A stretch of DNA of 64,000 nt from contig NC_049992.1 of assembly GCF_000003815.2 (NCBI RefSeq), forward strand, positions 12,125,786 to 12,189,785, in the 5' to 3' direction. The number at the start of each line of letters is the position of its first letter. Position 1 is the stretch's first letter. Positions 1-64,000 of this stretch are shown in pieces. Source of the DNA: Branchiostoma floridae (lineage: Eukaryota; Chordata; Leptocardii; Amphioxiformes; Branchiostomatidae). The notes under the pieces were generated by a model. That model was not told the DNA's origin. It ran no database searches and saw only the letters and a program-made list of their open reading frames with translations. The position numbers were made by a program, and so were the translations under genes.

Positions 1-225
1 TTGGATTCATCAGTAGATCGATGAATTCACGGCGATGCAGTATTAGGGACGGAAGTGGCGTTGGATCATCAGTAGATCGATGAATCCCACAGCACTATTG
101 ATTAATTCCATAGCTGTGGAATTCATCATCTGAGTGATGAATATCACAGCTGTGGAATTCATCATTTTCACAGCTGTGGAATTCATCATCTAAGTGATGA
201 ATATCACAGCTGTGGAATTCATCAA
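1..225. repeat. short tandem/palindromic repeat cluster
   Basis: Four copies of a unit containing AGCTGTGGAATTCATCA (near 112, 148, 171 and 207) alternate with its partly complementary form GATGAATATCACAGCTGTGG. Two further diverged copies of CAGTAGATCGATGAAT lie at the very start. The cluster can fold back on itself. It sits in the PEX5 intron after the third coding exon. The family is not recognised. Confidence 0.7.
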
Positions 226-269
226 TCCACGGTCTTCGGATATACCTGATTCTACAGAATGATTTTTAC

Positions 270-1257
270 CTTGAGCAAGTCTACTTCTCATCTCGGCATC
301 TTCAATTTCTCTCATCTCCTGCATGAGGGCGTCCATGCGGAAGGTTGTAGGGGCAGCATGGCTGCGCTGGTCTGCCAGGAACTCATTCACCAACTGGACA
401 ATATTAGGACAAAATAATGTGTGAATGGCCAACTCTGAGTAGCCTGGCTACCATCCAATTTCTACCAGGGATTCTTGCACTTGTTGCCCTAATTTTTTGG
501 GGGGTCAGTGAGTGCTAGCCTGAGTGTCATCCTCCGTAGTGACCACTGGCTCAATCCTTTTGCTTGCTAAAGGATTGAGCCAGCAGTCACTAGGGAGGAT
601 GGCACTTAGGCTAAGTGAGTGCAAGGAGCCTGGGTGGAAATCGGATTTTACCGAGGTTATCTAACCACGAGTCATGCTGCTAAATGTGTGGCTGTGTCAG
701 AGAATGATGACAATTAATACAAAAAGAACATACCTGTTCCTCTGAGGCTTCAGCAAATCTGTCAGGTGTCTGAGGAGTAGAATGTTAAAAAATTACAAAA
801 TGAGAATAACATGACATGGTAAAAATCTATTCTGTTATTGGCAAGATTACATTTGTTATACAAACAGTAGCCCAGGAATAACCTACCAGTATTGACTCTT
901 TGTTACAATACACATTACATGTGTAGATGCAAAATCTGTAATGAACTGTTGTTTACATAGATGTCCTGAAAGATAAAAGTAAAACAAAAGAAATAACACT
1001 ATAGAAAATACTGCCATCATTCACTGTGAAGACATTTTCGTATCCTAATGAAGTATTCAGTTTTTTTTAATAATTCTAATTTGCAAAGAACCGTTAGGAT
1101 GACAAGGATTCCCTACCACAGGCAGCCCCCTTGCTGCAGGAAAGCCTGGCCTGAGCCCCTCCTGCCGGAGAGTCTTGTCCTGAGTGAAGTGTGTGGTTAA
1201 CTTCATCAGGGGGTTGGCTCCTCCACACTCCCCCTCCACCAGCTGACGCATCGCCAT
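270..1257 (-). CDS. PEX5: PEX5 peroxisomal targeting signal 1 receptor, N-terminal part (exons 1257-1117, 769-734, 393-270)
   Basis: PEX5 binds PTS1 cargo in the cytosol and delivers it to the peroxisomal docking complex. Only the N-terminal 100 residues are in the window; the WxxxF/Y motifs and the TPR domain would lie beyond the left edge. Three minus-strand exons join in frame: 141 nt from the ATG at 1257 (donor GTAGGG), 36 nt (acceptor CTCCTCAG, donor GTATGT) and 124 nt (acceptor TGTCCAG, donor GTAAAA, ending in phase 1). The first residues contain [11 protein letters not shown] and [13 protein letters not shown], the signature PEX5 N-terminus. The cysteine at residue 11 is the conserved one that is monoubiquitinated for receptor recycling. 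The third exon carries LVNEFLADQ and [14 protein letters not shown], matching the next conserved block of the family. It is transcribed away from PDE6D. The identification rests on recognising the family sequence; the boundaries are supported by splice sites and an open frame. Confidence 0.9.
441..650. repeat. foldback MITE-like element (copy 1)
   Basis: A long imperfect hairpin: an arm near 520-562 (GTCATCCTCC...CTCAATCCTTT) pairs with an arm near 572-613 (AAAGGATTGAG...GGAGGATGGC). The outer ends resemble TACCATCCAATTTCTACC and GGGTGGAAATCGGAT. A shorter relative lies at 37120-37213. It sits in PEX5 intron 2, between the second and third coding exons. Confidence 0.6.
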
Positions 1258-3440
1258 GGTTACCAGGGATTCTGTCTGCTTCTATCAGAGCTGGAAGGAG
1301 AGAAAGATCTTCACATTTCTCAGAAGAAGAATCTGTGCAGTCACAGGGGCATCTGTGTTCTCTGACTACGATACAGTCACCAAATGTATTAGCATTGCAT
1401 ATAAAGTACCTGGCATTTTGCCAAAGGTTGCTGTCAGTGACAACAGACCAATTTAGTTTGCCACAAATAGATAGAAAAACATGAATATGTCAGAGAGTAC
1501 CGGTAAATTGCATCTCCACTATCTATGTAAGGCAGTAAAACAGTAAAAAGTCAGAGAAAATCAAGACTCTTTTAAGCTCATTGACAGCGGGAGGTTTCTC
1601 CTACTGCCTTAGTTTAGTGGACCTTATGTTTATGCATGATCAAACAAGTCCATCAAAACAGTGCTGTGTGTGTTGGCCTTGAGCTGATGTCCATGACTGT
1701 GGAGAATTAATTCTTTCACAGTAGCACAAAAGGTGGTTGTTCTCATCTGAAAGGCTTTGAACCATCTCAAATATTTGGATTAAGTTCAACTGGAATTTCT
1801 TACCCCTTCATTGAAAATGTCTGTAACTTTGGATTTAAGCATTCTATGCAACATTGCTTTTAATTAACAATGCAACTTGTAGTACAATGCTTAACTTTCT
1901 TCCAGTACTAAGGTGTACACAGATCAAATCTTAAACCACAACTACAAACATAGATGAGCTTCCATGCAACTTATACTTTTCAATAGTATTTGGAATATGT
2001 ACTAAAATAGTAATAGTTAATATCAGTTGTGTATCACTTGCAATGTAAAGTTAGGCATTTTCAATAATAGATGGTAACAACATCTTGATTTTCTAAAATG
2101 TTTTGTTATTATAAAGTTACCATGACAGAAACCCATGACCTGATTCCTTTAGAATATTAAGTAACGTTAGATGTACAAATGCTATAGCCTGGGTACCATC
2201 CGGGTGGTAGTTCACTCCTATCAGGGCTCGAAATACTTTTTTCTGCATACCTGCACTGGTGCAAGTAACATTGAAAATTACCTGCACCAGACAAATTTTA
2301 CCTGCACCTATCTGAATTTAGGAAGTATGGATCATACTAAAAATTGTTGAGGAACCTTTTTTGTCTTCTTTCATACTTAATAGGTGGTAACAGTCAATGC
2401 AGCTAATAACAATCCACAATGACATACACTTACATCATAGGATATTTATGTATAAAAGCCAGTACATGGACCAGTGCAGGTTAGGTGCAGGTAGACATCA
2501 GAAATACCTGCACAGCTCCAATTTTACTAACGTGCATATGCAGGTGGTATTTCGAGCCCTGCCTATGTTTGCTTCTGCTACCCGTCTGGAGACCTTTATA
2601 TTCAAACAGTTTGTGCTAACGTCAGTTAATGCGCACCTTTTCGGGCGTTGAAGCGCATTCCTTAATTTGCTCATGTGTAGGGACCAATCAGTGACCTTGT
2701 CCAAAATTTGGACGATTCCAGACGTTAACAGGTCAAGGATCCCAGACGGAACTGCAGAGAAGCGACTTTATATAGTGTATAATGAATGTCAGAGCGAGAA
2801 AAGACTGTAACGGTTGTTATATAGTGTATACTTAATGCTGGAGCAAACAACTTTCTGGATAGTTACCTAGGCTACAAATGACAAATGTTAAAATCTCATG
2901 TTCAAATTGTATACAACAGGACAAACATCTTTTGCAAAAAAAGGTGGCATGGAGAAAACTTCTAAGATGATGGTTACTATAATCAACCTGTACATAACAC
3001 TACATTAAAGTTTTAAAGGTAAACGCAACTGGGTCAACGGTCATAGGTCGCCTGAAAAGTTGTTTGCTGTGCTGCATGCTGTAGTGTTGCTACACTAGTA
3101 ATAAAACGTTCAAGATATAGTCTGTGTGGAGTTGTTGGTATGTTTGAATGTCAGTGAACATTGTACATTGCCACGGCCGCCAAATGGTGGCATTATAATG
3201 TGTCTAATTATATTTCTGTAAAAATCATCGAGTGACCAAGCGGTCATCGACATGATGGTTTAGGCATCGTAAACAGAAACTCTGAAAATGAACTTATCTG
3301 ACAATCACAGACATACAGCGCACCACATATGGAACACCTACCTTGGGTGCGTCACCAACTTGTTGAAGAAACTGTTCAAATGGTTCTTACTATCTAGAAT
3401 TTTGGACAATTTTCCTTAGAGCTGTTTACATCGCATCTAC
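1258..3440. other. PEX5 upstream / intergenic region
   Basis: No coding exon is visible. The region is AT-rich and holds one transposon-like element (2222-2561). The untranslated first exon(s) of PEX5 could lie here if transcription starts at the shared promoter near 3460, but I see no decisive splice evidence. Confidence 0.4.
2222..2561. mobile_element. nonautonomous DNA transposon, CAGGGCTCGAAAT family
   Basis: Terminal inverted repeats CAGGGCTCGAAATAC at the left and GTATTTCGAGCCCTG at the right. The element is flanked by a 5-bp target-site duplication CCTAT. The interior is rich in CCTGCAC and GTGCAGG words and has no coding capacity. Elements with the same ends lie at 6402-6762 and 43069-43382. 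Confidence 0.8.
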
Positions 3441-3455
3441 GAAACGTTCAGCTGA

Positions 3456-3514
3456 TCACGTCAGGTCAACCGCCATCTTAACTAAAGTTCACTTCCGGGT
3501 TAAGAATGACGTCA
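3456..3514. promoter_or_regulatory. promoter-like motif cluster between PEX5 and PDE6D
   Basis: Within 60 bp there are a YY1-type site (CGCCATCTT, 3471-3479), an ETS/GABP-type site (ACTTCCGGGT, 3491-3500), a perfect CRE palindrome (TGACGTCA, 3507-3514) and a half CRE (CACGTCA, near 3458). This combination is typical of TATA-less housekeeping promoters. It lies about 370 bp upstream of the PDE6D start codon and could serve both PDE6D and the divergent PEX5. The motifs are seen directly; promoter activity is inferred. Confidence 0.55.
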
Positions 3515-3887
3515 CGAACCGCATCACTCCTCTGTAAACATTCACTACATCAAAGTGTGCACATATAATCTTGGTTTTATGAGCAAAATTTCATTTCATA
3601 AAACTATTTCTATTAAATACTCTATGCTTTGTGTTGGAACACAATGAATTAAAATGTTTGCAATATCCTGACATGCTGAGTGCGGATGGATATTTCCTAA
3701 AGGTAAATCGTCGGCCCGAACTACATTCATAAATTTGGATGCCATTTTTGGCGGAAGCAGGAGGAGTGTCTGTGTTTGCCCGAACTTCCCAGCCTTCTCC
3801 TACAAACTTACCCCTTATTTTGGACATCGTGAGACCCAGTCTCGGAGCACAGAAGTTTGAAGAAGCTTTGAGAGTCATTTGGTCGCC

Positions 3888-14581
<10,694 letters not shown>

Positions 14582-17500
14582 CCCCCAACAACCAACCAAT
14601 CAGTGTTCTCCATCCAAGTCACCTGACCTCACGACACCTGATCCAATCCTGATGTGTTTAGCTACCAGCCCTTTGCTGTTTTAGTGGGATGGTGCCGTTT
14701 CTGAGGTCAGATCATTCCAATTCACAGATAGGGTGGGGGTGGGTAGGATGTATGGAGCTTTTAAAAACCATCAGCTGGCATTCCTTGAAATTTTTGATGA
14801 CAGGGGAATAAGTAAAGAACTATACTTTTTTTTACAGCAGCACTAGCTATTGATGATAAATCCATTTCCTAGAAATGTTCCTCCATTGGCTCATCTATTG
14901 ATGTTTCTTTCCATAATCATAACACCCAATGTATAACCTGACTATTGAATACTTGAATCACTTGGTTAAAATGGTTCATGGCTCACTGTGAATATCAAAG
15001 CATTTGATACTTTAATAGCATGCTGGTGCATGGGGGAGAGTGCTTTATGAATGGCAATCTGTACAAATGTAAACAGCACTGGGAAGCTTTCCTAGCATGC
15101 TTTCTAGGAAATAGGGAAGACCACTTTGTGAAATGGTTGCCTAATTTGTTGTATACTTATCAGAAAGGACATTGTTAGTAACATACTCTCCATCATTTAC
15201 TGGTATGGTAAAAAATACAATCACAACACCACTCAATATTTGGTCTAACTTTAGGATGTGCTAACGATGCTCACCATTTTCTTGTACCATCAGTATCAAT
15301 ATAATGTAGGTATTACTGTTTTGCCACTTTTTAGAAGATGCTACCGAATATACAAAATGTATGTGACATTGCATCTTTCATAATTGTCATGGCTTACGTT
15401 CACATGTAATCTGCAAGTACACTATGTTTTGTAACAAACTGCTTCTGCACACAAGGCTACCATGTATTCCAAAGGGATGGCATTAGTGAAGTATCAAATA
15501 AGTACTAGTATTTCCAGCAGTGTCATGAAGCTATGATGTTGCAGCAAAGGTCACATAGCTTGTCCATTTTATTAGTAGTTTCCATTGAAAGCTGTATCAC
15601 AAGCAGTGTTTGCCTTGTGTAGGGCTCTGCTATGGTGTAACACAAATCAGTTCTAAAAGAAATGCATGGAAATCCCATCGTATCAGTTTTTCCTGCTGTA
15701 CATATTCTTGCCCAATGGTACAAATGGCTAGACACCGTTGGTTTTGATTTTTAGAAACACTACAAAGTCATAGTAGGGGGTTAAAGGATGTATGAATGCA
15801 CTTCAACTCAAATTCAGCTGTGACTTGCAATAATGGCAGCCTTGGGGAATTTCAGGAAACTGGTAGGTTATAGAAAGCTATCCATGCTTCATGCATTCCG
15901 AAGATAAGCTAATTGACAGTAAAGTACCTTGCAGAGGGTGAGCCAGAAAGAATTGTTGAGCGGAGCTGAGAAGAAATGTTGTGTAGAATTTAAGATTGGT
16001 ATTGCAAACCAGAAGAAAAAGTAAACAAAATGCTACACACTACAGTAGGACAAAATACCTTATAATCATACACCATACAAAAATTAATGTTTTAACACAT
16101 CTCTTCACCATGATTCTTTGAGATTCATTTCTTGATTCCTTAACATTACAAAGATTAAGATGACACAACTTAGAGAATAAGTAGCACATATTTTCAAAGC
16201 TGTCATAAATTGAAGATTACTATTATACATGTTGTAGTGCTGCATCTTTTTGATGTCGCGAAACGAGTGTGTTATGACATGGCATAAAAAAGTTCAAAAT
16301 GGAGAATGCGACCTAGTTGTCTTTCTATTGCGATGCCTCAAAATTCAGACTTTTTAGTCTTAAGATAGAGCCGACGTTGAACATCGTCACTTTTGAGGAT
16401 TTTGCTGGATTTGTATCTTTATATAACTTCTAGAAATGGTAACGCCCACTGAAAGCCATTGCAAAAATAGTTGGCCAAGGAGTCACAAAGACGAGAGATT
16501 GTTACTTTGTAGTATGAAACTTCTGACGGATTGCACTTACTGTAGAACTGATTGTGTTGACTGGCAATAAGTGTTGCATACATGTTCAGATTGTCAGCCT
16601 TCAGTGATAGAAATCTGTGTCATTCTGCTATGGCATGCTTTAATGTCAACAGAACAAGAAGTAATACTTCTCACAGTATTTTAATTCAAATGATTTATAT
16701 TGTAACAAAGAGGAGTTGATGTTAAACATGTACAACATTTAGCATATGATTAATTGTGAATTGTGATGTTGATATGTAGGTGATAAATTGATATATAATT
16801 ATAATGGGACCAAGATATGGTAAAACAAATTCAAGAATATGACAATTTTTTGAAATTATCAGTGAATGATTATGTTTATGGTATATTATGTGGCATATAC
16901 ATTTTGTGCACTTACTCACTGTCTTTGGAAAATCCTGTTGTACATAGTATTGGCTTGACACAGTCACTGAATGATGTGCATTTAGTAAAGTTGCTGAGTT
17001 TACTCTTTCTGTCTCTTGTTTGAGTCTATTGTCTGTATCTGTATTTATATTTAGTATATAGCCGGTGTAACACACCAGCTTGTCTCCAGTCTTAAGATGA
17101 AAAGTTCAATGTATGGATACAACAGTTGTTACCAAATTAATACATCCATCCATATATCTGCTATATATTGGCTGTAGCAGTTGAATTAAAGGCTGTTATA
17201 CCAGCATGTAGAGAGGAAGAATTGAAACTGTAAATCTATACATTAGATTAGGGTGGAAAAACAGCTCACGGTGAAAGGTATACTGTAACCATGTTTGTCA
17301 AAATTCTTCTACGGCACATAATGTGGAGTTTGAATCTTGTCACGAAATACATTTGTGCAAACTGATACATCTTAATGGCTGTAAGCCTACTAACACAAGC
17401 AAACTTTAAGATATATTATTATAAGTAAGGTACATATTTTACTCGTTTATAAAAGGCACAATATATAATGGCTTGCAAAAACATTCCTTAAAAAGCAGTT

Positions 17501-18086
17501 CTCTGTAGGGCTCCGACTAGGGCATGTTTTCTTTATTGATATAGTTACGTATGTCATGTTTTTCAGACCTTGCAACAAAAGTTGTGAGGGATGAGGCAAA
17601 CATTGACACTTTCATTAAAAGAAGATCGAAATGTGTTCAGAGAAAGATTAAGTATTTTGAAAAAGTTAGAATCTATCATGCATTTTCAATGAAGGTATTG
17701 TGCAAAACTGAGTGTCTTGGAAAGGCCTCTTTGAAAGCTAGATCCTAGGGACTCTTTACACTGAAGAAAAACTAGTGAAAGGGAGGAAATTGGCACTAAA
17801 TTGTCTACAAATCCAGCTTAAATCTATGTTTACATAGCTTATATGACAGCAAAGTTCACAATGAGAATCTTTACAACCCATCCTGGCAGCAGTAACAAAA
17901 GAACATATTCTATATCATGTACCTTTAAATGGCAAAAAAGGGATGTACAAAAGGAGTAAAGATCATGAAAAGTGGATCATTGAGGATAGAAATCCTAGTC
18001 CTATCAATATTTGATGTCCCTATGACTTGTTTAGAATTAGTAATGAGTTTTGTCAAGTATTACACAGTAGAGCTTGTGGACTGCAG
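14582..18086. other. PDE6D 3' UTR and intergenic DNA
   Basis: Downstream of the PDE6D stop the sequence is AT-rich without convincing exons. The 3' end of the transcript cannot be placed from sequence. A stretch near 17030-17085 (CTGTATCTGTAT...TAACACACCAGC) resembles one near 24860-24915, so it is a dispersed repeat. Confidence 0.5.
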
Positions 18087-18186
18087 AAGTGACAGTACAA
18101 CAGACCTGTGGAGGACAACTCACCCAGGGTCCCTGTACGAGCAGAAGTATGATGACTACACATCATTGAGTTTCCATGAGCGGAAG
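18087..18186 (+). CDS. candidate upstream exon of the adhesion GPCR (coding or 5' UTR)
   Basis: Bounded by CTGCAG and a consensus donor GTAAGT. The sequence composition is coding-like, in contrast to the AT-rich DNA around it. It is open in one frame, including SLYEQKYDDYTSLSFHERK, and its phase-0 end would join in frame to an acceptor at 20267 (TTACCAG) just before the receptor's signal-peptide ATG. It could therefore extend the N-terminus or be a 5' UTR exon; in another frame it contains the tiny ORF ATGATGACTACACATCATTGA split at the seventh codon. I do not recognise the peptide. It could also belong to an unrelated gene. Confidence 0.35.
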
Positions 18187-18667
18187 GTAAGTTTCTTGTG
18201 CTGCACAGTTTTTACTTGCTACTATGATAGAAATCCTTGGAAAGTAGTGAAGCTTTTCTTAAAGCTTGATGTCCTGACAGCTGAGAGATGGATGCATATC
18301 TGAACCAATGACTGCACTATCTTGTCAGATACATGGCAAATGATAGATACAGATGTCAGATACTGTTAGTATCATACCAGAAGGAAGGTATTTTGCATAC
18401 TGTGGTGTTACACAAGTTACATGATTAAAATCAAAGGCTGTTGCAACATTGAAGTCATGATATACATGATTATAAACAGGCTGTCCAACCTGTGTACATG
18501 AATGTACGTGTAGGGTTAATTTTGGCAGTCCAGGTGGCTTCATCATAATATTAGCTTACGAATATCAAATATTGAGATGCATATTGTATATTATAGGTAT
18601 TACACTAAGTGAACCAAAGGCCTCTACCTTCAGTTGTTCGTTCAGGCAAAACTTTATGGCCTTAATT

Positions 18668-19619
18668 ACCTCCATGAAATGTCATGGAGGTTATATTTTA
18701 CCCTGTGTTTGTCTGTGTGTCTGTCTGTCTGTCTGTCTGTCTGTGTGTAAACAAGATAACTCAAGAACAGCTTGGTGGATTGGTTTCATACTTGGTGTGT
18801 TGGTAGGGTGTGATAAAAGCTGGAAATGATTAGATTTTGGTCCCCCTAGCGGCTTCCCTTGGTACTGCAGCGCAACTTCCGGGTTTGCTATCTCGTGTTC
18901 TGAGCAAGCTATGGTCACGCTTTTGAAGTTTTAGATAGCTCTTGTGCTCAGAAATAAGTGACATAAGTTTGGGCCCCCTAGCGTCTAGTTTTGGGAAAGC
19001 AGGGGCATTTTTGTCAAAAACTTCTGAAGACGATAACTCAAGAAGGGAACGACGGATTTTCATCATTTTTGGTATGTAGGTACCTTAGACAATGTTTTAC
19101 AAGATAAGATACTAATTATGCAAAACAGGAGTACATTTGCATAATTAATGAGAATATTCTATCATAGCAGTTTTTTCAATGTATCTCTTGTTCCAGACAT
19201 GCTATGGTCTTGATATTTTGGTGGTAGATAGCTTTTGGTGTCATGAAAAAGTGGGGAAAGTTTCAGCCCCCTAACATTTAATTGTGGAACTGCATGGGTG
19301 TTTTTGTCAAGACACTCCAAAGAGGATAACTGCAGAAAGAAACGACGGATTGCCTGCATTTTAGGCACGCGGGTAGCTTAGGCAAAGATGTTCATAATGA
19401 TATACATGTTATGCAAATGAGGACTTAATTTGCATAATTAATGAGGAAATTGTATAGTTCCATTGTTTTCAATAACTGGACCTCAATACATGTAACACAT
19501 GTTAATTACGATAGGTGGAATATAAGCAGATACCAAATATGGTAATGAGGAACTTATTATGTTAATGTGTTAGTCAATTGCATGAAAGTTACGAAAGCTC
19601 TGAATTTTTCATGGAGGTA
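18668..19619. mobile_element. transposon-like element with CCTCCATG ends and internal ~290-bp repeats
   Basis: The left end has ACCTCCATGAAATG followed by its own inverted copy CATGGAGGT; the right end is TTTTTCATGGAGGT. Inside, related segments begin near 18756, 19031 and 19324 (GATAACTCAAGAA / GATAACTGCAGAA...ACGACGGAT). A (TGTC)n microsatellite lies at 18711-18746. No coding capacity. It lies upstream of the receptor gene, between the candidate exon and the first certain exon. Confidence 0.6.
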
Positions 19620-20276
19620 TGAGGTCGCCGAACTCTAGTTTTCTCTCTATTTTTGTGTGATATGTCCGTGGGATATTTAAAAATTATGGAAAGTAAAACC
19701 CTCCAAGTGTCAAATTATGGATTACTCTAACTGAGATGAGTATTAGATGGGCTGATATAGGTTTTCTTTCAGGTTTGAAGGACAGGCATTTGACTGGCTA
19801 ATCAAAATGTTACATACATTTGACATTTTGTATTGAGGGTGCAAATGCTGCATGATTGTACAATACTCAGTCATGTATTGTATGTGCCACTTTGTTGCTG
19901 GTACAATGTGTGACAAGGGATTACTCCACCATATGACAGGCACAATAGATAAAATTTCATCGTACAGCAGTTGTAACAGGTACAATGTATGACAACATGT
20001 ATGTATGTGTTGGAGAAAAGCGGGCTTTTCTGCCTTCCCTACTTTTTTCTATGTGTGACATTTTTTTGCATTCTGAAGTTAAATTCAAATCACCATAATG
20101 ATTATTACAAATTTTGTAACTAGGACATGGAACAAACATGTTGAAGTAGAAAACCAGAGAAGACTTAGCTGCAGCATAAGGAAAAGTTTCTCCTTCAGGA
20201 ACCATCGTTTTAGATATATTGATTTTTATGTCTTCAAGATTTATAATCTTTTACCCCATGTTACCAGGATCCCGTG

Positions 20277-20833
20277 ATGGAGTCAAAGCAAAGAATCCCA
20301 AAAGGGGCATTGGCACTGGCATTGCTGGTCCTTCTAGGATTCTACAAGGGAGCTTATTCGAAAGGTATGGATTCCCGAAGTTGATTTCAAGACAGTTTTG
20401 GAAATACCTTAAGTTGACGCTTGTCTTTACCTGGTTGAAAATTAAAGACTTAAAATATAATTTCTTTCTGTTTCATGCCTGTATTATAGATTAATTCTGT
20501 AATTTTTGCTATACATGCTATATTTTTCTGAAGCCCACTTGAAGGTTCAAGATAGCATTTTTTAATACCACTATATGAATTTTCATCACCCAGTAAATTG
20601 CCAGGAGGGAAATGGCGTATCCTACCGAGGAACAGTCTCTGTGACTGAAACAGGCAAGACGTGTCAGCGCTGGGACAGTCAGACGCCTCATAAACACGAC
20701 ACGACACCCGCTAAATATCCGTCATCAGGGCTGGAGGAGAACTACTGCCGGAATCCGGACGGCTGGCACGAGATTTGGTGCCTCACCATGGATCCCAACA
20801 CCTGGTGGGAGCGTTGTGACATACCAGACTGTG
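20277..20833 (+). CDS. aGPCR exons 1-2: signal peptide and kringle domain
   Basis: Exons 20277-20364 and 20594-20833. Exon 1 encodes a basic start ([10 protein letters not shown]) and a hydrophobic core, a good secretory signal; an in-frame stop lies upstream at 20244. Exon 2 is exactly one kringle, residues 30-109, in a phase 1-1 exon. It has all six cysteines: NC, KTC, NYC, IWC, RC and PDC. The typical kringle blocks [17 protein letters not shown] and NYCRNPDG are present. Kringles bind proteins or lysine-like ligands; the aspartates of a lysine-binding site are not clearly present. Confidence 0.93.
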
Positions 20834-23800
20834 GTAAGGTCTGATTACCAAAAGACCTGCTGTTTGTAACTTCTGTATTAATGATCACAGATCCACATGT
20901 AAGGCTAGTTTACCTTTATCCGCAGGCCCGGGATATCCTTTATCCGTTGTATTCAAGACTGTTTCAAACTAAATACCTAACAAAAATGCAATTTGGAACC
21001 ACTGACCATCGACTTGATATCCCTAAATTTTTCCCTGTTTGTAAGTAAAACTAATATTAGGTTACCTCGCGGATAATGGTGAACTAGCATTACACTTTTT
21101 ATATTTCAGTATATCTAAGTTCTATATTTATGTTGTGTTATTAGTACACTTTTGATTGGATTGTGTTTCAATCAATTAAGTTAACTTCTTCTGCTATTCA
21201 TTATTCGTTATGTATGATCACTTCTTTAGTTTGACCTCTGACCTCTGCTTATTATTTTACGCTAATTATCCGCTAATTATCCGCTTTTGATGTTAAGTTG
21301 TTTCTTTTTCATTTCATGTATGTCATTTATTCTTATTATTATGACTCCAGGAAGAGTAGTGGCATGATTTTATGATGTACACTAATGGAGATCGCAATAA
21401 AACAAACAAACAAACTTCTTCTAGATAAAAAATTACCTGTATACACCAAATAATAGCCACATAAGCAACTGGACAAGATTTTGGACACAGTCAGACATTT
21501 CATGTAGCCTCCACTACCTTTCATCAGTGACACTGAGCAGACCTTTTGAAGAGCAGTAGTCATAGGAACCAAAACTGCTGCAAGTCAGACAAATTCAAGA
21601 CAAGGTTGATGCAAATGACTTGATGCAAATGGGTCAAATAGCTCCTGTTTGAGTGCAGGAGTTAATGTTGTCTTGCAGGGGTGAGAGCGCCAGGTTCCAA
21701 GTTCTGGAAAGTTTGGTACAATTAGGCCTCCTTTCCTACTGAAAATTCTCTTATGTGCTGTCTCTTTATCCAAACCAGCAGGGTTCGTGGTCAAGGATAT
21801 CAGAATTCTGTGGATTTGAGATTGAAATAGTGTCCATGTATATGCACTAGGCTCGTTCTCATTTAAATGTCGAAATGCTGTTGCCTGACTTTACGGCTTG
21901 ATATGGAGAAAATTATACTATGACAACATCACTGGTTCCTTCATTTGTCCATAACCCCTGTAATGTTTTACAAAAGATGCACAACAACATTCGTATTGTT
22001 TGATGACTTAGAAGATTATTATAGCCACGGGTGGGATTTCACACCCTAAAAAATGGCTGTCGCCTGAGAAGAAACGAAGAATTCAAATAGTAGCCAAAAT
22101 CTAACAATTCAGTTCCCAGAATGATTGTTCGGTAGGTAAAACCAGCTGACCAGGCCCTCTGACCGATCACGTCAGATCGCTCCTATCACTGATCTTGGAG
22201 GCTGTGTGAGGTGGTTTATGCCTGTTGCCAGATTCTGTAACAAACGTTACCACCACGAGTATGATGGTTGCCACGGTTTTATTATCCACGTATAAGACTA
22301 GAAATGCCAGTTTTTGTGACGCTGTACAGTTTTTCTCGCTTCCTAAAGAAACAAGAAAGGGTTGTTGACTGTTATTTGTATCCCACCTTGCTTAACAAAA
22401 TGTTGTACAGAAATGACTGTAACAAACGTTACCATTGTTCGATGCTGTCTTAGCTTTCTATCTGACCTGGTATAAAAAAGCTGCCCACTTTTCAAATGTC
22501 CATTGGGACATCCACTTATACCTAAATGATGTAGTCAATAAGGTAAGTCCTTTAGAAGAAAACAGGGTTTACTGTTGTAACAAACGTTACTGGTAACGTT
22601 TGTTACCTGCCCTGTAATGTATTACCAATGGGACCGAAAATAATAAGTTGCCATTTTTTGGCTACGGTTAAAAGAGGAATTTTCCTAAACAACCAGGTAG
22701 TTTTCACTGAAAATAAAGCCGATTTATTTTTCGACCCAAAAAATGCCATTTTCGACATTTCAATGAGAACGAGTGACTAATGAGTGCATACTTGGAGTGT
22801 GGGGGTTCGAGCTTTGGTAGCCAGTTTTTGTAGCCACACTTGTCTATTTTGTTTTGGCTTTGAGGTAATTGTGTTGTCTCCCCAGTGGAAGAGACTTTTA
22901 ATCACTGCCTGAATTTGTGTTTCAATCAGTGGTGCATGAGATTTGAAGGCCAGATACTGGTCATTATTGCAGGTTGCTATCCTTCTCTGTGATAGTAAGT
23001 GTCTAGCATAGGGATCATGACTAGACTCCTGTGTGAACTTGATGTTGTCATCTACAGTCAAACCTGTCTATAGCGGCCACTCAAGGGACGGGACAAATTT
23101 GGCCACTATAGACAGGTGGCTTCTGTATAGAGGTGGTAACTTGTAGATAAAATACCCAAGGGACCGACAAAAAGTGGCCACTATGGACAGGTGGCCCCTC
23201 TGTAGAGGTGGCCCCTAATACAGGTTTGACTGTACCTGGTTGATATAGTGAAACAATCAATGAAATAAGTTTGCAACCAGCGACACAACATAGAGTACAG
23301 AACTAAGCCTCCTCAAGCCCTTCTTTGTTATCTAATTTATCTATTGTGATTGGAGGTTTGAAACTCAAGCTCCTATTTTTATTGATCTTTGATAATAAAA
23401 GAATTAACCCAATGACTCCCACCCCGGACACTCTTTTTTTGCTTGATCATGAAAACATTGCCTTACCTTCATCATGTAAATTTCATGTGCTGCTTGGTGT
23501 AAGTGAAGTTGACTGGCCAATTTTTCACCTCACACCTCACATCTGTCCTACTATTATTTAGACCACTTGTGATCATTTGTGCATTTAGCCTACGGATATG
23601 GACATGCAATAAAGATTATTATCATTCTTCTCCACAAGATTACAATTGGCTGCAGAGATCCAGTGACTGGGCAATTGACGCAACAGTAACACAGTGGCCC
23701 CAAGCTGCTGGTGCCGACAAAGTTCTTGACGGTAATTATTATTCCCACTGGAACCCAAGTGGTCGAGGCCCGTGGTACATCATCTTCGACCTTGTTGGGC

Positions 23801-26800
23801 CTTACACACTTTCTAAGATCGGCATCACCAACAACGGAGACACAACCCATGACATTTCAAAGTTCCGGCTCCAAACATCGGTAACGTCTGATCCATACAA
23901 CTGGGAAGACGTGGTGACAGTAACAGATGTGGCAGCTTCATCTGAGTTACAGGAATTTGGGGGCTTCTCCGCCACCGGTCGATTCTGGAAATTCAATGCC
24001 ACAGAAACATATGGGACCTGGCAGCCTTGGTTACGAGAGGTGAACTTCTTTGGAGCAAGGGCAGGTAGGTTCATTTCAAGCTCTAACATTTCATGTAGCC
24101 ATCAATGATAGTGTACAATTTGACTAGTGCATTATCAAGCATACAAAATGTACAAGAGAAGTGTTTATCCCAGTAAATCAGTTGTTTTTTGAGCTGTCCC
24201 ATAAGCTCTTGATCCTGTTTTATTAAGATTAGTGAGATCAGATTTATGCAGCATTTAGTAACAGCATAGTTGTAAATGCCTATTATTATAGAGGCTTTGC
24301 AATTATATTAGAGTGTCATAATGTTTATGTATGTGTGCATAAGCTTACACTGTGATCATTGTCATTCTATAACACATGTCAATCTGAGCCAGTTTTCTTC
24401 AGGGCAACTTGTGACCATGTTGCTATTTTAAACCAATGTATCATAATTTTCAATCACGATTTGCCTTAAATTTGCCTCTTCCAGACGAGTTCCTATTGCA
24501 CTGATCAAATCTTGATACTGTGTAGTCAGCTTTTCACTGTGTACATTTGTGGTACCTACACAATGTAGCTCTTGACTATGATCAAAGAGGTATCCTTATA
24601 TTTATGCAAGTTCTGGCCATGTGGAATCTTCTGCTTGCTAAATTCAGAATCTTATTGTAATAAAAATTGTAGTCATGACTAATTCTAGTCAGGTCACAGA
24701 ATGTTGGGAAAGGTATTAGTGACCATACCTAATGGTATTTGAAAACTTTTCATATTGGTGTGCTTGAATAAGGTACATGTGTGTACCATAGCCTGTAAAT
24801 AAAAGTGTCCGCAATGAATATATCAGTTTGCTTCCAACGAGGTTTTTTACTCTGTATCAGATTCTGTATCTGTATCCATATAGCCGATATAACCGCCCTT
24901 TGGCATAACACACCAGCTGCCTTTCAAGTTAAACTGCAGGTTGGAGTGCATAGTGTTTTTGAGTCATTCTGTAAGCCAACCTTGATGGTCCTTGATTGAA
25001 GCCAAAATGCTGCTCATTTTTTTTGGAAGGCACCCCAGCTGTAGATTTTGTCTAATTCATTCTCTGGAAAGAATCATCATGGCTGCATGATGTTGTATAA
25101 ATTGCTTGTGTACATCGTCCCATGTTCCGTGTTTAAAGGCTTGTGGCCATTTTATTTAAGGAAAGACAGTTGTGAAGTTTATTGGTTTTTAGAATAACTA
25201 TTGAGTCTTGGTACATTTGTACTGGCATGGATTGTTTGCTGTTCAGTTGGAGGATAGAGAGTACCATGAATAGTTTGATCAGGTTAGTGAGTCACTGAAT
25301 AAAGAGACTCTTTTTACACAACCCTTTATTTCCAGCACCAACGTTTCCTTACACGTACACTCAGTAAAATGTAATAACTAATCCATCACCCAATGTAGGA
25401 CCAGTTGGTACCAGTGCTTTAGTGAAGGTTGACCATCTACATTGTACTCCATGTCTGAAAGGTTTTCCTTTAGGAAATGAAACCTTTAATGCTGAATATT
25501 GCGACTCAAGGATTTTACTCAAGACAGCTTGGTCATTGAAGGCTTAAAAAAGGCTGACTTTTGCTGGACATTGCAGTTCAACTGATATGTTCCTAGCAAA
25601 TTCTACATGCTTTTATTTTAGGAGCTGACATGTGTGGACTGTCAACATTTCGCCACGTCCCACAAACCGACTGTTACAGTGATGACAATTTGGCCATCCA
25701 CTATGGTGTAACCCTCCAGTTCTGTGCAGTTGCCTGCTGTGCAGCGTCCTCATGCCTGTCCTTTCAGTTCAACTCCGGCTCCAGCTGCTATTTGAAAAGA
25801 AAGCTCTGCTCCGATGAGGAGAAAGTGAGCACAGCAGTCGGGAACATGTACGATTGGTCTTTAGTATCAACCCAAGGTTTGTGCACATCCTCATCTTTTG
25901 TCATAGGGAATCATCATCACATTTCTTTTGTACATATAGTTTATAGACATGATGTTAAGGTTGTCAAACGATGTCTTAGTTTGATCTTGTTGCAAAGCTC
26001 CTCATGACAGGTGTATTAAGCATTGCATTTTCCAGATCTCTAAGATTAAGCAGTCTAACCCAAGGATACTAGTAACCCCAAATTTTGATATCATTTGCCA
26101 TCTTGAGAGAAAGAGGGCCTTCGAAGAAATGAAAGAGACTTATTAGTATAGAAAAAGAAGAAAAGATATAATTGACGTATGGTAATGATGTTATAGTCAG
26201 ATAAGCTTCATACAGGAAAGAATATGCTAGACCCTTGGATACCTGTTAAGCCAGGTAATCATACGTCATAATGTATATCAGCTTGTACACATTAAAAGTA
26301 CAGCTGGTTGCTTCACAGAGAGCACATGCTCCTTCATATCATGGCACCAAAGTTATTTTTGCTTTTCTGGTCAGCTGCAAGTGATGGCCCGAGGAACATA
26401 GCTCTTGGCATGCCTGCTGCACAGTCAAGTACTATCGCAGGCCTTGGTGCTGAGTTAGGTGTGGATGGTGACAGAGGCAACTGCTTCCATACTAATAGCG
26501 ACTCAAATCCCTGGTGGCGTGTGGACCTCGTTTTATCCCGGCGGATTGATCGGGTTGTCATCTTCAACCGAATGGACGGATGGACCTGGCAGCGGCTTGA
26601 TGGCTTTAATGTCTATGTCGGAGATAACGAAAGAGTCCAGGACAACCCATTGTGTGCAGCCAATCAGCCAGTACAGACCAAGGAAAGCAACTATACCATC
26701 AGCTGTTATGGGCTGTTGGGGCAATATGTGGGGATTCTCATACCAAGAAGGGAGTACTTCCACTTGTGTGAAGTTGAGGTGTATGAAGGTACATATGCAT

Positions 26801-29800
26801 ATGATTCACCCACATTATTTCATGCCACAAGCAGTAAAATGTAGCTGTAATTTTTACATTATCTACAGTCACTGTTCCTGCATCAAAATTAAAATGTTTG
26901 ATGTAATCTAGTTGTCATTTTTCTATAGAGTATAGTGTAATACAGTGCAAAACTCTTATTAAATTAAATGTGAATAGATAAAGCATGTTTTAGAACACTT
27001 GTATGATGAAATATTGTTATCTAGTCTCTGAAACTAGAAAAATGGTTCCTGACTAATTGTGTCGGAAATGTTTAGGAACATTTCTTTTTCACATATAATC
27101 AAATACATGATAGGAATAGATATTTGACTAATCTCGATTCCCTATTTGGAATTCTCTTTGAAGCCAGAGACAGGACCAATCTTGCTTTGGGTCAGCCAGC
27201 TGAACAGTCAATCACTGTTTACGGCAGTTTTGCACATTTAGCTGTGGATGGCAACAGAGATGCAGTCTTTTATCATGGATCTTGTACCCACACATTGGAT
27301 GGGAGCAGCAATTGGTGGCATGTTGATCTGGGCACCAGCTACTTTGTTGATGAGGTGGTGGTGTTCAACCGGCTGGATTGCTGCTTCACACGGCTGGATA
27401 ACTTCATGGTACACGTCGGGGATAATCCAGTGGTGATGCTGAACTCCCCGTGTGAGGCTCAACAAAGGGTAACAACAAACCAAGTTGGCTTTCCAGTGGA
27501 CTGCAGAGGCCTGAGGGGTCGGTATGTCGGGATCCACCTCCCAGTCCAAGGGTCACTGACATTGTGTGAAGTTGAAGTATATGGAGGTGGGCTGTTTGCA
27601 TTCAATTTGTCTCTTACAGCTCTCAAGCTACTGTTCATTGCAGATGGACACACTTGTTCCCTGTCAATGTTACTGTGAATCACCCAAATCTACAACAGTT
27701 ACTACATCCTCATTGTAGGGTCTAATAGTATGCTGTCTTGATGCACAACACAATAACTTTTGCTTTCATAATCACTGCATGGAATGATGACCACCCACTG
27801 GCTGGAAGGTAACCAACAGGAAAGCCTGCAAACTTTTTTGCCATCACTACATCCATCCCGGTGTCCACAACACTGACTTCCTCAATAGATAAGCTGTAAT
27901 AAATGCTGTATGCTGACTGTTGTGACTCTGAATTTGAAACAGTAATCTTTACATGTTTTGATTCAATGTTACTTTATGCCAACAACAGTACTAATGTTAC
28001 CTCAACAGTTAGCCTTTTGGGAATTATCTCTAACTATCAATGTTATACCCCAGTAACAAGTCTTTGTGTTAGCAATCACAGTTGATCTTTAAAAGGAACA
28101 GCTCTATTCTGATCTAAGGACACATTCCAGCAATTCAGTGCAAAAAGAGGATTGAATTGATGGATGGAACAGTTAACAATGATCATTAATTACACAAAAG
28201 TTCATTCATTTTTCAGAAATGGATCCTTCCAGTACAAAGGAGTTCATCATAGCATTTCCAGAGAATTTTGAGTACAAGGAGGATCAGACTACCATGTTGT
28301 TCATCACTGGTGCAAGGTCCACCCCTTCTTCTATTGAGGTTGACGTTCCTTCCACTGGCTTTTTCACCTCCGTCAGTGTTACATCCAGCGAGGTCAGTAA
28401 TTTTTCTTCTTCTTGTCCCAACTTAGTGTAAATGTGGGTCATTGTCACTGCCTGAAAGTTTTAATTAGTTCTTGACACAGGTGATAATGAGCAGAAATTT
28501 AGTAAACATTGGGTGATAAGTCATAAGTTATAACATTGAGTAATTTATAAAAAAAGTTGTTATCTGAATGATTGCAATGGTCGTAACTTCCTGTTTCAAA
28601 TCTAGCACTACTGATTTACAATATGACAAAATTGCAGAATTATTAAGAAAGTACATTTTATTAACAAAAACTATGCATTCAAAAAGTTTTCATTTAGTAA
28701 ATGAGCAATAAATCCTTTGGAGATGCAACTACTATAAGATACATTCACGATGTAGGTACTAGGCTTTCCCGGACCTGTCAGTGAAGAAGGAACATGCTTT
28801 GTGTGGAGAACATTTCCACTTTGTTTTACATTTTACAGGTTGCTGTTGTTGAACTGCCCCGAGCTGGTGTGGAGCTGAAGGGAAGCCAGACGGGGAAAGA
28901 AGCTGTCTCAGTCAGAGCAGACAGCCCTATCATGGTGTACGGCATGTCTCATGATACCTTCTCCGTAGATGCTTTCCTGGCATTGCCAACAGACGTCCTT
29001 GGAACTGAATACTACGTCATCTGTAGCGAACCATCATCTGAAAAGATACAAGGAAAAACAACAGTTTATCCCACAGGTGTTAAATACTATTCATTCAATT
29101 TACCTTCTCTCTGTCCTCACTATAACATTATCTAAAATGTTTTAGCAGGAATGTTGTTTGTAGTCAATTATCCTTCCAGCATGTTGTAGGTAGATTAAGT
29201 TTAACAGTTAAAAAGTTTTGTATATCAAAGCTGCAGTGTGTACCATTAAGTAGGGATTTACATGTGCATATCAAGCACAGCTTGAGATTATTCCTTCATA
29301 GTATTTCTTTGTGAAGTTTCATTCAATGATTGAACAAAATGACTTTTTCTGTTGAAGGAAAAAATATGTCAAAAACCTCCTGACAGTTTCAATGAAGTCT
29401 GTGCCTTAGTCACTAACTAGCTGGTGTGACAACCATCGACATAACAGAGCACTTGTGGCCTTCCCTCTAACATGTAGGGTACTTGAAAGTATCACAGTCC
29501 TCAGGATGGGATATTGAGCCTTGACCCTGTGTTCATTGTACTTGACAAAATGAGCTAGGTATATATAGCAGTTCCTCAGCACAATGATCTGGTATATATC
29601 ATACTGTCTGGTCATGGCCATTGGAAGTCTCAAAGTCTCAAAGGTTAGCTCTTCAGTTGGCTTACTAGTAACTGGTTCGAGATCCTATCACTTTACACAT
29701 GAAGTCTTTATGGAACAGATCTCCTGTCATTATGTGGCTAAGTAGACAGGGCTGTAGAAGAAATGGTTATTAATGATATTGAAATTTATTTTTCAGAGTT

Positions 29801-32800
29801 CGTGGTGGTTGGCATCCGGGATGGAACCACTGTGAACATTGTACCAACCCAGGAAGTAGAGTTCAATGGTCAACACTACTCAGCCAGCCAGACGTTTACT
29901 ATCACTGTGGATAGAATGGACAGCTTACAAGTTCAGAGTGTTGAGGACCTGGCAGGTAACTAAAGACATATGGATGATTTGTTTACAGGTGCCTGTCAAA
30001 ATTATCAGTGAATGTTGAATTTGTTTGCACAAAAGATGCTATATTTTTTTTACCAGAAATAGTACCCAATAGTTGAGGATACCTTTAGAATGCAAAGGAC
30101 CCACCCCACTAGATTCCCTTATTGAACACTAAAAATTCTGATCCAATCCTCAATTAAAATGGCATGCAAGTTTTACAACACAATACAATACAATACAATA
30201 CAATACACCTAGCTATCTTGTGGTATTTTCTGTTATCTATATTTTTACAGTGAACTCAGTCTTCCCTCTGTCTTTAGTAAGTTAGTTTTGCTTTTCAGGG
30301 TCTAAGATCACATCCAGTGAGCCAGTTGCTGTACTTAGTGGCAATTTTGCAGCCATTATTGGACAGGGTGCAACAACAAAAGACCATCTTGTGGAGATGA
30401 TCCCTCCTGTGGAAACCTGGGGCACAGAGTTTGCACTTGTTCCACTTGTCGGGAGAGAGGCTGGAGATATCTTCAGGGTCCTGGCTTCCCAAGACAACAC
30501 ACAGGTGTGGAGAACATGTTCTGCTTAGACCACTGCATTTTCATAGACAGCTTGTTATTCCTTTGACAGTAATTTTGCTCCAAAATTAAATTACAGTTTC
30601 CATTGGAGAGGTAGAAGGGTAGTGGAAGCAATGTAGTTGGGGAGAAAGAGAATTTTTAGTAAGAAATTAGTAATCGTGTTTGTCAGGCCAGAAGGGACAA
30701 AATTTAAAATCCACTGTTCATTTACTTGCAGGTCAACCTGACAGGACATGCCTCCGTTATTCTACATGCAGGGGAGTTTTGGGAGTTTGATGTACCCTCA
30801 GACCAGTACAAGTACCTCACTGCCAGTAAACCTGCCTTAGTAGCACAATACAGGTAAAACTTCCAAATACATCCAGATTTAAGCTTGCTCAATGGCTTCA
30901 TTAGCTGTATTAGTCAAGACTCAATGTTCAGATTTTGATGATGTCCAAAGCACAGAGTTGTAAGAATCGAACTTTTAAGATTTTACTTTATATCTATATG
31001 CACATTTTAAAGCCCATTTATGCACCTAGTAGCAACATTAATCCTTCTCTTCTGTTTAGATGATCTTGAAATATAATGCTTGAGATAATACTTTTTGGAT
31101 AGCTGTTCCTGCAGCATGGCTTCACTGCAGCTCACTTTTGTAGCCAATTATGATGGGAAGAAACTTCAGAATCCAAAGGAAGTATATGTAGCAAACCACT
31201 TCTTTGAGATGTCTAGACCAGTAAGTAGTAATAAATGAAACAAAATCACAATGAGGAATATCAGGGATAATTGGGAAGTGGGATGAACAAAAATAGACAC
31301 TAACTGGATTTGGAAATGGTCAAAGGATTCAGGTTTAGTCCACTATCTTTCGTCAGTGACAATGACAGTGTCACTAACAGTGACAAGAACAGTGATTCTG
31401 TCACTGGCGGTGTCGCTTACAAAAGATAGCTATCTGAAATGTCTGACTGTTTCCAAAATCATATAAGGTTGCTTAAGTAACTCCTATTTGGCATCCCCCT
31501 ATCTCCTTAGCTGGATGTCTAACCTTCGTCAATGCATCAGTGAAAATAGACTTGCTCGCCACTGGGGGTATCATGGATATTTCATTGGGATCTGTCCTTG
31601 GTTCTGATTTAGAAGCTGCTGGCACATAGTTTTTTTTATATGATTTTACTCCGTGATAGAAATAGGAAGGATATTGAAAATAAAATGCAATGTTGAATAA
31701 TCAAACTGTGTTAGATGCTACCATACATATCAATCCTTTTCTATTACCAATACTGTGTTCTTGTTTATTGTTACTTTGCAGCAAGTCAATGACAACTGAC
31801 AACTCACTGATTGATCCATTCATGATGATTGTACCATCTTTAAGCCAATTTGCTGCTCGATACACGTTTGTTGCGGCAGAAATCCCATCTGAGTCCCCCG
31901 GGACTCAACATGTGAACATCATCATTAAGGCTTCACACAGAGATGACCTTCGTATGGACGGCATGCCGCTGTCTTCTGATACAGCATGGGCCGGGATACC
32001 AGGAACAAACTTGTCTGCTGCACGCATCACCGTCACAAGTGGTGCCCACATGTTGAATCATGCTTCTCCTCTCGTCACTTTTGGCATTACTGTCTATGGC
32101 TACCGTCAACAATCTCCACTGTGGTCCTACGGTTATCCTGGAGGCCTCAACCTGAATGTGGCGTGCATCAGAACTCTGCAGGTTGCTGGTGATGGCATTG
32201 ACAATGACTGCGATCAGTTTGTTGATGAGGAGATTCCCAATGGGATAGATGATGATGGTGATGGGTGGATTGATGAAGATGTACCAGTTGCTGGTAAGTG
32301 AAATAATTTCCTCCTCTTGCTTTTCAAATGGAAATTGGTTTAATTTACCCTGTTTGATAAGCCTTTAAAATAACATTCTTTACATATCTGCCCTATTATG
32401 AATTCACTTGTATCTGCCGGAAACTGTGGTAAAAATGTAACAGTACACAGTCTTGTCTGATTTAATCATGCTTATAGCGTCCCGCCCAACATTTCCAGTT
32501 ACAGCCCTAAATAGGAGAGTTTGTGTTATGCCTGTCAGACTACACACTGAGTCATGTATTGGACATGACACATGTATGCATCAGTGCATTTTTAATTCTA
32601 CTCTATGCATCTGTTTCTTCAGTGATATTTTTTACTTTGATAGTACAATCTGCAAACAAAAACATGTCAGGAGGAATATAAACATGACCCAGATTAGCTA
32701 TTAGTTTGTCCTTGGTGCTTAACTTAAGTAGAAGCTGCTGACAACAACTTTTTTGCCTTTTTCAAGTGTCTGTAGCCCATTTATTTATTTATTTATTTCA

Positions 32801-35800
32801 TCTTTAAACAGATGGGTAGCCCCTACGACAGTGCATAGTTGATTTCCAAGGGGGCCCATCAAACATACATGTAAATAATAAATACAGGACAAAAACGTTG
32901 ATGTTGTAAGTGTTGTAAGTCCCTTGCTATCAAGCACTCTGTTGGAAGTTTTTTTCTGGCATTTGATGTGACTGTGGAAAACTTTGTTTTCTGTCACAGT
33001 GATAGGCTGCGATGAACCAATGGGCATGGAGTCGGGACTCATACAAGAGGAGAGTATCACTGCTTCAACTGAACTCACACATGATATGAGGGCTTCTAAA
33101 GCAAGGCTCAACACACAAATGGATGCCAATGGCGCTGGATCATGGGCGAGTGGACAAACAGACGGAAATCAATGGCTACAGGTAGGGTACATGAGACGAT
33201 CCTAATGGTATACATTTAGTGTACATAGTATATAGTGTATACTCCAAATAGTGTAAAAATTTGCAACTGTCTGATTATATTGGGAATCAGATAAGAGATT
33301 GTCAAGGATGATATAGGACATGGTAATGCACCCTCATTTCAGGAGGTGTAGAAGAAGGAAGATTATTTTCTGAACTTCATGGAATCGGCACAGGATACTA
33401 GTAGTTGGGAGATAAGACCATTAAACAACAACTTGTGCAGACTTTTCTGAACTTAGAATGTAACGTTACACTTGATGCTATGAAGATTGCAATTAGCAAA
33501 TGCAACATGGACCTCAAATAATGCACACAAAAATGTAGTTCTTTCTATCATCTCTAGTGAGTGCTTACAAGGGTATATTTACTGGGTGGTGTTCCATGAT
33601 ATGAACAACATTTAGTACTAATTACAACTTTCCTGTCATGATTTCTGAGGCCCTAAGCTTTCAACTTATCTCACCTCACATATTATGTCATACATAATAT
33701 CATCCTTCATCAAACTCTACCTAGATGTAAACTCAATGTAACTGGCACATGGTAAGCCAAGAAGGACCATCTCCGATGCCAAGTGAATATGTCATACATG
33801 ATATCATCCTTTATCAAACTCTACCTAGATGTAAACTCAATGTATAATCAATGTTATGAAAGACTATGTAATACTTGTAGGATTGGACTACATATTACAT
33901 ACTTGCTTAGTTGATAGATCATTAGATTAGAAATTTCAAGCAAATCTTGACTTACTAAAAGCTTGCATGCTGATGCTCCGACTATGTAATACTTGTAGGA
34001 TTGGACTACATATTACATACTTNNNNNNNNNNNNNNNNNNNNNNNNNNNNNNNNNNNNNNNNNNNNNNNNNNNNNNNNNNNNNNNNNNNNNNNNNNNNNN
34101 NNNNNNNNNNNNNNNNNNNNNNNNNNNNNNNNNNNNNNNNNNNNNNNNNNNNNNNNNNNNNNNNNNNNNNNNNNNNNNNNNNNNNNNNNNNNNNNNNNNN
34201 NNNNNNNNNNNNNNNNNNNNNNNNNNNNNNNNNNNNNNNNNNNNNNNNNNNNNNNNNNNNNNNNNNNNNNNNNNNAATGATGGCACGGGCAGTATTTTTG
34301 TCAGTCACACTTTTCCTCACTTCACTCACTTCAAAATTTGAGCATCTAGCTTTGGTTAGGGCTGTCTCTCGGATAGGAATCGTGAAATGGAGGTCCCGTG
34401 TTTGAGGAGAGCCACACTTTGAGCATGTTAAAGAACCCACCACACTTATCGAAAAAAAGCAGGTTTCAGTGGTTAAATCCTACAATCCTATGGTTGCTCC
34501 TGGGGCAGTTACTGAGGTCACCTGAGTGCGGCCGAATGTCAGCTTGCTTCAGACACTTGTGACAGTCATATTGAGGTCACCTGAGTTGTGCAAAATGGCA
34601 GCTCCCCTCATACACTTGCAATATAACCCCACCTATTGTAAGCTCCTTGCAACTCAGCCCCTGGCTGCTAAAAGAGAGTAGTCGGCCCACTCAATAACAT
34701 AATAACAACAGCATAACAGTCATATCACTTGTTGACAGGTTGACTTGGGCAGGATGCGCACCATCGCAGGTGTCATCACGCAGGGGCGGAATGGTGTTGC
34801 ACAATGGGTCACCTCATACAAGCTGCAACATGGTGTCTATGAGAATCATCTCACTACAATTGTAGATCTGTCTAATGGCTTAGACAAGGTAATTCGAGTT
34901 TAATGAATTCTACAATAAAAATCATCAAGTAAGGATTAATGCAAGTAGAATTTTTATTGTAGCCTGACAAGCAACACTCATACTCACTAGATAGAAGCAA
35001 TACAAGTCATGAGCCATATTAAGGTCTCAGATTTGCTGACTGTATTTTATGTAATATTTTAGGTAAATTCTTTTCAATGTTCAATTTGTAGATTTTTCCG
35101 GCAAACGATGACAGTGGTACCAAGGTAACAAACGTCCTGGATGAAATGATTACAACCCGGTATGTGCGCTTCCGACCGCTTACATGGCATGGCTGGATAG
35201 CTATGAGGGTGGAAATCCTTGGCTGTCGGGGTGAGTACAAATGTCTGTGTATGATCACTAGCTGTAGTGTATTTACATATTCAGCAGAGCAAAAAATACA
35301 ACCATGATGTTGAGAATGGGCTAGCATTGTGGGGGTACAAAATTATGAAGAAATACAGTGGATGAGATATGAATGACTGATAATTTGCAGGATAAAATAT
35401 CAGTAACACAACACAACACAAAATAGATAAATAGAACACAACACAATGTACCACAAATTATGTTGCTTTAGATTGGAAATGAAAAAATGAAGATTAGAAT
35501 TCTTACCACTTTCTACATTTCACAGTTTATTCTTTGTATGATTGTTGTAATATCCTCGCAATTCAGGCTGCCTGGAGGAATATTATGTCTATTGATGAAT
35601 AAACCAGTCTACAATTTCAGATGAAACACCAGACCCCCGATGCCCACCGGAGTACAAGCGATTCCGCTCAGTTTGCTACCAGGCTGTTGATACCCAGCTG
35701 AGCTTTGATGAGGCAGAGAGACATTGTGTGGACAATGGAGCTGTCCTTGCCATGCCACATGACACTGAGACTGTTCAATTCTTGATTAGGTAAACTGAAC

Positions 35801-38800
35801 TCCATGTTTTGTGATTTAGAAACTTGCAGTCAAAATCCTGCCTCTGGTTTATTTGTCCATTTGAACTTTGTTATTTACTGAAAACAGATTTAACAGATAC
35901 ATGTGCATGACTGATCATTTATGTGATACCTGTAGTTTAGTCATGAAAGAAACTACATGTACATGATTACTCCAAGTAGGCAATTGTAACAGAATTACAT
36001 TAGAGGACCTTAATAAGTAATGGTCTAATATTGAACATATTTCTAACTTTTACAATTTTCGTCATTTCCACAGCCTGAAAAATTCCGTGAATCCTAACTC
36101 ATTGTTCTGGATTGGGCTGAGTGACCGTTTAGAACCGGGAGTTTTTAAGTGGAATGATGGTAATAGGTTACAACCCAGTGAAACTAACTGGCATCCAGGA
36201 GAACCTTCCATCACTTGGAGTGGTGAAAACTGTGTACTTTACTTGTCGAATACTTCTTCCAATCTATGGGTTGACCAACATTGTACAACACAGCTTGCCA
36301 GTTACATCTGTGAAGTACCTGGTACGTACATCTAAATGTCCTTATACCCCCCTCACATTAGGCGCGATTCGATCAGACGACGAGTCTGCGAGCTCTAAAT
36401 TACGAGGAGGCATGACCCTGACGGGGGAGCTCTGCCATTTCTTTGTCGGCATCAGGGTCATGCCTCCTTGTAAATTAGAGCTCGCAGACTCGTTGTCCGA
36501 TCGAATCGCGCCTAATGTGAGGGGGGTATAAACAGTGATTTTAGTTTGATAATCATCTTCTAAATTAAACAATATCTTCCCCTGCTCTACATGAAATATT
36601 TGACATTGCCCTTAATGTCAGAGATAAAGTTACAGGTAAATTTTTCACTTTGCTGTCAGCCACTGATTTTCATCAGACAAATGTTATGCAAAAGAATATA
36701 AGACAACTGTCTAACATTGCATTACTTTAAAAAAAAATTTCATCCATGAACTTAAAGCACTAAAACACCTCCTTTCCCCTTCAAGTACAAATTAAGTCCT
36801 AGTTGTACAAAGTTAACTTAATTTCTAGTTAGTAATACCCATTTCTTCACAAAATCCTCCTTTTGTCCACAGCACACTGTCCGTTTATAACTGTAAGTGG
36901 TCTGGCTGGTGACAGTGCCAGCAGAATGGGGACTTACATGCTTACCAACATGGTCGCAGCCGATCGCCCAGTCTACAAACACTTGACACATGATCAGTAC
37001 ATTTATGCCACTTATGACTCTAACCGCCCCCGTCCCGCGTCATGGTACATTGGACAAGACGTTGGTGCTTTTCGTGGTAAGACACAACATACATTTTTTT
37101 GTAATCCTACCATTTTGCTAGCCTGTGTGGGTGCCATCTGATTTCTACCAGGGCTCATTGTACTTGCTGCCCTAAAAAAGGGCAGAGAGTGCAAGGAGTC
37201 CGGTAGAAATCGGATATTTATTAATTAGCTACATTATGTATATATTTAGCTTGAATAATGTTTAACAGGACATTGTCTTACTTACTATAGAATTGTCGTA
37301 AACCAAATAAGATAGAATATTCCTTGATTTTTTGTGAGATATTAAAGGAGCTAAGTAACATTGCAATATTTCTATAAAACAAAATGGTCATGGTAATTAC
37401 ATTTCACATGTAGATATTAATAATTGGTGTTATACTTGTGTTCTCTGAATGATGGACTCTAGCATTTAGTAAAAATCTTAAGATGGTGGCTTATAGTGCT
37501 TGCTTCTCTTACCTGCACACACATAATAAAGGGAAATTTCTTCCAAGACGCAACTCATCCTATTATCATTTGCACAAAACGGTGCCTAGATGCATTACCA
37601 CCCAATGCTCTGTAAACTCATGAAATAAGTGCTTAAGTTCATACTTAAACAGTTTGAAGTGAAAGTATTAGCATTGTATCACAGATTACCTTTCTGTTGT
37701 GCAATTCTATTATTCACTTCAAACTGTTTCAGTATGACACTTATGAAGTTACATGGCATGATCTGACATTCTAGGAGCTGGACTTCCTTCAGCAGCTGCA
37801 GTCAAATTTGAAATCTAGACAATCATTAGGAAGTATATTGAATTATACTTTTCAGGCTGTCCGTTAGATTACACCCACACCCAAGGAAGATGTTGGCAGA
37901 TCCACAGGGAGGCAGTGACCTACTCCACAGCATTAGCAACCTGTGCTGCCGAGGGTGGTGTCCTCATGATGCCAACAAATTCTGAGCTGAATGGAGCACT
38001 AGAAACTCTAGTTAGGGATGAACGTGAAAGCTATTGGATTGGGTTGACGGATCCAGGGGATGGTGGGCGGTGGACTTGGACGGATGGTTCTGTGTTGGGA
38101 GATAGGGATTGTAATAAGTGGAGGTACAGTTGGTAACATCTATTATCATAATACCGGTACGTTTACGACGATTTCTCTAGCCATACTGATTTGACAAATT
38201 GTCAACGCATCATTTTCTCCAGTTACATGTTGTTGTTATAGGTTACCCTTGCCACTTCTTCTGTGTAACTTTTCTGCCACTCTTGTCCTGCTAAAAGCGT
38301 AATATTGTAATTGTAACACGCCGCGGAATTACACGGCGAACGGGCGCGTGGTTGGGAGGGGGTACAAAATACCGGTAGGAAGAAACACGGCACAATTAAC
38401 TGCCGCTATGTACATTTATACATCCTCTGATGTTCCTTCCTTTTCTGTCAGTAAATGCATAAAACATAAACCTGCATGAGCATACAAAATGTCATGAGAA
38501 AATGGACGTATACTGTCAAGAATTTTCATTTAACTTCTGTCCGTCACAACCGCTATGACGTAACACTTCACTGCTAGCGTAGATATAAAAATGGCGGGAA
38601 AATGGCTGCGTACGTTCAATTTTGCCCATTCAGTCGTAGATCCGGGCTATTATGCAACGGTTCTTCACACTTTTACATGAGTTGTAGGTCACCAACAGAA
38701 ATTCAAGATTGTTGTTGAATCATGTTCGTCTTGTGCCGTGAGCATGTGTAATTATGATCTATATAAATTTGGCAATGAATGTGACAGTGTGTTCGTCCCA

Positions 38801-41800
38801 CGACGAGCTGCCTACCCCGAAATTAAAAAAAAAGTATACTGAAAACTTTTGGCCTTGTTGTCTTCGAATGCATTGTTATCGATGCTTTGTAAATGGTGTA
38901 TTGGACACCTAGATGTCTGAAGTGTGCACAGCTCAGAAATAACTATTGTTGCATGTGTAGATCTCTTTAAGTTCCAGTATTTTTAATCTACCGGTATAAG
39001 TCTTACTACCGGTATTATGCCAATGCATGTTACAGAGATACGAGCCTGCAGTCTGGAAAGGGGGAGAACTACTGTGCTGCCATGATGTACGATTCGAGGC
39101 ATTTAAACTGGCATGTCACAAGCTGTGAGAACACATTCAGGTTCATCTGTCAAATCAGTAAGTCACTCAATTTAAATGCAATTTTTTTTAACTGCTCATC
39201 ATCAAGAGATATTGCCATTTTCTAAGTGTTGTGTGAAACAAGCTGAGCATGGATCATTCTACAGAAGAAAACAATTCATGAGAGTTCTCTTGCATTACAT
39301 TGTAAATGAGCACCCAAAAATCTGAGTACTGTCACAGTGACCATACATAGACATGTATTATTTGAGTTTATCTTAAATGAGTTACTTTTATCGAAGAAGG
39401 TTTGTAAGGTTTTATTATCAAATATTTCAATCAAACATAAAATTTTAGAAGTACAAACATCAGTTAGATTACTCAAATCACTAATCTTAGCTAATAAATT
39501 TTCCACAATACATTAACACAGTGAACACTACTTGTTGCACATGTACATTCTGCCAATGATATACATTGTATTGATCTTATAATTATTGTGCCATGTTTTG
39601 ATCATGCTTGGATTTTGTGCAGGTACCCTTTATACAGGTGGAACAAGTGCCCACCCTGCCAAGAAAGTGTTTTGGTTCAGAAAAGTTGACTCTACCTGGA
39701 CAATAATGCCTCAGCTTCAAGTTGACTGCCTTGGTATGGTTATTAGAATTTCACCTCACTATTTGACCAAGTGTTAAAGTAAACATGGTTTGATAGACAT
39801 GCAATGTGATCTCTCATTATTCTGTTGGGTACCACATTTAGTGGAAATCGTGGCCTTTTCAAGAACGTCTGACTCTACGATACCTGACATATGCACTCCT
39901 CAAGGATCTTGCTGCATTGGTATATCTCTTTAGATAGACCACAGTTTAAAATGCGACAGTCTGGTAACGACAGTCCTATGGGCCTGGCAGAATTATGGGA
40001 GTTGACATAATATAGGTAGATTTTTTTCCAAGTGATATTTCCAAAACTATTTGATATGTATTTTATGCCATTTTGAACTTGCATTTGTATCAAAGTTAGT
40101 GGTCATGTTTCAAAAGGTGCTTCATTACAACTTAAGCGTTAGCTGCACAATACCTCTGGGATCTTAACAATATTTGTGGCCTTTTCAATGCTTTTCATCA
40201 AGGGTTTCTTCTATGACATTTGATTTTATTTCTATCATTACACTTTGATAGCAAACAAAATACAAGAACTTCAGTTTTGATGTGTCCCTAGCAAAGTAGA
40301 TTTTAAATCACTTCATTCGTAAAATGTACAATTTTTGCTAAATATGTTTTGTATTAGCATATGATATAAGACTGACAGTTGTTTCATTTTTGCTCAATGT
40401 TCAGATGAAAACCCACTAGGCTTGGTGGCAGAGGTGGCACCAAACATCACTGTCTCCTCTGTGTGGTCTGATGCAGAGTTCTGTCAACCTCATGAGAGTC
40501 AGCTAAACTCTCCCAGTGGCTGNNNNNNNNNNNNNNNNNNNNNNNNNNNNNNNNNNNNNNNNNNNNNNNNNNNNNNNNNNNNNNNNNNNNNNNNNNNNNN
40601 NNNNNNNNNNNNNNNNNNNNNNTCTTCTTATATTTTGGAAAAGTCTGCACAATAACAGAAAGGATATTAAGCAAATGAGCATGTGTTGTGTGCATGTGAG
40701 CATGTGTCAAGTATCAAGTCATGTTGAAGTATAAATGTATTACAGGAACCTCCTTGAAATGTCAAATTTCTTAAATGTACAGTACTGAATATAGCAAATG
40801 AGTTTGGTGTTTCTCCATGGTTTGGATGGCTCTTTCCCTAGATACCAAATGAATCTGGCTTGTATGAACACATCTAAGATCAAAGTATATCTACATGTAG
40901 CCAGTAACTGAAGTTGGTTATCCATATGCAGAGTAGAGACATCAAAAAAGGTTTGTTCACAAGTGGCTTCATGTGTTTGTACAGGTGAATCTTTGGTCAG
41001 AAACAGCCATCAGTGGAGTCATCACCAAAGGCAGAGCGAATGGTGCTCCCTATGAACGTGTAACAGCATACAAACTGCAGTATAGCTCTGATGGGACCAC
41101 CTGGACTACTTGTACTGATGAATATGGTGAAGAAAAGGTAAAGAATTTTACATTGTCAGAAGTCTTGTGATTGCATTTACTGAGTATCTTTTGAATATCT
41201 GTTAAGTTTTTTTGTATGGCTGAGATGAATATCATGGCCAAAGTTGCTACCTCTGCCCAATATATCACATGGGTTGAGCCCCTAGGCCTTCTTTAGATAA
41301 CTTTGTCTAGGTCCTCCTGACCTTTGTTGTAGGACAACACACGGTCTTGGGACTCTTGGCACTAACGTTTTCTATCATTTTAGATTTTCACAGATGACAC
41401 TTCAGTGGAAGCAAATATTGGGGTAACCCAGTATCTTGAGGTGCCTGTTTTTGCGAGGTACGTCCGCATTTTACCACAGATGTGGAACACCCATATCAGC
41501 ATGAGAGTGGATGTGCTGGGACTACTTCCTCAAGGTAAGCTGGATGGAATTTCATGCAGTTTTCTTTAAAAACATGGAAGCTGGGGTAGTAAAGACAATA
41601 ATCTTTCAGCTATGGGGGGGTATCAGGTAGAATACTGATAGCAGCATATTGATGTTTCCATTGCAAATCTGAGCCAATATGATGGCTCCCCAGGTCTTCT
41701 TGTTTTCCTAATATGAAGGAAACAGGTGCTCAGATCTCAAGTAACCTCAAAACAAACAATCTGCCTTTTAATCACTTTTTGATCACTCTTTTGATAACAG

Positions 41801-44800
41801 TAGATTGTTTTTCTCCTTGGTGCTGAAAAGTTTGAGGTGGGAGCTGTCTGTGATTTTAGTGACATCCTGAGTCTTTCTTTGCATTTGCTTCAGAGACAAC
41901 CATTCGGAGGTGTGGCAATCAAGCAACAGAGCTTTCCTGCCCTGAAAATATGGCCTTATCCATTGTGGATGCTAAATATGGTCGTCAAGCTGCAGTCCCA
42001 ACATGTGGAGGATCAACCAGCAGCACAGATTGTCATGCTGCAGACAGCCTGCCTATTCTAAGGGGGATGTGTGAGGGTGAACAGCACTGCACAGTGGCGG
42101 CTAATGGTTACACCAACATCTTTGGCGATCCTTGTCCGGGGACACACAAATATCTCCAAACCACATACCAATGTGTCGAAAGTATGAATTTTTGTATCTT
42201 AAAGAGAGGCTCAAGCCAATAATCTTCCAGTAGATGTAAGATGATTAATTCATGTTGCACTAAGAATTAATGTCTTACCGGGTAGTGCTAACTTTTTATA
42301 GTTTGCCACTAATGAAAGCCATAGAGTGACAGACAAGAAGTAACAAAGCCTATTCTTTCTTTTTATCATATTTTCTCATGTAGAGTATATGAAATGAAAT
42401 TATCAGTATTTTTCAAAACCAAAATGTAATTAACTACTTTTAGGCTTCTGGTTTCCCAGCATGCTGTACTTACCATTTTGCAACATTATGATTCATTGTG
42501 ACTGCAAATAAACAATAAACAAGATTCCACCTGGGAGTGTTGATATGTATGCATGAACTTCACTGAATGAGCCTATAGCATGATTTTGCAAAGGAGATTA
42601 GACTGCTTATTAAACACATTGATTTTCAAGGTCCTTTTGCATTACCAATGGCAGGTTGGAGTGAATGGTCAGTCTGGTCGGACTGTACCGTCTACTGCGG
42701 CAGCGTCGGGGAGCAGTCTCGTGTGCGTACATGTGAGAGTGTGCTGTCGTGTAAGGGGCTGGACTTACAGACACGGGATTGTGGAGACATTCCATGTGCT
42801 GGTTTGTGTTGGCATAAGCCACTCCTGTCTATCTTGTTCCTTACTTAGTCCAAGTCATTGTTATCAATATGTTGATAAAGTTTAGACATCTAGGTAATAA
42901 GATATGCCAAATAGTAATTACTCAAGCAATTGGATATGATTTTGGATATGGTCAGACATTTCAGATAACATCCATTATCTTTCGTTGTGACACTGACAGT
43001 GTCAGTGACAGTGATAGATAATGAATGATATCTAAAATGTCTGACGGTGTCCAAAATCATATCCAGTTCAGGGCTCAAAATCCATTTTTGGGAGTGCACC
43101 CAGCACCCAAAAATTTTTTGGTGCACCACTTAAGTTTAAGTAATAACCTAATAATAAAACTTAGTTACAAGCTATCAAATTCTTAAATGACAGACATTTT
43201 ATTATCTTTCCAACACTTAGATGTCAAGAATATGACGTATATTAGTATACTTTGATATCTTTACATACATAAACCTAAGAAAATATTTGGGTGCGCCCTG
43301 TGCACCCACAGAAAACAATTGGGTGCACAGCTCTAATTTTGGGTGCACCTGGGTGCACATGCACCCAGTATTTTGAGCCCTATAGTTGCTTGTAATGAGT
43401 AATTACTATTTGCTGTATTTTTATCAGTAGTCTCAGAATGACCAAAATGTTAAGTGCTTTCCAAGTTCACACTCTAAAGATGGGTGCAAGACAATTGACT
43501 CAGGTCACAAAAACAGGTCAGGTCTTCAAAGACTTATTTCTGGGTGACTGCCTAATTGTTGGAATGTCTTATTACATGTACTAGATGCTTACATTGACAC
43601 TGGTCAGCATTGGTGCAAGGAAAATTGACTGCAAGACATTGCATGGATGCCATTAACCCTCTCTGACTGATCTATGGATATTCCTTACAACAGCAGGTGC
43701 CAGTAATTGGAATATGAAGGGTGCATACAGTCATCTTCTATTCATAAAGCAGATAATAGATCACAGTTTTCATCATATTAAGCAGACAATATCTGAATCA
43801 GTAAGCGTATCATATAATCTGTGGCCAGTCAATTTGCAAGGAAGGGGTCCCTCCTCTAATTATGAACACCCTGAGATGATGTTGCCTTCAATGTACACTA
43901 ACTGCTTTTTCTCCAATCTTTGTGATCTTTTTTTTTTCTGACAGCATGGAGAGAGTGGAATCCATGGAGTCCGTGTTCCATCACTTGTGGTGATGTTGGC
44001 AGGAGGAGCAGAAGCCGATCTTGTCATGGCAAGGGAGGCTGTGTTGGCAGCTCCAGGGAACATGAGATGTGTAACATGGGGCGTTGTGCAGGTATAAGTC
44101 TTTTAAACAATGAAAAATCAACATAGTTTACTGACAAAATAAAACTAACAGCTTATCACCACTGGCTTTACTGACTGGGTCTGTACCATTTAAAGGTCAT
44201 AGAAATTGGCTTAGTAATCTGATTTCTTGTTCCAGTGTGTGTCATAGTTATTGGGTGACTATTTAGGGCTGGCATTGAGGGCATGTTTTGTACCAGTAGA
44301 ATACAGTCAAGACATTTTTAATAATAACCTGTATAAACTACATGACTGGTAGCAAACAAAGCATCATTTGAAGACAGCATATGCACAGGAAAAAATCATT
44401 TTAACTGATAACATATACTAGTCTGTACATTCTATGGTTGGTAGGGCAGAAAACATATTAAAATAATGTTGTTTGCCATTCATGTGTATTACAGATGCTG
44501 TAATGGGTGACTGTGGCTTTGACAAGGAGAACTTGTGTGGATACACCCAAGAACGCGGGGATGATGCAGACCTGGTCCGAGAGTACTATAATTCTAACCC
44601 ATATATCCAAGGCAAGATCTGGAACATTGTTATCTATCTATAAGGACAATGTCTAGATACCTATTTCTTACTTTGTTGTTAAACCATCTGGGTGCGTTAT
44701 GTATTTAACAACTGTTTTTGCCACCTTACAGGATATGTTGTATACCCCCCTGCACCTGATGTCATGGTCCGACTCACGTCACCTTTAGTGTCGTACCACA

Positions 44801-47800
44801 CATCAAGGTGTCTTAAGTTTGAGTATCGCAGAAGGCATGGTTACCACCAATTTGCAGATACTTGTAGTGTGACAGTTTACATAAGGTGAGATGATAAGGT
44901 CTTTATTGGAGATTGTTTTACCTATATTTAGGCTAGGTTTTCTTCCAGCTTCTTTATGTGAAGTCATACTTCAATTTCTTATCTGTTGTCTTGAGATTTC
45001 AAACGTCTTGAATAGTAACTTGTACTTGATAAACTTTCTCAGCCAGGTCAATGCTGGGGTAAACTGCATGGAGCATTCTGTAGTCCATTAACTTTACGTT
45101 ATCTGGATTAATATGCTGTTACTGTAGAATAAAGCCTTTATGCCATTCAATAACACAATAAAATTTTTCGAAGAGCGGTTTAATAAATCCTTTTTTGTGG
45201 CAGATTTGATGGAAGTATAGATCACCAGTATGCTCTGTGGAAGTCATCTCCTGTCATACCAGCAGACAAGTGGTCCACGGCATCTGTTGATATCTGTGCA
45301 TTGAAACACTTTGTGGTAAGCAAGACTAGTTTTGTGAAGGAAAAATGTGAAAGGATAATAGATATAGCGCTAGTTCACCTTTATCCGCGGGTTGACCTTT
45401 ATCCGTTGTCTTTAAAAACAGCACATTTATGAGTATTAGGTCTACAAACTGTGGTTTCAAATTTGCAATATTTTCAAAATGTTCAAATTTGAAACCACCA
45501 TCTGTCGACTTCATATCCTTAAAAACGCTTTTTTTACAAACAACAGATATAGATCACTCTTGGATAAAGGTGAACTAGCGTTACATTCGAGTGTTGAAAT
45601 TGAGGATTTAAAAGCACATTATACATCTTATGTTTTGCTAAGCCTTTGTCAGAACCCTGATAAGTCAAGGAATGATAAAAATGCTATGAACTGTGTTGAC
45701 TATGTACACATGTACTTGTACAATGTAGTTGTACTTGTCTAAACTATGTAAGTAGCTGTTGTACAATGTAGTTGTAATTGTCTAAGCTATGTAAGTAGCT
45801 GTATACTGTATTCAAATTGTTTTATGTAGCATCACAGCATGTGCTTATAATAGTTCGTTATTTTTTTTGTTATTTCCCATGTCTAGGTTATGTTTGAAAT
45901 ATTTGGAAATGTCATGTTGGACAATATCAAGTTCTCCAGCAGCAAATGCAGTGGTGAGTAATAATAACAACTATGCTCATATCATGATAGATGTTACTTG
46001 TATCCTGTCCTCTTGATAACATTGTAATGTGTATGCATTTCTCATGGATACCATTGCATCTATTGGATATGCATGCTGTTGTGAGCAAGATATACAAATC
46101 TTACTCTGAAGTTCATGATTAACCTTGTGGGAAGGTATATCAGACATTAAGATAGCTTTAAAGTTGAGTCAAGTGTGGGGAATTTTCAGTAAATGGAATA
46201 GTTATGTGATATTGATGGACAAATAGACTATGATACAGTTCAAGGGCATTAGATCTTTGTCAAACAGTACAGTTCTTACTAATGGCATGTGAATTCATCT
46301 ACCCTTATTTGTATGTCTAAATTTGTATGGAACAGAATTTGCTTACTGCCTTGAATGTTTAAGCAACAGATAGAGTGTCATTATTTGTAGAAGGCACATG
46401 AAATTTATGACAATATCATAAAAATTTTCACAATCTTTACTTTTCCATCATTCTCAGGATGTACCACACGAGACTACTCCTTTCCATGTCCAGTTGCTTC
46501 TGGCTGGTTTTTGGCCCGAGATGAGATGTGTGCGCCACCTAGCAGTTATACAGGGGGCTGCAGCACCTCTAACTTACATGCACTCTCAGCTCTGGAGAAG
46601 AAGAATTTGGAGGATGTGTGTGGAGTAAGATGGCCATGTGCAGGTGTGTCTCAGAAAAATGATCCAAAATGTTGAAACATGAAAGACTGCACTGTCAAAA
46701 TGGTGTGAAAGCTTGCTTTTTGATGTCCAAAGTGCCACTTGACAAAAGTGTGACAGTAACATTCATTCACATAATTTCACCAGGTGCCATTATACCGCCA
46801 CTTCAAAAAACGTGGTATTCCAGGCCTTCTCACGATTGTCTTATAAGATGTTGAGCACCTAAATATCTGAATTGTATTACATTTAGGATATTAACATTCA
46901 GTGTTCAAGACGATCTTGGGAAGACCTCTATTTTTTAGGTGGCGGTATTATAGCACCTGGTAGAATTATGATAGTCGATGTTATATCATCCAAATGAATT
47001 TTGTTCCTCCAGTACATTCTAAAATCAGTATTAAAATTGTGTTAGCATTTTCAGTTTCATCAACTGTTTACCTGAGTTTCTTTTTATAAAAACAACAACA
47101 CTGAAATTGCATTCTCCATAATAAAGGTCTTCAATACTAACTTCTTTTGAGCCTTTTTACAAAAATACATATAGAATTTAATTGTTACCAACTACATTCA
47201 AATGATATATGTTTATTTCCCCAATGGCTACTTTGCTGTACACTTAACAGCTAATTACTGTAAATGCAGAAATGTTCGCGGTTTTCGCGTCGACCACTTT
47301 ACCGCGAAATTAAATCCACCGCGAAAATTTTTCTATTAAGGTATTAGATTGCAGTAGATGGTGTTACCGCGAAATTAAATCCACCGCGAAAAATCATTTT
47401 TCCCGCTACCGCGAAATTAAATCCCCGCGAATTTAAATGCATTTACAGTATATGTTTTCTGTTCAGTCTAGATTTGAATGATTTTATAAAGCTAATGATC
47501 ATATAATTTCCAGATCATTGCCATGCATGTGACGGCACACAGGACATCACAGAGCCATCTGGGTGTTTGCTGAGCCCAAACTATCCTTACAACTATTTCC
47601 AGGTAAATGTACAGAAATTCATTGTGGTACTGAAAGTCATATCAATTGGTAACAAATTTTTGCTATGTATGTTGTGTATATGTGTCCTATAAATTATCAC
47701 CACATGGGAAAAGCAAATGATCAGGATATACATGTATCAGGAGTTAAGGGAACCATTAGGCAACAATTTTGTGTTTGGACTTAGAATGTTTTAGAAAATT

Positions 47801-50800
47801 AGGTAAATCCTCTCTTTTTGGTAGATCTGGAGCAGATCAGTAACATATTTACTCCTTGAGCTAAATTTGTAGGTTTGTGATATTAAGGGTAAGAATCTGG
47901 TTTATATTTTGGTGGCATCCCATTTGTGGTACTGCATATACCATTAATGCCTAGCAAAATGCTTCTATAATTGTTTACTTCTAACATGTTGACACCAAAC
48001 CATATTTTTGTCTCAGAAAAGTCTACAGAACCTTCCACAGAAATTGCTTCAAATATGTAATTCTAAACTGTCATTGCAAACAGGAAACACTGTGTGCTTG
48101 GAAGATCATTGTTGAGAAGAACAAGATTGTGAGTCTTTCAGTCACATCCATAACACTGGAGGAACATCCTGACTGCATCAAAGACTCCCTGACCTTTTAC
48201 GACGGAGAAGGAGATGATGCCCCCGTCTTACGTCGACTGTGTGGCAGTGCTACTCCCAGGACCTTCTACTCCACAGGAAATACTGTGTTTGTGAAGTTTC
48301 AGTCCAACTTCAATCAAGAGTTTGAAGGCTTTGTGGTTACTTACTCTACTGGTCAGCCTCATCGTAAGTGAAGCACTACTGCCAGTCATTTTACATATCC
48401 ATGATATAAATTTTAGTTTCAAGGGGCATCTTGACCCAATCCTATCATCACCCTTTGATTGAGATAGACAACAGCAACTTGAGTACCTCTCCTTGGTGCT
48501 GAAATGAGAGGTGTTACTTTAAAACTTCCCACAACTACTACATGCAGATTGCAGAAAATAATACATCACTGATAAACATACCTTTCTCAATAATAGTAGT
48601 TGTATGGTAGTGTAGAATACAGTACATTAGGTTCAGTTGGGTAGAAGTGTTGATTCCAGTTTGGGCCACTCTTCAATTTAATTTACTGACATCATTGGTC
48701 CCTTTGGTTAGACCAATGCTCTCTTTAGATATATTCATGTGTAAAAATGTAACCAATGGTGTTAACCACCACTTTGCATCCCATACGGAAGCAACAATGG
48801 CTTTCTGATTTTTAGATCAACAGGTTAATTTTGTGAATTTGAAAACATCATTTGTGGGATACATGCCTCACAACATTTTCACAGTTTTGCCAGTCCTATT
48901 TACAGCATTCCTTTTTTCTTACAGGATGCTGGGGTAGACTGGTTGGTGTAAGTTGGATGAATTTAAGAGACCCAATAATCACTGCATCAGACAAATCTAG
49001 CCTGCACTTTGGGGAGCACCAATCAGAGGAAAGTTGCCAGGAAGCCTGTATGCAGGTCAAAAGCTGCTGGGGTTATTCCTTAGAACTGACCAGCAACAAC
49101 TGCTATGGACTGCTGAATACAGATGACGAAAGGCATTACCGTTTTGATGCTGAGCAAGACCATGTCATCAGTGGATTCAGACAACCCTGTGATGGTATGG
49201 AGACATCCTTGAGCACATGCTCATTGATTTCTATAAATGGCTCTTCAAGAGCATTTCGTTGTAACGTGCAACACATTTTAGTATGAGAGAACCTTAATGG
49301 TCTTTTTTGTCACAAACTTGTTTAATCTTATGTAATGACAAAAGAATTTCATGTAACATAGCCACTTGTTAAAGAAGGAAGAAAAGGACTATGAAATAAA
49401 TGATTAGACTGACTGATTACTGCTGCATAGTTCTAAGACACCTCTTGAAACAGACAATCCTGTGAGTTTTGCTTGGTATCCAAGATCAATTTTAATTCAG
49501 AAAGCAAAGAGAGATCATGCCAAAGTGTCACATTCGAAAAATGTCTTTGTTGCGGCTGTTGTCAACTGTCAATATACATGTAGTCAATTTTAATTCAGCC
49601 TATTCTGACCTTTTCAGTGCAATATGATAGGCGCATAGACAAGAGTGTTGTTTTTGGCCTGGTGCCTGTCGGAGGAAGTGACATCAGGCCAGACACTATC
49701 TTCTTGGGAGAATTCCAAAGTGAAGCAGCCTGCGCATATGCATGTTCATTAGAGGCCTCTTGTTTGGTAAGTTGGTGGTTTTGACTTGGATGTACCAATT
49801 ATCAACTGAGATGCAAAAACAACATTCAAAGTTTCAAAATCAATCCATTCATTGTACATTCATGAATGAATTCAAAAGAAAATATTACAGCTTTTTTTTT
49901 TATATCAAGTTTGACCAAAAGTAAATAAAAAAAGGCCCGTTGTGAAAAAAATGCTAATAGTGATATAGATTGATTTAGGATTATCTAGCTCAAGTTGAAT
50001 TTTATCAACAATGATTGTTTTATCCCTCTAGCTATAACCATTGTATTTGCTTGTTCATCTCATCAGGCATATACATGGATTACTAAAAGCAACATGGAAC
50101 ACATGTTGCAAAAGTGCTATGGGAGGAATGTAGCCAATCCTGTTTTAGAGCAGACAAGAGGCAAATACTCTGGTATAAAGGTGCAGCAATCAGGTAAGTT
50201 TGACTACCTTGACCCACCTACAATTTTGCTCATTTGCCTTTCATTGATTGCTATCAAAAATGAAAGTTTCTTCTTCTTTACCTTCATCTTTTTCTGGGGA
50301 CAGAACACCTAGCAGGAGAGCATGTCTTTTTATCAAGGCTTCTGGGAAATAAGATGGCTTTGATCATGATAATAGTTTGGTCAGATGGCCATAAAGACCA
50401 GACATCCTTTTCTATTTAACAACATCTTATGTCATCCTGACCCAGCCATAGGACAGATTGGGACTGAAATTCAGATCCATTAATTAGTTTAAGATTTTTT
50501 GTTTACACTTTCTCATCTACATGTAACAGCAGTATGAGATATAGCTTCAGTCAATGTGTTTGATTTGTTTTGTTCAACAGTTTTAACAAAGCCCACAGAC
50601 CTTGCTGTCCAGACAGTCACACCCAACAAAATCAGCATCTTATTGGTGACAACTCACGAAGTGCGCATCTCCTGCATCCCTAAGTGCAACAACGTAACAG
50701 TGGGTGAGATCAATGGAGTGACTATTGCAACTTTCAATGAGCTGCAGCAGGCAACAAATTCCACCATATATGTGCGAGCTTTTGAGAGGTTCGTTGAGAG

Positions 50801-53800
50801 TGAAGCATCGGTAGTGACAGCCACCACCAGTAAGTATTTACCGTATTTATACTTTTGATCTTTAGCTAGAAGAAGTGACTATCAATATCTCCTTTTGTTT
50901 TATACACATCATACCACAATATACAATTTTCTTTGCTTTCTAGTGTCTCGTGTAAACAATAATCTTACAAATGTAAGATTTTACATGCATCAGAGAAAAT
51001 CATTTTCATGATCTATAGGAGACTTAGAATATCATTACCTCAAATCTTCAACATTTAACAATACAGATGTTTATATATACTAGAGCCCCTTTAATTCCTT
51101 GTAAACTTTAGAGGACATCTCTGATAATTTTTTGTTTGCTTTATCTTACAGCGTTTGCTGCTCCAAACATTACACTCACAAGGAGTGCTCAAGACACCCT
51201 TAACATCAAATGGCAAAGGGAGACTTTTTCATGGGAAGAGACTGCCATTTCCATGGAAATTACCTGTCAGCAAAAGAGACATGGACATTTTGAGGTTACT
51301 ATTGAGATAGATTTACTTATAACTTCCTTTCATCATAAGATTTTCTGCAAGTCTAATAATACACCCAATTTTGTGCCGCATCGTCTTTCTACGTCCAAGA
51401 AATAATGATCTTCGCAAATTTTGTTATAAAGTCATTGTCGGTACTTTTCTGGTGTTGCAAAGCCAACTCAACATTAGTGCTGTGAAAAATGAAGTGAATA
51501 ACAACAGAAAGTACCAATATTTGAGTGGTAAAAGAAAGTAATTTAGTGGAATTAATCAACCAAGAATTTGGTGTATGTAATGATGTTTGTGTTACAATAT
51601 ATTAAGATATTTTAAGTGTACCTTGAAATAACACGATCTAGATAAATGTAGATAATGGAAGACAAAAATCATTGTCATGATTATCTATGGCTTGAATAGG
51701 ATTGGAAGCAATGTGGAGTACTGCTGGTAAATGATGCTGATGGTGAAGTGGCAATGGCCGGGCTGTTTCAAGGAATGGACTACACATTCAGTGTGGAGAG
51801 GAGAATTGGAGATACATTAAGAGGAGAGACTGCAGAAGTATCATCTTATGTTGGTAAGATCTTTGAGAAAAAATCAATAGAGGAGCTTTTTAGTCCACCA
51901 TCAATGTAGAAATCAGTTCACTGTCCATAATATTATCTATTGTTTAGTATGAGAACTTCACCAACTCCAACTATGGAAATTAAAAAATGTGTATGGTCGA
52001 AGTGTATATGTATATGTATATTTGTGCTTTCTTCCTTACAGGTCTCATTTCACCTACAAGTCTATCAGCACTCACAATTGAACCCCAGACTATCACCATA
52101 CGTTGGAGTCTGGACAGGGATGAAGGACCTGTCATTCCAACAGTGGCAGTTAACTGTGCACCAACTTGTGTGGTAAGTGAATTTATCCTTCAATAAACAC
52201 ATGCTGATATTAGTTTGAAAGCTTGACTCTGTTGGTTGAAGTCATTTACTGAAATCTCTAACACAAAAGAAATTGGCAATAATTTTACCAAACAGCACCA
52301 CCAATTGGATATGGATTGAACCAATTTGATCATAGGAACACATGTTTCCTTCAAGCTGACAGTCGCTGCTGTTTAACGGTCAAAACGTCTAATTTCTTTG
52401 TCTTTAGATTACACATAGAAATATGTCTTCATGAATATAACTATACCAGTGTTTTGAATTACTGCGTGCTTCAGGATGTGGAATTGCAATTGAAGGTATG
52501 TGTGATTTTGTCCTTTTCTACAACAACAAGGAAGTCATCCTATTTTGGAAATTCTGTTTCAGGTTCAGCTACTTGATGGGCTATCTGCAGAACTGAGTGG
52601 TCTGCAGGCTGGTACCGATTATTTCATCCTTGTCTGGACAGAGTTCAACGGCCTACAGAGTGATTTAGTAACCCTGACAGTAACAACCTGTAAGTACATA
52701 TCATTTGGTTCTTTGTACTTATCCTGTCCTTGGTACTGAACACCTTCCATGTTGTTCTGCTCTCGGTGCTGAATACCTTAAGCATCATTACATGTCTGTA
52801 TGCCCTCAGAACTGGATACCTTCCATATTGTTCTGTCCTGGGTGCTGAACACCTTCCATATTGTTCTGTCCTTGGTGCTTAATACCTTCTATTTTGCTAT
52901 ATCCTCTATGTCGAACACCTTCCATATTGCCCTCTGTGTTGAATACGTTTCATATTGCCCTGTCCTTGATACTGAATATCTTTCACATTGTGCTGTCCTT
53001 AGCGTTAGATATCTTCCATTTTGTCATGAGCTGATTACTTCCACACTGTTATTCTTGGTGTTGAGTTCCTTCCATATAATCCTGTCCTTGGTGCTGAATA
53101 TCGTTATGCCCTTCATGTTGGATAACTTCCATATTGGGGCTGAATACCTCTACACTTTGGGAAAATATAAGAAATGAATAATGAGGGATGGAGGGAGTGT
53201 ACATGATATTCCTATTGGTGGTGGTAAATACCTTTCATGGTGGAAGGTCATTGATACTTCATGCCTTCAGAACAACCTTGATCCTGATACAAATTTCCAC
53301 TGACAGTGATCTGCTGTAAGTGCTGATAATTTTCAATTCACATCTTACATCTCACTAGGTACTTTTCATTTTCGACACATGTGATACCTCATTGTACACA
53401 TCCATAAACAGTTACAATATGAATAATTAATTATTATACTGGCCAATATTGTATTTATGTAGAATGATTCTTATGGTAAAGATAATATATGAACTTTGCA
53501 CTTCCAGTGATCCCACCGCTATCAGGTCTGCAGGCACCAGAACTGTCATCATCCAGTGTAAAACTCACTTGGGACAGCCCAGCTGTACAGCCAGATTTCT
53601 ACCAGATAACCTATAAGTAAGGCACTATCTAATATCATCCACCTGTCTTTGTTTGTGTATGAGATTAGTATAAAGTCATGCTTTCAGGTAAATCCCACAA
53701 AACTAGTCAAACTATATGTACGCCCTCAGAGCTTGACACCTTCTATATTGTTCTATCCTTGGTGCTGAATACAAAAATTACTTACTGTTTATGAAATAGT

Positions 53801-56800
53801 TCTTGTCATATTCACTTTCTTACACGTCTACACAGCATGCAAAATCTCATCAGACTGAAGAAAGTAAAGTAATGAAAAGCTGTTTTCCACAGGCAGACCT
53901 ATGGAGGAGTTGCTAAGAACGAGACTATAGGTGCCAGTGAAACACAATATGAGCTGAATGGATTTACCAACAAAAATCAACGATACAAATTTGAATTAGC
54001 TCCTGTTATCCATGGAAAAAAGGGTGATGTCTTCACACTTACAGTCTGCTTGGGTATGCAAACTTATTTGTCCTTTCAGGTTCAGGTTGTTCATATATGG
54101 AAATAGTGTGGTTGAAGATTCTTGCAAATTTAAGGAATATAGTATAACATATTTTAATCTACTTTCATAATGCAATGCACCTGATCTTTTTGATAATGGT
54201 GGACATGTGTTGTCAGTTTGTGTTAGTTTCATCAAGTCTTGGTTTTCATAAAGGTATCAATTTTGATCTTATTGGGTTCGAGTTTCTAATTAACATGATT
54301 TTTAAGATCAGATACAAACAAGTTGGTTTTGATTGACAGCTGAAACTGCAAAGCTGAAGGACTTTCAAGTTGGTCATGCCACTGCAACTGAGATTTCTGT
54401 CACGTGGACATCACCCGCTTGTATCGACGTCCGCAGCTATGACCTTTGTGCCATCCCCTTGGATGAAACAGATGAGGGTACGGTTTGCCGACAGGTTTGT
54501 ACTATCGACAATACTAACCTGCATCAATCATTTTGAGGAATTTCATACTTTAGGACTATAAGTTTTGCATTTATATTAATGTGTAAGAGTAACGGTAATT
54601 ACTGTGATGATTGATTTGTGCTCCATTTTGTTGGAAGGTTGATCCAAAAAGCCCCTCTGCAGTCATAGAAGATCTGGTGCCAGGAACCCTGTACTATGTC
54701 AACCTTACGGCACAGATTAGCTTTGTGGTTGGTGGAACTCCAACTGATACTATCAGTGATGCTATATCACAGGCTACAGGTTGGTTTTGTTACATTTCAA
54801 AAGAGAGTTATCAACTTATCACTTGTTGGGTCAATACTGACTGTCAATATTTCTTTGTATGCTGATCGATAATGAATGATTTGTAATTGAACCTGTCGCA
54901 ATGATCATTCAAAAATGAGTTGCCTTTTCAAAGGTAACAATGATCAATTGTCTTCGATACCTTGGACTGTTACTAAATGCACAAAAAATGTATAATGTAA
55001 AGACACACATGTCAAATATTTTACATTCTTCAGTTCCAGAACCACCAACAGAATTCCAGGTCACCAACTTCACTAGCAGAACTGTCTCCCTATCCTGGCA
55101 TCGCCATGGGAACAAGACAAACAGCTTGGACAACCATGGAAAGAAGACAAACAACTCTTCTGCTGTGTACACTGTCAGCTACTACAAGATTGTTGGGCTG
55201 AACGGGACTGAGCCACACAGATTGTCAGTAGGATGGCTTAGCACAGTTAACACATCAGCAGTGGTGGAAGGTCTTACTGATAATACAGAGTACCTCATAA
55301 CAGTGATGACATCAGTCAGTGGGATGCACAGTGGAGAAGTGTCTCTGATAATTCAAACAGGTATAACGTTAATTAGTAACTTATTCCTTTGTGTGCAATT
55401 CTTTACATATAGATTATGACATGAAGTTATTTGGTGTTACTACCCTAGTAGTATTATCCAGTATTTGATTTATCTGCTTCGTTGGTCCCTAACATGCATG
55501 GGTGGGCAGCAGTCGACTAGTCTTCACACCATGCTTCCAGGCAGCCCTGTCATCTGAGTTCACACTGGCATGGCCGCACACATTGATGTCTTTCTTAACA
55601 CACTCCTTTCAAGATTTCCTTGGACTATATTACCTCTTTTGCCAGGTAACTGCAATTTGAGAAAGGACTCACCCTGTTGGCATTGCCAAATAAAAGTTTA
55701 TTTTATTTGTTTATTCATTTTATCTACATTTATCAATTGAGCATTATACAAAAAGCACATTAATTTTGCTTACTATATATACGTTAGGTCTTCTGCTCAA
55801 GGTAACATAAAACAACAAATAATAGTCAAAATCGGCAAAAAGAACTTGCTTATTTATACAACACTAACATACATGTATAACAGAGATTGACAATAAAATA
55901 AATGTTTGAAAAAAAATGTTTGAAATTTTTCTGTAGCTCCTGAGGCAGAGTGGAGTGAGTGGCAGTTTGTCGGCAGCTGTTCTAAGTCCTGTGGTGAGGG
56001 AAGACAGGTGAAGAGGAGGTTGTGTCTCCTGCAAGATGGACAGCATGTACAGAAGTGTGAGGGGAGGAACCAGACTCTGATGGATGTAGAAGAGGATATA
56101 TCGTCCTGCAATAATATATCTTGTCCAGGTAAGTATACAAATCCTTGTCTTCTTGAGGTCATTTTACATGTAGATCAGTCCTACCCAGGGAAAACTTGTC
56201 TTCATGTGCATCACTGTAGCATACATATTTTGATGTACTAGAGTACCAGACTTACAAGTTCTCCAAGGCTCTCAAAGACTTCACAACTGTATGTTACCTG
56301 TAGGAAAAATTTCTTTCTATATGGCATGTAAAGGAAAGGAACAAGCTTTCAACTTTTAATACACTGTACTTTTAATGACTTCAAGAGCTGCTCCATTTTC
56401 AAGATCTTGCAGCCCATCAGGAGGGGAGTTAATTTATTTTAGATTTCTGTGCCCCTGTGTAACTATGATGATTATATCATGGCCTCACCTCTCCCATCTC
56501 AGAGTAGTTAACCCTACTGAATGTTTATGTTCATAGTACATGGAGGGTGGTCATCCTGGTCAAACTTCACAAGCTGCTCAGCAACCTGTAATGGAGGCAG
56601 CCAGACACGGAGCCGTAACTGTTCCAACCCTATCCCCCGACATGGTGGTCGAACCTGTGCAGGGCAACAGTTACAGACTGCTCAGTGCAACCTACAGAGT
56701 TGTCCAGGTTTACTCATTTACTAGTATCATTTAGCAAATGCTACTCATTGTCCACATTCAAAAGAATCATAATTGTCTAATTTATGATTTGAAATGATAT

Positions 56801-59800
56801 CAACCAATAATCTCCAAGCAGATCCTACGGTGCCCTAAGATAGTATCAAAGCTGGCCAAGGAGTGTAGCCGACCAAGGGAGTCAAACGGGCACCTACGGA
56901 AAGTTTGATACTATACATTACGCACCGTGGATCTGGTTCGAGATTAATCAACCAAGTGCAGATCAGAACGCAGTGGTCAGTGATTTGATTTAGTTTTCAT
57001 TTTCTGTTAATCCATCGAACAAAACTTTATTGACAAGCTGATGGCAAAGCACAAAAAGTTTAATTGTATCTTAAGTCAGTGTGTGGCCTTTTCAATCCAG
57101 ACTAAGATTGTTAGCGTTGACTTATCACAGAAGTTAACAATCTTTTTTGCTCTCCCTGAAGTGCCGGTGATATCAGCGTGGATGTCCTGGTCTGCCTTTG
57201 ACGACTGTTCTGAGACCTGTGGTGGTGGACTACAGATCAGGAGAAGACAGTGCAATGGTTCATCATGTGTTGGAGAGGCTGAGGAAATAAGAGAGTGTCA
57301 TGAGGAGCCTTGTCCAGGTTCAGATGTTTGAAAATTTGTTTTTAGTTGTTAAGGTTGTGTGATATTTGTAACATCAAAGCTCTTTAGTAACATTATGTAA
57401 TGATAGATATTCTGACTGTGGCGAAAGAGAGAGAAGACTTAATGAAAAAGAATAATTGACAAGACATTTTTGTGTCTCATATCTAAAACGGTAACATAGG
57501 AAATTTTGTGACATCATGCAACAACAGCTTGCAATGTCATACTTTCACAAGTCAGCATAAGTTCCTCTGTTGCTTTGAATTCTCCTTTCGACTGTGGTCA
57601 AAATCTTCTTTACAGAACTATGCAGATAAAAAAAAATTACTAAATTAATATCACAATGTATGAAACTTTTGAAAACAGTTGACATATTTCTTCCACTCTG
57701 CAGCTAATGGTACATGTATTAAGACCAATAAAATTTCTATTTTTAAAAGTCCATGGAGGATGGTCCATCTGGAGTCTATTCACTGCCTGCACGGTGACCT
57801 GTGGTCCTGGTAACCAGACCAGAACACGCAACTGTACCAACCCTGAACCTGCACTGGGAGGCAATAGCTGTCCTGGAGATGATGATGGACATGGACATGA
57901 AACACAGATCAGGGATTGCTTTTTGAAAGAGTGCCCTGGTATGTTCTTAAAAAATCTTCCCTTATGCAATGTAGATTAAGATAAAGGCTGTGTATTATAT
58001 ACAATGTAGTCTGTCTGGAACTTTGCAGGAATAAGATTTCACAAATGATGTGCAAGAATCTATGATCTGTAAGACTGGCTTCGATGTAATGATAATTATA
58101 ATGCATTGAGTAAAATTGCATGTGAAGATGGTCCAATCTTACTTTTCTTATTAGCTTTTGAATTTTGGCAACATATTTCACTAAAAGATGTGGTAGATTT
58201 ATACCTGTCCAGTACAATGAAAATAGTTTATTTTGACCTTAATGTATAATACCCAACCTTGTTCTACAGCCTTGCCTCCACCACCTACATGGTCTGAATG
58301 GTCTCCATTTGGCCCCTGTTCTGTGAGCTGTGATAATGGCACTCGGCAGAGGCATCGAAATTGTTCATCGGAAAACTGTGAGGGACCTGACATAGATGTC
58401 CAACAGTGTTTCCCATACCCCTGCTATGCAAGTAGGTTTCACAACCCTCTTATTGATTGTCTTGTTGTAACGTCTGTTGTAACAGTACTGTACTTTGCAT
58501 AATTTCCCCATCACAAATTATATATTATGCATGCATCTTAATGTTATTTTGCAATGTGCATTCTCTATAGCCCCTCCCGTAGATGGCATGTGGTCAGCTT
58601 GGTCGGAGTACAGTCAGTGTACGGTAACTTGTGGAGGAGGAGTGATGCAACGTACACGGGAATGTGCGGACCCTTCACCGACACACGGTGGCAGGCCATG
58701 TGAGGGAGACAGAGAGGGTCTCGGGATGGAGGTCCAGTATCTTGCCTGCAATCTAGCAGCCTGCAACGCATCAAGGCCTCCTCCTGACAATGTTGGAAGT
58801 TGGTGTCCTTTTCTTTTACCATAATTACTACTGGAAGGGATAATATGTGCATGTAGCTTTAGATATTGGAATACACAGCCTCGGCAGTTGCTAACATGAT
58901 CTTGGAAATACAACATTATCTTGGAAACAGAATAGCCACACTGAACGCTTAGAAAACCTAACAATATTAAGAATACATAAAGTTTTGCTTAGCAGGAAAC
59001 TTTGAATAGGATTATACTTATAGCCTTCAATTTCATGGGTAATCTAACTAAAATCCTGTTGTTACGTTGACAGTGTGCCCAACAGTGATAGGAACAAACA
59101 ATCAGGCCTGGCCAGAAGCTGCTGCTGGGGCCGTACAAACAGTCATCTGCTATAGAGGTGGGTTAACTTCATAACTTGATCAACATCCGACTTTCTTTAA
59201 ATCTACTAAATAACTCCTCTCTTTTTCCTACCCTTCCACATGGTCTCAAGCACCCATAGCTCACAGACTCATCCTAGTTCTCAAGGTACAGTAGGGCTAA
59301 CGGTGAAGAAAACTGTCTTTCAACGTCTTTATTCATGCTCTATTATATGTATCAATATATAGATAATGTACTTTGTTTATCATCCATGTTTGATAGACTT
59401 GTCACACAACTATACACAAGGAAACAGCTAATTAATGACATGTTGTGTAGTGGCCATAAGTCATTATAATAAGAGAGCTTAATAATGATGATTGACCACT
59501 TCCAGGTGTGGCCAGACGGAAGTGCAGTGAATACTCTCAGTGGGAGGCAGAGGACTTCCAAGACTGTGTGTCTGAGATCATGGCAGAGTTTGTGGATAAG
59601 GTAATACATGTACCAACATATTAGAAAAAGATTTTTAGTGTGTCCTGTGTGTCCAAATCTTATCCAAGTGTGTCCAAGTGTTATGGAGCCTTGATTTAGT
59701 ATTCCAAGATAATAATAAGCAACATGACATTAAATGAGAAACAAGAGAGAGAAACCTAGTGCAAGAGCATCAGTAAGACAGTATTGGGTTCAAGGGTTCT

Positions 59801-62800
59801 GTAGAATACATAGCGTACATTGTGTCTTTTTCTGTTTCAGCTAAATGGACCTCTCCAAGATAATCTAATCCCAGTACAAACAGTCCAAAATTTGGAGGCA
59901 AGCCTGGTAGCTGGGGAAGCCTCAGGGTTTGGGGATGTCAGCGCTGCAGCAAAGGTTATAAAAACACTGTCACAGGGAGACCTTCTCAATGTGGCAGATG
60001 GGACGCTTTCAAATAAAGACACGTTCATAAGGGTATGTGACACTGACATTTTAAGAGCAGATAAGGCCACACCAATTTAATTTCTTGGTTCACGGATTCG
60101 CTCGCTCCTATTTTTTGGGAAAAAAAATAAAAATAAAAATTACCACTCAGCAAATTTTCACCATTAATGAAACCATTCACCAAGTTTCTGGTGTAGCAAA
60201 CATAAAAACTGACACTACTTTTGTAATTTTCAATGAACAGGTGCTGTTACTGTACAGTAATAGTGTTTTTGTACTTTTTTCAAGCTGAAAACTTTTTATT
60301 CTTTATGTTTTGGATTAGCCCTTACCTTTACCCCAACCATTTTACAATTTTTATTTTTATTTCGCCCTCTCGCTCCATATTTTTTATGAAAAAATCCGTG
60401 AACCAAGAAATTAAATTGGTGTGGCCTAACGATAAAAAATAAGCTTCTATCAGATATATCAACTCTGCCATATCCTTTTCAGCTTGAATGAGGCATGAAA
60501 ATTTTAGGAACAGAATGTTTCAAGCGAAATATGGTCCCTACAGTTTGTTACAATTCCGTAAGCTTTTTGTACACTTACTGAGTTTTATCATGTACATTAT
60601 TTTATAGGGGCTTGTTGGAAGTGTTGATTATCTACTACCAGATGAAAATGGAGACTTTTGGCCCACCAGCAAGCAGGTAAGGCTAATGCTGCTGTAGATA
60701 CTTTCCCCCACAATGTAAGTTTTATGCAGCAATTATACTTCATCTGTCAGCAAATACAACATGCAATCTCTTATTTCACATATCTATTAATAAGTGTACA
60801 TGAATCAATGTATAATTTCTGCAAGACTCTGCAATTTGTCTTGCTATTTGAGGACCTGCAATGTAGTGATTGTAAGAAATACCTGACAACCAAGGAGCTA
60901 GGAGTTGGCACTGTCCATGGTGCTGAATATTGGGTTAACATCCTCTGCTGGTTAGCTGATACATGTTGCACCTTATATCTTATAATTCTTAATGTATCTT
61001 GAAGATGCCTTTTTAATATGCTTTTTAAAAAGCAGCAGGATTCACAGTGTTACCATGTAAGAAGTTCATTTTATTATTTATTCTGATAATACATTCACTG
61101 TAAGGAAACAATAGATGACATTATCTGTGAACTATTCCTATACTACAGAAAGATGCAAAGGATCATGTGACGTCACTTATCAACTCAATGGATGATTTTG
61201 GTTCCTCGATTGTGAACTACTTGTCTAATGTCGGAGAGGACTACGTCACAGTGCATAAGAAAAATATAGGTAAGTGTTCCTTTTTCTGCAAGACAGATAA
61301 GCACACACTTAAGATAATGAATTTCAAATAGTTAAATTTGAAGTTGTATATCAATTCTATATTGTTATCTCACTGTTTGAGTTTACTTTCTTTCCTATCT
61401 TGCTGACGAGTTCACATACAAGTAGGGTTACACTTCATCATCATCATTACACTTTTTACATTACACTTAATTCTATCTAATAGTGGCAAATAGAGAAAAA
61501 AAAGCCCCTTAAGTGAGATTTTACATTTGCCATTATATGTTTTGAACTTAAGACTGCAGGGAAAGAGGGAATGCAAACAACTTGTTTATTTTTTGTTGTT
61601 GTTAGAACTGGATGCAGCTGTAGTCCCAGCAAGACAGCTTCTGGAGTCCGTAACACAGCCGAGACCCCCCACATGGGGTCCAGCACCACCGGACAAGAGC
61701 AAGATCACAATTCCAGCAGAGGCCTTTGCTGAAATCTTGACGAGTTATCCAGGTAAGCAAGGACAACAGTTACAAATGTTGCTATTCTTGCATGTGGCCT
61801 AGACAGTGCAAAGGGCTTGACAAGCTAGTATTTTTTTCAATGACATATTTGTTTGTTTAACTCCAGAGGAAGAGGTGAGCAGCATTGGAGTGGTCACTTA
61901 CAAGATGATGCACTTTGACAAGATTTTGGAGAGTAACAACATACAAAGGTGAAGAGCTCTATAGTGCCAGGAAATCTAATGTTATTTCTGTTGTCAGTTG
62001 TGCATAGTTGTATTGTTATGCCTCTAACAAAATGAAGCATTTTATGAATGATGCATAGATTTAATATTTTTGTTAATAACAAGTTAAGATTGAGTTAAGC
62101 TGCTGAAGCTACTATTACCTTTGAGTGTAACATTCTCCAGGCATATCTATGGGAATCGGACATTGAACGGCCCTGTCTTGAGTACCGTCATCTATCCTCC
62201 ACCAAAAGAGGCACTGCTCAATCCTGTTACCATCAAGATACACCACACAAAAGTGAGGCTTTTTGGCATACAGTGTATATGATCATGTTGATTTACATAG
62301 AGGCACTTATTTTTCCTTTGCATTTATGCAGAATTTTCTACATATTAATTTGAGCCTCCTTGCAAACTGGTCATCTCAGAAAGATTACATTTTTTGTCAG
62401 TTTTTTACCTCCTTCTTTGTTGTATTCAGAGCTTGATTACATTTGCACTCATGTCATAATTTTTTAAGATTTATTTTTCTCCACTTGTTGTAGATGGCGA
62501 AGAACCCGCTATGTGTGTACTTGGACTATGAAGACCAAAATCGGTATGTACAATATTCCATGTAGTTGAACATCATTTCCCCTTGTGTGCTATTAAAGCT
62601 ATCGTTTGAGGCAGTGACAACAGTCCCATTTTGAGGTTATTGAAGCTGTTATGGACAGGTGTACTTTCTCTGTGGTTATGAAGAAATCATGGCCAACCAA
62701 TTTTCAAAGTCTGCACAAGTTACTATTCACATCAGAGGCATATTTCACAAAAGCTACCTACTACATTTATAGGAATCATGAAATGTTTTGTTTCTATTCA

Positions 62801-63430
62801 AGATGCATACTCAATGCATGTGTCATTATTACACAGTTTATTCAACCCATCTGGGTGTGAGGTGAGGGAGAGGAAGAAGTCCTACACCATCTGCCAGTGT
62901 TTCCACCTCACAGCGTTTGCTGTCTTAACAGAACTGGTCACACCAGTAAGGGCTTTCCTGCATTTACAACACTCACGTAGTCCAAGATATTATTTTGCAG
63001 TCTTCTCGTTTTCTTGTGATCGTCAATGTTAGTTTTACAACATTTTTACATATTTAATCGCCGATATTTTTTTCTTACAGGAACCAAAAGTCATGTTACC
63101 GACTACTAACCTTCCATGGATTGGCCAGGTTGTTGCCATGGCAACACTGAGCATTACACTGCTGATCTTCCTATGGCTCAGGTATATTGTTGCCTACACA
63201 GTTCCTGACAGTTTGACAGTTGTCTTTACTTCATTTTAAAATGTAACAGGGCAAAATCAAACAATAGCTAGGAGCGAAACCTAACATGGAGAAATCTTTT
63301 GTTAATAATATTTTTTTTCAATTTCAGAACTCACCTGGATACATCTGGTTACCTATTCCTACTCCTCACAGTCTGTCTGTTGGCCATTGAGGTCACCATC
63401 TTTGTAGGGATGGAAAAAACAGACAAATGG
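20277..63430 (+). CDS. giant multidomain adhesion GPCR (family B2), 66 coding exons, 3' end outside the window
   Basis: A self-cleaving cell-surface receptor with an ectodomain of about 3,800 residues. Sixty-six exons join in one frame with GT-AG sites (one GC-AG); exon 22 runs into a gap. The start is the ATG at 20277, giving a signal peptide with the core [13 protein letters not shown]. Order: kringle, F5/8C-like, PAN, two F-type lectins, IgGFc-binding, F5/8C, C-type lectin, split unnamed domain with nested C-type lectin, F5/8C, SUEL, two TSP1, MAM, CPW-WPC-like, CUB, two PAN-like, six FN3-like, six TSP1, HRM, GAIN/GPS, TM1-TM2. HRM-GAIN-7TM is the adhesion GPCR core. The SUEL domain and the TM2 end (FVGMEKT, compare IGIDKT) recall the latrophilin group; the TSP1-HRM order recalls ADGRB/BAI. 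I know of no receptor with this whole set. Ligand and G protein cannot be inferred. Confidence 0.92.
20904..21088. mobile_element. MITE, CTAGTTCACCTTTATCCGC family (copy 1)
   Basis: Left end GCTAGTTTACCTTTATCCGC and right end GCGGATAATGGTGAACTAGC form terminal inverted repeats. The same ends occur at 45369-45580. No coding capacity. Confidence 0.75.
21340..21418. repeat. retrotransposon-like 3' tail with (CAAA)n
   Basis: A stretch ending CACTAATGGAGATCGCAATA followed by AACAAACAAACAAAC resembles the 3' ends of CR1/L2-type LINEs or their SINEs. Assigned from general appearance only. Confidence 0.35.
21852..22773. mobile_element. ~920-bp element with CTCGTTCTCATTT terminal inverted repeats
   Basis: The left end CTCGTTCTCATTTAAATGTC and the right end GACATTTCAATGAGAACGAG are inverted repeats. 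Inside, the word TAACAAACGTTACC occurs at 22238, 22420 and 22578 (last base diverged in the third copy), and its inverted form GGTAACGTTTGTTACC follows at 22592. No transposase frame is visible. Confidence 0.65.
23053..23234. mobile_element. MITE, TACAGTCAAACCTGT family
   Basis: Perfect terminal inverted repeats: TACAGTCAAACCTGT at the left and ACAGGTTTGACTGTA at the right. The interior has diverged repeats of GGCCACTATAGACAGGTGG. Elements with these ends are common in invertebrate genomes. Confidence 0.85.
23639..24064 (+). CDS. aGPCR exon 3: F5/8C (discoidin)-like domain
   Basis: One phase 1-1 exon of 142 codons, residues 110-251. It has the galactose-binding-like pattern: an [13 protein letters not shown] loop, a WYIIFDL strand, TLSKIGI, a W of NWEDV, FWKF and a final LREVNFFG. 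It lacks the paired cysteines of coagulation-factor F5/8C domains, so it looks more like the carbohydrate-binding CBM32-type variant. Ligand unknown. Intron 3 behind it (24065-25621) shows no exon; it holds a diverged copy of the TAACACACCAGC repeat near 24890. Confidence 0.75.
25622..25876 (+). CDS. aGPCR exon 4: PAN/apple domain
   Basis: Phase 1-1 exon, residues 252-336. The pattern DMCGLS...DCYSDDNL...[17 protein letters not shown]...CYLKRKLC is typical of PAN domains: an alpha-helix with CxxxC pairs, followed by a beta-strand with a further pair. PAN modules bind proteins or glycans. Confidence 0.75.
26375..26788 (+). CDS. aGPCR exon 5: F-type lectin (fucolectin) domain 1
   Basis: Phase 1-1 exon, residues 337-474. 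[14 protein letters not shown] at the start, [21 protein letters not shown] and the end [11 protein letters not shown] are the standard F-type lectin landmarks. The fucose-binding motif has the histidine, then 26 residues, then R-M-D, but a Q where the last R/K is expected (an R follows one residue later), so binding may be altered. Two further cysteines (PLC and ISC) match the family disulfide. Confidence 0.88.
27164..27586 (+). CDS. aGPCR exon 6: F-type lectin domain 2 with intact motif
   Basis: Phase 1-1 exon, residues 475-615, tandem duplicate of exon 5. [21 protein letters not shown] and [11 protein letters not shown] are conserved. The fucose-binding signature is complete: H, 26 residues, R-L-D, four residues, R. 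Two adjacent cysteines (RLDCC) sit in the loop next to the sugar site, as in eel agglutinin, where a vicinal disulfide stacks on fucose. This domain is likely to bind fucose. Confidence 0.9.
28217..32293 (+). CDS. aGPCR exons 7-12: IgGFc-binding domain and Asp-rich calcium loops
   Basis: Exons 28217-28392, 28839-29076, 29797-29955, 30299-30504, 30732-30853 and 31782-32293 (phases 1-0-1-1-0-2-1), residues 616-1086. Landmarks of the IgGFc-binding family (as in FCGBP): [10 protein letters not shown] at the start, [62 protein letters not shown]. The C-terminal part of exon 12 is very acidic: [15 protein letters not shown] and [14 protein letters not shown], resembling EF-hand/TSP3 calcium loops. 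FCGBP-type proteins occur in mucus. Introns hold an (AATAC)n repeat at 30178-30208 and a foldback MITE at 31303-31468. Confidence 0.85.
31303..31468. repeat. foldback MITE, GTCAGACATTT family
   Basis: Hairpin whose arms carry ACTATCTTTCGTCAGTGACA and its rough complement AAAAGATAGC...GAAATGTCTGACTG. Relatives lie at 42929-43066 and, degraded, at 21465-21560. It lies between exons 11 and 12. Confidence 0.6.
32294..32999 (+). other. aGPCR intron 12
   Basis: No exon seen. A (TTTA)n tract at 32778-32800 followed by CATCTTTAAACAGATGGGTAG looks like the reversed 3' tail of a retroelement. Confidence 0.4.
33000..35230 (+). CDS. aGPCR exons 13-15: F5/8 type C domain
   Basis: Exons 33000-33181, 34739-34888 and 35092-35230 (phases 1-0-0-1), residues 1087-1243. 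Classical discoidin features: first cysteine in [59 protein letters not shown] with the closing cysteine. F5/8C domains bind phospholipid, collagen or glycans. The exon structure is the standard one for this domain in animals. Confidence 0.92.
33684..34022. repeat. local direct duplications next to an assembly gap
   Basis: A segment from 33684 (TCATACATAATATCATCCTT...AACTCAATGTA) recurs from 33789, and ACTATGTAATACTTGTAGGA...CATACTT at 33863-33904 recurs at 33981-34022 directly against the N run. This looks like tandem repetition or mis-assembly at the gap edge. It is intronic. Confidence 0.7.
34023..34275. other. assembly gap (253 N)
   Basis: A run of N inside intron 13. The flanking exons join in frame, so no F5/8C exon needs to be missing here. 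Confidence 0.99.
34276..34735. mobile_element. SINE-like element (partial)
   Basis: Contains GGAGGTCCCGTGTTTGAGGA, which resembles a tRNA-derived B box region, followed by GTTAAAGAACCCACCACACT, a phrase seen in SINEs of marine invertebrates. The left part is lost in the gap. Assigned by recollection of the family. Confidence 0.45.
35621..36321 (+). CDS. aGPCR exons 16-17: C-type lectin-like domain 1
   Basis: Exons 35621-35789 and 36074-36321 (phases 1-2-1), residues 1244-1382. CTLD landmarks: [75 protein letters not shown]. The sugar-binding triplet reads EPS rather than EPN or QPD, and the WND box reads WVD, so calcium-dependent sugar binding may be weak or lost. Confidence 0.92.
36343..36530. 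mobile_element. near-perfect hairpin MITE just after exon 17
   Basis: Ends TATACCCCCCTCACATTAGG and CCTAATGTGAGGGGGGTATA. The arms of about 85 bp are almost completely complementary (GCGATTCGATC...GATCGAATCGC). It starts 21 bases after the last base of exon 17, immediately behind the splice donor. Its near-identical arms point to a recent insertion. Confidence 0.9.
36873..37076 (+). CDS. aGPCR exon 18: first half of an unnamed domain
   Basis: Phase 1-1 exon, residues 1383-1450. Pattern [47 protein letters not shown] recognise this as the first half of an unnamed Cys-poor module common in lancelet and other marine invertebrate proteins (SGL...MGTY...RPVYKH...YIY...WYIG...). The expected second half (small-residue loop, aromatic strand, closing V.C) does not follow directly; it is found in exon 21. 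Confidence 0.65.
37120..37213. repeat. foldback MITE-like element (copy 2, short)
   Basis: Carries GATTTCTACCAGGGCTCATT and GAGTGCAAGGAGTCCGGTAG AAATCGGAT, the same outer blocks as the element at 441-650, around a short CCCTAAAAAAGGG stem. Confidence 0.6.
37856..39157 (+). CDS. aGPCR exons 19-20: C-type lectin-like domain 2 (nested)
   Basis: Exons 37856-38123 and 39036-39157 (phases 1-2-1), residues 1451-1580. CTLD landmarks: [68 protein letters not shown]. No EPN/QPD triplet and no WND aspartate, so it is probably a protein-binding CTLD. The two exons total 390 nt, so skipping both would keep the frame and fuse exon 18 to exon 21. Confidence 0.9.
38124..39035 (+). other. aGPCR intron 19 with CpG-rich, promoter-like stretch
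   Basis: The region near 38320-38660 has many CpGs, a CRE-like TGACGTAA (38556-38563), a TATAAAA box (38584-38590) and an E2F-like GGCGGGAAA (38593-38601). No exon was seen. It may be an internal promoter or an inserted element. Confidence 0.4.
39623..39733 (+). CDS. aGPCR exon 21: second half of the unnamed domain
   Basis: Phase 1-1 exon, residues 1581-1617: [19 protein letters not shown], then [13 protein letters not shown]. This matches the expected C-terminal half of the module begun in exon 18 (G-rich loop, ..P...W......W...P.L.V.C). The closing cysteine would pair with the cysteine of exon 18. Confidence 0.6.
40405..41534 (+). CDS. aGPCR exons 22-24: F5/8C-like domain 2 (interrupted by gap)
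   Basis: Exons 40405-40522 (runs into N), 40985-41137 and 41384-41534, starting and ending in phase 1. Landmarks: [16 protein letters not shown], then (after the gap) [53 protein letters not shown]. The third exon lacks the usual closing cysteine (VLGLLPQ in place of LGC). About 20 codons and the first donor are lost in the gap. Confidence 0.88.
40523..40622. other. assembly gap (100 N) cutting exon 22
   Basis: A round-number gap, probably of unknown true size. It removes the end of exon 22 and its donor. Confidence 0.99.
41894..42181 (+). CDS. aGPCR exon 25: SUEL / galactose-rhamnose-binding lectin domain
   Basis: Phase 1-1 exon of 96 codons. The family signature is present: [18 protein letters not shown] (YGR box), [10 protein letters not shown], and the ending [18 protein letters not shown] (DPC and KYL boxes). 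This is the domain by which latrophilins bind teneurins and FLRTs and by which fish and urchin egg lectins bind rhamnose or galactose. The spacing [13 protein letters not shown] is normal. Confidence 0.95.
42655..44091 (+). CDS. aGPCR exons 26-27: TSP1 repeats 1 and 2
   Basis: Exons 42655-42801 and 43945-44091, both 147 nt and phase 1-1. The W-x-x-W-x-x-W-x-x-C ladders are [10 protein letters not shown] and [10 protein letters not shown], each followed by a CG box and the remaining four cysteines. The tryptophan ladder is the usual site of C-mannosylation. Intron 26 holds two adjacent MITEs (42929-43066 and 43069-43382). Confidence 0.93.
42929..43066. repeat. foldback MITE, GTCAGACATTT family (copy 2)
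   Basis: Arms GGATATGATTTTGGATATGG...CAGACATTTCAGATA and TATCTAAAATGTCTGACGG...CCAAAATCATATCC are complementary. It abuts the CAGGGCTC element on its right. Confidence 0.75.
43069..43382. mobile_element. nonautonomous DNA transposon, CAGGGCTCGAAAT family
   Basis: Ends CAGGGCTCAAAAT and ATTTTGAGCCCTA with imperfect 5-bp duplications CAGTT / TAGTT. Clearly homologous to 6402-6762 but in inverted orientation. Confidence 0.8.
44495..45953 (+). CDS. aGPCR exons 28-31: MAM domain
   Basis: Exons 44495-44611, 44732-44885, 45204-45315 and 45887-45953 (phases 1-1-2-0-1). MAM landmarks: [75 protein letters not shown]. The first intron must use a GC donor (CAAG/GCAAGA); no GT donor keeps the frame. MAM domains mediate adhesion. 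Intron 30 carries a MITE at 45369-45580 and a 42-bp tandem duplication at 45718-45802. Confidence 0.88.
45369..45580. mobile_element. MITE, CTAGTTCACCTTTATCCGC family (copy 2)
   Basis: Ends GCTAGTTCACCTTTATCCGC and TTGGATAAAGGTGAACTAGC. An inner inverted pair GTGGTTTCAAATTTG / CAAATTTGAAACCAC surrounds the centre. Same family as 20904-21088. Confidence 0.8.
46458..46643 (+). CDS. aGPCR exon 32: CPW-WPC-like domain
   Basis: Phase 1-1 exon of 62 codons with six cysteines in the CPW-WPC order: C, then [33 protein letters not shown]. The AP..Y.G.C block and the WPC end are the hallmarks; the CPxGW box is altered to CPVASGW. The family was defined on apicomplexan surface proteins. Its presence in an animal receptor is unusual. 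Confidence 0.75.
46780..46960. mobile_element. MITE with CCAGGTGCCATTATACCGCC ends
   Basis: Left end CCAGGTGCCATTATACCGCC and right end GGCGGTATTATAGCACCTGG are inverted repeats. It lies in intron 32. No coding capacity and no clear target duplication. Confidence 0.8.
47256..47450. mobile_element. MITE with TACTGTAAATGCA ends
   Basis: Left end TACTGTAAATGCA, right end TGCATTTACAGTA. The interior repeats ACCGCGAAATTAAATCC three times, with related TTCGCGG words. It lies in intron 32, 60 bp before exon 33. Confidence 0.85.
47514..48363 (+). CDS. aGPCR exons 33-34: CUB domain
   Basis: Exons 47514-47602 and 48084-48363 (phases 1-0-1). CUB landmarks: [67 protein letters not shown]. All four cysteines are present, and the aspartates of the calcium site (C..DSL.FYDG) are kept. 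Confidence 0.93.
48925..50193 (+). CDS. aGPCR exons 35-37: two PAN-like domains
   Basis: Exons 48925-49194 (phase 1-1), 49618-49766 and 50067-50193 (phases 1-0-1). The first has [48 protein letters not shown]. The second has [28 protein letters not shown]. Both show the helix with CxxxC pairs and the following strand with an aromatic-tyrosine pair seen in PAN/WSC-type folds. The assignment is moderate. Confidence 0.65.
50581..54779 (+). CDS. aGPCR exons 38-47: five FN3-like repeats
   Basis: Exons 50581-50829; 51152-51294 + 51700-51853; 52042-52172 + 52475-52495 + 52563-52689; 53508-53616 + 53893-54053; 54340-54494 + 54638-54779. Each unit begins in phase 1 and, except the first, is split inside the repeat, the usual FN3 pattern. 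Shared landmarks are an early P, a W in the second strand (IKW, IRW, LTW, VTW) and L..GT.Y before the last strands. The first unit is degenerate. Exon 42 is only 21 nt. Exon 39 uses a weak donor (GTTACT). A minisatellite fills intron 43. Confidence 0.78.
52722..53150. repeat. ~33-bp minisatellite
   Basis: About a dozen imperfect copies of a unit like ACCTTCCATATTGTTCTGTC CTTGGTGCTGAAT. It begins some 30 bp after the donor of exon 43; a stray copy lies at 53726-53771 in the next intron. Long open frames across it are artefacts. Confidence 0.85.
55034..55360 (+). CDS. aGPCR exon 48: FN3 domain 6
   Basis: A single phase 1-1 exon with a canonical FN3: [50 protein letters not shown]. It has several N-glycosylation sequons (NKT, NNS). 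An insertion rich in K, N and T sits between strands B and C. Confidence 0.9.
55937..58798 (+). CDS. aGPCR exons 49-54: TSP1 repeats 3-8
   Basis: Six phase 1-1 exons: 55937-56128, 56537-56707, 57162-57317, 57750-57938, 58270-58431, 58571-58798. Ladders: [60 protein letters not shown]. Repeats 4, 6 and 8 have the RxRxC.NP..x.GG..C pattern of group 1 TSP1 domains. The donor of exon 54 is uncertain: A/GTTGGT at 58798 keeps the frame. Intron 50 contains a small MITE at 56820-56934. TSP1 arrays next to HRM-GAIN are typical of ADGRB receptors. Confidence 0.93.
56820..56934. repeat. short inverted-repeat element
   Basis: Ends AGATCCTACGGTGC and GCACCGTGGATCT, with inner complementary words ATAGTATCAAA / TTTGATACTAT. 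Probably a small MITE. Confidence 0.65.
59074..59600 (+). CDS. aGPCR exons 55-56: hormone-receptor motif (HRM) domain
   Basis: Exons 59074-59157 and 59506-59600 (phases 1-1-0). HRM pattern: [42 protein letters not shown]. Four cysteines and both conserved tryptophans (WP and QW) are present. In adhesion GPCRs this domain stands directly before GAIN. Confidence 0.88.
59841..62945 (+). CDS. aGPCR exons 57-64: GAIN domain with GPS autoproteolysis site
   Basis: Exons 59841-60032, 60608-60676, 61149-61269, 61606-61752, 61867-61948, 62141-62252, 62494-62543, 62837-62945. The helical subdomain A starts after HRM; subdomain B includes [21 protein letters not shown] and [10 protein letters not shown]. 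The GPS is LCVYLDY...SGCEVRERK...[12 protein letters not shown]. The cleavage triplet H-L-T is intact, so the receptor should split before T and expose [12 protein letters not shown] as a tethered agonist. The two tryptophans of the usual GPS (FWD and WS) are replaced. Confidence 0.9.
60065..60426. mobile_element. MITE with GGCCACACCAATTTAATTTC ends and TAA duplication
   Basis: Left end GGCCACACCAATTTAATTTC and right end GAAATTAAATTGGTGTGGCC, extending inward to TTGGTTCACGGAT / ATCCGTGAACCAA. A 3-bp TAA flanks both sides, as in PIF/Harbinger elements. It lies 32 bp after the donor of exon 57. Confidence 0.85.
63081..63430 (+). CDS. aGPCR exons 65-66: TM1 and TM2 (gene continues)
   Basis: Exons 63081-63181 and 63328-63430 (phases 0-2-0). 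TM1 is [20 protein letters not shown]; a short basic loop RTHLDTS follows; TM2 is [21 protein letters not shown]. The ending [10 protein letters not shown] resembles the FLIGIDKT segment of latrophilin-group adhesion GPCRs. TM3-TM7 and the tail are outside the window. Confidence 0.88.
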
Positions 63431-64000
63431 GTAAGTCAAACTGTTTTGGAATGATGCTTACAAAAAATTATAACAATGGTATCATTGCATGCATGCAACA
63501 AAGCATAGTGTTGTTCAATAGGGTTTTACATTCAATCTGCATTAACATCAATTTGACATTGATTAGATTAAATTACATGTAATTGATGGAATAGACAAGA
63601 TAGGGCCATGATGGGTAAAATATGGCTTAAAAAATTAAATGTCATGTAAGAAGTTAGTCATAATATGAAAAACCTTGATATTAAATGATACTAAAACATA
63701 TCGAAAGTTTAAAAAAAGGTTTGTCAGGAGAGTAGTCTGAATTGAGTTACAGCACAGTATGCTGCCTCGCAAATTGAACTCAAAGTTGCTGGCTATGGGA
63801 CTTTTCCAACTATGACACGAGTGCAGGCATCAGCCCTCCCCAAATGGTCGAGGGCCTCTTGTGCCATCTTTGCACACTGCCAAGCCTTTCTCTGGTGTCC
63901 CACCTGTGCCATTAGGCCAGGGCCCTGCTAGAGCCTTAATCAGCCTTGTCTCAGACCTTCCCAGGGGCAAGGAGGTAAATAAGTACCTGTAGGTAACCCC
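63431..64000 (+). other. aGPCR intron 66 (partial)
   Basis: No exon seen before the window ends. The final 250 bp are less AT-rich (GCCAAGCCTTTCTCTGGTGT) but show no coding signature. Confidence 0.5.

Follow-up and report, generated by a model that had tools for sequence, protein, structure and literature searches.

Do the exons between positions 20277 and 63430 of this stretch of the Branchiostoma floridae genome belong to one receptor, or to several neighboring genes? The initial annotation of the window (the whole stretch of 64,000 nucleotides that was analyzed; all positions refer to it) described a giant adhesion GPCR with about 30 extracellular modules. Public gene models divide the same region. 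We asked how far the reading frame extends, how the public models relate to it, which modules are supported, and what kind of receptor this could be.

The reading frame and its extent

We modeled the gene by dynamic programming, with a splice model that was self-trained on the window, and then corrected the result by hand. The corrected model is a single open frame of 65 exons on the + strand (20277-63430) that encodes 3822 amino acids without a stop codon. This bears out the earlier coordinates and the earlier statement that all of the exons from the signal peptide to the second transmembrane helix share one frame. The initial annotation had named a stop and a new start between exons 12 and 49 as an example of what would argue for separate genes, and the frame requires neither. 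The gene continues past TM2: six further exons (66-71) lie beyond the window, at 64453-66158 if its numbering is extended (G000:C14:12190238-12191943), and end in a stop codon. The full gene has 71 exons and encodes 4064 amino acids with zero internal stops, and 39 of its 70 introns are in phase 1. The exons within the window, and one exon upstream, are as follows (P0001, P0002, P0006, and P0010 are public lancelet gene models, described below):

17929..18186, + strand: 5' exon of RefSeq LOC118430131 (P0010); tblastn 100% over residues 1-86
20277..20364, + strand: exon 1, start Met and signal peptide; read by eye, inside P0010
20594..20833, + strand: exon 2, kringle; Pfam 3.1e-26
23639..24064, + strand: exon 3, F5/8 type C; Pfam, 108/142 identical in P0001
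25622..25876, + strand: exon 4, PAN-like; PAN_1 21.7 bits alone versus a cut-off of 21.4, below the cut-off in context
26375..26788, + strand: exon 5, F-type lectin (fucolectin-like) module 1; PF22633 and motif scan
27164..27586, + strand: exon 6, F-type lectin module 2; Pfam and motif scan, contiguous Cys-Cys
28217..32293, + strand: exons 7-12, IgGFc-binding; IgGFc_binding 1.1e-72, ending in a MopE-like motif at 0.032, below the cut-off
33000..35230, + strand: exons 13-15, F5/8 type C; 1.3e-25
35621..36321, + strand: exons 16-17, C-type lectin 1; Lectin_C
36873..37076, + strand: exon 18, first half of an unnamed module; no Pfam family, conserved in P0001
37856..39157, + strand: exons 19-20, C-type lectin 2, between exons 18 and 21; Pfam, P0010 ends here
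39623..39733, + strand: exon 21, second half of the unnamed module; in P0001 it is conserved and follows the C-type lectin
40405..41534, + strand: exons 22-24, F5/8 type C; 2.4e-17, exon 22 enters the gap at 40523-40622
41894..42181, + strand: exon 25, SUEL (rhamnose/galactose) lectin; 8.1e-19, YGR and DPC...KYL
42655..44091, + strand: exons 26-27, two TSP1; Pfam
44495..45953, + strand: exons 28-31, MAM; 1.9e-9
46458..46643, + strand: exon 32, CPW-WPC, a single phase 1-1 exon; Pfam 1.5e-13, NCBIfam TIGR01492 9.8e-12
47514..48363, + strand: exons 33-34, CUB; 4.4e-25, end corrected
48925..50193, + strand: exons 35-37, two PAN-like, the second weak; Pfam
50581..55360, + strand: exons 38-47, FN3 region; fn3 2e-28 in 3 stretches, with two weak modules and exon 38 assigned only from its position
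55937..58798, + strand: exons 48-53, six TSP1; 5e-55 in 6 stretches
59074..59600, + strand: exons 54-55, HRM-like, weak; 0.0031, 18.3 bits versus a cut-off of 26.2
59506..62945, + strand: exons 55-63, GAIN, with the GPS motif in exon 63; GAIN 5e-14, GPS 4.4e-10
63081..63430, + strand: exons 64-65, TM1 and TM2; Pfam, with TM3-7 and the stop outside the window

Before the hand edits, the splice score of 20201-63431 was 794.5 on the + strand (68 exons) and 135.7 on the reverse strand (50 exons), while ten first-order Markov copies of this region scored 0 to 2.5. As its codon table comes from training on the + strand, the program is biased towards that strand. When run on the whole window, it fused 90 exons, including upstream exons with PDE6D. 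Since the program readily merges neighboring genes, the open frame alone does not prove that this is one gene.

The hand edits were as follows. Exon edges were adjusted against P0010 and P0006 (exon 6 starts at 27164, exon 34 ends at 48363, exon 47 starts at 55034, and exon 53 starts at 58571). The window has two runs of N, at 34023-34275 and 40523-40622; the part of exon 22 that is lost in the second was replaced by 64 N, which bridges one assembly gap, and P0001 reads across this gap. The program's three TSP1 exons were discarded and 56537-56707, 57162-57317, and 57750-57938 were used instead (a start at 57746 for the third was rejected because it breaks the frame). Each of these three exons has one edge with a weak splice score (0.7, 1.2, and -0.1), and all three are matched at full length by P0002. 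Five exons of the splice run were dropped (36362-36469, 37152-37202, 56242-56288, 57101-57166, and 63921-63992). In intron 2, 23058-23135 looks coding, but it was rejected as an exon because it is repeat-like; a second similar unit accompanies it.

Upstream exons of the splice run (323-18186) were excluded as PDE6D, chance, or 5' UTR. PDE6D adjoins our gene on the same strand, at about 8804-13902 (GMP_PDE_delta; in a Pfam scan of the upstream DNA that covered two of the six frames, one frame matches at 7.7e-22 and the other has a weak piece). We infer that the 5' exon of LOC118430131 is 5' UTR that is open by chance and that translation starts at the methionine at 20277.

Public gene models of the locus

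Four public lancelet models jointly span the gene, and none of them contains all of it. P0010 is the B. floridae RefSeq model LOC118430131 (1632 amino acids). It covers exons 1-19 and matches our model of these exons at 1540 of 1543 aligned residues. P0001 (3299 amino acids) is a lancelet model that extends from exon 3 through the complete 7TM domain, with omissions: it lacks the kringle, exon 4, exons 7-11, most of exon 12, exon 15, and exon 33. P0002 is a B. lanceolatum model named "HMCN1" (2149 amino acids, exons 24-66), which starts at an internal methionine of exon 24 and ends inside the 7TM domain, at about the end of exon 66. P0006 is LOC144884937 from B. floridae x B. japonicum (2041 amino acids, exons 29-71). 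It starts at an internal methionine of exon 29, within MAM; BLASTP gives 97.5% over 1821 positions, and its C-terminal residues are identical to those of our gene. P0001 is named as PDE6 delta, which is the name of a neighbor. Together with the PDE6D gene just upstream in B. floridae, this suggests that the neighbors are conserved, but it also suggests that the annotation mixes neighbors.

For each of the 70 exon junctions, we recorded which of the four models align gap-free across it, over five residues to the left and to the right. At least one of P0010, P0001, P0002, and P0006 reads through 69 of the 70. (The match of P0010 at junction 19 was discounted as that model's false end, and junction 2 was counted for P0010 only, as the match of P0001 there has no identical residue.) Junctions 1-4, 7-12, 14, 15, and 17 are read by P0010 and by no other model, and P0010 is a model of the same genome. 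The weakest junction is 19-20, which is read through by P0001 only, and that model has additional residues there.

In three of the four models, a start or an end falls within a domain, at a different place in each, so the models look like fragments of one gene. Might there be two or more adjoining genes that are joined only on paper? Phase 1-1 exons easily join in frame; the splice program merged PDE6D too; the models from B. floridae, B. lanceolatum, and the floridae x japonicum hybrid are each partial; and just the one model supports junction 19-20. However, the break points differ between models and fall within domains, P0001 bridges the breaks, and a strict scan (phase 1, donor >4) found no first exon resembling a signal peptide between exon 1 and TM2. 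(A looser scan found 15 start-donor pairs in 20365-63000 and an equal number, 15, on the full 66 kb of the reverse strand.) We consider separate genes to be very unlikely.

The end of P0010 suggests another explanation. This model stops at a TAA (38134-38136) that is 10 bases past the donor of exon 19, in the middle of C-type lectin 2. The gene might have two products: a soluble secreted protein from exons 1-19, made by polyadenylation in intron 19, and a receptor that is either full-length or shorter and starts downstream. A single AATAAA/ATTAAA hexamer lies at 38822, ahead of exon 20, and the starts of P0002 and P0006 in exons 24 and 29 could be read as downstream starts. But the RefSeq end would cut a C-type lectin in half, the downstream models start at internal methionines within domains, and exons 19-21 are read through by P0001. 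Also, we estimate that one hexamer per ~900 bases is near what is expected by chance. Two products are possible, but somewhat unlikely.

The initial annotation assigned all of these exons to one receptor. The single frame and the overlapping models agree with this, although the public models divide it, and in B. floridae itself the division is at exon 19. From these sequence comparisons, the locus is most likely one adhesion GPCR gene that public annotations divide into pieces.

Modules of the ectodomain

The predicted ectodomain contains 27 modules of 13 kinds that are supported by Pfam: kringle (1), F5/8C (3), F-type (2), PAN (2), IgGFc (1), Lectin_C (2), SUEL (1), TSP1 (8), MAM (1), CPW_WPC (1), CUB (1), fn3 (3), and GAIN (1). 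(The Pfam search prints the best stretch only, so the assignment of stretches to exons is partly our own reading.) Four more modules are weak matches below the cut-off: the PAN of exons 36-37, the FN3 of exons 39-40, the FN3 of exons 41-42, and the HRM, or hormone-receptor motif, which is found in many adhesion GPCRs. Two others have no family match, namely the "FN3" of exon 38, which was named from its position only, and the unnamed module of exons 18 and 21. With the weak and unmatched modules there are up to 33 of 15 kinds, so the previous count of about 30 modules of at least 14 kinds was fair. After the signal peptide, the order is kringle, F5/8C, PAN-like, two F-type, IgGFc-binding, F5/8C, C-type lectin; then half of the unnamed module, C-type lectin, the other half, F5/8C, SUEL, two TSP1, MAM, CPW-WPC; and then CUB, two PAN-like, the FN3 region, six TSP1, HRM-like, GAIN/GPS, and 7TM.

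Which of the lectin modules could bind sugars? C-type lectins that bind sugars have an EPN or QPD motif along with WND. The two C-type lectins are clear members of the family (Lectin_C x2, Pfam 5e-37), but a motif scan of exons 16-17 and 19-20 found neither EPN nor QPD in either of them, and among these exons, WND is present in exon 17 only. In the SUEL module (exon 25), YGR and DPC...KYL, which we take to be the motifs of this family, are kept in the window and in P0002. P0001 is incomplete at exon 25 and lacks both. In F-type module 2 (exon 6), we found His-X26-Arg-X-Asp-X4-Arg, which has the spacing of His52/Arg79/Arg86 of eel agglutinin (an excerpt of PMC5712786). The text of this excerpt gives the F-type motif as HX24RXDX4(R/K), which is at odds with its own residue numbers (these correspond to X26); exon 6 agrees with the residue numbers and not with the written motif (PMC5712786). 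The cation motif of F-type lectins, hhDGx, is matched by AVDGN (read by eye). In module 1 (exon 5), the last Arg of the basic triad is one residue late in the window, but it is exactly placed in P0001.

Thus, the "dense" set of glycan-binding modules in the initial annotation is backed by the fucose-site spacing in exon 6 and the SUEL motifs in exon 25, but as both C-type lectins lack EPN/QPD, the glycan reading is narrower than first stated. At least one fucose-type site and one rhamnose/galactose-type site look usable, as judged by their motifs. The remaining lectin modules may bind protein or may have lost sugar binding. The receptor as a whole may sense glycans, and the surface sensor for microbes, mucus, gametes, or matrix that the initial annotation suggested would be a putative role.

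The CPW-WPC module in exon 32 exceeds the cut-offs of both Pfam (51.8 bits versus 23, profile positions 2-58 of 59) and NCBIfam (TIGR01492, 45.6 versus 35.6). In a profile search of the 513 Mb genome, with 7 candidates scored, it was the one match; this search ignores introns, so a copy that is split by an intron could be missed. The module is also present in the other lancelet models (5e-12 in P0001, 5.7e-16 in P0002, and 61 of 62 residues identical in P0006). No solved structure matches exon 32 at E up to 10, and the AlphaFold prediction for this exon alone has a mean pLDDT of 44. A full-text literature search for CPW-WPC with Branchiostoma found no paper. In an excerpt of PMC11285972, this domain is called specific to apicomplexans and chromerids, plus one protein from a dinoflagellate. 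The proteins of Plasmodium and its relatives have five CPW-WPC repeats and are zygote/ookinete proteins with signal peptides (an excerpt of PMC3637178), whereas here there is one copy in a chordate receptor. The module might be of the alveolate type, acquired by lateral transfer or retained here alone among animals, and might act as one sensor of a multi-lectin pattern receptor for marine protists, microbes, or mucus, with signaling via a tethered agonist. We consider this scenario to be speculative and unlikely.

The unnamed module (exons 18 and 21) has no Pfam family, and among the 129 fetched proteins that were searched, only P0010 and P0001 matched it. A complete C-type lectin cassette (phase 1-1) apparently separates its two exons, and P0001 has the same order (unnamed half, C-type lectin, unnamed half). 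From look-alikes of the module and from the symmetry of the phases, we presume that the C-type lectin was inserted and split the module. We also note that two other lancelet proteins resemble exons 3-4: the F5/8C and PAN-like modules of P0016 match these exons at 59% and 74%, and those of P0028 are shared with them as judged by eye. The contigs of P0016 and P0028 have the same lengths as those of P0006 and P0001, respectively, so exons may have been copied between genes on a single chromosome.

Signaling and relatives

The C-terminal half of the argument concerns the GAIN domain and the seven helices. The GAIN domain (PF16489) scores 52.7 bits versus a cut-off of 26.5, and the GPS (PF01825) contains the tripeptide HLT, with the expected cut between L and T. 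Both this motif and TAFAVLT, the putative tethered agonist, are retained in the window and in P0001, P0002, and P0006. According to an excerpt of PMC13197933, the consensus for adhesion GPCRs is His-Leu/Ile-Ser/Thr at the cleavage site and TxFxxLM for the tethered agonist. HLT fits the former, and TAFAVLT fits the latter except at the last residue, which is T instead of M. The GAIN/GPS is thus of the cleavable kind, in accordance with the earlier suggestion of a self-cleaving receptor. Within the window we see only TM1-TM2, but with the DNA beyond it, the complete 7TM domain matches 7tm_2 (PF00002) at 7.3e-25 over profile positions 7-249 of 250. By our estimate, the C-terminal tail is short, with ~40 residues past the last helix.

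Compared to P0001, the 7TM domain is the best-conserved block (258/288 identical), followed by GAIN (304/354), CUB (80/93), and the second TSP1 block (297/349), with lower values for SUEL (36/62) and exons 13-24 (388/564). Because CUB and the second TSP1 block equal GAIN in this respect, the signaling part does not stand out by its conservation. This pattern, along with the short tail and the very long ectodomain of matrix type, would also be expected if the protein is mostly a structural or adhesive glycoprotein that uses seven helices as its anchor and signals little or not at all. We think that this is unlikely, as the 7TM domain is the best conserved of all and the agonist sequence is retained in all three models that reach it and in the window.

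Instead, we propose that the gene encodes one adhesion GPCR of 4064 residues, with an ectodomain of ~30 modules, a GAIN domain that would cut itself, seven helices, and a short tail. We hold this to be probable, with room for doubt. The unity of the gene, the domains, the GPS, and the agonist sequence are supported by sequence analysis; the cleavage, the activation by pull, and the ligand are what we infer from them. The GAIN domain would cut between L and T of HLT, and the N-terminal fragment would form a long rod. The F-type lectin, SUEL, and other modules would hold on to glycans or glycoproteins that are immobile, such as those on microbes, in mucus, or in the matrix. A pull on the N-terminal fragment, or its loss, would then free the tethered agonist TAFAVLT, which would activate the seven-helix domain.

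What are the closest relatives of this receptor? When the GPS-7TM part was compared to its own genome, 8 of 11 matches belonged to exons of the gene itself. Of the three remaining matches, the best had 8.2e-5 and 29% identity, so we found no close second copy in the genome. (The genome has at least 119 matches to 7tm_2 and 62 exon-level matches to IgGFc_binding.) Among solved structures, the nearest GAIN-7TM sequences are latrophilin ADGRL3 and ADGRD1 (115 and 101 bits, phmmer against solved chains), whose ectodomains are unlike that of our gene. BAI/ADGRB receptors have TSP1 repeats next to HRM and GAIN, and CUB is present. This layout resembles that of our gene, which has many extra modules. 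The chains of BAI3 and B2 (382 and 449 amino acids, which we took to be without the 7TM) gave weak matches to the GAIN part, at 25 and 18 bits.

Closer parallels are found in lancelets. Among the best 120 of 219 homologs of exons 1-21, six amphioxus proteins combine a kringle with 7tm_2 as our gene does: P0032, P0036, P0045, P0048, P0062, and P0071. As here, five of the six have Lectin_C and five of the six have the F-type-like PF22633. They are shorter (1220-1903 amino acids), and unlike our gene, each lists PF00057 or PF01033, which we take to be LDLa and somatomedin B. Their precomputed Pfam lists do not include IgGFc_binding, SUEL, MAM, CPW_WPC, CUB, FN3, or TSP1, but these models may be partial.

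Similar modules are also found on another class of receptors. The kringle of exon 2 is identical at 58 of 78 positions to the kringle of PKD1L3 from B. lanceolatum (P0003), whose contig differs in length from that of P0002. Between them, the lancelet polycystin-1-like proteins P0003, P0024, and P0049 share kringle, F5/8C, C-type lectin, SUEL, or IgGFc_binding with our gene. Both P0024 and P0049 list GPS, and P0024 (from B. belcheri) combines IgGFc_binding with GPS and polycystin-type domains. Going by the Pfam names, we take the membrane part of these three proteins to be of the polycystin channel/PLAT type and not 7tm_2. As kringle and IgGFc_binding are also present in polycystin-1-like proteins, two receptor classes appear to share a kit of modules.

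The initial annotation knew of no described adhesion GPCR with this set of modules. Our literature search for adhesion GPCR, Branchiostoma, and IgGFc-binding together found no paper either. However, parts of the set were already reported in 2008: in an excerpt of the B. floridae GPCR survey by Nordstrom, which found 37 adhesion receptors, some amphioxus adhesion receptors carry kringle, somatomedin B, C-type lectin, SRCR, CUB, or discoidin domains (PMC2246102). The gene is most likely a single unit of unusually composite makeup, and an extreme new version of a type of lancelet adhesion GPCR that was already known.

If this is correct, then public gene models can conceal such receptors by splitting them, and a domain that is described as apicomplexan/chromerid is now found in a chordate, which raises the question of its origin. 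The gene would also widen the known range of adhesion GPCR ectodomains. According to an excerpt of PMC4284660, the amphioxus lineage has the fastest exon shuffling among metazoans, and its gain of domain pairs is 10 to 100 times faster than the metazoan norm. Here, the assembly of a signaling receptor by exon shuffling could be followed in a single gene.
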